Of a stretch of 64,000 nucleotides of DNA, positions 1 to 64,000 are shown in pieces. Positions within the stretch are counted from its first letter, which is position 1; every line of letters begins with the position of its first letter. A program made the position numbers and the translations under genes. A model generated the notes under the pieces. The model was given only the letters and a program-made list of their open reading frames with translations, made no database searches and was not told the origin of the DNA. The DNA comes from Typha latifolia. Lineage: Eukaryota; Streptophyta; Magnoliopsida; Poales; Typhaceae. Where the stretch lies: contig CM034113.1 in assembly GCA_019914945.1 (NCBI GenBank), positions 5,250,850 through 5,314,849 on the forward strand, in the 5' to 3' direction.

Positions 1-650
1 AGTGAAGAGAAAAGGAGCAGAGTGTGGCAGTTTTAGTTCCCATGTTCTTGGGAAGCACTGCAACTAGCCATACCCTTTCTTTTCTGTTTTCCCTCTCACT
101 CTCTGTGGGTTGTTTTTTTTTCCTTTTTTTTTCCTTACAAATAGGAGGAAAAGGACATGAGATGGGGTTTAAGATTAGGACAGAGGGGGGGGGTGAGAGG
201 ATTGACTTCGGTCGGAGGGGAGGGGAGCTCGGCTTGGTCGTGCGGCAAGTGCCAGGGTGGCACAGCGACCACCTATGGGATGCCATCGCATTGATAGCAC
301 TGACACAGTGACCTGCTCACCTTCCCGTTTTGCTTCTTCCTCCTATCTCCCCTTATCTCGTTGGCCATTTTGACGTGGATGATTTTTTTGCAATATATAT
401 ATATAATAAAAGAAAAGGTTCGGAGACCCCGAGATTGCGGATGTCGTTCCGAACACAAGCTTTTCGAGCAGAAACCTGGGCCGGGCCCACCTGGAGTCTG
501 ACGTGGGGCCCAACCAATCTATCCAACGGTTGTAAATGGGGGTGTAATTGGGTAAACGGTTCTCAAAACAAGGTGTTCGAGCTCAGCGCAGTTCATTCTT
601 TCCCGTCTGCTATAGGTTTGAAACTATTTACCAAAAATATTTTTACATAA
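1..650. other. Intergenic DNA, possibly gene-flanking
   Basis: This stretch is richer in G and C than the DNA to its right. It contains pyrimidine tracts, a run of eight G, and a GC-rich block around 470-560. The open frames are short and resemble no family I recognise. It could be the 5' flank of a gene lying left of the window on the minus strand, but nothing confirms that. Confidence 0.3.
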
Positions 651-656
651 ATATTG

Positions 657-1000
657 TTTGAAATTCTCTTATTTACTTATATACCCCTCTAAAGTTGATA
701 TTTATGTGTACATCCCCAAAACATATCATCTATACTTTTTAAAACTCTTATATTTTGCATGGATAATTATAACTAATTATTAAAATTTAAACAATTTAGA
801 TATAAAAAATGAAAATATCCTTATTCTACTTTATATAATATTTTTTTAGTATGGCTATTTTTTATCACATTATTGAGACTTAATTTAAAAGATAATCAGC
901 TAGGTAATTATACAAATAACATATATTTTGAGAGATATACATGAAAATATTAACTTTAAAGGGGCATATAAGTAAATAAGAAATTTTTAAAGGGTATACA
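657..1000. repeat. Foldback MITE with long imperfect terminal inverted repeats
   Basis: The left end (about 659-715) reads as the reverse complement of the right end (about 935-998). Both contain the block CTTATTTACTTATAT followed by a C-rich run and TAAAGTT. About 50 bp pair with scattered mismatches, enclosing about 230 bp of AT-rich sequence with no open frame. This is the layout of a non-autonomous foldback or Mutator-like MITE. I could not fix the outer ends or the target duplication. Confidence 0.6.
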
Positions 1001-1344
1001 TACAAAAAAAAATTTAGCCAGCTATTATAATTTTTGCCAAGTAGACAAGTAATTCATTTCTTATAAAGCCACTCTAATTGATGACTTTGAATAACTTAGG
1101 GCAACTTCTTTTTTTAGATAATACATGCTTTCACAAAAAGCAACTCTCTTTGAGATATGTTACTATATAAATTATTGTCTCGAAAAGTGCTTTCATAAAT
1201 CAATTTTTGTGGATAATAATTTACCTCACTGATGTGATATTTATATGGCAAAATTATAACAGTTTAGCAAATATTTGAAGGGTTAATTATATTTATATTC
1301 CCTAAACTATCACTATTTTTTACATACATCCCCTATAATAGCCA

Positions 1345-2540
1345 CCACATGCCCTTCTTGTGAGGTTGCCCACATGTAAAACTCATGTATAGTCTATAAG
1401 ATATAGCAACATGCATATTATCATTAAATAAAAATAAAAATAACAGAACAATATACATATCATAGGCCATAATAAGTCCATCTTAAGACAAAAATGAGTA
1501 TAGTTCCCTAATACAAAAGTATAGTTCCCTAATACAAAATACAATAAGGAAAAAAGAACATAACCCCTTACAAAATACTATACCAAGAGAAATAAAATAA
1601 GCCTAACGCCTTACTAAACGAACTGCTACAAAAGCCCTCATAAGACGTTAGCCAATTTGCAACATATGTCAAATATGAATAAGCCTAATACTCAGCAAGT
1701 GGTATTATCTCGTGTATAATAATGTATAAAAAAATTTATAGCATAGCAAAATTCATACATTTACACCCAACATGATAAGTACAGAAATAGCTAAAGAGAA
1801 TATTATGCCAAACAATCTCAAATTTATTTTTATGTTATATGTATAGTCATGCTAAAAATCAACTCAACAAATAACATATGAATGATGTGCTCATTTTTAA
1901 TCATCTCTATGTACGATACAAGATAAGTATCAAGTTATATTTTAGTTAACACAGTTTGACTCCTGCATAGACTAACCTTCACTACATTTATGAGTTCACC
2001 CGACTTTTTTAACACTAAGGCAATCAACTGACACCCCATACTACACCCGAATTAACATTCCAAAGAGGAAGAGTAAATCCTAGTGGCAAACTCAACTACT
2101 TATTACCTGACAAACAATTAACTGATTATTCGGCACTACAGACTAAGAAGCTTATTCGTAGGTTCATCACAATGAGTTAGCACTGCATCTCAATGTTACC
2201 CACCTGAGCTCTTGGCTCAACATATTCACACCACCTAAGTAGAAATCATAAACCACTGCTTAATGATCCCTAATCCTACGTTATTAGATACAGCTAAGTC
2301 TACACCATCCCACCATCTTACCACTACTATAATACCCTAAGGGGTTTGATTCTTGTCAAATCATAATATATTCGTTCGTCACCCGATGAGCGACGTGTTT
2401 GATTGTTTAAGATCCATAGACTAAGACCTTAAGCTTAGGCCAACTATATAATACTATAGTATAATTCCTCTACCCTTTATCCTAGCTAAGGATGTGCTAA
2501 GTACTATCGAGATGTAGAGGCCATATCCTTTATGGGTATA
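1345..2540 (+). repeat. Possible chromovirus-type LTR fragment
   Basis: No gene is visible. The text resembles in style and order the better-defined LTR nested at 26.5-28 kb: a segment with 'ctcagcaagtgg', long stretches of short AT/CA words, then a segment with 'aagcttaggcc'. I infer a decayed solo or truncated LTR of the same type. Without an alignment this is a weak call, and neither end can be placed. Confidence 0.3.
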
Positions 2541-2849
2541 GTATATTTGTTTGGATACAAATTCAGATATCGGATATCTGTTTAGCCGTATACTATACAA
2601 TACTAACAAATATCCTACCTTTAAAAACCAACCTGATCCGTTAACAAAGAACCCTCTCCCACTGGCTTACCCTAATTTTTCAACTCTCCCTCTTCACCAT
2701 CAGGTTGCCACTTCTCAATCTCATCCCCATTTCTTTCCCTCACTGTCCTCCAACAACTCTGACAACTATTATGACTCCAACACTCCAACGCCATCCCTAT
2801 TTCTTTCCCTCACTCTCTCTGATGATCCATCAACAAGTATAAGTACTTA

Positions 2850-3275
2850 GAGTAGGCGGTGGAGGATCCCAAGACGCGGTCTAATAGGATCATGGAGAAG
2901 GAACGGGGAAGTGATTCCAAGCATCAGAGCGAGTCTAATTGCGACAATGACCACTGCTCAAAGTGGTCAAGGTTGGAGGATGATGGTGACAAAAGATGAG
3001 AGCATGGCTCTTTGTAGCATCGGCTGTCACTGGAGCGCAGCGAGCAGGAGCAACATAAGAGCGAGAGGGAGCACAAGGAGTCCTCTTGGGACAACAAGGA
3101 GAGAGAGAGAAGAGTAAGGAGTGAGAGAAAGAGCATGATAGGGATAAGGAAAGGGATTGTGAGATAGAGCGATCCTGAAGGAGCAGGAGCTGGCCTGAGA
3201 GTCGTCGAGAGGAGGAAGAGAAATATATGGACATGAGCAAGGATGAGTGTAGATTAAGGGAGCATGGAGATTGAG
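2850..3275 (+). pseudogene. Fragment like the RS/RE-rich N-terminus of a splicing factor
   Basis: One plus-strand reading gives a hydrophilic stretch with words such as DSKHQSESNCDNDHCSKWSR, then EREHKESSWDNKERERR. It is full of Arg, Glu, Lys and Ser and is interrupted by stops and shifts. This composition and order recall the N-terminal charged region of U2AF65-type or other SR-related splicing factors of plants. The RNA-recognition motifs that would follow are absent. I take it as a captured or decayed exon; the exact parent gene is uncertain. Confidence 0.35.
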
Positions 3276-3830
3276 ATCACAGTTTCATGTGCCAATTCTC
3301 TTCTAGTTCTTATTCATTCAATCAAAATGTTTGTTTTTTGAATCATGTAAAATAAAATGATGCTGAGAAAATAACTTATTGTGTGTGAATTTGGTGAATT
3401 AAAAGATTGGGAGAAAAAATATTTACCGATCGATATTCATTTTAATTTTAAGGGACAAGCACATGAGATGGTCTAGTTTTGTACCAATAGAGGTTAAATA
3501 GCTAGCCTATAAGAGCTACTTGATTAATTTTAAAGCTATATATATATATATAATTCCATCAATTCATATGTTAATGTTACTTGCACTACTCACCTCTTGC
3601 TAATATTGGCATTTTCATTAGTTTCTTTCTGTCTAAGCTTGCAAATATATCATAGGAGCATATTGAAGAACATTTGGTTTTAGTTTGAATTATCATTACG
3701 ATTGTGTTATGGAGCCGTCTCTATAGGGAATTAGGAATTAGTTGTCCATGCATGTGCATGTGTAGCCTCTTAGGTTGAGAGCTTTTTGACATCCTTGTTG
3801 ATCCACATTACAAGTATTAAGTCCCCCTAC
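3276..3830. other. No gene seen
   Basis: AT-rich sequence with a short (TA)n run near 3537-3553 and no coding frame or repeat that I can support. Confidence 0.4.
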
Positions 3831-3834
3831 CACC

Positions 3835-4517
3835 ATCCTTTTCTTATTTCTCTCTTTTGTCCTTTTTATTTTTAAATTTCAATAAGGCAAGCCGTAGCCT
3901 TCTAACAAGACGGATCATAAATGAGAGATTAGATTGTTGGGCTTTCTTCCTTTGTTTCCTATTGTGATTATATAGTAAGAACAATATGAAGAAAAATATA
4001 AGATAAAACTAAGAGTAATTGAAAGAACTTCGGTTTGGTTCGAGGGAAACTGTAATTCTCCTAATTAGTCATTACCAACATCAGTCCCCTCCATTCATGT
4101 TTTTAAAACAATATATATACAAGACTCATAAGTTACAACTAAGACCCCACATTTCTAGAGAATAACAATACTTTAACAAATTAAGTACCCATTATATCCC
4201 ACTACTATATGTGCAAATATAAAAGGGATAATTCTCTTTTCACCTCCTAAACTATCGCTCTTTTCTACAATGATCCCTTGAACCTTTTTTTTTGGTACAT
4301 AATGACCCTCCTAACAAAAATGGTTAAGTAAAATATTTTTGATAATTCAAGAGGTCATTATATACTAAAAAAAGAGTTCATAGGGTCATAATAAAAAGTG
4401 GTGATAGTTCATAGGGTGAAAAAAGAATTATTCCAATATAAAATGACCCACTATAATAACATGACCAGATGCTAAGTTGGTAACTGCCCACTAACATAAC
4501 ATTTCTCTCACCTAACA
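3835..4517 (-). repeat. 3' LTR (minus) of the decayed chromovirus, interrupted by a MITE
   Basis: On the minus strand the chromodomain remnant ends in a 'cttgaggacaagggtg' segment, the usual end of chromovirus pol. It is followed at once by TGTTAGGTGAGAG, a plausible LTR start at 4517. Sequence left of this is therefore LTR. A MITE sits inside it at 4223-4437. The far end, near 3.8-4.0 kb, is only a guess because no second LTR copy exists in the window to align. Confidence 0.45.
4223..4437. repeat. Foldback MITE nested in the LTR
   Basis: The two ends are imperfect inverted repeats of about 50 bp. The left begins GGATAATTCTCTTTTCACC and the right, read in reverse, begins GGAATAATTCTTTTTTCACC; both continue through a CTATGAACTATC-like block. 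The whole is about 215 bp and non-coding. It lies within the minus-strand LTR of the decayed chromovirus, so it inserted after that element. Confidence 0.7.
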
Positions 4518-5236
4518 AACACCCTTGTCCTCAAGGGTAATATCAAGAAATCTAAGTTGCAAATCTTTATATTTTTCCCAAGTTGCATCTACTAGTGATA
4601 AACCTTGTTGATGCACTAAAATTTCTTTTCTTTTGTTCCTTGTATGCTGATCCAAAATAGTTTGGAGAATTGGATAATTGAGCCCTCTTCTGTTGAAACT
4701 GTAGGTAAAGAATCTTAAGCTATCATAGTGGATCCCAACTTCTTCTTAGGCATAGAGACATGAAAAAATTGGGTGAATTTTGCTGTCCTTAGGTAACTTC
4801 AATTTGTGAGCTACATTCCCCACCCTTTCTCTATTTCAAATGGCCCATATATTCTTGGTGACAACTTGAGATTTTTCCTAAATGACAGTGATGTTTGTCA
4901 ATAGGGTTGTAACCTCAAGAAAACAAAATCTCATACTTCAAACCTTTGTGTATTCTTTTAGCATCATAAAATTTCTTCATACAAGCTTGAGCCATAGCCA
5001 AGTTCTCTTTCAATTGCTTCATAACTTGCTCTCTGCTCCTCAGCTCCAAGTCAATAGCTTCTAACTGAGTTGTTCCAAGAATATAGTACAACAATGTTGG
5101 TGCAGATTTGCCATATACAATCTCATATAATGTTGCTTTTGTTGATGTGTGTATGCTAGTGTTGTAGCAATACTGAGCCCATGAAATTCGTCGTACCTAC
5201 TCTTTTGGTTTGTGACTTGTGAAACATCTACGATAT
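4518..5236 (-). pseudogene. Chromovirus integrase C-terminus and chromodomain, degenerate
   Basis: Read on the minus strand with several stops and shifts, this encodes the end of a Ty3 integrase. It shows an HTSTKATLYEIVYGKSAPTL segment, an ERELGYGSSLYEEI-like segment, the GPY/F module with SPRIYGPFEIEKG, and FFHVSMPKKKLGS. A chromodomain-like tail ends in a polypurine-like stretch. It is the right-hand piece, in minus-strand order, of the integrase whose catalytic half lies at 13039-13400. A Copia element separates the two. Integrase joins retroelement cDNA to host DNA; this copy cannot be functional. Confidence 0.8.
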
Positions 5237-5241
5237 ATTTC

Positions 5242-6293
5242 TGAAATAATATCTAGACATACGTATGTATCTAAACCCTAGGCAATGATATCACTCCTTT
5301 ACTTAAGTTAAAAGCGAAAGAAATATTAAAAACTAAAAGCAAAGATGGACGCCAAGATTTTAACGTGGAAAAACTCAATCGGGAAAAAACCACGGATCCA
5401 AACTCGAATAAAAACCAATCACTAGAATACTAGCAGTTACAAGATTGACTCACAAAATAACCCGTCGATCCCAACGATTTTGTTCCTCTCAGTCTTGTTC
5501 GCTAGAAACCACGATTCACCGCTTCTCGTGATTGATATCCAACCTCAGTAGCCCTTGAGATTGATCTTTCGTCTAGATAGCCCTTAAGACAAAAGATTAA
5601 TCCTTGTAGAAGAGTTGGACCTTGTTGGTTGAAGAAATGATGTAGCCTCAAGAATTCTCCTTCAAATTGCTTCACCAACCATCCTAGAGTTAGGGCATCA
5701 CAATACTTATAGATGATCTCTAAGATAGAGCCAAATCTAAGTTTTATCCAAACTCACGAAAGTCCAAAAATTGCAAACTTCATAGGTGCGTTCGAACGGG
5801 CCCAAGTGCATTCGAACGCGGTGGCTTGATTTTCACAGGTTGCATTTGAACGGGCAAGTACACTCCTCTGGATGTGTGAACGCGTTGTGAACGTAGTAGG
5901 TGCGTTCAAACGACCCATGATTGCATTCGAATGAGTGTAGAAACAGCACTCACTGTCTGTGTGAACGTCTGCACTCGCGTTCAAACACGCTTGCACTCGC
6001 ATTTGAACGCGCTAGTGAATGCCATTCTCTATCTGTGCGAACGCCTGTGCTCGCGTTCGAACGCGCTTGTGAACGCTGTTCTCTATCTGTGCGAATGCCA
6101 GCGTTTGCGTTCAAACGCGCTTAAAAACACTAGTTACTGTCTGTGTGAATGCGCTGTGAACTCAAAAACTTTTCTCCTTTGATTTTGCAATTCTTCAAAC
6201 CAAATACTTTCTAGATTTGTATAAATGCTCATATACATGTATAAAAATACTTAGAATATTTTGTATATTATTGCCAACACTAAAAACCTAACA
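5242..6293 (-). repeat. Copia 3' LTR
   Basis: This copy aligns along its whole length with 11896-13033 and shares the CTAGACATACGTATGTATC block and the AACGTGGAAAAAC block. It is about 86 bp shorter, mainly because its GTTCGAAC-rich array has fewer units. On the minus strand a TATA-like CATCTATAAGTATT lies near 5703-5716, about 65 bp downstream of the array. A purine-rich tract abuts its start at 6294-6310. Confidence 0.9.
5940..6165. repeat. 54-bp tandem repeat in the Copia 3' LTR
   Basis: The word CTCTATCTGTGCGAA recurs at 6027 and 6081, exactly 54 bp apart, with decayed units on both sides. Each unit carries three GAACGC-type words, one of them the palindrome GTTCGAAC or a C-to-T/G-to-A variant. 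Because 54 is a multiple of three, the array stays open in more than one frame and gives 18-residue repeats; these are not proteins. Confidence 0.85.
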
Positions 6294-6310
6294 ATCTTCC
6301 CCTTTGGCAA
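6294..6310 (-). promoter_or_regulatory. Copia polypurine tract
   Basis: On the minus strand the bases just before the 3' LTR read as a purine-rich CCAAAGGGGAAGAT stretch, the expected primer for plus-strand DNA synthesis. Confidence 0.7.
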
Positions 6311-6786
6311 TTTGTCACAAAACATCTAGTTTACAATAATTACAAAGAATCCTAAATGAGCATTCAATAATTCTAAAAGTTTTAGCACTTCAATCCCTGC
6401 AAATAAAAAATATATCAATCTAAGATCAAGTGAAAATAATATGAAGTGAAAGATCATACATTCACTAAACAATTCAAACACAATAATGCATGTCAAGTTA
6501 TCAAGCAAACACAAGTTATCAAGAAAACACAAGTTATCAAGCAAATTCAAGTTATCAAGCAAATTATCATACAATAAACTCCCCCTAAACTCCTAAACTC
6601 ACTTCTTACTCCCCCTAAACACACGATCTCTTCTAAACTAACTCTCCCCATTTTTGACACAAATTACCAAAGACTAAGAACTAGGAGGAAACTAACGATG
6701 GAGAATCGACAAAACCGAGTTTAGCACTATCCCCTGACGAGCTTGCTTAGCCGTAAGTCATTCACGGCCAACTGTAAGTCTTGCAC

Positions 6787-7725
6787 CTAAGTGCTAAACT
6801 GATTAAACTGTTCAAAGAACTGTGGAAATTCTCCCTTAGGGTGATATGAGTCATCGTCAGAGCTATCATCAGAACTGTCTCGGAGTGATCGACGTTCAGC
6901 GGCGGAAGAGTAGGTCAGCTTGTAAGGAGACGGTGGATCATGAGCTTGACTCCTCTTAATTATGATCTGATCCAATAGTTTTTGGGCAATAATTGCTGTT
7001 TCTGTGGTGTCCACTCTCACACCACTCTGCGTGCACAGTTTGGTGATGAAAATACCAAACGGCAAACCCTCACGAGTAGCTTCTTTTTGTGCAGCTGTCA
7101 AAATAGAATCATATATTATAGCAGCCAAATCAATAGAAACTCCTAACAATATCATATGAAGGAGGAAGGCCCGATCTTGACTGATACTAGAATGCCGAGT
7201 CTTCGAAGTGATGTTGTAGAGACAGATGAGATGTAACATGTGAGCCACCGATGTCAGTTTCGCATGTGGTATCATGTTATCTATCCACTCTTCCCCTTGT
7301 ATTAATACATTACAAGCAATATCTTGAACAGCAAGAAGAGGCTCAGAAGTGGGATACTGGAACTTGCTATCAGGAAGTTGGAATTCAGCACAGATGACTT
7401 CAAAGTCCAAGTACATGGATACCCCTCGGACGGTGGACTATATACATTGTTCCAAAAGAATGGCATTATTGAAAAACTCCTAAACAACCTCCACATACGC
7501 TGTCCCGTCCATTCGACACACTGGAAGCCATCCTCGCTCAGTGAACATCTTTTCTATCCCCAAGGCGACAAAATCAAAGATAACAATCGACCTTTCACAG
7601 ATTATCGGACGAGTTCCAAAATTGTGTTTGCATCTCCGTACAACATTTGATGATGAGAACTTGGGAGCCAAAGATGGTGAGGAAAGCGGCCTTGGCTTCT
7701 TGGAAACTGCAGTATTTTTAGGCAT
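6787..7725 (-). pseudogene. Copia ORF3 in the env position, putative plant transposon protein
   Basis: A 312-codon frame from ATG at 7725 to the stop at 6787, broken by two in-frame TAG codons (7480-7482 and 7438-7440). It lies between RNase H and the 3' LTR, where SIRE/Maximus elements carry an envelope-like ORF. The segment with WIDNMIPHAKLTSVAHMLHL, DRAFLLHMILLGVSIDL and LPFGIFITKLC resembles the 'putative plant transposon protein' domain shared by several plant retroelements. The C-terminus is Ser/Asp-rich. No clear membrane segment or signal peptide is visible. It appears to have its own promoter and a leader intron. Confidence 0.75.
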
Positions 7726-7726
7726 T

Positions 7727-7988
7727 CTAGAGAGAAAAACAAATCGCAAAATTCAACACATGCCCAAAGCATACAAAAAATAATAAGAAAGCCAAAAAAA
7801 ATCCTATAAACCATAAAAGCCCTAAGTGAAATCATCTTCCACTAGAAAAAGCAAATTTGTCACGTTCAATCGCTCAAGAAACATCAAGATAGAAATTCTA
7901 TCGTGATCAAAACTCAAAAACGCACAAAATCAACCAAGATCAAGAGGCTAATATGAATAAAAAATAAGAATTGTATGCACGATCATAC
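7727..7988 (-). other. Candidate leader intron of Copia ORF3
   Basis: On the minus strand a donor CGCGAG/GTATGATC sits at 7988. A pyrimidine-rich acceptor TTTTTCTCTCTAG ends at 7727, one base before the ORF3 ATG at 7725. The 262-bp intron would lie wholly in the 5' untranslated region. Inferred from splice signals only. Confidence 0.5.
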
Positions 7989-8179
7989 CTCGCGAAAAGT
8001 GATGAAAATCTTGATGATTCGACCAAAAGACTTTATATCCGGAGGAGAAATAGCTTTTGAAAGAGTTTGGAGTGAAAATTTTGATGAAAAACGTGAAGAT
8101 CTTGAAGATTTGGGAGAGAGGAAATGAAGGGTTTCTAGGGTTTGAAAGGAGGAAGATGAAAACCCTTGGTTTCGGACGC

Positions 8180-8276
8180 AATATTTAAATAACCCACGAG
8201 TGTGTTCGAACGCACCGGTCTACACATTCGAACGCGCCAGGCACCGCGTTTGAACTCAAGAATCCTGTGTTCGAAC
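8180..8276 (-). promoter_or_regulatory. Candidate internal promoter of Copia ORF3 with GTTCGAAC array
   Basis: Four palindrome-type words lie at 8204 (GTTCGAAC), 8226 (ATTCGAAC), 8248 (GTTTGAAC) and 8269 (GTTCGAAC), spaced 22, 22 and 21 bp, about two helical turns each. Immediately downstream on the minus strand is a TATA-like TTATTTAAATATT at 8180-8192. An AAACCCTAGAAACCC-type leader and a splice donor follow. The arrangement repeats that of the LTR U3 regions but lies in the element's interior. Confidence 0.55.
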
Positions 8277-8289
8277 GCCAATTTTTTTT

Positions 8290-9258
8290 AAATCAGTAAA
8301 AAAATCTAAAATTTTTTTTGGAGATGCACTTTTAAAAATTCAAAATAGATTCAAGACATAGAATATGATAATCAAATGAAATAAGTCATGCATAGATCAA
8401 TCAAATCATTAAGAGTATATTATGATCAATTCTAATGCATCACTCAAATTATAAATTAATCTTGATTGATCATAACAATATGCATATGCAAGTTGAGCAT
8501 AGACAACATGAAACAATGATGCAACACAGTAGTCAAACCGACTTAGTATATAATTATGCACTTTTCGACTTATTCACCAGAACTTGACAGAAAATTTTTC
8601 TGTATATTTTTTTTTTACTAAAACCATATAGTTGCAATGATGACTTTCGCACATGAGTAGGTAGTCATTTTCTTGTAGTACATATCAAATAATGTGCAAA
8701 TAGATATTCACATATATCACCCATTTTTTTTTGAAAATTTTTCAAGCAATGTACTGAGTCAAACTGGATTCTAAACAAGATGGCTTTCGCACTAACTTAT
8801 TGTAGCCCTTTTCATTGACCTTTTATGAACACATTACTATGACTAAGCATGAGGTCAAACTATATAAATCAAGGTCAATAGTGAGCTATCTAAGAAAAAT
8901 ATTTCATGATGTCATGCTCACTCAAGAATATACACCCATTAGGAGTGCATTAAATCTAATTTAATTATTGTAGAAGTCGAGAGAGTGAATAAATCAGAAA
9001 TGACACAATATACTACAAGATGACAAAATTGACTATAATAACTCATAATCAAGAAAAAAAATCATATTTATATGTCAAGAATATATTTTTGAATCTAGAA
9101 GTGCATCATTTTTTTTAAAAAGAAACTCTCAACAAATCTAAAACTGAAACCAAAAAAACAAAATTCAGAGTAAAAGAAAACCTAAAAAAATGAAAAGAAA
9201 TAAAAACACGCAAACCAAAATACAAATCCCTAAAGGAATCAGTCCAAAGCACAAATTC
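8290..9258. other. Copia spacer between RNase H and ORF3
   Basis: AT-rich non-coding sequence with many short A and T runs. No domain is recognisable. Long spacers here are usual for SIRE-like elements. Confidence 0.5.
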
Positions 9259-9725
9259 CTAAAGAAGTACGAAGATACTCAAATCTTTGTACATCCAAAG
9301 ATTTTGTGACAAATCTCCCAACTGTTTCTCCGTCTCAACATATTCTAGTGTTATTACTTTGTCTTCAACTAGCTCCCGTATAAAATGATGTCGAATATCA
9401 ATGTGTTTTGTACGCAAGTGTTGAACATGATTTTTTGATATATTAATAGCACTCATATTGTCATAATAAATACCAACTATATTGCAATGTTCATCACTTT
9501 TATTCTCCAAATTAAATACCAAATATCATTCCTAGAAAATTGCTCTAGTTCCTCATGCATACCATTGACCCAAAAATCATCTAACAATGCTTCTTTGTTA
9601 TTTTTAGATTTAAAAGTAGATGTATAACAAGTAAATGATATCTCACTTTGGATTTGTCGTCTTATCTTCATTGATTCATTCACGTCTCTGATCACTTGTG
9701 ACAGTGGATGATTTAGTTTTACCAT
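9259..9725 (-). pseudogene. Copia RT stub fused to RNase H tail, catalytic RT deleted
   Basis: The minus strand gives the N-terminal linker of Copia RT, with IRRQIQSEISFTCYTS and MHEELEQFSRNDIW. Within a few tens of bases, near 9480-9540, this is followed by the C-terminal part of RNase H: YYDNMSAINISKNHVQHLRT and HIDIRHHFIRELVED. The whole RT palm with its YVDD box and the first half of RNase H are gone. The join also changes frame. This element could not copy itself without help. Confidence 0.85.
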
Positions 9726-9779
9726 GGCTGATGGTTCTAGTATACTGCAGTCATCTTTGTTCTTTTCAACCTTGTCCTC

Positions 9780-10575
9780 GTTTTGTTTTTCAATTCATAG
9801 ACCAAGCTCATTTTCAATGTCATTGTCATGTGTATCTGTAGGAACAAAAGTAGGAGTAAATTTAGTTTTATTAGCAGTGGTTTTATCTATAATAACATTA
9901 GCAAATTCCATAATAGTAGAAGTGTCAAGATTGAATACTCTATAGGCTCTACTATTATTAGAATATCCTAAGAAGATGCCCTCACTACTCCTAGTGTCAA
10001 ATTTAGTCAAGTGTTCTCGATGACGCAAGATATAGCATTTACTACCAAATACTCAAAAATATTTAACACTAAGTTTCTTACCTTTCCAGATTTTATATGC
10101 AGTCATTTTTGTACCTAATTTTAGATAAACACGATTTAACACATGTACCGCTGTATTGACTGTCTCAGCTCAAAACCTTTGAAGGACCATTTTAGCATGA
10201 AGCATAACCCTAGCCATTTTCTACACAACACGGTTCTTTCTCTCCACAATCTCGTTCTGTTGTGGAGTTATAGGAGCTGAAAATTCATGCTGAATACCAA
10301 GAGAATCACAAAATATGAAAAAAAATTTATTTTCAAATTCTCTACCATGATCAGAACGGATCCTAACTAGGGTAGTAGATTTTTCATTCTACAGTTTTAA
10401 GCATATTGATTTAAAAACTTCAAAGGTTTTAGACTTCTCACGTAAAAAAATAACCTAGGTATATCTGGAGTAATCATCGATCATTAAGAATATATACCGT
10501 TTAGCTCTAAGACTTTTTATTTTTGTTGGACACATTAAGTCCATGTGGACTAATTGTAACACACGGTTAGTGGTA
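9780..10575 (-). pseudogene. Copia integrase core, degenerate
   Basis: Several frames together give the Copia integrase catalytic core: VHMDLMCPT with the first Asp, then MIDDYSRYT, then IRSDHGREFENKF with the second Asp, then QQNEIVERKNR with the catalytic Glu. The conserved LRHREHLTKFDTRSSEGIFL segment ends at about 9940. At least four stops interrupt it. The zinc-binding N-terminus that normally precedes the core is missing, since gag C-terminal words lead straight into VHMDLM. Confidence 0.85.
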
Positions 10576-10636
10576 GCTGCATTTACTTTCTTGTATAAGG
10601 TTTTTGACACGTTCAAGTTCCAGTTTGTACTTCTTC

Positions 10637-11683
10637 TTAAATTGATTTTTTTCTAGTTCGATTGAGTCGTTGAAGTAGTTTAAGATTGCTTTTCTTGAGT
10701 TTAAATGACTCTAGATACAAAACATTATAGGCCTTTTGTATTTCTAATTCTTCTTCTTTAGCTAGTAACACATTCTGTTCATCTGTACTATCAGAATCAA
10801 CAATAGAGTCAGTATTAAAAAGAGAGGAGACGAAAGCTACAAAGTTCTCTTGGTCTTTTTCAGAATCTTCATCAGATTCATCTGAGTCATCCCAAGTGAC
10901 TTTCATAGCTTTACCCTTCCTCCTAAGATGATTAGGGCATTCTTGTGCGATGTGTCCAAAACCAGAATATTCAAAACATCGAACTTTATTATCAGAATTC
11001 TTATTTTTCTATTTCAAATTGTTGTTGCTCACCCTAGTATTCGAACTCACAGGATTCTTTTTTTTTTATAAAGGCTTTATTTTTCTCAAGTTTTTCAGCA
11101 TTTAACTTGTTTGGCTTCCAAAAAAATTATTTAACATTTTAACAAACATGGCCAACATCTCAACATCTAAATTACCTTCATCATCGGACTCCTCTAAATT
11201 ATGATCAATAGTGGTTAGGGTCATATTTTTGGACTTTCTAGGTTTTAAAAGGCTGGACTCAAATGTTTGTAGATTTCCTACCAATTATTCAACCTTCATA
11301 GAATCGATGTCCTTACTTTCCTCAATAGCTGTAACTTTTGTCTGAAACCTTTCTAGAAGAGACCTAAGGATCTTACGAATAATTCTGTTTTCAGGAATTT
11401 TTTCTCCTAGGTTGAAATTGGAGTTGACTATATCACTCAGCTTTGCATAGAACTCATTAAATATTTTATTCTCTTCCATACGTAGAGTTTCAAAACCAGT
11501 AGTCAACCTTTGAAGTTTCGAAAGTTTTACAGCTATGGTTCCTTTGTGAGTAGTTTCTAAGATCGTCCAAGCTTCTTTTGCTATCTCACAAGTAGAAATT
11601 CTTCTAAATTCTTTCAAAGAAACACAACTAAAAATTATATTTATAGCCTTGCTATTCCATCGGTTTCTCAACAAGTTTATCAT
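10637..11683 (-). pseudogene. gag: Copia gag, degenerate
   Basis: The capsid/nucleocapsid protein of the Copia element. The segment 11285-11683 is a clear UBN2-type gag: INIIFSCVSLKEFRRISTCE, TILETTHKGTIAVKLSKLQR, then FETLRMEENKIFNEF. A stop at its end separates it from an in-frame continuation (11102-11284). A zinc knuckle lies near 10930-10985 and reads CFEYSGFGHIAQEC, so the second of its three cysteines is Tyr. An acidic tail and a Leu/Lys-rich coiled segment follow. After this the frame runs almost directly into integrase, and the protease is absent. Confidence 0.85.
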
Positions 11684-11881
11684 TCACCATGTACATTGGT
11701 GCACTCCAACCGTTTACTACGGCAATCCATACTCGCTCATCTATAGACTTCAAGTAAGCTCTCATCCTAACTTTCCAATATCCATAATTTGATCAATCTA
11801 AAATAGGAGGTATGATAGATGATTGTCCATCTCTATGAAAATCCATGCATATCTTATCTCTCTCTGAAGGTGAGAGAACTT

Positions 11882-11893
11882 GCTTTGATACCA
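11882..11893 (-). promoter_or_regulatory. Copia primer-binding site
   Basis: On the minus strand TGGTATCAAAGC lies two bases inside the 5' LTR. It matches the 3' end of initiator tRNA-Met as used by many plant Copia elements, where the tRNA primes minus-strand DNA synthesis. Confidence 0.85.
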
Positions 11894-11895
11894 AT

Positions 11896-13033
11896 TGAAA
11901 TAACGCCTAGACATACGTATGTATCTAAACCCTAGGCAATTATATCAATCTTTTGCTTAAGTAAAAAATGGAAGAAATATTAAAAAAAATAAAGATGGAT
12001 GCCAAGATTTTAACGTGGAAAAACAAAAACGGAAAAAACCACGGATCCAAACTCGGATCAAAACCAATCACTAAAATAGTAGCAGTTATAAAACTGACTC
12101 ACAAAATAACCCGTCGATCCCAATGACTTTGTTCCTCTCAATTTTGCTCACTAGAACCCACGATTCACTGCTTCTCGTGATTGATATCCAACATCAGTAG
12201 CCCTCGAGATTGATTTTTCATCTAGATAGCTCTTAAGATAAAAGATTAAGCCTTGTAGAAGAGTCGGACCTTGTTGGTTGAAGAAATGATGTAGCCTCAA
12301 GAATTCTCCTTCAAATTGCTTCACCAACCACCCTAGAGTTAGGGCATCACAATACTTATATATGATCTCTAAGATAGAGTTAAATCCAAGTCTTATCCAA
12401 ACTCACGAAAGTCCAAAAATTGCAAACTTTGTAAGTGTGTTCGAATGCGGCCCGGGTGCGTTCGAACGACCTAACTTGATCTCTGGTGTGTTTGAATGAC
12501 CTGACTTAATCTCAGGTACGTTTGAACGGGCCCAAGTGCACTCGAACGCGGCGGCTTGATTTTCACAAGTTGCGTTCGAATGGGCAAGTACACTCCTTTG
12601 GATGTGTGAATGCACTGTGAACATAGCAGGGTGCTTTCGAACGGCCCATGACTGTATTCAAACGCGTGCAGAAACAGCACCCACTGTATGTGCGAACACC
12701 TACGCTCGCATTCGAACACACTTGTGAATGCCATTCTCTGTCTATGCGAATGCCTGCACTCGCGTTTGAATGCGCTTGTGAACATTATTCTCTGTCTGTG
12801 CGAACATCTGTACTCGTGTTCGAACGCACCTGTGAACGCTGCTCTCTATCTGTGCGAACGCCAACATTTGAGTTTGAATGCGCTGTAAACGTGGTGTGAA
12901 TTCAAAAACTTTTCTCTTTTGATCTTGCAATTCTTCAAACCAAATATTTTCTAGACTTGTATAAATGCTCATATCCATGTATAAAAATACTTAGAATATA
13001 TTGTACACAATTGCCAACACTAAAAACCTAACA
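11896..13033 (-). repeat. Copia 5' LTR
   Basis: This is the right-hand, transcriptionally 5' LTR of the minus-strand Copia element. The U3 carries a 54-bp minisatellite at about 12650-12895 plus further GTTCGAAC-like copies down to about 12430. The TATA-like CATATATAAGTA follows at 12353-12364. The LTR ends next to the primer-binding site at 11882-11893. Confidence 0.9.
12650..12895. repeat. 54-bp tandem repeat in the Copia 5' LTR
   Basis: The CTCT(A/G)TCT(A/G)TGCGAA landmark occurs at 12736, 12790 and 12844, exactly 54 bp apart, giving at least four units with a degenerate one at 12680. This is one or more units longer than in the 3' LTR. The palindrome core is GTTCGAAC, with variants such as ATTCGAAC and GTTTGAAT. 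Confidence 0.85.
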
Positions 13034-13038
13034 ATCTC

Positions 13039-13400
13039 AACGGTTCGATTCAACACTTCAGTTTGATCATCCACTTGTGGATGATGGGATGAGCAGAAGT
13101 TAAATTTTGACTCCTACAACTCAAAGTGCTCTTTCCAAAATTTACTTGTAAAAATAGCATCTCTATCACAAAAAACACTTGAGCTATGGTTGCAGCTGTA
13201 AATGTATGAGATTGGTATAAAATGAGAGAATTTGGATAATCCATCTACCACCACATATATGACAGATTTTCCTTTAGATATTGGAAGTGCTATAAAATCT
13301 ATTGAAATACCTATTCATTCCAAGAGGCTTCTTAAGTGTTTAGGAGATCAGCTACTCTTTGGATGTTCTGAGGGATGGTGCTATTACTAAGGTTGATAAC
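13039..13400 (-). pseudogene. Chromovirus integrase catalytic half, degenerate
   Basis: On the minus strand this gives ISIDFIALPISKGKSV with the first catalytic Asp, YVVVDGLSKFSHFIPIS, then DRDAIFTSKFWKEHFEL with the second Asp, and HHPQVDDQTEVLNRTVE with the catalytic Glu. Stops and shifts are present. The reading continues at 5236 on the far side of the inserted Copia element, and the 5-bp duplication flanks that break. Confidence 0.85.
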
Positions 13401-13481
13401 TAGAACCAAAGGATTATCAGAAATTGACACCGAATGTCTATTCCGTATCACATATCTTTTACCGCTCTTCTCAAGTAGCTC

Positions 13482-15060
13482 TTAATTTTTATGATCGAGC
13501 TCCACACCCAAGAACTTGAACCTCTTCTGGTTGTTGCTAGAGAGTCTTTGGGTAGTATTTGGCTTTAGTAGATCAGCCCACATGCTTCCATCCGCTGTTA
13601 AGAGCCTCCAAGCAAGTTTTAGGAGCAAGGTTTGGTTAACCAGCAAAGAGTTCCTGATGCCAAGCCCACTCGTCTCTATTGGCTCGCAAAGAGCTTTCCA
13701 TCTCTTGAGGCACAACCTTTGCTTTTCTTTAGTGCTTCCCTATTAGAAGTGTCTAGGAAATGAGACACTTGACAGAAAATATATAGGAATACTATTGAAG
13801 ACTAATTTAATCAGAATTAGTCTTCTCGCATGAGAAAGGTATCTTGCTTTCTAGCCTGCTAACCTTTTTTTTTCTACAACAAAATTGTAAGTTCTGCTTG
13901 TTTTTATCTTGGGATCACGAGAGGGTTCCTAGGGTACTTCTCCTAACCTTCAAGCAGCTGAACTTTCAGAGTGGAGATTATCTGACTTTTATTGCTTGGC
14001 TCAACCTAATTGCTAAAGAAGATGACACTTTTTCATAATTAATGTCTTATCTAGAGAGCGAGCAGTATAGATCAATTGAGGTTCGTAAGTGTGTAGCCTC
14101 GCTAAGGGTGGCTTTGCCAAACAGAAGTAGATCATCCACAAACATTAAATAGTTATGAGTGGACTTCTTCTAGCAATTTTGATGACAGTGATCCTTTTGA
14201 TCTAAGACTCCTGATCTAATAAGAGAGAGAGAATTTTGGCTCTCATAATGAATAGGTAGGAAGGGAGGGAGCAGCCTTGTTGTAATCCCCTAGCAACCAT
14301 TTCTACAATGACCTAATAGACCATATTGCTAAGGCTTATTGGCTTAAAGTCCCCCACCTAAGTAGAGTAATCTTTCTTCGAGATTAATGCAATGATAATA
14401 TTGTTTAATCCATTGTCCATTTCATCGCTAGTGAAGAAGTTGTTGACTGTAGTGCATACATCTCTCTTCAAGGTCAGTCTCTGAATAAACCTTGCATTAA
14501 GACCATCAAGCCTCAGTGCACAATCAGGCACTAGACTCTTAAGATGTTTTCTATTTCTTCATCAGATGGAGGAGCAGCTAACATTTCCTCATCTACTTCC
14601 ACAATGCTTGGAGTAGCTCTAAGGTCACAATCAAAGATCATAAGAGGACTAGTTCACTTGAAAAGGTCTTTGAAATAGGAGAAAAAGGCAGCCCTTATTC
14701 TTTTCGATCTCACACCTAAGCCAATGGACATGGGCACGTTGATGCTAGTACTGTTCCTCCCTGAGCATTTGGTCATCAAGTTCACTCCTTGAAACTTGTT
14801 CTTTGATTTGGTCTTCTTTAGTAATAACAGACTTTGATAGGATGATAGCAATACTTTCTTCTCTTCAACCTTGCAATGTTGTTCCTAAGGCTCCCAACAT
14901 TAGTCATGGCCAATGTTTGATATGTCAGGCCAATGAATTAATTTGCTCCGACATGGACCTATTGCAGCCGCTTTCGCCAATCCAAGCATTTTTGCATAAG
15001 GGAATGAAGTCTTCTCTTAAGAACCACTAGTTTCCTATTCGGAATCATTTTCCGCCGTAG
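13482..15060 (-). pseudogene. LINE (L1-type) reverse transcriptase remnant
   Basis: A minus-strand non-LTR retrotransposon ORF2 with many stops. In order it shows AAFFSYFKDLF (about 14660-14700), a PSDEEIENIL segment, the SLSNMVY-type block, the RT active site LMFVDDLLLFGKATLSEA (about 14090-14145), and a C-terminal WKALCEPIETSGLGIRN, then LLKLAWRLLTADGSMWADLL (13540-13710). These are standard plant LINE RT landmarks. The endonuclease and ORF1 are not visible. It abuts the chromovirus remnant near 13.45 kb. Confidence 0.8.
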
Positions 15061-15620
15061 TGGTGAGAAAAGAGAATGTTCATCAATAATAATTATGGTT
15101 ACTTGAGATTGCTAGGAGATAAAGGATTTTAGCAGTAGGGATACCTATTGCACTATTACGGACCATATCTAGATTGATTCAAAAGTAAAGGAATTATGAA
15201 AATTTAGGTGATAGTAGCCTCATGAGATAGAGTTTTAATGGCCTTAGTTTCACATCAATCAGATGTTTGGATGAAAAGATATAACTAAAATAGTGGAGTA
15301 AGATCAGAACGGGGTAAAATGATAAATATCTGACGTTGTAGCGGTCATCGGAGTGTGACGGACGGCCAAGAGTGGTAGTGGATGGTCGTAGGGTAGGTTG
15401 GCTGCTGGAGGTGATGGTGGCTATGGGTTGGAGGTAGAATTTGGATTTCTAAGTTAGATCTACTCCTAAAAATATAAAAACGATCTAATAACTATGATAA
15501 AAATCGCAAATGCGAGAATAAGAAAATAACTGAACTTAATTAATTCTCAATACTTAGATGCTTGGATGAATAAAACTCAGCTCCTCTATATATAGAGATC
15601 GGGTACAATGAGTCATACTT
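15061..15620. other. No gene seen
   Basis: Mixed sequence with a GC-richer patch at 15330-15430 and a TATA-like CTATATATAGAG near 15575. It may belong to a decayed LTR, since the patch and TATA layout resemble others in the window, but no partner copy was found. Confidence 0.3.
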
Positions 15621-15624
15621 AGAC

Positions 15625-15778
15625 TTAGCCCTAAAGACTTATACGACTCGAACTAGGACTTACTTTAGAGGCTTACATAACTTAATTGAACTTGTCTTAG
15701 AGACTTACATGACTTAATTGAACTTACCTTAATAGCTTACATAACTTTACTACACTTACCTTAAGGGTTTATATAAGA
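15625..15778. repeat. Degenerate tandem repeat, about 38 bp
   Basis: Successive units contain GACTTACATAACTTAATTGA followed by ACTT(G/A)(T/C)CTTA. The word recurs at about 38-bp intervals four times with decay. Non-coding. Confidence 0.6.
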
Positions 15779-15780
15779 GA

Positions 15781-15840
15781 TAAACATGAATCAATTAAAA
15801 GATCTAATCTGTAACAGATCTATTAATTGATTCATGTTTA
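15781..15840. repeat. Near-perfect hairpin, 25-bp arms with 10-base loop
   Basis: The left arm at 15781-15805 begins TAAACATGAATCAATTAA and the right arm at 15816-15840 is its reverse complement at 24 of 25 positions. The loop is AATCTGTAAC. It could be a tiny foldback element or an RNA hairpin. No TSD or coding context explains it. Confidence 0.8.
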
Positions 15841-16099
15841 TAAATAAAACCACTTATTGGCTTGTAAGTACCGACCAATACTTTGAATTAAGTTTAATTG
15901 AACAATCATCTAATATGATCTTTAATATTAAACAGTAGTAATTTTGGATCTATTGATATTATGAGATATGGTGTTTAGATGCGATTTTAATATTTTAAAG
16001 GCATGATTTAAACTTATTTTGTTGAGAACCTGTGATTTGGTTTGTCTTCGGGCTATTTTGGAGGCTTAACTTGGTTTCATAAGTAAGTTAACTTAATAG

Positions 16100-16960
16100 T
16101 CGGATTAAATTATGTATTTCTATCAAGCGGTAAATGGTGGGTTAGTATTTATGTTTAACAAATAGAGAGCTTTATTTGTTAACAAAGGATTTTATTTCTA
16201 ATACAACTAAAAGATAGGGTGGTATTTGTAATTTTCTCATGAAATAACACAAATTAAAATTTAGGCTCTCATGGTCTACATCAATTGTTTTCAATTATTT
16301 TCTTTCTCAGCATATGTTAGGAAAGATCAACTGAGGTGATTTGAGAACTTCTAGTTTTGGTTTCGAGCAGTTGAATGCTCACATCAGCTTCAGCCAACAG
16401 TGTTCCAATACTTAAATTCGAAAGCATTCTTCATTTATGAGCAACCTCCATCGAGACGTTTGAACGCTCAAACACCAAGTTAGTCTGACTAGGATTATTT
16501 TAATTATTTATTTAGTTTAGGGCTTAATTAATTTGAATCATGAGGGTTTAGCTTCCAAATAAATTTGTAGAGAGCTGCCACTTTTATATCACGGAAGAAA
16601 TTATTAATTTGCCTCTATCTCCGTAATTTTTCTCTATTTCTATCTCTCTTAATCTTCATTCCCTATTGTTCTCCCAATCTAGGTCATTGTCTTACTCCCT
16701 TCTTTGACTATCATACATACCTCTCTAGACTCTTTAAGGTCAGCCGCTCCTCCCTCCTCTTCATCTCTAACTCTTAGATCCACCAATTCCATCTTCATTA
16801 TCTCTCACTCTATTGCCAACACTGTCACCGGCATCATCCTTACCATCTATCCACCAATATAAGCTATCCTAGCTAGGGACACAATATTTTAGTATCGGAG
16901 CTCAAGTACACCCTAGACTGAAATATATTTTACTAGTATTAAAGCTTGAGTATTGTACCT
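16100..16960 (+). repeat. Possible LTR remnant with a GTTTGAAC inverted word
   Basis: Around 16456-16473 an inverted pair CGTTTGAACGCTCAAACACC occurs. A TATA-like TTTTATATCAC follows near 16580, then pyrimidine-rich leader text with CTCTCTTAATC-type words as in the other LTRs of the window, ending near TCGGAGCTCAAG, which vaguely recalls a primer-binding site. No internal or second LTR was found. Confidence 0.35.
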
Positions 16961-18600
16961 ATGTTTTTTGATTCTATTGGAGTGTTCATAAGTGCCTGGA
17001 TTCTTGGTCCTAATTTGAGGTGGCATCACATTTGACCTCTTTTTGTTTTATTTTTTTATTTTTTTATTTTTATTTTTTGAAAACTTATGGTGGCCATCCC
17101 TTCATGGAACTATGTTTGGTTCACTTTTGTCATATATTTCATTATACAACTTTCCAATGAGGTCATGTGAACGATGCAAGAGGTTGTCTAGAAGGTGGAA
17201 AAATAGAGGGATATATATATTATTATCACGGGAAATTGACATTTAACACCTTAACATATTTATGATTTGCATCTTCTAGTTTAAATATTTACAAATTGAC
17301 CCTTATGTTTTTTATAAATATCTACCTTAAACACCTGGATTAGGTTGGCACTAACCATTTGGGTAGATGGCATAAAAAACGATAATATTTCATGTCTGTA
17401 AATAATTGTTTCTAATAAGCACTTTTTTTTTTCTTCCTCCTCATTTCTTTCTATTAGAGCTTGGGATTATTTTTTTCCTTTCAAAGCAAGAAAAAAAAAA
17501 GAGTATAGAGTAAAATGCTCTTATTTTTATTTCCTTTTCTTCTTCTTTCTTTTATGGCATGAGATTATTTTTTTCTTCATGCAAAAGACCCCAAAAGTAA
17601 AACAAAAAAGAAAAAAGAAAAAAAGCAAACTAGCTTAAGTCCGGTTGGGATAGCTTGAACGTGAGTATTTTTATAATTCTTTTAATATAATTAATTTAAC
17701 TTAGAAGTTTAATTTAAAATTTAGTTTACAGATCTGAAAGTTAGATCTTTTCTGCACAAATTAATAAAATATAGGATTTAATTTGCAAATATTAAGAATA
17801 AGAAGGTGTAAATAACAAATAGGCTCAAAGGCAGGTGCCAAATACAAAGTTTCCTTTTTATCTTTCACTATGACTGGTAGGCTTTTAACAACTAATATAA
17901 GCCCTTTCTTTTTTCTAAGATACGGTATATTTAAAAGGAGACTCGGATTTTTAAGGTCAAAGAGGGGTTTTAGAGAGGTTTTTATTTGATCTTTAAGAGT
18001 GATAGAATAATTTTCTATTCCGCTAATGAAAGTGTCCAAAGCCTATAAATTATTTTCATCATATTTATCGTACACTCTATTTGAAAAATGATCCCTTTGG
18101 AGTAATCTCATGAGATATTTTCAAATTAAGAAAAATATTATTGAAGAAATTTAAATTTTGCAATTGTACTTAAAGCAAAGATATTTCAGGAGATAATAGG
18201 AGGAAAAGAAGACAATGTTATTTTGGTATTTTAAAAATTAATTTAGTGCCCTATTATTCTGTACGTAGAGTATATAACTATAACTTATAACAACTTAGTG
18301 GGCTCAAATTAAATCGAAGCTGTAGCCTAATTGGCTCAATAATAAGACTATACAAATCTAAAGGCAGAACAGAACAAATTCCAAGTCAACAGATCAACTT
18401 GGATCAACGTCTAGATTTGGGTTCGGTAACAAATAAGTTTGGAAAAAGAACCTGAATCCAAAAAGCCAATAGACATAGACTTGATCAAGAGGGAATTAAA
18501 TAGAATTCAATTGAAATTGCTCATATAAACAAAACCAAAAACCTTCAACCCAAATTCCAAACAAATACAACCAGTAAAAATATAGTCAATATTCAAATCG
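16961..18600. other. No gene seen, AT-rich
   Basis: Long T and A runs (for example 17055-17075 and 17577-17625) with no convincing coding frame or repeat. The 3' end of the small gene on the minus strand lies just right of this stretch. Confidence 0.4.
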
Positions 18601-18631
18601 GTACAAATACGTATACATCTCCATATATCTA

Positions 18632-18838
18632 CTAGTGCTTCTGGGTCTTCTTCTGGTACTTTTCTTTGATCCAGTGGAATCCAAGAGACGTCCCCTCCTT
18701 CACCTTCTTGATCCCGGCGGAAGCCACTGCCTTCGTCTTCTCGACGCCGCTCGCCGTCGTCGTCTTCTTCTTCTTCTTCTTCTCGGTGACGAGGCCGTGA
18801 TCATTGTAATCCCATTGGTCTGCCCATGATGACTCCAT
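18632..18838 (-). CDS. Small conserved plant protein, 68 aa, apparently intact
   Basis: The ATG at 18838 gives MESSWADQWDYNDHGLVTEK, then a Lys run, then EKTKAVASAGIKKVKEG and GFHWIKEKYQKKTQKH to the stop at 18632. From memory of plant proteomes, short proteins starting ME(S/A)SWADQWD and ending in a KVKEG...GxxWIKxKYxKxTxKH pattern are a conserved land-plant family of unknown biochemical role. The protein is very basic, with no signal peptide or membrane segment. A GTG and a second ATG-like context lie just upstream, but the ATG at 18838 matches the family start. The TATA box, short leader and clean frame make this the best candidate for a working gene here. The run of CTT repeats (Lys codons) may vary in length. 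Confidence 0.85.
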   Translation of the reverse strand: MESSWADQWDYNDHGLVTEKKKKKKTTTASGVEKTKAVASAGIKKVKEGTSLGFHWIKEKYQKKTQKH

Positions 18839-18913
18839 GAACACGATAGAGCTATAAAGAGAGGAGAGAGAGAGATGAAAAGTGTGTGGGTTTCTTTTAA
18901 CTTGATTTCAAAG

Positions 18914-18926
18914 GCTTTTATATAAA
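18914..18926 (-). promoter_or_regulatory. TATA box of the small plant gene
   Basis: On the minus strand TTTATATAAAAGC lies about 80 bp upstream of the ATG at 18838. A pyrimidine-rich CTCTCTCTCTCC tract in the leader follows, a common plant core-promoter layout. Confidence 0.65.
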
Positions 18927-19048
18927 GGAAGGTTGGAGATAAAGAACGTAAAGGATAAAGAAAAAGCTTCAGCGTACGTTATTCTTCTTCTTCGTTTTTG
19001 ACTGAATTTCGTTTCTAGATGAATTTATCAAATGCTTTCGTGACGATG

Positions 19049-19590
19049 ACGTAATTCTTTAATTGCTAGAAGGGTTGAATTTGGGAAAGAAGGCCCAGCT
19101 CTGCCAGCCAGCCATCCTTTTGGACTTTGGAAAAAGATGTCAATTAAGAACTAATAGGGTTGGATTTGGATTAAAGGCAAACCCTAGCACGATGTCTTCA
19201 TGGATACTTTTCAAGTTTAATAAGACCGGAGGCTATCCTGGTGGGTTTAAGGGAGATCGGCAAGCTCCCTACCATTGACAAGGTTTGGATCTTTAACGGC
19301 TGTCAAGCTGTTGTTAACTGGATCAACAATTCTGATGTCAAATCCCAGACCGGTCCATCCATCACATTATTCTTGACTACATACTTCTCCTTTCAATAAA
19401 TTCATGGATTAAGTTATATTTTACTAGCAGAAGTAATAATAACTTTGCTCACTATTTGGCCAGCACGCTCTTCACATCAACGCTTTCAACCACCGGTCAC
19501 GAGAGCAGCTGGATGCTATTTGTAATCTATCCTAGCTTTTTATGACACCGATATAAGGACCTTCTTTCCATAAAAAAATATATATTAGAC
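19049..19590 (+). pseudogene. LINE 3' end, RNase H-like remnant
   Basis: Plus-strand frames give VWIFNGCQAVVNWINNSDVK and, after a shift, SRSNNNFAHYLAS, close to the end of the RNase H-like domain that closes plant LINE ORF2 (R-x-N-xx-AH-x-LA). The sequence then runs into an 'ataaggaccttctttcc' tail and an A-rich end near 19578. Heavily decayed. Confidence 0.5.
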
Positions 19591-19753
19591 CGGTGGTGAT
19601 GTAGGATTGTGTTGTTAGGACAAATGGAGGTAGATTAAGTTGGGTTAAAATATAAGAGAAAAATTACATTTCACACCCTAATTTTAATGAATTTTTGGTT
19701 CATACATGTAATAGGCAAATTAACGTAAGGGATCACAATTAAAGTTTGCTTTA

Positions 19754-20701
19754 TGATACGATTCGGACTTCACCGACGTCGTCTCGAGCATGGATTCACT
19801 TTATGAGTGTTTTTATTTCATGTTTTAGTGTTTCATTTCCATTAAAATAAGTTTTCTGTAAGTCACGTTCGAACGCGGGTGGAGTGAGTTCGAACGCGGT
19901 TTGTGAACGGGGTTGTGAACGTGGTGAAGAGAATGTACTGTGCGTTCGAACGCACTGTGAACGCCTGCATCGCGTTCGCAAATACCGACAGGCGCGTTCG
20001 AACGCCTGCATCGCGTTCGCAAATCCAGAAGAGCAAACTCGGTGCGTTCGAACGCGATCGACGAAAATTGTGTTTTTAGGGTTAATTTGAGTTGTTGGTT
20101 AGCCTATAAAAGGATGTGGTAGGCAACCAAATTGATTTTTGATTATTGAGATTGAGTTTTGCCTTGCCTCCTTCGTCTTCTTCACTCCCGTTCTCTCAAT
20201 CCCCGGCAACGCCGCTTCTAACCTCCCTCGTCCGGCTAATCACCCTAGTCCCTTAGGGGTGACCCTCTTCTCCCCCTTCGTCCAATCTATCCCACACTTG
20301 CCCTAATCCTTCCATCAACCACAACCCTTCCACCATCACTTTTCACTGGTGCCACCACATTAACGCCGGTCCTCCACCAACCATCATTACCTAGGATCTC
20401 GTGCCTCCATCCACGAATCCAAAACAGAGCATCCTGACGTTCGTCCACTAAACGGACGACAGCTCGAGATCCACAACTCCGATTCTCCTGAAACTAGATT
20501 TGTTGGAAAGCTCTTTTCTGGGGCTACAACATATCAAAGTTTCACTTTGATCCGACGGCGGAATATTTCGAGATCTTATTTTAAAGTTCCGTGCCAGATC
20601 TAGTCCAGATCAAGAATTGGAAGAGATCGACCCTTCACCAAAAAAGCGAGATCGTATCAAGCTAGTATCAGAGCTTCATAGCCAGAGGCGTGATCGTATC
20701 A
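19754..20701 (+). repeat. Chromovirus 5' LTR
   Basis: Starts TGATACGATTCGGAC and ends GATCGTATCA, next to the primer site. U3 holds five exact GTTCGAAC words, at 19867, 19888, 19944, 19996 and 20046. The TATA box TATAAAA is at 20105-20111, 52 bp after the last word. Near its end (20650-20674) the LTR contains an internal copy of its own terminus plus a primer-site-like CTAGTATCAGAGC, 42 bp before the real terminus. Confidence 0.95.
19862..20065. repeat. GTTCGAAC palindrome cluster in the 5' LTR
   Basis: Ten or more GTTCG/CGAAC words, five of them full GTTCGAAC, the best extended as GCGTTCGAACGC. Spacings include 21 bp between the first two. It stands directly upstream of the TATA box. Confidence 0.9.
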
Positions 20702-20720
20702 AACTGGTATCAGAGCCACC
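20702..20720 (+). promoter_or_regulatory. Chromovirus primer-binding site
   Basis: AACTGGTATCAGAGCC starts one base after the 5' LTR. TGGTATCAGAGC matches the 3' end of initiator tRNA-Met. Confidence 0.9.
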
Positions 20721-20742
20721 GTTCCTCAGACAAGCGCTTCCA

Positions 20743-21321
20743 ATGACGATAACCAGATCCATGGCTGCACGGCGAGATGATGAAGAAGAGATTCTCCCAA
20801 TAGAGGAGGGAGAAACGATTGCAGGGACTTCCACCCGTGGAACCGCCCGATCTAATCAGAATACGGAAGAACCTAGTGTTCAAGCCGTGTTGGGATCTCT
20901 TTCAGAGAAAATGGCCATCAACAACCAGATGATAATGGAGATGATGCGGGAACTACGGGCGACAAAGGAAGCAATGACGAACGAGAAAGCACCATCGACC
21001 CCACGACGCGAGTCCACCCCCTTGAACCCACCGCTACCGGTTCAGCCTTTGCAACCACAAGAGCCGTTGCTACCACCACCCTATGGGTAGAGGCAAGCAA
21101 GGATGGTTACACCAGGTCTAGTTGCAGGTGAACCCATCCGACGGGTGAACCACTATGGAGACCGCCTTGGAGATCAAGATCCGTGGGCAGGTCAATACGA
21201 TCAGGAACCATGGCAAGTTAATCAAAATCGAAGGAGGGATCATCAACCCTTCATGGTGCATCCTCCCCCGGTTAGATAAGGACATGATCCGGAACGAGAC
21301 AATGGCATCCGTGGACAAGTC
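20743..21321 (+). pseudogene. gag: Chromovirus gag N-terminus with two in-frame stops
   Basis: The frame begins at ATG 20743 (MTITRSMAARRDDEEE) just after the primer site and runs in the same frame as the main polyprotein at 21322. It is stopped only by TAG at 21088-21090 and TAA at 21277-21279. The N-terminal part is acidic, then helical (LGSLSEKMAINNQMIMEMMR), then Pro-rich, as in plant Ty3 gag leaders. Each stop is one substitution away from a sense codon. Confidence 0.85.
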
Positions 21322-23343
21322 GTGCGTCTCGAATTTCCCAAGTTCAAAGGTGGCGACCCGATCGATTGGTTGTATAGGGCGGAGCAATTATTTGCATACC
21401 AAGGAACGGCGGAAGAGTACAAGGTGACGCTTGCGAGCTTCCACCTTGAGGATGCGGCGCTTCATTGGTTTCGAGCAGCCAATGCCACTGAGGCTATCGA
21501 AACTTGGGCTGAATTTTACGCCGATATCACACGACGATTTGGAGCATCGGGATATGAAGACTTTGATGCTCTCCTCTCAAAGACGGTGCAAAAGACCACG
21601 GTTGGGTCATACCAAGAAGAATTTGAGAGGATTAGTAGCCGATGTCATCCACCATGGACGGATCAGCAACTTCGCAGCACCTTCATCTCCGGGCTGCGGG
21701 GTGACATACAAGCCGATGTGAGGGCTTTAAGGCCTAGAACCTTAAAGGAGGCCTTCGAAGATGCGGTGCTTATGGAAGACAAACATAGGGCCATGAAGAT
21801 ACACTTGAAACAGAGTTGGATGAGCCAAGGAAGCCGCAATCAAGCTCAACCAAACATAGCGGCGGGAAATACTATCGGAGTACCAAGGGTTGCTGCTACA
21901 GTGGTACCTCCACGAGCACCCTTGAAGCCATCCCAAGATATGAAGTATGCACCTAGAGGTCCGGGACGAGCACTTACACCAGCCCAATTAGAAGAAAGAA
22001 GAGCCAAGGGCCTATGCTTCCGTTGTGATGAGAAGTTTGTACCCGGGCATCGCTGCGCTAAACCGATGGGATCGGTGATGCTAATCGATGGATTGGAGGA
22101 AGCGAAGGACGAGTTTGCAGCTGAAGGTGCAGATGTGGCTGGACATCAAGGAGAAGAAACTGAGGAGCAACCCGTGGAGGATAAGATAGTCGAAATCTCC
22201 CTCCACGCCTATTCGGGGACAGCTACGCCAAAGACCTTGCGGGTGAACGTGGTAGTCAAGAAAACCACAGTGAGAATCTTGATTGACACCGGGTCCACCC
22301 ACAACTTCATTGACAAGAGGCTCCTTAGGAAGATTGGGCTCGAGTCGGAACCCACGGAAGGGTTCGATGTGACGATCGGAGATGGCATCACATTGCGAGA
22401 GGATTCTATTTGTGGAGGTGCGGAATTGAAGGTGCAAGGCCAAACTTTCACATTGGATCTATATCCGTTGGCCTTGCAAGGTGCCAATATTGTTTTGGGG
22501 ACCCAATGGCTTCGAAGCTTGGGGCCCGTGACATTTGATTTTACAAGCCTCACATTGACGTTTTGGAGAAATGACAAGAGAGTGTTGCTAGATGGAAGCC
22601 AACCGCTACTTGAACTTCCAAATGAAGGGGTCGCAAGGGAGCTCGCTTCTTTCTCGGCGCCCACCTTTCCTTTCTTCTCAGATCTGCGGAGAGCTAGTGC
22701 AGAGGATAGTGAGCTGGTCCAACTCATGGAGGAGTTGAGAGAGAACCCCTCAAACCACCCTGAGCACGAGGAGCGCGATGAGTTAGTACTAGAGTGCGGG
22801 CGAATCAAGGTACCCCGGAACGAAGAGCTACGGAGACTATTGATGGCACACTTCCATGATACTCCTATAGCAGGGCATGAAGGAGTATTACATACCTACA
22901 AATGGCTGGCCCAAAACTGTATATGGACAGCAATGAAGACGGACGTGAAGAAGTATGTGCGTGAATGTCAAATCTGCCAACGAGTCAAATCGGAGGCACT
23001 CAAGCCTAGCGGGCTGCTACAACCACTACCTATACCAGAGCGTATTTGGGAGGATATCTCCATGGACTTCATCGAGGGGCTGCCGGAGGTTCGGGGACAA
23101 TCGATGGTGTTTGTTGTGGTGGATAGACTGAGCAAATATGCTCATTTCATAACGTTGTCTCACCCGTTTTTAGCAAAAAGGGTTGCTGAAATTTTTGTTC
23201 GGGAAGTGGCACGCTTGCATGGGATGCCTAGGACGATCGTGTCAGACCGGGATCGCATCTTCATCAGTGAGTTTTGGTCCGAGTTCTTTAGATTGCAAGG
23301 GACTCAAATCAACCTGAGACGGATGGCCAAACCGAGGTGGTGA
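21322..23343 (+). pseudogene. Fused gag-protease-integrase frame, RT and RNase H absent
   Basis: The 673-residue frame contains a retrotransposon gag domain (residues 1-150, FPKFKGGDPIDWLYRAEQLF and LASFHLEDAALHWFRAA), a zinc knuckle (C232, C235, H243, C245), a pepsin-like protease (ILIDTGSTHNFID, active Asp 322), and then the post-RNase H linker with no RT between. The integrase zinc domain (H512, H519, C549, C552) and core (D582, D642) follow. The join lies near residues 436-447 (about 22627-22660) and keeps the frame. The frame leaves integrase just before the catalytic Glu, where a short loss shifts it. Inferred role: structural and integration functions, with RT supplied from elsewhere if it ever moved. 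Confidence 0.9.
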
Positions 23344-23975
23344 ATCGCAGACTGGAACAATACTTGCGATGCTTTGTGGCGGAACGACCAAAGGATTGGG
23401 TCAAATTCCTTCCATGGGATGAGTGGTCATACAATACTGCTCATCACTCTAGCATCGGCATGACCCCCTTTGAGGCGGTTTATGGGCGCACTCCCCCTGT
23501 CTTGCGTGCCTCTGATAGACTCGCGGCGGCGGATAGGACCGAGCTTGACTTGGAGCTTGCTGATCGAGATGAAACATTGAGACTACTCAAGACTCACCTA
23601 GCCACAGCCCAAAACCGCATGAAGCAAACTCATGACAAAGGCCGACGTGAGCGAGAATTTGAGGTGGATCAATTAGTGTTCGTTCGAGCTCAACCGTATC
23701 GACAATCCACATTGAGACCAATTTTGAATCAAAAGTTGGGTTACAAGTACTACGGTCCGTACCGAGTGCTACAACGAATCGGTCCAGTAGCTTACCGGTT
23801 GGACCTACCTGAAGGAACCAGGATACATTCGGTCTTCCATGTATCAGCATTGAAGGCCCAGATCGGGCCTAACCATGTAGTGGGTTCGGCCTTACCCGAA
23901 CTAATGGAGGAGGATGGCCCCACTGAACCGGTCCGAGTATTAGCCGCAGGAGAAGACGCCATGGGATCAGATTAG
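23314..23975 (+). pseudogene. Integrase C-terminus in shifted frame
   Basis: From about 23316 the third frame reads ETDGQTEVVNRRLEQYLRCF, which supplies the catalytic Glu region. It continues through HHSSIGMTPFEAVYGRTPPV to the GPY/F module KYYGPYRVLQRIGPVAYRL and FHVSALK. The shift relative to the upstream frame matches loss of 3n+1 bases between two CCTGAG words, of which one remains at 23313-23318. It stops at 23973-23975 through a second frameshift at the chromodomain. Confidence 0.85.
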
Positions 23976-24076
23976 AGACTGAAGTGCTAATTGAGTGGCT
24001 CGGCAAATCTACTGACGAGTCTACGTGGGAGCTAGAGTCAGATATCATGGATCGCTTTCCAAACTTGAAACCTTGA
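23966..24076 (+). pseudogene. Chromodomain tail in a further shifted frame
   Basis: Frame 2 from 23966 gives ETEVLIEWLGKSTDESTWE, then SDIMDRFPNL, stopping with TGA at 24074-24076. The VLIEWxG...STWE pattern is that of chromodomains at the C-terminus of chromovirus integrases, which can guide insertion to particular chromatin. The aromatic residues W and W are kept. Confidence 0.8.
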
Positions 24077-24103
24077 GGACAAGGTTGCAGAAGCGTGGTG
24101 GAT
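24077..24103 (+). promoter_or_regulatory. Polypurine-type end of the chromovirus
   Basis: The purine-rich stretch after the pol stop ends AAGCGTGGTGGAT just before the 3' LTR. The same AAGCGTGGTGGAT precedes the 3' LTR of the element at 51-55 kb, supporting a shared plus-strand primer region. Confidence 0.65.
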
Positions 24104-25083
24104 TGATACGATTCAGACTTCACCGACGTCGTCTCGAGCATGGATTCACTTTAGGAGTGTTTTTATTTCATGTTTTAGTGTTTAATTTCCATTAAAATAA
24201 GTTTTCTGTAAGTCGCGTTCGAACGCGGGTGGAGTGAGTTCGAACGCGGTTTGTGAACGGGGTTGTGAACGTGGTGAAGAGAATGTACTGTGCGTTCGAA
24301 CGCACTATGAACGCCTGCATCGCGTTCGCAAATACTGACAGGCGCGTTCGATCGCGCGTTCGAACACCTGCATCGCGTTCGCAAATCCAGAAGAGCGAAC
24401 TCGGTGCGTTCAAACGTGGTCGGGCGAGTTCGAACGCGGTCGACGAAAATTGTGTTTTTAGGGTTAATTTGAGTTGTTGGTTAGCCTATAAAAGGATGTG
24501 GTAGGCAATCAAATTGATTATTGATTATTGAGATTGAGTTTTGCCTTGCCTCCTTCATCTTCTTCGCTCCCGTTCTCTCAATCCCCGGCGACGCCGCTTC
24601 TAACCTCCCTCGTCCGGCTAATCACCCTAGTCCCTTAGGGGTGGCCCTCTTCTCCCCCTTCGTCCAATCTATCCCACACTTGCCCTAATCCTTCCATCAA
24701 CCACAACCCTTCTACCATCACTTTTCACCGGTGCCACCACATTAACGCCGGTCCTCCACCAACCATCATTACCTAGGATCTCGTGCCTCCATCCACGAAT
24801 CCAAAACAGAGTATCCTGATGTTCGTCCACTAAACGGATGATAGCTCGAGATCCACAACTCCGATTCGCCTGAAACTAGAGTTTTTCGAAAGCTCTTTTC
24901 TGGGGCTACAACATATCAAAGTTTCACGTCGATCCGACGGAGGAATATTTCGGGATCTTATTTCAAAGTTCCGTGCCAGATCTAGTCTAGATCAAGAATT
25001 GGAAGAGATCGACCCTTCACCAAAAAGGCGAGATCGTATCAAGCTAGTATCAGAGCTCCATAGCCAGAGGCGTGATCGTATCA
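24104..25083 (+). repeat. Chromovirus 3' LTR
   Basis: Matches 19754-20701 with scattered differences. It is 32 bp longer, chiefly because the GTTCGAAC array at 24210-24440 carries two small extra segments. TATAAAA is at 24487-24493. Bounded by the sequence GCGTGGTGGAT before and CTTTA after. Confidence 0.95.
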
Positions 25084-25088
25084 CTTTA

Positions 25089-26090
25089 TGTTGGACGAAG
25101 TACTTTTACTGATTAAGTTATATAATTGTGAATTAGCTTATGTATCTATGAAGTAGTCTATATTGCTAGGAGAACCGACGTGTTTAAATTTGGTCAACGT
25201 GTTATGCACAAGTGAATGGATATTTTGAAACTTGCTTCCACTCATTTTCAAATTTTAATACTGTAATGAGTTCGTATTCTACATATACTGGCATGAGAAA
25301 GAACCACCTCCAGCATATACTGCAGTACATTGTAATGAATAATTTGATAGTTCTTATCATTTTTCAATGTTGTATGGTCTGTTGTATTCAATTGTTCGTA
25401 TTGGTTATCTTCTAGAAATTTATTTGAAGTTATAGAACTTCTTGTTTGTATTATCTTCTATCATTCGAACTATTGGAGAAATATTATAAACTGTTTTGTT
25501 GAATCTCTGTAGTGTATGGTGTAGAGATTATTTGGTAATATATTACTAATATAATATATGTTTCAAATAGTGTTTGTAAATAGTGTGGAGATTATGTTTT
25601 GTATGACATGTTTAATGTGTTATTTGTATGTTGGAAATAATATTTGTATTATAAATATAAAATTTGAATTGTGTTAGTGGAAGAAGTATTTTTATATGTC
25701 ACTGGAATAAGTTTGAAATATTTCTATATCACTAGAAGAAGTGTTTTTGTAATCTGTAATTTTGTGTTTATGGTTAAATGGTGTGATGTAGAAATAACTT
25801 TTCTTATATTGTGTAATCACAATTTTTTTGTAATATGGTTATATGATTATATGATTATTTTGTGTAATTTTGTATAATTTGGTTATCAAATATATGATTA
25901 TATTTTGTGTAATTTTGTAATTTTTTTGTGTATGCATGAAATAAACCATAGAAATAAACTATATATGATGTTGCATAAAATCTAATTTCGTGGAGAAATT
26001 AAAAAAGGGAATGTTTTTCTCTTCTTTTCCAGTTTTATACGAAAATGTTGCCATTATTTCTATGATTAAAATGATTATTTAAGCTACCAC
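25089..26090. other. No gene seen, AT-rich
   Basis: T-rich sequence with many short repeats such as TGTGTAATTTTGT in 25800-25935. No coding frame of interest. Confidence 0.4.
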
Positions 26091-26388
26091 TATATACCTA
26101 AAGCTCTAGTATTGCACACCTAGAGCGTTATAGCTGTAACTCTATTAGCACTACAAACATTGCATATGTAGTAGCCTAGTATTGCATATCTATCTTTTCT
26201 AGCTTTGTATACATACTGCCCTAGACAAGTAGTGCATACATAGCGCTCTATATTATGCAACGCAAGCGCTCGAGTACTGCATATATATATTTCATAAGCT
26301 TGTTGAGTATTGCATACATAACGTCTTATATATACAACTAAAGCATCTAAGCATTGCATACATATAGCATTACTAAGTTTTGCGGAGC
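26090..26388. repeat. GCATTGCATACATA repeat region, left part
   Basis: Short words such as TATTGCATACATA and GCATTGCATACATA recur every 30-50 bp. The same words resume at 28505 after the solo LTR, so this was one region before that insertion. Confidence 0.65.
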
Positions 26389-28504
26389 TGATGTGATTCG
26401 AACCTCACCGAGTTGTCTCGAGCATGGATACACCCAATGTGAGTCTTTCTTATTGTGTTTAGTTATTTATTTTAGAAAAATAAGGATTCTGTATGTCGCG
26501 TACGAATGCAGGAGGGGTGTCAAATACACAAACCTCCAAATACACGTGTAAACCGTATATGTAAACCCCCCCCACGGGGTGCATCACATGACTTGTCAGT
26601 AGTAAGATTTCACAAGGCATATAACAGCGCAAGTTCATATCATAAATAAACTCAACCATAAGAGTCCGGATACAAGTTCCACAAGCCACAACAAGCCTTC
26701 AAGATACACATCCAAAATACAACGCTAAAGTCCAATATACAACCTCAATCATAACGCCCTCACAGGAGTTTAATGCAACTAATAGACATAACTGAAATAA
26801 AAAGGCAATTACTCTTCGCTACCCGCACCCGTGTCCCCTAGCTCTGAAATGATGCCACCAAGAGGTGGTGAGCACACAGCCCAGCGAGTAGAATTCATGC
26901 AATCTATAACAATGAAATCACAAGTGCATATCCAATACATGCTTATAGTCGCTAGAAATAATAATACGCTTATCTAGATGACTTACCATGAGTTACTAAA
27001 TCAATACAATCAATAAAGACTACACGTCACTATCCTGGAACATGCCAGTTCCTGAACGTATCAGGATAAGTCCACACAGATATAAAGCTTGATACAATCT
27101 TTTATTCATGCAAATCTCAATTATAGTGTTTACATATTATGCATAGTAATAAAAGAGTAGTTTAGTCATTCCATGCTCACCAAGACATTAATCATGTTTA
27201 TCATAGCTCACCGAGCCATTCACCACATAGGGTAGATACTCTCAAAAAAATCATCCATCACATAACCATCCATCATCTCATACATCGAGGGGGGATATAT
27301 ACATATCTAGCGGGCGACACTACATGTGACCGGTTGTCTGTGACCATTAGACTAAGGACTCCGGTCATAAGCCCATATCTCACTCTCTAAATTATCACCT
27401 CCCTCAGCGGGAGAATCGAGAGCCCTCAGCTCATCAACAAACACCCTAACCCTACGTCGTGGGGTACCATTAGAGATATATCTCTAGCTCACAATCATGT
27501 TCTTCTATTATCATAATCTAGTTCTAACTATATAGTATAATTACTTGAATGCCACATAGGCTCCCAACCTCAGGTGTAGGCCGCTAATAGTATAGTCATA
27601 TAAGATGCACCCTACCCTTAACTTTAGGCTAAGTAAGTAGGGGCACTGCCTAGTCAGAACCTAACTACTAATGATAGGTGGAAGTGGTGCAGTGTTTGTG
27701 AGTGTATAAGGCATGTCATAGTCATCATGATCGTTACATTCTATATTCACAACATATATTTATGCAAGAGTTTATCATGCAGGATACATGTAGAGCATCG
27801 TTATATTAATGCATATACTAGCATTCTCATAATATCATGATGAGTAAACTATCAATAACTGCACATCTCAAGATACATCATAGTACACTAGATGCATGTA
27901 CTAATACTAACATTCCTACAATATCATGGAAGGTATAATAATTACCACTATATTATTCTAGACTTGTATCAACTCTACTTGCTTGGGGGGGTCTCTATAG
28001 TACTCTAAATCTCCTCAGCTAGTCGGTTCCTTCGGAGTTCTTCTATCCCCTTTCCTTCCTCTCTATCCTAATCTTCCTTCCCCTTCATTCAAGCCCTAGT
28101 CATGTGCCATCTTGACGTCGGTGATCCTCTAATCTTCCTTGTCTATCGAGTCCTCCCTCCTTCTTAGGATCTCAATCTATTCTCCCCTTTCATCCTTATC
28201 CCCTAAACACCACAATCTATCCATCCCCATTGCCATTATCATCCCTCACCTCCTCACCTCATCATCGCCACCACCTGCACTTCCACCATCACCCTTAGTT
28301 TTATATATTTTCGTCCTAGTTGCAATCAAAATCTATGAGGGGCATAAATACCAAAAACGTCTATTAGGAAGTTATGGATCGATCACCCCTAGTTTTATAA
28401 TATTCCAACTATGATAGAATATCTAGTTAATAGTTTCTCTCGACTGCGCAGGCTGCTTTCCTGCATTCGATCCAGATCGAGAAGCGAAAGTTTGGACCAT
28501 AACA
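26389..28504 (+). mobile_element. Solo LTR related to the 20-kb chromovirus, with a nested LTR
   Basis: The start TGATGTGATTCGAACCTC, then TCTCGAGCATGGAT, matches the LTR start at 19754. The end ATAACA at 28504 is preceded by CCAGATCGAGAAG and a pyrimidine-rich leader like the other U5 regions. Flanks GGAGC (26384-26388) and GAAGC (28505-28509) are a plausible target duplication with one mismatch. The left LTR part is cut at about 26516, within the GTTCGAAC-array zone, by another LTR that runs to roughly 28.0-28.1 kb. Confidence 0.7.
26517..28060 (+). repeat. Nested Tekay-like LTR, ends approximate
   Basis: Contains TGTAAACCCCCCCACGGGG near its left end and a segment with CCACCAAGAGGTGGTGAGCA, then CACAGCCCAGCGAGTAG, wording typical of large Del/Tekay LTRs. 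No gag or pol is present. The right end is not sharply defined, since family text resumes somewhere around 28.06 kb. Confidence 0.55.
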
Positions 28505-28690
28505 GAAGCATTGCATACATAACACCCTCTATATGTAACACAAGTATCCGAGCATTGCATACTTATTATAGCATTACATACCTTTTGTCGAGCATTGCAT
28601 ACTCTTTATCCTTATTGCTCAACACATAGCTACTACTGACGAGGAGCACTACACACCTACTGGTATGCTGTACAAATTGTTTGTATAATT
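28505..28690. repeat. GCATTGCATACATA repeat region, right part
   Basis: Continues the words GCATTGCATAC(A/T)TA seen left of 26388, at about 28508, 28552 and 28592. Confidence 0.65.
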
Positions 28691-29589
28691 TTGAAAGATA
28701 AACCATTAGAATCTTAACCACCGTGGTCTTCCTTATGTCCCTACCTATGGTTCTTGAAACCTTACACCAATAAGCACCCTCTAGTCTTCCAGATAAAACA
28801 ATCCACCCACCGAGGCTAGTGTTTAGCTTTTAACCACTCAAATGTTAGGAGTGGGCCAAGATGACAACAAGAAGTTGGCGGATGAGGCTGTGCACATCAC
28901 TCTTCTCAAAAGACAGGTTAGGGTTCCTTTGATCATTTCCTTTCCTGCATAACCTTTTTTTCTAGATATACGATTGGGTATTATAATATGAGTTTACCTT
29001 GCAATCTTATTACTAGTTATGTAGATGTGTGTTTCATTTTCCCTTGGTTTGCATAGGTTATATTATCCAATCTCTTATACATTTTTTGGGCTTGTCTTGT
29101 AGTAAAGCTTATATTTAGTTCTTAGATTGAGCAAGGAAGCCCAGGTCCTCTACAATTAGTTTTTAGTATACTTAGGGACCTTTTTTTATTCATCTAGAGT
29201 GTAAAAAGTTTTTATGTTTGCTTGTAATATTTGTATATTTTTTATTTAATTTTTTTTCAAGATAGTTCCCTTTTGCTTTTCATATCTTTATACTGATCAA
29301 ATGAGTGCTACTGTAAAGGAATTTAAAGTTACTCTTCACTGAAGAAAGTTGAATTTGTTGCAAATTGACGTTACTCTTCTTCTAACTGCAAGGATCTTGT
29401 TCTTCACAGGCTAGTTCTTCTTAGTGCATGGATATTATGCCCTGCAAAAGAACCTTTCTTTTAGGCAATTCAATTTTTATTTGTATTACATTTAAGCAAC
29501 AAATATTTATATTTTTTTAGCTATCTCAACATTTTTATTATACCACTAATATTCCTAGATTTATTGTTTGTAATATCTTGCAGTCATGT
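28691..29589. other. No confirmed gene
   Basis: A short frame from ATG 28842 (MLGVGQDDNKKLADEAVHIT) ends at a GTTAGG-type donor near 28917 and could be an exon, but no family is recognised. The rest is T-rich. Confidence 0.3.
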
Positions 29590-29935
29590 ACAAAATCGAT
29601 GAGTTGATGAAGAAAATTCGATGTAAAGGTTACTAATCGATGCTTCCCTAAGAGTATACAAGATGCAGCCAAAAAGTATGTCCGTGATGAAATATGGGAG
29701 ATATTGAATGATATGTGGTTTTTGACATCTAGTGGATTTCTCTCTTGTGGACACAAATTAGCTCTATTTTTTGAATAAGTAATTCGTCAATGGTCAGAGG
29801 AGGATGGATTCTTCATATTAGGTGAATATAATATGGAACTGACCTTAAGTGATGTGGCTGTGTTTTTTAAGCTTCCATTAAAAAAGAAGGCAATATCTCT
29901 TACAAGCAGTGATGATGGAGCAGTCGAACGAATGC
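29590..29935 (+). pseudogene. Plant mobile domain fragment, left part
   Basis: A plus-strand frame with one stop gives DAAKKYVRDEIWEILNDMWF, RQWSEEDGFFILGEYNMELT and LSDVAVFFKLPL. The E-M/N-xx-TL-x-DVAxxFxLP pattern is that of the plant mobile domain (aminotransferase-like) found in transposon-linked and some host proteins. The frame is broken at 29936, where CACTA-type sequence begins, and similar coding text resumes at about 35262. Confidence 0.6.
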
Positions 29936-31924
29936 CACTAATAGTTACTTTCATCAGCATTTATTATTGGCTGCCGACATAGAATCTGTTTGAGTATTTT
30001 CTTAAATACCACTAATTATGCATAAAATGTCGCAGTATACTAACGTTTATAAATGTCACAAAATACCTTATATGCCCTTTATAATTTTTGACATTTTATA
30101 AATGTCAATAAAAATAGAAATACTTATTTATCGGCATTAACAAATGCCATAATACCCTAAATAAGCAAATATTAGTCAAGTACCAGATCAAGATCCTAAT
30201 CCTGATCCGAATTAGAAAATAAAACCCCTCCAAAATTTTATTGTGTGCTTCATTACCACCTCCTAAAAAAAAACCCATAAAATCCCTAATCTCTCGTTCC
30301 TCTCCTCCTCTCCACTACTGCAACTGAGCTCGATCATCTCATTCTTCTCATCCTCTTCTCCATTAATGCTAACTAAGTTACTTTCTTGTCCTCGTCGTCT
30401 TTCTCCTTCTCTCTGACTCGAGTCGATGTCTCCCTCACTGTGGTCACCTCTCACTTGAGAAAGAGTGCATGTTGCTCGTGTGAAGCACGGAGGAGGGCAG
30501 TACTCTTCTCGATGGTACTCTTCTAGAATTTATTTGTCTAAACTATTTCTTTTTTTTAGAATAAATTTGTCTAGACTAGTTGTTGTAGATCAATATGTGG
30601 TTATTATGTGGAGCATTTTACTAGCCAACATTTGTTTTGGTTTCTTTGTTTTCCAATTCAATCATTATGTAGCAAACATCATCAATATCTACTTGCCGGA
30701 GATTTTAACCTATAAACACATATTTTAGGCTTTAAGGATATTTTGAGGAGATTTATTTGACGTTTATCATATTCAGAGGTAGATTTTACCAAAAGGTGGT
30801 TTTCTTACGGCTGAATGAGCCAAAAGTTCATTCTGGCATTTTGCATTTCTGCCTTACCTATCTGTAGGTTAATAGTTTTGGAGCATCCTTTGAGGCAATT
30901 GCTAATCCACCTTTCATATGAATTATCTAGTCAATGTAGTTGAATTTGTCTTAATTTAATTTTGGAGATGAACAAACTGTATACATTAGAATTATCATCA
31001 TCCCCTTCCATCACCCTTTCCAACTTTAGGAAAAAAATATGCAATTGTGATCAGTTGTTTTATGAGCAAAAACTGCAAAAATGTTAGTAAGATACTAAGA
31101 TCTCTCCATTGCAAACTTGTCTCCCATGTTCATGGTAATTCCAATCTAGGTAGATCTCATACTCCTCCTGCATTTTTCTCTAAATGTCTGTCTAGATTTC
31201 TCTAGTGTCATTTGCACTTTGGAGCTATGGATCAAGCTAGCTCTTGATTTCTGACATTAAGCGTCTTGTATTTAGGAAAAATATATGTTCAATTTAGTAG
31301 TTAAATGTCTCAAACACTCCCTTTCTTGCATATTTTCATATTTTTTTTTATCATGAGAAAAAAATTGTAGTCAGCTCTCGGTTATCATGTTTTCACTTTT
31401 CTAATTTGGATTTACTTACTCAAATATTCTATTCACTTTTTGCTGATAGTTATAGATCTAGATAGATAAATGTTTCATATCAAGATTTAGTACGCCTTTT
31501 GGAAGTTGTTGGAAACCCAGGGCTGTGTAGTGCATATTCTTCCGGTCATTGTCAATTTCTCATAGGTATGCTTGGTACATTTTTTATGATCAAATTATTT
31601 ACTCAAAGATTTGGATGGATCATGGCCTGAGCTTATTCAAACTGAGCATTTTCTTAGTTAATTAAATGTGGCTCTTAGTTTTTTTCCTGTTTCGTATGTG
31701 ATTCATCGTGGAACTTCAATATAATAAAACTCATTAGATTTTGAAATGAAGTGCTCTCCTCATTTAAATTGTAGTTATATCGATGCTTGGAGGATTTAAG
31801 ATTTGATTTTATGGATAAGAGGTGGATAAATCAACTACGATATTAAATCTAATAACTTATTTTTAATTTTATATTTATTGATTTATATATGTAAAGACTT
31901 TTCTAATATTTTTTAATTATTTTT

Positions 31925-32870
31925 TCTTGAGAAATAGGAATAATGATGAATATGAAGAAGGTGTAGAACAATTTTTGGAATTCACATTTTTGGAATTCAT
32001 ATCTTATGTAAGTCCACTTACAAACATTTATTTGTTAAAATTCTTTCACATCTTTATCATCTAATTTATACGCAGAAAGCATCTTAAGGCAATCAAATCA
32101 CAATATCCCCGAGCAAAAAAAAAAAAACCGAACGTATTCACAATGACAACTTTCATGAATGGCTTAGATTATTGGCATGTAATAACTCTTATTTAACAAT
32201 AAATGAAAGTGTTTGAATAAAAGTTTAGTACATGCTAATATTTTCCCAAATGTGTATAGGTACTTAGTGAGAATGACACAAAAAAATATGAAGATATTAA
32301 ATGGTTGGCTTGAGATCCCAATATTATTGTAAGAAAGTTTAAGGGATATATCATAAATGGATTCAAATTCCACTCTAAAGATCGAGAGAATAAATAAAAA
32401 TCACAAAATAGTGGACTTTGTATTACTGCAAAGACATTTAGCTTTTCAAGTGCTAAAGATTAAAACTTAATTGAGGAAAATGTTACCTATTATAAGGTTT
32501 TGAGATAAATTCTTAAATTAAACTATACTGATAAATAATAAGGTTGTGCTGTTTAAATAAGATTGGGTAAATGTACGGTCTAAACGTAAGAAGTCCACAT
32601 GTAGAGGAATTAAAGAAGATGAATATGGCTTCGCACTTGTGAACTTTAAACATTTGTTGAATATTGTACAACAATTGTCTAATAAACCTTTCGTGTTGGC
32701 ATCTCAAGCGGAGCAGTTGTTTTATATTCAAGATCCGATCGACGAGGATTGACATGTGGTTATCAGGATAAAACATAGAGATCAATTTGATATGCATGCT
32801 CAATCTTTATTTGATTACAGTGATACTAATAAAAATGAAGATATTGACAATAATGAAGAAACATACATTT
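31925..32870 (+). pseudogene. CACTA transposase C-terminal region (DUF4216-like)
   Basis: Plus-strand frames with stops and shifts give ERIHNDNFHEWL, then YKGYIINGFKFHSKDRENK-like text, then NSGLCITAKTFSFSSAKD, NKVVLFK, GIKEDEYGFALVNFKHLL and QAEQLFYIQDPIDED. This is the ordered signature of the region after the catalytic domain in plant En/Spm TNP2 proteins. At least eight stops or shifts make it non-functional. The catalytic domain upstream was not recognised. Confidence 0.8.
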
Positions 32871-33919
32871 TTTAAAAGTAGTTTAATCAGTAGAGCAAAT
32901 TATGCACGTTATTCTCTTAATATTGATGATGATATTTAGTGGATAAGAGAAGATATAGATGGAACAGATAATAATACACCTCTAAATACAACTCGTCATG
33001 TTATTGACAACAGTGATGGTGTGGAATTTGATAAAGACGATGGAACTAATGTGATGTCAATTTAAGATTATTTTGTATAATGTACTTATGAGAGAGATGT
33101 AGTTAAGATTATTTAATATGATGTAATTTAGTTAATATATCTCTTTTGCTTCTGTCTATATGATTTGTCCTAGCAATTAACATGACAACTTTTATTTTTA
33201 ATATGCTCTCAAAAGTTTGAGAAATTCTACTCTGTCTTTAATTTTTATATCAAAATTTTCTTAGAAATTTAATTAGAATGCTTTTATTGTTCTCTAAAAT
33301 TTTATTTTTTTAACTTCCATCTAACACATTTATCTTGTTGATAGATTAATAGGAAGAGGAGTTGTTGAATTTAGCATTGAAAGAGGTGACAGTTCTTGAT
33401 TCATGATGTATTGAGAGAAAATTAAATATTATAATGTAGGAGTGATATAAAAGCTAACTTTGCAGATTGAAGGAAATGATGATTGCATTTTAAAATAGAT
33501 CGATTCAAATGATCAAACGAATAAAGAGCCAAGAGATACCCTTGATGGTGAACATGTACGATATTACTATATCTTTATAATTTACGTTTATTTTTAGAAT
33601 GTTACTTATTACATGTTTCCATAATAACATGCTTTTCATAATTCTAGTGCAGTGTATAATACATTAGGCGCAGAAGAACATAATTCATCAGAATCTAGCT
33701 ATACTAATTTATCTTATCAGGTGATAAAATTAATGAGTTACACTCTTTTCTATTTCAATTATACATTTTGTAGATTTAGATATCTTTCAATAACTTATTA
33801 TTTATTATTTGTCTAACTAAGATATGTTTATAATATATCTGTGTTGATACTTTTGTATTTTTATTTTCTTTATATGACAAATTGTTATTTAATTAAATTT
33901 TTTAATTTTTAATTTTGAT

Positions 33920-34290
33920 AGATTCTTTCAGCTAAGAAGGCAAAAAAAGATCGTGAATTATCAAACAAGGTAAATCTATATATTTTCGTATTTAAGTTCT
34001 TGACTTTATTTATACCATTCATGATATAAATCGTATATAGGATGATGAAAAAGTTATTTTAATATCAATTAGAAGACATCATCCATTAGTGGCACATGGA
34101 ATGGTTTATAGTAAAGTTTCTCAACATTAGTTGGAGGGAAAAAAGACATGAATAAGAATTTTAGGAAGTTTATATAGAAATAGTTATCGTATTAAATGGG
34201 CCGTTAATATGATGTCATGGTAATATAAGGTCAATTGGATATGCTACTACAAAGACAATAGCTTGGCCTTCTTACTTGATAAAATTTTAT
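33920..34290 (+). pseudogene. CACTA second-ORF fragment
   Basis: The text DDEKVILISIRRHHPLVAHG, then GGKDMNK-like, then YATTKTIAWPSYL matches in order the C-terminal segment of En/Spm-linked ORFs (a VGG(K/R)..., then IGxAxxxxIAWP pattern). It is shifted and stopped repeatedly. Confidence 0.55.
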
Positions 34291-34784
34291 ACATTAAGTG
34301 GATATTTATTATATATATTTTTTATTTAATATATGAACTTTATTTCACTTTTTTAGGTCAAACCATGATGAAGGTGAAATACAATAGTGATACCTCAAAT
34401 TTTGGATGTGTTTGGTATTTTATCTTTAATATTAAAGATTTTAAAATGTCATAGAAATACTTTGTTTTGATATGATCACATTTAGATGATTGTATGTCTA
34501 AATGAATGACTCTAAGTATGGCATAATATTAATCTTTTTAGATAGTTGTTGATGTGTATAATCTATAGACACTTTCGTATTTTCCTTTGAAAAATCAATA
34601 AATATTATTTGTAAACTTTTGTTTACAGATTTATCTTTATTATATATATGATTTTTTGATATATAGTAAAAAATAATACTATGTTTGATTACACTATATC
34701 ACACAATATTTGAATTTAGCACAATTATAGTGCTAAAAAATTTTAAATAAATAATTAAATTAAATTAATTTGTCATACTAGTAT

Positions 34785-35261
34785 TTTTGCGAATGCCACT
34801 AAAACTTGTGTAGTCAAACATCTTCACCGACATTTATTAAATTGCTGCTAATAATTTACTGACATTTCAAAAAATGTCATTAATTATTGGTTGCTTACTA
34901 ACGTTTAATAAAATGCCATGAATTACATCTACACTAGCATTTAGAAAATGACACTATATATTTAGCGGCAATTAATAAAATGTCATTAAATGTTACAGTA
35001 TATACCGATATTTTAACAAACTGTCGGTAAAAACTTTCACTAACATTCGGAATTGCCAATAAAAGTATTATAGATGCCACTATTTATAAATTTTAGCGTC
35101 ATATGTTAGATGCCACTAAATATTTTAGAAATGTCGGTGTTGTCGAACACAATCACAACTTTAAGAGACATTTCGAAAAATGCCGGTGTTGATCTATAGT
35201 GATATTTTGATGACTTTTAGTAGCATTTTGTGATTGTCGTTATCCTGCATTTCCTATAGTG
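34785..35261 (-). repeat. CACTA right subterminal repeat zone and terminus
   Basis: Many short words of the AATGCCACT / AATGTCATTAA / TGCCGGTGTTG type occur in both directions and the zone ends at CACTATAGG. In Spm-like elements such zones bind the element's own regulatory protein. Confidence 0.7.
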
Positions 35262-35560
35262 ACATGGTATATGGGAGCTAGATATGGTTTTAATTGAACG
35301 AGCACTTCTATTGCTTATGTTAAGTGATATATTCTTCAACGCAGCAACTACTACTGCACACCTCAATTGTCTAAGTTTATCCAAGACATAAATGAGATAA
35401 GTCTCTACATAGTCTACAATAATCCACGAATTTCTAATAGTTTTAATTAGGGAAGCTCAAGGTTGTCTCTAGGATTTATAGAGATGACACAATTGCAAGG
35501 TGATATATGTCAATAGAGTAATAATTTTGTCACCAGTATTTTTATATGAATAAATTTTGA
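35262..35560 (+). pseudogene. Plant mobile domain fragment, right part
   Basis: The text ERALLLLMLSDIFFNA and CTPQLSKFIQDINEI, then SSRLSLGFIEMTQLQ, recalls the (Y/L)LLxLxGxxLFPD...LxxLxDxxxxxxYSWGS...CLAxL part of the mobile domain. Frames change. It continues the fragment at 29590-29935. Confidence 0.45.
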
Positions 35561-36039
35561 TAACAAGTGACATGGATATTTCGTATTTGTTTTCTTACCT
35601 CTTCCATTTGATTACTATAGTAATGCAAATGTGCAACACCTAAAATAACAACAGTTTAACACAGAAGAATATAACATTCTTTTGAGAATATACATATATA
35701 TATATATACACACACATTTTTAGATATGTTAGTAGTCTCTTTTTTATATTTGATAGGTTTTGAGATATCTTGATTTTCCTAAAAAAAAAGGGAATTGTGA
35801 AGTAGTATAGATTCATTAGAATTGAGGAAAAGACCACAAGCCATCTTTTTCCTAGTCCAGCAAACCCTATACTTGAAAAAAAAAAAAAAAGTAATAATGT
35901 ATTGGGTTATATAGGCTTAGTTTTGATAAAGAGGACCCACAAAAGAAAGAATATTTTGCAGACTTATTTAAGGTATTGTAAGTAACTACATTATTAAATT
36001 TATACATAAATATTTTTTAAATATGATTTTATATACAAT

Positions 36040-37330
36040 CATTACATGTTGATTTATTATAGATATATACTCATAAATATTTTGCACCAGATTAAATTTA
36101 ATATTGAAGAGATCAAACAAACCCAACTACAAATATTGCATAAACTAAGGTGGATGGAGAGATTGTTGCGAAGAGAGCAGAAAAAAGGGAAAGCTTGTAA
36201 AACAAATAAGGCTCAGGAAAGTATAGTTACTCCCACAATGTTGCCGTAGGAGCTGGTATGACTTGCTTTTCTATTAGGCCAAGTTATCGAAGACCAACCT
36301 CCGATTGAAAACAAAGGTTTAGAGATAATATATGAGGACAAATCGATGAGGAGAAGCATAATATATTAGAAGGTGTTGAAAAACTAGAAAATGTTCGAAA
36401 GGTGTTGAAAAACTAGAAGATGTTCGAAATAATATATATTTATGAGGTGAGGAGAAAATAATAGACATTCCCTCATCTCAACCATCACTTGCCAAAAAAT
36501 AACTAGAATGCTCTATCCTATTAGACTGAAAAGATTATTCAATATAGACAAAAATATTATAGACAAGATTAATGACGTCCCTAATGAGAAATACTACTTT
36601 ATCCAATCTATTATATTTTCATGATTATGATGAGTCAAATTATGAATAGAACTATAACCTTCCATCTTTTAAATAATATTTTTAATGTTATCTTCTTATT
36701 TGACCTTTGAAATTATATTTGGAACGACGGATTTATGTATTGCATAAGGAAATAATGATGAATTTTTTTAAGTGTTACATGATTATAGATGATGTTATTT
36801 GTGCAATGCAAATGATGGATCATAACTATGCTAAAAATTTTAGAAGAAAATATTTAATATTGTTTTATGAATATAGATTCACATATAAGTTATAATTTAT
36901 TTCTCATGAATACTTTTTTACATTGTCTTATTATTGATTTACAAAATGGTATTCAATATCATTACTCTTCAATAAAATTTAAACAGTATTTCGATGATGC
37001 GATAATAGTAGTATGAAGTTCAAATATGTATTACATGTTCATCTAGTATTATTTGGAATAACATAACTTATATAAATCTACATTTACAACTAGAAAAATG
37101 GGTACAAAACACCTTGAAAGATTGATTTCCTAACATATATGAACATGGAGTCCAGGATGGCGAGATTAAAAAGTTATAGAAAATAAATACATTCTAAAAC
37201 AACATCAAAGCGTAGATTGTGGTATATTTCTCTTGTAATATGAAGATCGAATTCAAAAGAATTCCAAAGTCACTAGATTTGGATAAAATGATATGCAATT
37301 GCTTTAGGTTAAGCATGCTATAGATAGAGC
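36040..37330 (+). pseudogene. Ulp1-like (C48) protease remnant
   Basis: The C-terminal part at 37195-37235 reads KQHQSVDCGIFLL, which carries the Gln and catalytic Cys (codon 37218-37220) of SUMO-protease-like C48 enzymes. Upstream, NIEEIKQTQLQILHKLRWME is helical and charged, and the middle is broken by many stops. Mobile-domain plus Ulp1 proteins are often encoded by plant DNA transposons or derived from them. The catalytic His and Asp could not be placed. Confidence 0.6.
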
Positions 37331-39866
37331 TATCAACTTGATGGTTTTCTAAATAATCGTTAATACATTTACTTTTATGTCTTTACACAAAATTGTAACA
37401 TCTAGAATACATAAAATAGATTGTTGATAATGTCAATTTTTTTGCTGGGTGAAGGCTTTATAAGTTGTAGTTTTATGATCAATCTCTTTCAAGTCATATC
37501 ATTGATAGACAATTTGATGATAATTGATGGTAATTTATTCTCCTATTGAATTTTCTTCTTAATTGACAGGTATTATTTATTTGTCTTTTAGGTTAATCCA
37601 AATGATGATCACTACACTTTAGAGATTCCTACTTGTAAGCTTTGTAGATGTTGACACATACATACAAGTTATTGAAAATTTGAAATTAAAAAAATTGTTG
37701 TTATATTTTAAAGCATACATTTGCTCTTATGTTTAAACATATTTGCCAAGAGTTGTTTAAGCTATCTTTCTATCTATTGCTACTGTTAATAAAAGGAGCC
37801 TTCATAATGTACTATTATTTCTTTGTTGTGATTTTTAACATTTGCTATTAATATTTGTTATTTGTTGTTGTTATTCTTTCTTCCGTTTATAATATGTATA
37901 TTTGGATAAACGTATTATTACTGGTAGGTGATGTTAAGCTTCTTAGTGTTAAGATTTGTCAAAAATTTTGATCTCCGTTGAAAATCTAAAGCTTCTAATA
38001 GGGATATAGCTTTAATTCTATTTTATTTTCTTCATGCATATTTTCTAGTTGCTTCAGATGATGATGCACAGACCATCTAGCAAGCTGACATGATGTCTTA
38101 TTCCTGTTTTACTTCTTTGAATGATGAGTATAAAAAATCTCTCCAGATGTTAGCTATGCCTTGAGAAAAATTGCTTGTAATTCTCCCTATTACTATTAAT
38201 TATATCGTGACTATATTTTTCACATCTTTTAATTACTTTGGTATAGCCATATGCAGCTATTTTGGAAGAGTGGACTATGGCGCATCCAGCACTGATGATA
38301 TTTCACATTTTCTTTTCCTCTCATGGTATCAAAATGGGAGCCCTATTCCCTTTTAAACTTATTGTCGTGTATGAAGATATTACAAAAAATGTTGTATTCA
38401 TTATTCTGGTTAGATTGATATTTTTTACCGTTTATTTCTTATAGGACATGGTGTTTGTTGTAAACAACCAACATAGTAATGAAGATATTATACATGTATC
38501 AATATACAATATATATATATAGACAACTAGGATAGCAATGTCAGGCATTATACATCTACCATTAATTAGTTGGAGCATTGTATATTCATATATATTGTAA
38601 TGAGCATTTTATATGTAGCACATTTTTTTATGTATTGTGATACTAGCAAGCATTGTTTAGCAATGGTAATACATTACCTACCAACCAGTATGCAATGCAT
38701 ATGTAGGCGACAACTATACTAATGCACGCGGGTAGGTGCATAAAATATGATAATGCGTGATTTTGTTTGACAACAATAATTCATTAACTACCTATCGACG
38801 TAAATTCATATGTATACTCTCACCATAGTAATACACACTGATAAGTGGGTAAAAAATGATAATGCATAATAATGCACTATTCGGTGCATGCATAACATAC
38901 CTATTGTATATTACTTTTTTATCTATCTTTCCCATCAATATATTTTAAATCAAATTGAAAGATATTTCAATAATTTTCTTCTATCTTTCTTATTTACTTT
39001 ATATCACATCAAAAGTAATTATTATGCCCTTATTTTATAATACAAGTAAACATATGAATTGTTATTCGTAAAATAAATCTCTTATTTCGGTAATAACAAA
39101 TTACCATTTGCTATTCATATTCTACTCTATTTTATATGTGAACACAACCTTAAAAAACTAAAACACATTAAATGTCATAAATAGATACCATAAAATTACT
39201 TTTTTATCCCTATATTGTTGGAGGAAAATAATAGGTTTTATTAGTGATAACTTAAAATTATATATCTACTCTTAGACAATATCGATTGGATGCTCTACCT
39301 TTTACCTTACCCAAATGTTGTCGCATCTGGTAGTTGAGAGAACAAGAGACACGCAAGGTAAAGCTTCATTTTTCTCTCTTTTAGTCCCATCTTCTTTAAT
39401 CCATTACTTTCATCGCCATACGGAACTCTCATCTAAACTTTTCCCTCTCAATTTTGAAGGACGTCAAAGTATAACTCATACTTTAGAAAAGACGGGAGAT
39501 GCATACATCAAAGAAGATCGATGAAGAAGATAATTTGGGGAAGGCCTTGAGAAAGAAGAGAGCAAGTGCCTTTTTAGTTCAGTTTAAGGAAAGGGGATGA
39601 GGGCAAAATTGTCTAAGAATTATTTTTTAACTTTTATGAGGGTAATTCAGTTCATATACTTAGCATGAGTTTTAACTCACAAAAGGCTAATAGATAGATG
39701 TTATAATAGTTTTAAAAAAATTTAGGTAGGTATTTCTACGCTTTTATAGTTCAAGGGGGCAAAAGTGATACTCGTAAAAATATAAGGGGAAAACTATAAT
39801 TAAGCCTTAATTAAATTATCCATTAGAAAAGTTGGTATAGCTAATGACTATGTTTGCACTTTAATA
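37331..39866. other. No gene seen; contains a roughly 109-bp double repeat
   Basis: Mostly T-rich. Between about 38660 and 38875 two degenerate units end in ATATGATAATGCGTGA and AAATGATAATGCATAA, about 109 bp apart. Words like GCATTGTATATTCATA recall the repeats at 26.1 and 28.5 kb. Confidence 0.45.
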
Positions 39867-39867
39867 T

Positions 39868-40928
39868 TAGGCCCGCTGCGAAGACAGTCTAATATGCCAT
39901 GCAACCAAAGTATGGTGTGGTTCCATCATAAAGCTTACTATGCCAAATGAAACATAATTCACCAAGTCCGAAATATGTATGAAGCCTTTTGTTATTAATT
40001 GTAAGATTACATGAGAAAGCTTAAAAAGAAAGATCGAGGTACGCAGCAAAATCTTCATATGCTGCAGTCCCAAATCTGCGTATAATCCTTCTATAAAAAT
40101 CAGCCCATCCGTTAAATCTATCACCACGAAGAATTGATCTATACCAATGCAATGTCGTTCCTTGGAGGTGAAAGCTTGCCATCTAGACTTTTGCATCTTC
40201 CATTGTACTGTGACAATCAAAATATTGTTCAACATGAAACACCCAATCTGTTGGATCACTACCTTGTAATTTTGGAAAGTCCAAGCGTGCGGTTCTCCCC
40301 CGAATAACATTGTCAGGTTCGCGAAAGATCCTTGGTTCAGGTCTAAACCTTTGTGCAAGTTGATCACCTTCTCCAAATCCTCAAGCATGTCCATCACCAT
40401 CTCCATAGGGATAAACCTCATCCTCATAATGCTAATCCTCCTTATCGACGAAGTGCACTGGTGCCGCATACCTCTCGGGTTCCACCATCGCCGATCTTGG
40501 GTTTTGCAATAGAGGTGAGGAATGATGTGTGGGCATAGGTAAGAGGGGATCATTGACACTCGCATGACGCACCTAGACCTGTGGGGTATCAGTTCGATGA
40601 GGTCTCACCGCTGGTCCTTCTTGAAATTCTGATTGTCGTCGAGGAGATAATGAATCAAATCGGTTCATGACATATTTCTTGAAATCATTGTGATCCTTTT
40701 GAATTGAGTCAACTTTATGTATCAATGTATGGAACATGCCTCTAAGTTCATCCATATTCACACTCATGGACGTTGGTTGACTCGGTCCTATCGTGGTCAC
40801 TCCAAAGGAATCGACCTCACGGTTAGGGTCATCGTGGACTGTGTTCTCCCTTATCAGTGTGCTCTCTATAGGTCTCCTTGTTGATGTCATCTTTCTTGTT
40901 TCAACTATTAATAGAGGTCTGAGGTTCG
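39868..40928 (-). pseudogene. gag: Chromovirus gag, degenerate (element E1)
   Basis: It starts at ATG 40890 on the minus strand (MTSTRRPIESTLIRENTVHD) and is open to 40573. The text is closely related to the gag at 51828. After a shift the true gag frame gives RLDFPKLQGSDPTDWVFHVE, MASFHLQGTTLHWYRSIL and RRFGTAAYEDF. The longer open frame at 39867-40565 is a different frame and not the protein. Zinc knuckle and pol are absent, and the element is truncated near 39.87 kb. Confidence 0.8.
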
Positions 40929-40945
40929 CCTGCTCTGATACTAGT
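40929..40945 (-). promoter_or_regulatory. Primer-binding site of E1
   Basis: ACTAGTATCAGAGCAGG on the minus strand follows the LTR end TTATCA directly. It is close to the tRNA-Met complement. Confidence 0.75.
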
Positions 40946-41648
40946 TGATAAGTTTCGATACCACTTGATGAGTTCTTGAACCAAAGATAGGCTATGCAAT
41001 GATTTCTTCAAGATCTTGATGTATTACTAGAATCAGTCTGCGCGATCATGGGAAACATATAGATATGGAGATGAAGGTGGATGGTGGATGTGATTAAGGG
41101 ATATAGACGAAGGAAACGAAGTGGTCGAGATCTCAAAGAAGATGGGGGCTCAATAGTCGAGGGACGTTAGAAGTCAGGAGAAACCTTGTCAACGTTAGAG
41201 GTGGAAGGATGGGGAAGAGAGAGGAGGGAGAAGTCTAGAGAGAAGATAGAAGGCAAGAAATCAATAATCCAATAGCATAAGGAATTTGGCTGCCATCCAC
41301 ATATATATAGAGGCTAGCCAACAAGTCCTAAAATAATATGAAACCCTAATTCTAGAGGATTCCGGTTGATCGCGTTCGAACTCGCCCAATCGCGTTCGAA
41401 CGCACCAAAAGACGTTCTCTATATGTGCGAATGCGATGCAGGCATTCCAACGCGGGCGTTCGAACTCGCCCAACCGCGTTCGAATGCACAATATGCGTTC
41501 TCTATATTTGTGATCTGATGCAAGTGTTCGCAAGTGTGTTCGAACGCGACCCCTCCTGCGTTCGAACGTGACCTATAGAAATTTTATTTTAATAAAAATA
41601 AACACCTAATGCAATAAGAACAGATCTTATCTAAGTGTATCGGATTCA
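40946..41648 (-). repeat. E1 LTR, inner copy
   Basis: Minus-strand LTR from TGAATCCGATACAC (41648) to CTTATCA (40946). U3 has a GTTCGAAC array at about 41370-41575, the TATA-like CTATATATATGTGG is near 41298-41311, and the U5 matches that of the LTRs at 51 and 55 kb. The last 30 bp contain an earlier terminus plus a primer-site-like GTGGTATCGAAAC. Confidence 0.85.
41370..41578. repeat. GTTCGAAC array in the E1 inner LTR
   Basis: Full or near-full words at 41376, 41395, 41457, 41479, 41537 and 41561, with GTGCGAATGC and similar variants between them. It lies about 60-70 bp upstream of the LTR TATA on the minus strand. Confidence 0.85.
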
Positions 41649-41665
41649 CCAAGCTCTGATACCAA
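41649..41665 (-). promoter_or_regulatory. 17-bp primer site lying alone between two LTRs
   Basis: TTGGTATCAGAGCTTGG on the minus strand is all that separates the outer LTR (41666-42511) from the inner LTR (40946-41648). It is a good tRNA-Met primer site for the outer LTR. Confidence 0.8.
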
Positions 41666-42511
41666 TGATAGGGCTACAGAACGATCCCTTCAGGATCTGG
41701 ACTGATTGTAAGAAATAGTTTGCACAACCGAGGGAAAATATTTAGTAAATATTCTCCTATAGTCAGAAAATTATGAAACCAAGTTGGATCGATCCATATC
41801 TTCCTAATCTATAATTTTCTTATTTGCCCTTCACATATTCGAACTACAAGTGGGACAAAATCATGATATAGTGGAGATGAAGGTTGTAGTGATGGGTGGA
41901 ATGGATGTTAGGGTTATGGATGATAAAGGAGATGAGGATGGATGTTTGATATAGTTTGAGGGATAAAAATGAAGGGGAAGAAGTGGTTAAGATCCCAAGG
42001 AGAGAGGACTCAATAGATGAGGGAGATTAGAAGATAAATGAGACCTTGTCAACGATAGAGATGGCTAGTTGTGAAGAGGGAGGAGGGAGATTAGGGTAGA
42101 GAGACTAGAGAGATGACAGAGGAGGATAGAAACTAATATCCATTTAGTATTCTGATTTTGGCTGCCATCCACACCTTTATAGAGGCTAGCCAACAAGCCA
42201 AAATAATAATTATTAACCATAATTCTAGTAGACTCCCGCCGATCGTGTTCGAATGCGTCCGATCGTGTTCGAACGCACAAAAGGCATTCATTGTCAATGT
42301 AAACTAATACAGGCATTCACATGCGGCGTTCAAACACGCCCAACCTTGTTCGAATGCACATTTTGCGTTCTCTATTTTTGCGAACTGATGCAGACTTTCA
42401 CAAAGGCATTTGAAAGCACCCCCCTTCCGCGTTCGAACGCGACCTACAAAAAATTATTTTAATAAAAATAAGCAACTAATACAATAAAAAAGACTCTAAC
42501 TAGGTATATCA
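41666..42511 (-). repeat. E1 LTR, outer copy
   Basis: Minus-strand LTR from TGATATACCTAG (42511) to CCCTATCA (41666), 846 bp. It aligns with 40946-41648 with more decay. GTTCGAAC-type words run from 42245 to 42441, with TTATA at about 42177-42181 some 62 bp downstream. Confidence 0.85.
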
Positions 42512-42533
42512 ATTAGAGTACACATAAGAGGCC

Positions 42534-43330
42534 TCAAGACTGTCTTGACATCGGTGGAAGTGCAATATGGTGATTGTTGTCCCACTACCCGCATGAGCCC
42601 TCGGCGAGTAGGTCGAGCCGTCGGGTGCATGCATCAACTTCAATTGTGGCTTGCTACTCTATGGAAATCTCGAGTGCTCTTCGAGTGCTCGATGTTTGTC
42701 CTCCATGAGCATAACATCCTCTATGACTTGCCCTAGATCCATAAGTCATAGAGCTCGTACGTCGGCTTGAATGTCCTCCAATAAATCGATGATGAATGTG
42801 GATTTGAGCTGAATATCTAACCATAGTGGTGTGCATAGGCTGGACAATTGTTCAAATTCCTCTTGGTAGGCTATAACATCTTCTTCTGGACTGTCTTTGT
42901 CAAGATAGCATAAAAGTCTTCATAGCGCGATGATCCAAACCATTTGTAGACCAAACGGTGAAACTAGATCTCCACATTTTGATTGGCCTATGAGTGGTAG
43001 CCGACCGAAACCACTATAGCGCCACATCCTCGAGGTGGAAAGATGCAAGGAAAACCTTTTTGGTCCTCCTCCGTGTCTTGGAAGATGAATAATTGTTCAA
43101 CACGATAGAGCCAATCAACTAGATCTCCACCTCGAAATTTAGGAAACTCCAACTGAACAACGTGCTCGCAGATGCCAGTATCACGGTTGGGGTCGAATCT
43201 TGCTCCAATCATAATCAGAGGTGGGTGCTCCTCTAGCCATACATGATTCCTCTGACATCCTCTATCAACTTCATCTTTCTCTTTATCCCTCTCAATACAG
43301 GGATCATCATCATCTTCATCTATAAACTGT
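42534..43330 (-). pseudogene. gag: Chromovirus gag fragment (element E2)
   Basis: The minus strand reads ARFDPNRDTGICEHVVQLEF, then PKFRGGDLVDWLYRVEQLFI, then in other frames further gag text. This is related to, but distinct from, the gag at 21322. E1's outer LTR begins immediately left of it, suggesting E1 inserted into E2. E2's own promoter-side LTR may be the remnant at 46140-46500. Confidence 0.75.
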
Positions 43331-43599
43331 GCTTATCGGTGAGGCCCACCTATCCTCGGCTCGAGTGTGGTCTCTCTCTTGTCCTTGGCCGACTAGTGGA
43401 ACTATCATGGGAGGTTCTGGTGTGGAAGATTTTGGTACCTTATGTCTAGTGTTTTATTGTGCGATTGTTTGATTCAAGGTTCCTATGGTTTGTGCAAGGA
43501 TGGTGGAGAAGGTCTATCCAAAACTTCAATGGACTTTAATTGCATCTCTATGTTTGGGTTGATAATGGAGGGTGGAGGAGGCAGCGCTATGTCTGCATG

Positions 43600-46136
43600 G
43601 TCTGCTTGTCCTTGGTTGCTTGTGGGTGGTGTAGAGTTCCTCTCTCCGGTGCGCCTCTCTCTCTCTCTCTATCTTTTTATTCTTCTCTCTCTCTCTCGTT
43701 CGGTCTCTCTCTCTCTCTTTCTCTCCCACTGCCGACCCGCCGCCGCTGTCGTCGTGCTGTCGCAGATGAGCCTCCTTCTTCCTTTTCTTTCTTCTCTCTC
43801 TCTCTCACTATCTCTCTCTCTTTTTATCTTTTTCTCTTTTTCTTGCTTTAGGCTCGGGTCTGTCGGAGCCGAGCCGCTGGTGAGAGGCCGGCAGCTGGCT
43901 GGCCACCAGCTGCCAGTGCCCTCCCCGCTGGCCCAGGTCCGCACCTCCCTCCCCTCATCCCTTCTTCTTCTCCTTCCTCAGTTTTTGCTCTTTCTTTTTC
44001 TGCACAGTGCTGGGCTCGGACCAGTACTTTAGTAGGCAGTGCTGGGCCGAGCCCAACACTGATGGCAATTTTTTTTACTATTTATTTAATTAATTATTTA
44101 TTTATTTATTTTATTGATGTTGTTTATTTAGGTTTTTGCTTCTTAATTAATGCAAATAGATTATTTAGATATTAATTATTTTAATAATAATCTATAATCT
44201 TCAATATGATTAGTATTAATTATAATTTGTATAATGAATGATTAATTAGGTATAAATATAAGTAATAGTCATATTTATTTATTTATATCTCTATTAGATT
44301 AATATATAGATTTGTAAATTATAATTATCAAATTTATATACTAATATTTTTATGAGATACATTTTAAATAATTCTAATAATTTATTATACATTATTATTT
44401 TGTAACAAATAAAATAATTAGCTTATGTATTTATTTATTATTTTATAAAGTAATGACTACATAGTCCCTAATTAATCAAGATATAATTTAATTATAATTA
44501 GGTTTTTATCTATATTTATATTTTTATTTATAATTAAAAATCTAGCTAGTTATAAAAATAAGTAGAAATTCTAAAATCTAATAAATCATCATATTTTACT
44601 CGAACGGATTATAATGGAATAAATAACTAACTTTATATTACTTGAACATTTTTAGATCCCGAACCCCTTATTTGAGACTCCGTGGACCTTGCTAGCGATG
44701 AGTGTCACTCGGTTGATTGGCAAATGTGAGGGATATGTGGTTTGCGTCTTCTGATCAGGGTGAGTAGTTTTATCCCTTAGACGTCTTTCTTAAATTAGGA
44801 TATATTATATCTTATGTATATGTATGTTTTGGCCTCCATCATGATTATATGACTTTATCTAGAGATGATTACAGTTGAGCATATTTTATCATGCATCTAA
44901 TTAGGTTGATCTAGGATATGAGCACATTGGTGATATATAGAGATGATGAGAGATGATTATATTGTTATAATGTTATGTCTAGTTGATCTGTAGCATGAGT
45001 ATGCATATAATTGATTAGCTTGAGTATGCATATGTTGACTACATGATTAGAGACTATATTGCATTATTTTTCTCGTGATTCCTGTTCCACCTAAATTCCT
45101 ATTATACATTGACTTGTTATTGTACTAGATATATGCATATGATCTGTCATTCAAAAGGAAAGTATGAAATGTGATTAATATGATAGTTTATAAAAAACGT
45201 GAGGATACCAGAGTGGGCGCGAAGGTTATGACGCGCTTTGTGGATGATTGATTGCTCGACATAGTCGCGATCCTATTAGCCTTACATCCAAGGTCATTAG
45301 TCTGTGTACGCAGCAGACATTCGGACACATGCCGTTCGCTAGGGAATATGTGGCGAGTTATCCTCACGAGGTTTCTATCAGTTATACAGTGTCGATGATT
45401 ATATAGTTTATCAGTTATGACATGACATGTTATCTATTTTTTATTTATGTATTATTGAGAAACATTCATATACTCATTCATGACATGATGCTCTTTCTGA
45501 TTCATATTATTCAGTACATGATTTACTCTCTGTTTGGCATCACTAATTCGGGGTAAGGTCTATTTACTAAGGATTTTGCTCATAACTCTCTTTATTTATT
45601 TCTTTTTAACCCCCACAGATATTATGGTACGTGATACCGTCTTGAGATAGCCCGATGAGATATTTTAGAGCAAAAATGAGGTAAGCTATAGAGGTGAGAC
45701 AGTATAGATGATAGTTTATATAGAAATTGAGTTGTACCAGTATTTGATATTTGTACTCTTTTGTATCAAACGATGATCTGTATGATACAGGTCGAATCAT
45801 GGCGTACTCTTGTATTAGTTATTTTAGTTGTATCTTGATAGTTTGTTGTGGCATGTGTGGGTCCTGCCAGATTATGTAGTGGTTAAATGTATATTATTGT
45901 GGACTGGGATATTCATATGTTAATAGGTTTATTTGGTTAATAATATGATTTATCTAGTGATGGATTATGTGATCATGGATAGGTTAGCAAGTTTTATTTG
46001 ATGATGTCATAATTATATGTGCACATGAGAGTATCTATGCGTGACGGGGCCCGCCCGACTTGTCGCATGCGCCGCGCGTGCCATGTGGGCGCATGAGCGT
46101 GCACGTGCCTGTGCCGGGCGGGGGCGTTACACCACT
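43600..46136 (-). repeat. Large Tekay-type LTR, left end uncertain
   Basis: On the minus strand it begins TGTAACGCCCCCGCCCGG at 46136, a start typical of Del/Tekay LTRs. It then passes through AT-rich text and a GTGATACCGTCTTGAGATAG segment to a GC- and CT-rich part at 43.65-44.04 kb. No gag or pol is attached. The left border is not defined by a repeat or TSD. The frames in the CT-rich part are low-complexity artefacts. Confidence 0.55.
43650..43835. repeat. CT microsatellites
   Basis: Runs of (TC)n interrupted by short GC-rich pieces at 43652-43725 and 43793-43835. They account for the Leu/Ser-rich open frames here. Confidence 0.85.
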
Positions 46137-46139
46137 ATT

Positions 46140-46500
46140 GCAATCGCACACGAAGAAATAGATCTCAATCCACATTGTAATACTGGACAGAACTTTCAAA
46201 GGCAGTAGGGATCAATCTAATCATCATAATATTATGAGATTCAGATATATTAGGAATCCAATGCAATCAGAATCTCATCGATCAAGCAGGTAGATCAAAA
46301 GATATGAGGGAGATTATGACCAAAGATAAGGAAATGACGAGATAGATGGACGTGGATAACGAAAGTTGGTGATGTGGTTAGGGTTAGGATTATGGAAGAT
46401 GATGATGGTTGTGGTAGATGAAATATTATCTTGAACAAGATGAGGGGGAAGAAGACAGCTTCCATGTATGGCTAGTCGGTGGAGTGAGGAGGAAGAACTT
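46140..46500 (-). repeat. LTR U5 remnant related to E1
   Basis: The GGTTAGGGTTAGGATTATGG and GATGAGGGGGAAGAAGACAG segments correspond in order to the leader part of the LTRs at 41-42 kb. It probably belongs to E2 and is cut off by the Tekay-type LTR at 46136. Confidence 0.4.
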
Positions 46501-47170
46501 TATTTTTCATAAGTGTTAGAAAATCGTTCAAACATTTTTTCAAAATGTTGTTCCATTCGAAAGTGATATGCTCGGTTTAAAGAAAAGTATCAACAAATAG
46601 CAAGTGGATATCCAACATGGGATAAGCATTGAAACAAGATTTTTCAAAAAGTCCACTATGTCTATCATGGGAAAGGTGTTCAAACTAGATTTTCTAGAAA
46701 GTCCATTGTATCCAATGTAGGAAAGATGTTAGAATGAGATCTGCCAAAGAATTCATTCTGTGCAATGTAGGATAGACGTTCGAATGACTGGCTAAAGACT
46801 TCAAACATTGGAAACCCGTTCGAATGGGATTTTGGAACGTGATGATGGAACTTCAACCCGTTCAAACGCTCGAGATCTTGTTTGAACGGATTTGTTAAGT
46901 CTGCTCTCATTGGACCAATTTAGATTTTTTTTTCTAGAGGCTATCTTTCTGGGCATATAAAATGGCAACTTGAGAAAGGTGTGGGCACATTGAGCTACAC
47001 TTAAGAGGAAGGAGATGTATTTTTGGAGATGCCAGAAGATTGAAGATATTGGAATCATCTCATGCTCGTTTAGTCTAAGATTGAAGAAGATATTTAAGAT
47101 TGCCAAGGGTCGCTAAGATTGAGCTACAACTTTAAGGGTCAACAAGATTGTGAACCAAGCACAATAAGCG
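46500..47170 (+). repeat. LTR-like region with TATA box and 50-bp repeats
   Basis: A 50-bp minisatellite with GTTCGAAT-type words is followed by the TATA-like CATATAAAATGG at 46955-46966, then a leader of about 200 bp. The order repeat array, TATA, leader is that of the other U3 regions in the window. No partner LTR or internal region was found. Confidence 0.5.
46596..46835. repeat. 50-bp tandem repeat with GTTCGAAT words
   Basis: The landmark GTCCA(C/T)T(A/G)T recurs at 46651 and 46701, and ATTCATTCTG at 46751, exactly 50 bp apart, with decayed units either side. Each unit ends in a GTTCAAAC, GTTAGAAT or GTTCGAAT word. Confidence 0.75.
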
Positions 47171-48570
47171 GTGTATTAAGGGGGGAGTCAAGCAAAATAC
47201 TATAATGACAATTGCAGGTAATAGTAATCGATTTATAAGTATTCCTATAAACGCTAAATCCATATTGCTTGATTTTTTGTTTTCATATTAAAATTTTGTT
47301 TTTTTTGTGAATATTTCATTCTAATATTTTAATTCGTAATAGGTCCAGTTAGTAGTGTTCTTTGCCTAATAAGTGTTTAGTTTTTTCATTTAATATATCA
47401 CATCTACTCCCAAATATCTTAGGTCTAAAAAATAAACAATGAAAGATTAGTACAATACCTAGAAGCAAATGCGAGCTCTCAAACCCTACCTGCAGTGGAT
47501 GAGGAAGAGGGATGTGATGTCCTAAATCCTAGGTTGAGATTGTTTAGGAAGGAAGATAAAGATGTTGGTTGTTTAACAAAAACCCTTATTGCTGAATCAA
47601 TTTTTGTTTGACAAAAATAATGGTATATTCTACTCTTTACGAATGTCTTTAGTTTCACATGGCTTATAAGTAATAGTGGTAAAGTGATCTTATATTAAAG
47701 TACATAAAGATAAAATATATTTAATTATAAACTTAATACCTAAATATAGGTCATTTTAAACAAATCAACCGCTTGCTTCGTCAATGATAGAGCTGGCAGT
47801 TTATATGATGTATAACATGCTAACATAGCAATTTTCTCAATGTATAATAAAATGCCAACTTGGTAAGCAATTTATAGATTCACCAATTGAGATTGTGAAA
47901 CACTAAGTGAGAGCAGCAGTTTTATCATCATTTTCTGAGAAAAACATATATCATGTGTTTTTGGCTATAATTAGGTGAATAAATATTAGTTCGTAAATAT
48001 CACACTTTTATTCAGCAATCAAGCGGATCCTTTGAGTCATGGATCATCTCTTGTTGGAGATCGATCGGCAAGTTCAATTTAATCCATACAAACAGGATAT
48101 AATTAGAGAGAAGCTCAATTAGTCAATGGGCTGTTATTGCATGGCCATAAGTTTGTATGCCTAGTTTATTTAACCTTTTAATTTGAAGTAATAAAAAAGT
48201 ATAAAAAGAAATTAAAAATTGTTAAAGAGAATTTTTTTTTAGCATAATAGATATTGTTAGAAATACTATAAGGATATTATAGTAATTTATATTTTTTTTA
48301 TAGTTTGAATAAAAAAGTTAAAAGTTCTAATATGTAATGCAAAAAAAAAGTTGCATGAGAAAAGTTTTCTTTGCATTTAACCTTTTCTTAATTTTATATT
48401 TTTGTTCTACATTTACGTATATATCTTTGTGACTATTTTTTAACACCTTTAAATTAAAAGCTTAGTAATTTAGCAGAATAAGAAATATATGTAAATAAGA
48501 ATAAAAGTATTTCTATCTTTTAATAGTTAATTTAATGAAATCTCAATAGTTAGTTACCTCGTTTTAAGAA
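47171..48570. other. No gene seen, AT-rich
   Basis: AT-rich with long T runs (for example 48233-48241). No domain or repeat could be assigned. Confidence 0.4.
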
Positions 48571-48804
48571 GTATCTATGCAAAAATCAAATATTTTTAGA
48601 GACATGCGTATAAATATCAATTTTGGAGGGGTATTCGCGCTAAAAACCCCAATAAGAAAAGGGCTAAAGAAATCAATAATATTTTATTATCGTCTATTTA
48701 AAAATATTCATATCTTCTCAGAGGAAAGCCACCCGATTTCCAGTACATTCAACGGCCAGGACCTCCTCCAAGCCGTCAGATCCGAGGTCTGCACATCACG
48801 GCCG

Positions 48805-48808
<4 letters not shown>

Positions 48809-48847
<39 letters not shown>
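48809..48847. repeat. (TC)n microsatellite in a promoter region
   Basis: About 19 CT dinucleotides in a row, some 60 bp upstream of the TATA box. CT-rich promoter microsatellites are common in plants. Confidence 0.9.
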
Positions 48848-48849
<2 letters not shown>

Positions 48850-48902
48850 ACTTGGCCGACCGTTGCTCGCTCTTTCTCAATGCTCTCAGAGCGGGAGCAG
48901 AT

Positions 48903-48914
48903 CGCCTATAAATA
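48903..48914 (+). promoter_or_regulatory. TATA box of a possible gene
   Basis: GCCTATAAATACC is followed by a CT-rich leader and CTAGGGTTTCG, a frequent plant leader motif, with an ATG about 90 bp downstream. Confidence 0.7.
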
Positions 48915-48996
48915 CCGACCCTCCGCCTTCTCTTCCTCTTCTCTCCTTTTCCCCTCCTCGTCTAGCTAGGGTTTCGTTTCGCTTGGAGCGCCAGAT

Positions 48997-49045
48997 ATGA
49001 TCGAGATGGCCAGCTCTTCTCCGCCTCTGCTCTCCGAGACGAAAG
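48997..49045 (+). CDS. Candidate first exon (MIEMASSSPPLLSETK)
   Basis: From ATG 48997, or ATG 49006, the frame runs 49 bp to a consensus donor AAAG/GTGAGT at 49046. Promoter, leader, start codon and donor are all in place, and the sequence is GC-richer than its surroundings. The next exon is not recognised. The first downstream coding text is the decayed invertase exon at about 50.3 kb, so this may be the original 5' end of that pseudogene or the start of an unrelated gene. The product is unknown. Confidence 0.5.
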
Positions 49046-50275
49046 GTGAGTCCGATCGAGGGGCGCGGAATCGCTGGATTCCGAGCGGCCCTCGGCCAAT
49101 GCGTCTTGGTTCTGATCGGCTCTGCCAGGTTTTCTTGCGCAAGTTTAGTCTTCTTGGATGTGTTGCTTGTTTCTTTGCTTCTCTTCTTGCTTGATTAAAG
49201 TTCCTTGAATTTTGTCGCCGCACCTTAATTTTGAAGTTAGAGAATTAGAGTTCTAAGTTGCAATGATCTGCTTCTGTTCTTATCACGCATATCTTTGCAT
49301 GAATCTGTGACTAATTCTTGGTACTCAACGGTGAATAGAGACAATTATTGTGGATCATTTTCTATTTATGTTGCTTTCTGCTGTTCTTGCATTATGGATT
49401 ATGGAATTGGAAATGTATGTTGTAATTATCTACCTCTGTTCTAATATTGGATCTCTTTTCATGAATCTGTTAGTACTTCTTGGAACTTTTATGTTCAATG
49501 GAGCGAATTCTTGTGAATTATTTCCATCTATTTTAATCTTTAAACCTTCCTGTTGTTACTTGCGTTCAAGATTGTAGAATTCTAGTTGCAGGATGTCATT
49601 ATTTGTTGTCTGTCTCATGATGTCTTTGCATGATTTGCTTAGTTGTTCTTGAAATTTAGGGTGATAAAGTATGGTAAAGTAATCAACATTTGTCTAAAAG
49701 TTTTCAAATCTGATGATTAAGATAATAGAGTGGTTGGTTGCCTAGATGATGCTGAAATTTATTTGAATAAGCAGATGAGATGGAGCATGCATTGGCCAAC
49801 TATTAGTTCTGATTTTATTCTTTGTCTACATACAGAGATTGAGGCAATAGTTGTTGGGTAATCTAGTTGCTTTTGGGTTATGTTGGTATTGCAATTGTTG
49901 TACTGATGTGACATAATTGATTAGTTAAACAAGTAGGGATAATGGAAGACTCAGGCCTTTTTTGCATTTATCTTGTGGGCCTTGAGTTCGAAACAAATAA
50001 AAATCCAGATAATGTTGGCAATTATGTGTTAGAACTTAGCATTCCTGGTTAGAGAATTAGAGCTCCTTCTGTTCAACAAGATCTTGTGATTTCCCAAATC
50101 CAGGTTGGTCCATTGTTTCTATGTCTCATCATGGTTTCCAGTAATGCTTCTATCAAGTAACTTCAAATCATAGCATTTTTTTCCTGAAAGGATTATTTGG
50201 TTAGGAGTTGAGTTCTGTTTTGTTTTTGTGTGTGGATCTTAGCCCTTTCTTTTAAATTTCTTTGATGTTCTCCAG
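49046..50275. other. Intron-like sequence
   Basis: T-rich, low-coding sequence following a good donor, in the style of a long plant intron. No repeat or gene was seen in it. Confidence 0.4.
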
Positions 50276-50279
50276 CTGT

Positions 50280-50776
50280 GCAGAAAATTTTACTGGTAGA
50301 AACTTATTGACCTGCAAATATTCATTCTTCAATTATGCAAGCAAGTACAATGGAAGCATCCCAGGGTTGCAACTAGCAAACAACAGAGCTAGCCTTAATG
50401 GAGTGTGAGGGCGATGAATAATCAAAACACAAACATAGACCAATATTGCTCAACATTGAGCTTCTTGAGGAGGATGACTCATTAATGTCCGAATATAGGC
50501 CATGATTGCTCAACAATGAGTGCCACAAATCTCTTGAAGTTAATACCTTATCCAAGATGTCTCTTGCTAGTGCTTCGCCTCACATGCTTCATAAGCCTCT
50601 AATAGAACTTGAGAACTATTTGAACATCCTGAGAATATAAACTCTCATTGTAGAGGATCTTGCATGAGCTCTCTGAAGGTATCCAATGGCTCTGAAACAT
50701 CTTCAATCTTCAACATTACCCATTTGGAACAATTGCTGCATTGGACCATTCAGAAGAAGCATTGAACTGTACCAGG
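50280..50776 (+). pseudogene. Alkaline/neutral invertase pseudogene, N-terminal exon
   Basis: The end of this segment reads PFGTIAALDHSEEALN before a GTTTTTTCC donor near 50776. It matches the plant alkaline/neutral invertase (GH100) motif PVGTIAA-x-D-xxSEEALNYDQ at the corresponding exon border. Upstream text is heavily shifted. GH100 enzymes split sucrose into glucose and fructose in the cytosol, plastids or mitochondria. This copy has many stops. The next exon is 5.4 kb away because LTR elements fill the intron. Confidence 0.7.
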
Positions 50777-50944
50777 TTTTTTCCTTTAGTTTTCAAGTAA
50801 TCACTAATTAGATATGTTAATCTGGAAATTAGTGTTCCATCATATCCATAGTAGAACTATATTCTTGTTGTAAGTTTGAACTCTGGTAGGACATTCAGCA
50901 TGCTAATATTAGCTTCAACTATTTACTCTGGTTTGCGAACTGGG

Positions 50945-51184
50945 TCAGATCGTATCACATTCAATTGATTGAGTCTAATTATCTTATTTGGTTATTTGGT
51001 TTAGTTAGAGTCTTAATAGGTTAGAATTTTATTTAATTAGCTAAATCCAGCTTTGCGCAATTTTGAGAAAATATTCACATAATATTCTACACATATCCAA
51101 ATAATACCAAACTAGTTGGATAAGGTCGCCAACCTCGAAGACCGATTTAGTTAGTTTGTTGGGGTTTTAACTTAGTTGTTGATT
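50945..51184 (+). repeat. Truncated LTR of the 58-62 kb family
   Basis: The text TTATCTTATTTGGTTATTTGG to GGGGTTTTAACTTAGTTGTT follows the same order as 58620-58915, including the GCCAACCTCGAAGACC segment. It breaks off where the next element's LTR starts at about 51185-51195. Confidence 0.7.
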
Positions 51185-51194
51185 TGTTAGGATT

Positions 51195-51770
51195 TGTTAG
51201 GATTTGTTAAAGTTGTTTAATTTAGTTGATAAGTCCCTAGGTGAGCCTCTCTATATATATATGTATAGGAAACCCTAATTGGAGTATGATGAAGAAATGT
51301 TATTGGAATATTAATTTCTTGCCTCTCTATCATCTATCTACCATAATCTCCTTCTTCCCTCTTCATCATTCTTCCACCTCTACCGTTGGTAAGATTTCTT
51401 CTAACTTCTAATCTCCCTTATCTGTCGAGTCACCCTTCTTTTTTGTGATCTCGACCACTTCGTTCCCTTCGTCTATATCCTTTAATCACATCCACCATCT
51501 ACCTTCATCTCCATACCCATCCATAACCCTAACATCCATTCCACTCATCACTACCACCATCACCCACGTTAAATACGAAAGTTGTAGATCAAGGCCTATA
51601 GTTGTAGATCCATAACCCTAAAGTAATTTTCTGACTATCGGAGAATATTTTAATAATATTTTCCCATGATTGTGCGGACTAATTCCTTTAATACATCTAG
51701 ATCTTGAAGGAATCGTTGCGTATCCGACCGTTTGGTACAAGAACCCATCAAATTGGTATCAGAGCCTATC
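51195..51770 (+). repeat. Element C 5' LTR
   Basis: Contains a TATA-like CTCTATATATATATG and an AAACCCTAATTGG leader. Its last 27 bp include CATCA plus TGGTATCAGAGC, an internal primer-site-like copy, before the terminus CCTATCA and the decayed primer site ATTAGTATTAGAG. There is no GTTCGAAC array, unlike the otherwise similar E1 LTRs. Confidence 0.8.
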
Positions 51771-51827
51771 AAATTAGTATTAGAGTGGGCAAACCTCAGA
51801 CCTCCATTAATGGTTGAAACAAGGAAG

Positions 51828-53250
51828 ATGACATCAACAATGAGACCTATGAAGAGCACACCGACAAGGGAAAACTCAATCCATGATGACCCTAACCATG
51901 AGGTCGATTCCTTTGGAGCGACCACAGTAGGACCGAGTCAACCAACGTTCATGAGTGCGAATATGGATGAACTTAGGAACATATTCCATACATTGATGCA
52001 TAGAGTTGACTCAATTCAAAAAGATCACAATGATTCAAGAAATATATCATGAACCGATTTGATTCGTTATCTCCTCGATGATAATCAAAGTTTCAAGAAA
52101 TACTAGCGGTGGGACCTCATCGAACTGATACCCCATAGGTCCAGGTGCGTCATGTGAGTGTCAATGATCCCCTCTTACCTATGCATATACATCATTCCCC
52201 ACCTCTGTTGCAAAACCCAAGACCAACGGTGGTGGAACCCAAGAGGCGTGCGGCACCGGTTCGCTTCGTCGATGAGGAGGATTGACACTTTGAGAATGAG
52301 GTTAATCCCTTTAGAGATGGTGATAGACGTGCTCGAAGATTTAACGAATGACATCAACTTACACAAAGGTTTAGACCTGAACTAAGGATCTTTTGCGAAC
52401 CCGACAATGCTATTCAGGGGAGAACCGCACGCTTGGATTTTCCAATAGATTGAGTATTTCAAGTTGAACAATATTTTGATTATCAAGGTACAGCGAAAGA
52501 TGCAAAAATTCAGATGGCAAGCTTTCACCTCCAAGGAACAGCATTACATTAGTATAGATCGGTTCTTTATGGTGGTAGATTTACCGAATAGGCTGACTTT
52601 TATAGGAGGATTACACTCATATTTGTGATAGCGGCATATGAAAATTTTGCTACCACATTAAGCAAAATGGTTTAGAGGATGACCGTATTGGAGTACTAAG
52701 CTGAGTTTGAAAGAGTTAGTAGTCGTTGTGAGCCACTATGGCCGAAACAGACATTGATGAGTATATTTATTTCAGAGCTGTGGGATGAGATTCAAGCAGA
52801 TGTTCGTGCTCTTTGTCCTACTACTCTTGAGGAGGCCTTTGAGAAGCCCGTGAGGATGGAACAAAAGCATAGGGCTCTAAGGATAGCAGCAAAAATCAGT
52901 TGGGGCAACCGAGATGGGCGATTTGCACCTAGAACGTCGGTTGAAAATTCTGCAGGTTCAAAGACAGCGACTTACTAAACCACGACCACCTTTGAGACCT
53001 TCTCTCGATGTTAGAGGAGGAGGCACAAGACCCTGCCCCCGCCCCCCCTCCCTTCAAACTCTCACACACCTGCCCAAGTGGAGGAGCAAAGAGCGAAGGG
53101 TCTTTGCTTTCAATGTGATAAGCGTTTCAAACCGATCGAGAGTGTGATGCTCATCAATGGTCTTGAGGAGAATGATGAGGTTGTTGATGATGGAGAGTGT
53201 CCAGAGGAGGTCCATGAGGAGGCCATTGTGGAGGGTGCGGAGGAAGATAT
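51828..53250 (+). pseudogene. gag: Element C gag and zinc-knuckle remnant
   Basis: Begins MTSTMRPMKSTPTRENSIHD and is open to 52052, then shifts. The capsid text EIQADVRALCPTTLEEAFEK is at about 52780-52840. The knuckle region AKGLCFQCDKRFKP near 53093-53135 lacks the His and last Cys because sequence is missing before ESVMLINGLEE. Several stops are present. Confidence 0.8.
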
Positions 53251-53266
53251 CTAAGCTGAAATATCG

Positions 53267-53575
53267 ATGCATGTATATTCGGGTACTTCCGCACCGAGGA
53301 CGTTACGAGTAGACGAACTCGTTAGAAAGCATTGTGTGCACATCCTCATTGATTCAGGGAGTACACACAACTTTCTAGACGAGAGATTAGTGAGGAGATT
53401 GGGTATGGATGCCGAATCGACCACAGGATTTGACGTTGCAATTAGAGACAACACGAAGCTTAAGGCGCTGCGAGGAGTATATGGGTGCAAGGACACGACA
53501 TCATTGTGGATTTATATCCATTGGCGCTGCGAGGAGCGGACATTGTTCTTGGTATACAGTGGTTATAAAGTCTAG
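53267..53575 (+). pseudogene. Element C protease remnant
   Basis: The frame reads HVYSGTSAPRTLRVDELVRK, then ILIDSGSTHNFLDERLVRRL with the aspartic protease D-S-G box, then a shifted tail. A short GGCGCTGCGAGGAG word occurs twice (53466 and 53524), a possible template-switch trace. Confidence 0.75.
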
Positions 53576-53634
53576 GACCCATCACATTTGATTTCCGGAG
53601 CATATGGATAAAATTTAAACAAGGAAACAAAGAT

Positions 53635-54560
53635 GTGTGGCTTGATGGCGTTCGGTCTTCGCTGAATCCTGCGATCCAGTCTATGGTGGGGCTGTCTTGT
53701 GCATATGATTTAGCCTATCTTCTTCAGTTAGGACTAGTAGGAGATGAGTCTCAAATTAATTCAGGTACTAGTATTAAATTTTTTAATTCATTAGATAACT
53801 TTTATGGACTATTTGAGGAGCCAGAGGAGTTGCCATCGAGGAGAGTGGCAGACCATCGCATAAAGATTGTACCTGGAGTTGCACCGATGAACGTGAGGCC
53901 ATATCAGTATCCACATGTGCAAAAAGAAGTTATCTCAAAGATGGTAACCGAGCTGTTGGAGCAATGCCTTATACAACCAAGTCATAGCTCATACTCATCC
54001 CCCGTGTTATTGGTGTAAAAAAGGGACAGAACATGACATTTTTGTGTCGACTATCAGGCACTAAATGCTATTATCGTTAAGAACTGGTATCCTGTTCTGA
54101 TTATTGAGGAGTTGCTGGACGAGCTTGCAGGGGCGACTATATTTAGTAAGCTTGACTTAAGGGCCGGATATCATCAAATTAGAGTTCACTCGGCGAATGT
54201 ACACAAAACTATATTTAGTAAGCTTGACTTAAGGGCCGGTGATGTCTTTTGGTCTCACCAATGCTCCAGCTAACTTTCAAGGCCTCATGAATGACATATT
54301 TCCGCCTCTATTGAGAAAGTATGTTTTGGTATTTCTTGATGACATTTTAGTGTATAGCAGGACTGAATTGGAGCATTGGCGGCATTTGGAAGACGTGCTG
54401 AATTTTGTTGAAGCAAAATCAATTGAAGATCAAGAAGTCTAAGTGCCTATGAGGAGTACCACATGTGGAGTATTTATGCTACATCATTTCAGCAGAAGGT
54501 GTAACGGCGGATCCTCAAAAGGTTGCATGCGTGACCGCTTGGCCTATTCCTACTACTACC
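53635..54560 (+). pseudogene. Element C reverse transcriptase with internal duplication
   Basis: RT begins with DHRIKIVPGVAPMNVRPYQY and SYSSPVLLV, then a stop, then [40 protein letters not shown], and the active site [17 protein letters not shown] 31-bp segment TATTTAGTAAGCTTGACTTA... occurs at 54137-54167 and again at 54208-54238. The second copy replaces the usual H-K-T-AF-T...EFLVMPFGL stretch. RNase H is not present after 54560. Confidence 0.85.
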
Positions 54561-55080
54561 ACCCTTGCACCCGAGGGCACCTCCATAACATGACGAAGGA
54601 CCACTGAGGTATACATCACCATCAAAGGAGACCTTGCTACCCATACTAACAGCTAGGAATCCCCAAGCGATCGTTAGCCATCACCAATCGCCACCCGATC
54701 CATTGATTGATGGCATTGAAGCTTTGAAAAATATCGAGGATTTGATACCTCGACGGTTCGATCCTATGGTCATGGTTGCCCATCAAGTTTCTTACCAATC
54801 TAAGGGACAACCTCCTCAGCCCATAAGCAATGTGCCAAAGCCTAAACAGATCAGCCCTTGCGCGAGGCCTAGTCTAGACTCGAGTCTACATTGGATTGTG
54901 GGTGAGTTAAATCTTAGCCTTGGACTAATTAGTCGAGCACAAATCAACGTGCTACATTGTGTTACACTTGGCCAAGCCATGGCCTCCTCCACAAATCTTG
55001 CCTCTTGGACTTGGCTCGGATGTAATTCGGCAAATACGGAAGGTTTGGAAACCCCATAGACACCTTGAGGACAAGGTGGT
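54561..55080 (+). pseudogene. Unassigned 141-codon frame before the 3' LTR of element C
   Basis: An open frame (54634-55059) with no recognised domain, for example LIDGIEALKNIEDLIPRRFD. It stands where RNase H and integrase should be. Only its last part, in another frame, resembles the chromodomain end (IRQIRK...HLEDKVV). It may be rearranged integrase or captured sequence. Confidence 0.4.
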
Positions 55081-55096
55081 CGGAAGCGTGGTGGAT

Positions 55097-55718
55097 TGTT
55101 AGGATTTGTTAGAATTGTTTAATTTAGTTGATGAGTCCCTAGGTGAGCCTCTATAATATATATATATATATATAGAGGAAACCCTAATTGGAGTATGATG
55201 AAGAATGCTATTGGAATATTGATTTCTTGCCTCTCTATTATCTATCTACCCTAATCTCCCTCTTCCCTCTTCACCAACCTTCCATCTCTACCGTTGGTAT
55301 TCTCCTAACTTCTAATCTCCCTCGTCTGTCGAGTCACCTCTCTTCTTTGGGATCTCAACCACTTCATTCCCTTCGTCTATATCCCTTAATCACATTCACA
55401 ATCCACCTTCATCTCCATACCCATCCATAACACTGACATCCACTCCACCCGTTACCATCACCATCACCCACGTTATTTCGTGTTTTCGTCCCAGTTGTAG
55501 TTCTAATCCACGAAAGGTATAAATACAAAAATTGTAGATCAGGGAGTTAGAATCTAATCCACTTGGTTTTGTAATTTCTAACTACCGGTGAATATTTGAC
55601 GAATATTTTTCCACGATTGCGCGGACTCATTCTTGTAATACATTCAGATCTTGAAGGAATCATTGCGTATCCGACCTTTTGGTATAATAACCCATCAAAT
55701 TGGTATCAGAGCCTAACA
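55097..55718 (+). repeat. Element C 3' LTR
   Basis: Matches 51195-51770, with a longer (TA)n near the TATA box at 55154-55172. It is preceded by AAGCGTGGTGGAT. After the end, a second GTATCAGAGCCTATCA copy extends the repeat by about 19 bp. Confidence 0.8.
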
Positions 55719-55739
55719 AAGTGTATCAGAGCCTATCAT

Positions 55740-56160
55740 TCTATTGGGTTCATATTGATTTTCGTTGTTCTTCATATGTGACCTATTAAAAATAAATAAT
55801 ACATGCTATAATGCTCTACACTATGTTTAACTTGTGTCTAAAATAGTTAAGGGAAGTTTCACTGGGATATTCTGAATTTTGATTTATTATTGCTTGCATT
55901 TCATTGATTCATCTAGTGGACTGATGTGCCATATTTTGTATACTAACATAGTCCCGTTGGTAGTTTAGAAAAAGCGACTTCTTTTTTTTTTTTTCTTTTC
56001 ACTCATATTCCTGAAAATTATTAAATTTTTATTTAGCATAAAAATTCTCATGGATGATATATTTGAAACCGTTACGGCCTACTCAGTCCAGCCAACATTT
56101 CGTTCATTTAGGAACTACAATATAACCAGGAATCAAAATGACTAGTGTTTGGCAATTTTC
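55740..56160. other. Invertase intron remnant
   Basis: T-rich sequence leading to a pyrimidine tract and acceptor TTTTCCAG before the invertase exon at 56165. Confidence 0.5.
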
Positions 56161-56164
56161 CAGC

Positions 56165-56460
56165 CAGGTTTTGGTGAGGGATTTCATTCCTAGTGCCTTA
56201 GCATTTCTGATGAAGGGAAAGCCAGACTTAGTTAAGATTTTCTTCTATAGACTCTATGGCTTCAATCACGGGCAACATGGCGAAAATGATTGACCAGTTC
56301 ATGCTTGGTGTGGGTGTAATGTCCACAAGCTTCAAAGCTCTGCACAATCCAGCTAAGCAAGTTGATATTATAAATGCTGATTTTGGAGATACTGCTATTG
56401 GAAGGATTGTGCTTTTTGATTCCGGGTTTTAGTGGATAATAGCACTTCATCTCATACCAT
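56165..56460 (+). pseudogene. Alkaline/neutral invertase pseudogene, second exon
   Basis: The frame [20 protein letters not shown] matches the GH100 motif [20 protein letters not shown]. After a shift, [11 protein letters not shown], then NADFGDTAIGRIVLFDSGF, matches the motif IDRFKLGEGVM...[20 protein letters not shown]. The first Trp after DSGF is TAG at 56430-56432. Not functional. The following part of the gene (through the GCSMIDRRM exon) is missing before the next exon. Confidence 0.85.
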
Positions 56461-56595
56461 TAATTAGTTTGTTATTCTTTTGTATGTCATGAGAAATCAT
56501 CTATTACAATGAAGTAATCATATTGGCAAAAGTTGAGTGACAGACATTTTCTTACAGAAATTAGCAATCTCAAGGGGATAAACCAGTGAAACTAA

Positions 56596-57598
56596 GAGCA
56601 CCTATATAGGTAAGCAAAGTACTTAGATTAGAAGTTCACAGATATTTATGTTTGTTCAATAAATTTAAAAACCTATTAGTTCTCCATAACACATAACATC
56701 GTTCTCGATGCACAATGGGTAAGTTAACTGTTCAATAATTATTTGCTTATCATGTAACTATATACTTTAGTTCTTGTAAACATGATGGTTATCTCTATAT
56801 ATTGTTCACTGGAACTGTTTTAAATCTTTAATTGTATCTTGTTTTTCTGACTTGTGGGAAAGAAAAATTCTTGATTAACTAGTTGGCAAAGCTTAAATAC
56901 TCTCTTTAAAGAACTTTTTTTTGAATTATCTTTGACTACGCAGGTATCTATGGTCACCCGATTGAAATACAAGCTTTATTTTTTATGCCTCTAAGATGTG
57001 CTTTAGTTACGCTAAAGCATGACAGATGAGGGAAAGGAATTTATGGGGTGGATAACGAAACGCCTTCTTGCCTTGAGCTACCACTTGCGGATTTACTTTT
57101 GGCTTGACTTCAATCAGCTTAATGACATTTACCACCATAAAATAGAAGGGTACTCTCACACTGCGTAAACAAGTTTAATGTGATGTTGGACTATTTCAGA
57201 TTAAATATTTGATTTTATGCCTTAGTGTGGAGTTTACTTTATTGGAAATATTAGTCCAGCTAGAATGGACTTCCGTTGGTTTAGTTTGGGTAATTGTATT
57301 GCCATTACATCATCCTTGGCTACGCTAGATCAATATATGGGTTAGTGAGATGCCTTTAAAGGTTTGCTATCCAGACATATAAAGTCATAAATGGCGAATG
57401 ATTACTGATTGTGATCCAAAGAACACTAGATGGAGCAACCACAATAGAGGACCGAAAGAATATGGTATGATGATCCTAAGCTCAAAGATATTACCCATGT
57501 CTAGTGATTCTTTACCTCAGGAAATTTTAGCAAATTTCAGTTTCGACTGCTCAAAAGAAACTACGACGATTAGCTTGCAGCTTCTTTCTCATTCTCAT
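56596..57598 (+). pseudogene. Invertase fragment, left arm of palindrome 1
   Basis: Contains intron text, an acceptor TACGCAG at 56937-56943, then an exon [32 protein letters not shown] and later [17 protein letters not shown] and ITDCDPKNTRWSNHN. All are GH100 landmarks in order. The stop after KHDR is shared with the other two copies. A one-base loss after SHTA shifts the frame. Confidence 0.9.
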
Positions 57599-57600
57599 CT

Positions 57601-58578
57601 ATGAGAATGAGAAAGAAACTATGACGAAAGAAACTACTACCATTTTTCTTTTGAGTAGTCGAAACTGAAAATTGTTGAAATTTCCTGAGCTAAATAATCA
57701 CCTGACATAAGTAATGTCTTTGAGCTAAGGATCAATATACCAGTTTCTTTTGATCCTCTATTGTGGTTGCTCTATCTAGTGTTCTTTGGATCACAACTGG
57801 TAATCATTTGCCATTTATGACTTTTTATATATAGATAGCAAACCTTTAAAGGCATCTCACCAACCAGCTCTATCCATCCTGCTTCCAAAAGATGCATAAT
57901 TATTGTAGATTGATCTAGTGTAGCCAAGGATGATTTAATGGCAATAGAATTACCCAAACTAAACTAACGGAAGTCCATTCTGGTAGGATTAATATTTCCA
58001 ATGAAGTAAACTCCACACTGAGGCATAAAATCAAATACTTAATCTGAAACACTCTAGCATCACATTAAACTTGTTTACTGCAGTGTGAGAGTACTCTTCT
58101 AGTTTATAACGGTAAATGTCATTAAGCTGACCGAAGTCAAGCCAAAAGTAAATCCGCAAGTGGTAGCTCAAGGCAAGAAGGTGCTTTGTTATCCACCCCG
58201 TAAATTCCTTTCCCTCATCTGTCATGCTTTAACATAACTTAAGCACATCTTAGAGGCATAAAAAATAAAGCTTGTATTTCAATCGGGTAATCATAGATAC
58301 CTGCGTCGTCAAAGTTAGATAATTCAAGAATTTTTTTTTAAAAGAGTATTTAAGTTTCACTAACTAGTTAATTAAGAATTTTGCTTTTCCACAAGAACTA
58401 AAATATATAGTTACATGGTAAGAAAATAATTATTGAACAATTAACTTACCCATCTTACATTGAAAAGGATTTTGTGTGTTGAGAACTAATAGGTTTTTTT
58501 ATTTATTAAACAATGAAATATAACATAAATCTTTGTGAACTTCTAATCTAAGCACTTTGCTTATTTATATAGGTGCTC
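57601..58578 (-). pseudogene. Invertase fragment, right arm of palindrome 1
   Basis: The reverse complement of the left arm at roughly nine bases in ten. Open pieces include [51 protein letters not shown] and [20 protein letters not shown], with DPKNTR. The reading is a little better kept than in the left arm. The introns and splice signals are also copied, so this is a genomic inverted duplication and not a retrocopy. Confidence 0.9.
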
Positions 58579-59382
58579 TAATGCGATTCGGACTAGATCG
58601 GAACACCTCGAAAGACATTGGGCTCAATGGGTTGAATCTAGTTATCTTATTTGTTATTTGTTTTAGTTAGAGCCTTAGTAGGTTAGTATTTTATTTAATT
58701 AGTTAAATCTTATGCAATTTCGAGAAAATATTCTTAGAATATTTTATAGACATCCGAATAATATCAAATTGATAAGATCGCCAACCTCTAGATCTACAAT
58801 TTTGGTATTCACGACTTCTCCGTATTAAAAATCTATCTATAGCGAAATGAAGGGTTAATTCTTGAAGATAAAGAAAACTGGTTTAGTTGGTTTATTAGGA
58901 TTATAATTTAGTTGTTTGAGTCCCTAAGGTGAGCCTCTATACATATGTGGAGAAAACCCCAATTGGAGGGAATCTGATAATTGAATTCGGCATTATGCCC
59001 TTATCTTTTCTCAACCTGTCTCTACCCATTGGCGCCCTCTCCTACTTCCCTTCTTTCACCACCCAAGTCTTTGGTCGACTTCCTCTAACTCCTAACCCCC
59101 CTCTTGTACAATAAATTCTCCCTCTTCACAACAGAGATTTAACCTAGCATCTATCTAGCCATTGAAAGGCTATCAAGTTAGGGTTTAATTGACCTTCGAC
59201 CACTGTTTGATCGATATCTCAAGATCTAACCGTCCAAATCATGTGATCTTGGATTCATTAGAGTGACAATATATCCAAAATTCAGGAAGATCCTTTAGTT
59301 AGATTGTTCGCAGATTCCCTTAAAAGTTATAAGCCTAATAGAGTCCAAACTGTTTCGGATCAGATTAGGCTGGTTCGTAACA
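58579..59382 (+). repeat. Family B LTR, plus orientation
   Basis: Starts TAATGCGATTCGGACTAG (the expected TGATACG start with two changes) directly against the palindrome end GGTGCTC. Ends GGTTCGTAACA, followed by a partial primer site ACTGGTAT. Contains the AGTCCCTAAGGTGAGCCTC TATA zone and a CCCCAATTGG leader. No GTTCGAAC array. Confidence 0.85.
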
Positions 59383-59390
59383 ACTGGTAT

Positions 59391-60137
59391 ACCAGCTTGA
59401 TCCGATCTAATGGTTCTAGACTAGATTGAGGATGTGACTTTCGAAGGAATTTGCGTATAATCTAACTATTGGATCTTTCTGAATTTTAAATATGTTGTCA
59501 CCCTTGAAAAGAGTTTTTCAATGAATCTAAGATCGTAGGGTTTGAATGGTTAGATCTTGAGATATCGGCCGAGCAGTGGCTAAAAGTCACATAAACCCTA
59601 GCTTGATAGCCCTTCAGTGGCTAGATAGGTGCTAGATTAATTCCTTTGTGTGAAGGGGGAGAAGTTGTAGAAGAGGGGGATTAGATGTTAGAGGAAGTCG
59701 ATCAAAGACTTGGGAGGTGGGAGAGGGCACCAATGGCTAGAGATAGTTGATAAGAAGATAAGGGCACAATGTCGAATTCAATTATTAGATTCCCTCTAAT
59801 TAGGGTTTCCTCCACATATTTATAGAGGCTCACCTTAGGGACTCAAACACTAAGTTAAAATCCTAACAAACCAACTAAACCAGTCTTCTTTATCTTCTCG
59901 AATTAACCCTTCATTTTGTCGTAGATAGATTCCGAATATGGAGAAGTCGTGAATATCAAAGTTGTAGATATGGAGGTTGGCGATCTTATCCAACTGATTT
60001 GATACTATTCGGATGTCTATGAAATATTCTAAAAATATTTTTCCAAAACTGCGTAGAGTTAGATTTAGCTAATTAAATAAAATCCTAACCTACTAAAGGC
60101 TCTAACTAAAACAAATAGCAAATAAGATAACTAGACT
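59391..60137 (-). repeat. Family B LTR, minus orientation, truncated at both ends
   Basis: The reverse complement of 58579-59382, with about 9 bp lost at the join. The plus LTR, an 8-bp primer-site remnant and this LTR form a second palindrome centred near 59387. The promoter-side end stops near 60137. Confidence 0.85.
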
Positions 60138-60149
60138 AGAAGCATAGGC

Positions 60150-61358
60150 CCTTCGAGCGTCGATCTTTAATGTCCGCTAGTAGGAGGCGTCGACCTATCA
60201 ACCTCGGTTGGTCCTTAGGGTTTGGTCCGGTTCGAGGTGGGGCTGGCCCGCTTGGATTTGGCTGAGCCTGTCCTGAATATGGTACACTCGAGGCTAGTTT
60301 GTATCGGGTTGCTCCATGGCGTTTGATCCATGGTTGTCGACTCCAATGTGGTCCACTTTGGTTGGTGTATTGCCTTCAACTCTCGTATCTTTTTCTCCAT
60401 CATTTATGTCATTAAGAAGGCTTCTAGCAAGGTGGTAGGACGAGTAGCTTTGACTTCTGCTTGGATATCACGACGAAGCCCGGAGACGAAGGTACTTTTG
60501 AGAGCAAAGTTCGACCACCCATGGACTCGATTGCTAATTCTTTCTAACTCCTCTTGGTAGGATCTTACATATGTCTTTTGGGTTAGCTTTGTCAAGGTGG
60601 GTTAGAAGTCTTCATAGCCGGATGGTCCAAAATGCACACAAAGCGCGTCGACGAACTCCTCCCAAGTGGTGAAGGCGCTGCGCTATGTGCTACTTGAAAC
60701 CATCTCACCGCTATGTCTTCAAGGTGGAGTGAGGCGAGAAGCACCTTTCGGTGGTCAGGTGCCCCTTGATAGGTGAAGAATTGCTCCACCCTATAAATCC
60801 AATCAAACGGGTCACCCCTGCTGAATTTAGGAAAATCGACTTGAACGATGCAGAGTTGTAGTATTTGGTCACATTCGTTCTCACGTCCTCGGTGAGGCAG
60901 CTCATCTTGCTAGACCCTTGGTTGATATGAGGGCTCCTCCCACTCCTCCAAAGGTTCCTCTTCTGGGTATGGGGCTATAGGTGCCCTCGGGTACAAGGGT
61001 GGTAAATTGGTGCGGCGCACCTGCGGTTTGTCGCGTTGTTGCCATGCTGCCTCCAGGATCAGTCCTCACCGAATCCTATCTCATAGTAAGGAACGATCAT
61101 CTTGTCTTCGATGATGCTCAGGGGTACGCCTTGGATGATATTGGTTCATGTCAGCAAGGGTTGCCTTGATCTCCAACATCATTCGTGCCATGAACACTAG
61201 GGTTTGCGCGAGATCGGGAGGGCCCTTTATTCGTCCTCGTGAGCTCTATAGGGATGGAGATCTTGATATGGAGCCATGTGGTCCATATCTAAGCCTTGAT
61301 CGCTTGTTTGCTTTGTCGCCTTCGATCTAGTAGTGGACATTACAGTCCAAGGAACGTT
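60150..61358 (-). pseudogene. gag: Family B gag, degenerate
   Basis: Minus-strand frames give KVLLASLHLEDIAVRWFQVA, KTYVRSYQEELERISNR, LKSTFVSGLRRDIQAEVKAT and RPTTLLEAFL, all chromovirus gag landmarks as in 21322-21780. Frames change several times. No protease or pol follows before the truncated LTR. Confidence 0.8.
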
Positions 61359-61373
61359 GACTCCGATACCAGT
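61359..61373 (-). promoter_or_regulatory. Family B primer-binding site
   Basis: ACTGGTATCGGAGTC on the minus strand directly follows the LTR end CGTAACA. It is a tRNA-Met type site with one change. Confidence 0.8.
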
Positions 61374-62055
61374 TGTTACGAACCGGCTTGATCCGATCCG
61401 TAATAGTTCTAGACTAGATTGAGAACGTGACTTTCGAAGGAAGTTGCGGATAATCTAATCGTCAGGATCTTTTGAATTTTCTATATGTTGTCACCCTTGA
61501 AAAGAGTTTTCCAACGAATTCAAGATCGTAGGGTTTGATGCTAGATCTTGAGATATTGGCCGAAGGTTAGATTAATCCTAGCTTGATAGCCCTTCAATGG
61601 CTAGATAGGTGCTAGGTTAATTCCTTGGTGTGAAAGGGGAGAAGTTGCTGTAGAAGAAGGGGATTAGAAATTAAATAAAGTCGACCAAAGACTTGGGTGG
61701 TGAAAGGAAGGAGGTAGGAGAGGGTGTCAATGGCTAGAGATAGTTGAGAGGAAGATAAGGGCATAATGCCGAATTCAATTATCAAATTCCCTCCAATTAG
61801 GGTTTCCTCCACATATTTGTAGAGGCTCACCCTAGGGATTCAAACAATTAAGTTAAAATCCTAACAAACCAACTAAATCAGTCTTCTTTATCTTCTTGGA
61901 ATAACCCTTCATTTTATAGAGCTGAATTTAGCTAATTAAATAAAATCCTAACCTACTAAGGCTCAAACTAAAATAAATAATAAATAAGATAACTAGACCC
62001 AATCAATTAAGCATAATATCTTTTGAGGTGATCCGATCTAGTCCGAATCGTATCA
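61374..62055 (-). repeat. Family B LTR, 5' copy of the minus-strand element
   Basis: Runs on the minus strand from TGATACGATTCGGAC (62055) to GGTTCGTAACA (61374), 682 bp. Both ends are intact. Its outer end abuts the third invertase copy at GAGCACC (62056). Confidence 0.9.
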
Positions 62056-62545
62056 GAGCACCTATATAAATAAGCAAAGTACTTAGATTAGAAGTTCAGA
62101 GAGATTTATGTTATATTTCATTGTTTAATAAATATGGAAACCTATTAGTTCTCAACACAAAATCCTTTTCAATGTAAGATGGGTAAGTTAACTGTTCAAT
62201 AATTATTTGCTTGCTATGTAACTATATATTTTAGTTCTTGTAAACAAGATGATTATCTCTGTATATTGTTCACTGGAATTTTTTTTAAACCTATAATTGT
62301 ATCTTGTTTTTGAGGCTTGTGGAAAAATAAAATTCTTAATTAACTAGTTAGTGAACCTTAAATACTCTCTTTAAAGAATTTTTTCTTGAATTATCTAACT
62401 TTGATGACACAGGTATCTATGGTTACCCCATTGAAATACAAGCTTTATTTTTTATGCCTCTAAGATGTGCTTTAGTTATGCTAAAGCATGACAGATGAGG
62501 GAATGAAATTTATGGGGTGGATAACAAAAAGCCTTCAACGCTTGA
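62056..62545 (+). pseudogene. Third invertase fragment copy
   Basis: A direct repeat of 56596-57060: GAGCACCTATATA, intron text, acceptor CACAG, then [23 protein letters not shown]-stop and KFMGWI-like text, breaking off near 62540 after GGGGTGGATAAC. It shares the same stop after KHDR. Confidence 0.85.
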
Positions 62546-62657
62546 ACAAGTAAATTCTAATTCAAGTTTAATTGAAATTAGGCAGATTTTTTTTGAAAAT
62601 TATTTCTAACTAACGGCGTTGCTAATTATCGTAGTGAGAAAAGTTTTCGACTTCCTA

Positions 62658-63145
62658 AGAGCATCTCCAACCGAAAGCTCTCAAATATGGAGCCAAAAAT
62701 GGAGCAAGAGCGTGGTGCACTCTAACGCATCGGGCTCCATATATATTAAAATAATAATATAATATATACTATTATATTAGTTATTTTAAATTACTTAATA
62801 GGTCATCTTACTGTTATTATGTTTTAATAAAAAATATATGGTTAGAAAACTCTCATTGAGATCTTTAAAATAAAATTAACATTTAATAGTTCCAAAAGTA
62901 ATTTTAAATTACTAATTTTTTAATTAAACGAATTACATTACACAAAATAAACATCGAAATAAGCATTACATGTCATTAACTAAAAATATCAAAATTGCAT
63001 TATATAAAATAAGCAAAAATTAACCAAACATAATAAAAATAATAAATGTTTAATATTCTGGTAAGTCATCTCCGTAGCCGCCGGTTCCAATTTCGTAGCC
63101 GCCGGTTCCGGTTCCGTAGCCATCGGTTCCGGTCTCGGTTTCATT
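62658..63145. repeat. Possible MITE or DNA-transposon remnant
   Basis: Starts AGAGCATCTCCAACCG, wording common at ends of plant PIF/Harbinger-like MITEs, followed by GGAGCC words and AT-rich sequence. At 63067-63140 the minus strand has a 20-24-bp GC-rich repeat, GGAACCGGCGGCTACGGA. The limits are unclear. Confidence 0.4.
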
Positions 63146-63160
63146 TTTAATGTATTTCAT

Positions 63161-64000
63161 GTTTGATATATTTCATATCTAATGTATTTTAATATTTAAT
63201 ATTTATATTGAAAATAATTTTAAGTAATTATATTTTAGGACACATAATTTATTAGACTCATTTTTTATAAATATTAAAAATTTTAAATTTTAAATTAGCT
63301 CAAAATTAATTAAATATTAGACTCATTTTAAAGGTCTCGATGAGACCTTTCTAATGGTATTATTTTTATTAAAAACTGATTAGAAAACTAATTATATACT
63401 CAGTTTAACTAACTAAATTATTTAATAAAGGATACAAATAGAATTAAAATTATTGAATATAATAATTATTGAGCAATTTTGGTATTTCAAAAGGTTAAAA
63501 TTACAAATGGAGTCGGGCTCCATTTTTATGGTGAGGCTCTTTGGAGCCCGGCTGAGCTCCAATGGAGCTCTAAAGCTAGCTCTAAATTTAGAGCTAGCAA
63601 TAGTGGGGCTCCAAATTTAGAGCCCCACTATGAAAATGGAGCCCGACTCCATTTATCATTTCAACATTTTGAAATACCAAAATTACTCAATAATTATTAT
63701 ATTTAATAATTTTAATTTTATTTGTATCATTTAATAAATAATTTAGTTAGTTAAACTGAGTATATAATTAGTTTTACTAATCGATTTTTAACAAAAATAA
63801 TACCATTGGAAAGGTCTCATCGAGACCTTTAAAATAAGTCTAATATTAAATTATTTTTAAGTTAATTAAAATTTTAAATTTTAAATTTTTTATTATTTAT
63901 AAAAATGAGTCTAATAAATTATGTGTCATAAAATATAATTACTCAAAATTATTCCCAATGTAAATATTAAATATTTAAATACATTAGATATGAAATACAT
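63161..64000. repeat. Palindrome 2: large inverted repeat cut by the window edge
   Basis: The end of the window (GATATGAAATACAT) is the reverse complement of the text near 63161-63185, and the two halves match throughout around a centre near 63581. Matching blocks include AAAGGTCTCGATGAGACCTT, ATATACTCAGTTTAACTAAC and AAATGGAGTCGGGCTCC. Near the centre is a perfect 24-bp palindrome at 63575-63598 (GCTAGCTCTAAA...), and at 63613-63640 a 10-bp stem AGTGGGGCTC. It may be a large foldback transposon. No transposase was seen. Confidence 0.85.

Follow-up and report, generated by a model that had tools for sequence, protein, structure and literature searches.

One 12-letter palindrome, GCGTTCGAACGC (hereafter the box), dominates its class of words across the Typha latifolia genome and stands in arrays before a TATA-like box in the LTRs of both Copia and Ty3 retrotransposons. 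LTR promoters are usually regarded as private to each lineage. We propose that these arrays are promoter-proximal switches that have been passed between unrelated elements and for which a single dimeric nuclear protein is the predicted reader, an explanation to which we give a probability of about 0.55. A countable module common to several superfamilies would open the passage of regulatory DNA from one retrotransposon to another to direct test; it would also offer a way into what Sirevirus RM boxes and the env-like gene do, and would explain the joint switching-on or silencing of unrelated elements.

Results

One word dominates its class genome-wide

In the window (the whole 64-kb stretch of DNA that was analysed), GTTCGAAC occurs 23 times, against a mean of 0.45 and a maximum of 3 in 100 dinucleotide shuffles, and the box is present in 8 copies. 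The genome-wide count called for in a preliminary description of the window bears this out: the 214.2-Mb genome holds 14,944 exact boxes and not one copy of the reversed control word. The 64 words of the class GCGWWSSWWCGC add up to 15,679 occurrences, the 63 words other than the box contributing 735. Conserved bases reach past the TTCGAA 6-mer of the box, and its edge is not sharp everywhere: in the Sirevirus, 81% of boxes have a C directly before them, and in the Ty3 family Chr 76% have a G directly after. Neither the unit nor tandem boxes were found in the viral contigs and prokaryote genome contigs scanned.

Of the 24 places that bear the word in the first 8.79 Mb of contig 1, 23 were read; 22 of these held at least two boxes (at most two mismatches), the sole lone box being L067. 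Most of the 22 clusters sit at the promoter end of elements from two unrelated retrotransposon superfamilies. Within the window, allowing up to three mismatches, we recovered all the clusters that had been claimed in the Chr, E1 and Copia LTRs and inside the Copia element (5788-6118, 8168-8278, 12437-12881, 19865-20055, 24215-24437, 41372-41569 and 42245-42440). A further array, assigned to an orphan LTR at 46596-46885, did not hold up: this segment has no GTTCGAAC and only three boxes, each with 2-3 mismatches, and is kept below as an unconfirmed candidate. Three repeat pairs taken as LTRs, at 51.3-55.8, 56.6-62.6 and 59.6-61.9 kb of the window, carry no box; the array is therefore not a general LTR feature.

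46776..46869, no strand assigned: candidate array, decayed and unconfirmed (3 boxes, each 2-3 mismatches)

The Copia element of the window is a Sirevirus with boxes in its LTRs and before the env-like ORF

The Copia element lies on the minus strand, with the following features.

5242..6293, minus strand: Sirevirus 3' LTR (repeat pair)
5706..5713, minus strand: TATA-like box of the 3' LTR
5788..6118, minus strand: box array of the 3' LTR, 11 boxes (up to 3 mismatches), period 54 bp
6023-6042 and 6077-6096, minus strand: oriented companion units in the 3' LTR array
6579..6616, minus strand: two extra polypurine tracts AGGGGGAG (at 6579 and 6609) in the linker
6787..7437, minus strand: env-like ORF, PF20167 (Transposase_32), 216 aa
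8182..8191, minus strand: TATA-like TATTTAAATA after the internal array, CT-rich leader next
8202..8278, minus strand: internal array upstream of the env-like ORF, 4 boxes; a fifth, with 3 mismatches, at 8168
9795..10652, minus strand: Copia integrase pieces (SH3_retrovirus; weak rve fragment, E 0.0057)
11285..11683, minus strand: Copia gag piece (Retrotran_gag_2)
11896..13033, minus strand: Sirevirus 5' LTR (repeat pair), ends CA/ATTGGTATCAaAGC, with TACCAATTGAAAT at 11889 and CCTAACA at 13027
12355..12364, minus strand: TATA-like box of the 5' LTR
12437..12881, minus strand: box array of the 5' LTR, 12 boxes (up to 3 mismatches), period 54/108 bp

An LTR junction rule and extra polypurine tracts are given as Sirevirus features in PMC2829016. 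In the window, the CA/ATTGG junction with its TATCAGAGC primer site reads CA/ATTGGTATCAAAGC at 11889-11896 on the minus strand, with one change; several AGGGGGAG tracts lie near the 3' LTR, and the terminal polypurine tract is AGGGGAAG, again with one change, before the AT/TG attachment site. Copia gag and integrase pieces are present, with the env-like ORF between pol and the 3' LTR; none of the 12 Copia pieces searched matched a reverse transcriptase. Judged by its sequence, the element is thus a Sirevirus, because it combines this junction, the extra tracts, the gag and integrase pieces and the env-like ORF.

The internal array places boxes ahead of an internal TATA-like box as well, one that precedes the env-like ORF; relatives of this ORF have open frames of 358 aa. 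Among the best 30 of 150 scored PF20167 loci, a cluster of at least two boxes lies upstream of the ORF in 27; L035 and L057 have a single box each, and at L046 a cluster spaced like the env arrays lies farther upstream, next to a Chr-like piece. In support of the TATA-like box after the internal array, TTTAAATAT is present in 15 of the same 30 loci.

The same box in Ty3 elements and a second Copia lineage

Two Ty3 families of the window, Chr and E1, carry the arrays in their LTRs.

19754..20659, plus strand: Chr 5' LTR, TGATACGAT...ATCGTATCA
19865..20055, plus strand: box array of the Chr 5' LTR, 5 boxes, 3 exact
20103..20113, plus strand: TATA box CCTATAAAAGG of the Chr 5' LTR
21280..23975, plus strand: two open frames of Chr (Pfam: Ty3 gag, protease and integrase; no reverse transcriptase match)
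24104..25041, plus strand: second Chr LTR, 96.4% identical over 895 aligned bases, K2P 0.037
24215..24437, plus strand: box array of the second Chr LTR, 7 boxes; TATA at 24485
41041..41660 (approximate limits), minus strand: E1 LTR copy a
41372..41569, minus strand: box array of copy a, 7 boxes; companion at 41413-41432 and 41496-41515; TATA at 41302
41881..42510 (approximate limits), minus strand: E1 LTR copy b, 80.8% identical to copy a
42245..42440, minus strand: box array of copy b, 7 boxes; companion at 42366-42385; TATA at 42175

Gag and integrase were found beside the LTR in both families, by Pfam for Chr and, for E1, by tblastn at genome loci with E1 LTRs, which encode relatives of the Chr proteins; in the window itself, the two frames next to the E1 copies had no Pfam match. 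Elsewhere in the genome, the L073 family has an ORF with RVT_2 / Pol_BBD between two LTR copies, which by sequence makes it a second Copia lineage; short stretches of this ORF (36-62 aa) are 26-42% identical to the Sirevirus pieces in the window. Three other families (T3b, T3c and ORP) are putatively Ty3, from promoter likeness judged by eye, and L071 is putatively Copia-like, from its primer site.

Arrays precede the TATA-like box at family-specific distances

In 65 of 90 LTR arrays, a TATA-like box follows the last box at a distance of no more than 160 bp, compared with 18 of 90 on the opposite side. Where one was found, it stands 29-111 bp from the array, and the distance is tight within families: the median is 74 bp in Sirevirus LTRs (31/37 arrays), 62 bp in E1 (27/34) and 49 bp in Chr (4/11), and single cases are at 31 bp (L073), 51 bp (L071) and 88 bp (L001). 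None was found in this interval in three ORP and two T3b arrays. The preliminary description had put this distance at about 50-75 bp. A simple count of GTTCGAAC followed by TATA at 20-50 bp (464/529 places on the two strands vs 470/194 for the reversed control pattern) is no clean test.

An oriented companion is shared between Copia and Ty3 arrays

Besides the box, several Copia and Ty3 arrays have in common an oriented companion word, A[CT]AGAGA, which mostly follows a box by 18-20 bp. In element sense, it is present in 44 of the 83 arrays that had not been fetched with it, and in antisense in none (0/83); the motif was picked post hoc, and the 83 include the seven window arrays in which it was first noticed. 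By family, the sense companion occurs in 32/37 Sirevirus, 7/7 E1, 2/2 T3b, 1/1 T3c, 1/1 second Copia and 1/3 ORP arrays, and in 0/1 for L071. The window's Chr LTRs have none, and the unbiased count for Chr is 0/3, or 0/2 if the array at L046, which is probably an env array, is set aside. Because the arrays of any one family have a common descent, the evidence counts as about six independent families, all in one genome. The 18-20 bp spacing accounts for 59 of 78 occurrences (Sirevirus 52/61, E1 4/10, T3b 1/4, T3c 1/1, ORP 1/1, second Copia 0/1); 30-33 bp is found in 6/10 for E1 and 3/4 for T3b, and the second Copia companion is 8 bp from its box.

When Ty3 arrays were aligned with Sirevirus arrays, 5 of 10 alignments beat all 40 spacer shuffles in which the boxes were kept, and sense scored above antisense in 8 of 10. 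For the Copia 3' LTR and E1 copy a, the same-strand score was 55 and the opposite-strand score 34, with shuffle maxima of 25 and 26; opposite-strand scores often exceed the shuffles because the arrays contain palindromes. Shared spacer 8-mers (distinct words) were dropped as an orientation test, since sense was not favoured between Sirevirus and E1 (71 in sense, 69 in antisense; 95 and 121 in a second count), probably because decayed half boxes are themselves palindromic. Array spacing differs as well: 53-54 bp in Sireviruses, pairs every 63 bp in L073 and irregular in Ty3.

Discussion

Transfer or convergence

The data support the proposed promoter-proximal module common to Copia and Ty3 LTRs; the preliminary description had overlooked the match to published RM boxes and the further families. 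It had left transfer and convergence side by side, and the data now lean to transfer between co-resident elements, because the oriented companion, too, recurs across families at similar spacing. This support has limits, set by the Chr LTRs of the window, which lack the companion, and by the alignments, only five of ten of which beat every box-preserving shuffle.

Convergence would have a host factor read the box while unrelated LTRs each evolved and amplified its site without exchanging DNA. We consider this possible, if unlikely. It draws on the arrays upstream of env, whose boxes have no companion (0/28), on L071 and the window's Chr LTRs, which have the word without the companion, on the alignments (only half beat spacer shuffles) and on periods that vary from family to family. 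Near-identical boxes in Sireviruses of distant hosts would also fit a conserved host reader (PMC2829016). Against it, the published boxes vary among Sireviruses and none in Table 3 of that paper equals GCGTTCGAACGC; and convergence on the bare word is weakened by the companion, which recurs in one orientation at similar spacing in several families.

In the transfer reading, each box would bind a symmetric dimer, and clustered boxes would recruit the dimeric factor and thereby increase transcription from the adjoining TATA box; the same factor may also drive the internal env-like promoter. Recombination with an element that bears boxes, or template switching with one, would have brought the module into Ty3 elements and the second Copia lineage. 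The donor was probably a Sirevirus, since palindromic boxes have been published for 13 Sireviruses. As short tandem units, the boxes would afterwards have been amplified and have diverged, yielding family-specific periods.

A bolder version, which we hold to be distinctly doubtful, makes palindrome and companion a common currency among the retrotransposons of one genome, with Ty3 and other Copia elements tapping a Sirevirus activator that is possibly Sirevirus-encoded. If so, element communities would share, and change, their switch together. Near-identical boxes in distant hosts lower the standing of this version, and of an element-encoded reader in general.

Other readings of the boxes

The boxes might instead be RNA or methylation targets, hairpins and CpG-rich islands feeding small-RNA silencing rather than activator sites, which we judge improbable. 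LTR arrays do fold as RNA better than every shuffle (z -3.6, -4.6 and -4.5), CpG observed/expected is 1.2-1.9 in five window arrays compared with 0.7 for the whole window, and CpG transitions make up 30-55% of box changes, depending on the family. A maize study, reportedly on Sirevirus palindromes and small RNAs, is also counted in favour. Any palindrome array would fold stably, however, whereas folding of the env array is near chance (z -1.3, equalled by 24 of 200 shuffles), and neither the position before TATA nor the presence before env is explained.

Quite improbable, too, is a Sirevirus-encoded activator or anti-silencer, for which the PF20167 env-like protein would be the candidate, binding its own boxes in a VANC-like manner while Ty3 elements parasitise it. 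Boxes mark both the LTR and the env promoter of one element; the motifs that VANC targets lie in tandem repeats of noncoding DNA that differ from one related element to another (PMC5735166); and, in the open env-like frames, the N-terminus is basic and a further stretch is acidic and rich in serine. Yet no DNA-binding domain was recognised in the PF20167 protein, and its structure model (mean pLDDT 32) is unusable; a database search returned one relative, and a search of solved structures no credible one (best E 0.13). Its hydrophobic segment near residue 195 fits the membrane segments of env-like proteins (PMC3414828), 4 of 13 box-bearing Sireviruses have no env, and near-identical boxes in distant hosts oppose rapid co-evolution (PMC2829016).

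We regard it as very improbable that the box is a CHR-like site for the host's CPP/TCX proteins, which are LIN54-type components of the DREAM complex. TTCGAA falls within the LIN54 consensus TTYRAA (PMC4974476), and the host has CXC-domain genes (TCR, PF03638; 9 matches). Binding is best with Y=T or R=A (PMC4974476), whereas the intact box has Y=C and R=G, a non-optimal form that disfavours CPP/TCX as reader; unlike a CHR, moreover, the box is a 12-bp site in dense arrays, with conserved bases beyond the 6-mer.

Finally, insertion of one satellite or minisatellite into several LTRs, or chance and CpG composition, can point to the tandem 53-54 bp periods (1,101 exact box pairs at 53-54 bp) and to a 27-bp array at contig 1, 10,344,512, but is largely refuted by periods and spacers that differ by family in the loci read (a single copied satellite had been named beforehand as the outcome that would overturn the shared module), by the tight TATA distances and by the word counts.

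Comparison with known systems

In the U3 of Tnt1 and Tto1, short repeats upstream of the TATA box serve as enhancers. These repeats are known from a single element family each and are not known to be shared across superfamilies; the arrays described here are likewise short repeats before TATA, but their word spans superfamilies. VANC targets of VANDAL elements are also short motifs in fast-changing noncoding tandem repeats of plant elements (PMC5735166, PMC10398659); VANDAL, however, carries a transposase and VANC is a known factor, whereas here the reader is predicted and one motif is found in more than one retrotransposon superfamily. A target of the VANC anti-silencing type would be bound by a protein of the element itself, with removal of methylation.

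Bousios et al. (2010; PMC2829016) described palindromic RM boxes in Sirevirus LTRs and upstream of the env-like gene; the elements analysed were Ty1/copia, and the boxes were reported as Sirevirus-specific. Like RM boxes, the arrays studied here are palindromic, CpG-rich and in many copies (11 and 12 boxes in the two Sirevirus LTRs, at least 8 per element being the RM-box measure), and they lie shortly before the LTR TATA and upstream of env. Unlike them, GCGTTCGAACGC lacks the CGG-CCG core, as does Tnd-1 in Table 3 of that paper, and is itself absent from this table. Among the literature matches listed for GTTCGAAC or GCGTTCGAACGC there was no plant LTR work, and the titles and abstract openings of the papers listed yielded no report of a box common to Copia and Ty3. 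Altogether, the Sirevirus arrays are of a known kind, that of RM boxes, with a word outside the published table, and the presence of this same word before TATA in the LTRs of Ty3 elements and of a second Copia lineage, beyond the reported restriction to Sireviruses, appears to be new.

Boxes are shared by Ty3 and Copia elements

The sharing of arrays of the 12-bp palindromic box GCGTTCGAACGC (core GTTCGAAC) is real and strongly non-random. In the window, GTTCGAAC occurs 23 times against 0.45 expected, and at up to three mismatches box clusters lie in both Copia LTRs, in the Copia interior, in both LTRs of the Ty3 element Chr and in both copies of the E1 LTR family, where the preliminary description had placed arrays:

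5242..6293 and 11896..13033, minus strand: LTRs of the Copia element, a Sirevirus
19754..25041, plus strand: Chr
41041..41660 and 41881..42510 (approximate limits), minus strand: E1 LTR copies

The array it had also assigned to an orphan LTR (46.6-46.9 kb) did not hold up: GTTCGAAC is absent and just three decayed boxes are found. With the array masked, this stretch gave weak matches (54-88 bits) to box-bearing loci L066, L075 and L084. Boxes are absent from three other window repeat pairs taken as LTRs, one of which flanks reverse transcriptase and weak protease matches.

Counting the word genome-wide, as the preliminary description had proposed, here with the reversed word as control, gave 14,944 exact copies of GCGTTCGAACGC across the 214.2 Mb (62 contigs) of the window's assembly; the reversed word is absent. 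The whole class GCGWWSSWWCGC (64 words) has 15,679 copies, 95% of them this single word. The first 50 listed copies spread across 8.8 Mb of contig 1 (~6 per Mb vs a genome average of 70), which means that the word is denser in other parts of the genome. Grouped by location, these 50 copies make up 24 places, and 23 of those were read.

Families at the 23 places of contig 1
Sirevirus: 8 (blastn, arrays masked)
E1: 5 (blastn, arrays masked)
Mixed E1/Chr: 1 (blastn, arrays masked)
ORP: 3 (label by eye)
T3b: 2 (label by eye)
T3c: 1 (label by eye)
Second Copia lineage (L073): 1 (label by eye)
Copia-like LTR L071: 1 (label by eye)
Lone box L067: 1

From promoter likeness to E1 and Chr, judged by eye, we infer that the LTR groups T3b, T3c and ORP are Ty3; the Copia-like label of L071 comes from the primer site CAACAAATTGGTATCAGAGC. 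The lone box (~3093232) is exact, directly upstream of an ATG-containing, CT-rich stretch, and without match to the window's elements; it could belong to a host promoter. At 10344512-10344604 of the same contig, boxes stand in tandem every 27 bp (vs 53-54 bp in Sirevirus), possibly another array-bearing family.

Carriers of the arrays

Chr is Ty3 by its gag, protease and integrase matches, and gag and integrase at E1-LTR loci are related to it, mostly at 45-65% identity. LTR pair divergence (K2P) is 0.037 for Chr and 0.129 for the Sirevirus; the window's E1 copies, possibly not a pair from a single element, differ by 0.224. Chr looks like an internally deleted copy: its unbroken frame 21280-23343 matches gag, protease and integrase, with no reverse transcriptase match. 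Behind its second LTR, 25042-25083 is 97.6% identical to the primer-site region 20660-20701 behind the first; a second LTR-internal junction is thus present, perhaps through unequal recombination or from a truncated tandem element. The E1 copies, separated by the primer-site word TATCAGAGC (41653-41661, minus strand) and hardly any internal region, look like a deleted element. Beside them on the minus strand, 39867-41007 holds two long frames of 245 and 144 aa, neither with a Pfam match.

LTR copies of the L073 family formed eight same-strand pairs 4.4-5.0 kb apart among 40 scored matches of 243 candidates. The DNA enclosed by one pair codes for Copia Pol_BBD, integrase and RVT_2, and the family's protein is 26-42% identical to the window Sirevirus pieces over 36-62 aa. 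Of these copies, the array was read in L073 alone; in a second LTR copy (C1:11931037), GTTCGAAC lies 33 bases ahead of its TATAAATA.

The window Copia element has a Sirevirus junction and additional polypurine tracts; it also holds pieces of Copia gag and integrase and, between pol and the 3' LTR, an env-like PF20167 ORF. From 858 genome candidates for PF20167 loci, 150 were scored and the 30 best-scoring fetched: at least two boxes cluster upstream of the ORF in 27/30, L035 and L057 have one box each, and L046 has a cluster of env-type spacing farther upstream, adjoining a Chr-like piece. A TATA-like TTTAAATAT follows the last boxes in 15/30 and, in the 14 loci inspected, a CT-rich leader comes next; together these features would fit an internal promoter. 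Four loci (L045, L050, L051, L053) hold open 358-aa env-like frames with a basic N-terminus, the PF20167 domain and an acidic serine-rich stretch; a low-confidence model of the L053 protein suggests a C-terminal helical stretch.

A companion motif points to probable transfer between families

Cross-family array alignment revealed a stretch common to Sirevirus and E1 (score 55 vs a shuffle maximum of 25), and all eight window matches to GTTCGCACAKATAGAGAAYG (up to three mismatches) lie in Sirevirus/E1 LTRs on the element's strand. The companion motif A[CT]AGAGA was counted in 83 arrays fetched without using it, seven being the window's own, where the unit was first noticed; mixed loci were left out by a fixed rule. 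It occurs in sense in 44/83 and in antisense in 0/83.

Arrays with the companion in sense
Sirevirus: 32/37
E1: 7/7
T3b: 2/2
T3c: 1/1
Second Copia: 1/1
ORP: 1/3
Chr: 0/3 (L046 included, probably an env array by its spacing)
L071: 0/1
Env (upstream of the env-like ORF): 0/28

With arrays of 30 companion-fetched loci added, Chr reaches 4/11 sense and 1/11 antisense, E1 32/34 and 1/34. The companion lies 18-20 bp after the nearest upstream box in 59/78 occurrences. Under a more stringent control, with spacers shuffled around unchanged boxes, 5/10 Ty3 arrays passed. Taken with this result, companion sharing lends moderate support to transfer between families.

Placement ahead of TATA and candidate readers

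Mapped relative to TATA, as the preliminary description had also suggested, 65/90 LTR arrays have a TATA-like box downstream vs 18/90 on the opposite side, at median distances of 74 bp (Sirevirus), 62 (E1) and 49 (Chr). Around GTTCGAAC, agreement reaches the 12-mer edges and then mostly falls off, except for a C before Sirevirus boxes (81%) and a G after Chr boxes (76%). Because dense clusters in a fixed place before TATA would fit such a role, the arrays are predicted sites for a dimeric activator.

A reader encoded by the element itself, with the env-like PF20167 protein as candidate, is attractive by analogy with VANC (PMC5735166), but boxes nearly identical in distant hosts, as described in PMC2829016, would favour a conserved one. 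A silencing role is possible, since three LTR arrays fold strongly as RNA (z -3.6 to -4.6) and CpG is enriched, although env array folding is not strong. CPP/TCX proteins are weak candidates because TTCGAA is not LIN54's favoured form (PMC4974476).

Relation to known Sirevirus boxes

What appears new is the spread of the box beyond Sirevirus, to Ty3 (Chr, E1) and a second Copia lineage (L073); no report of sharing across superfamilies was found among the titles and abstract openings listed or in the portion consulted of PMC2829016. The Copia half is already known: Bousios et al. (2010, PMC2829016) describe palindromic RM boxes that, in Sireviruses, stand ahead of the LTR's TATA box and also ahead of env, and the window Copia arrays are like them in both LTR and pre-env placement.
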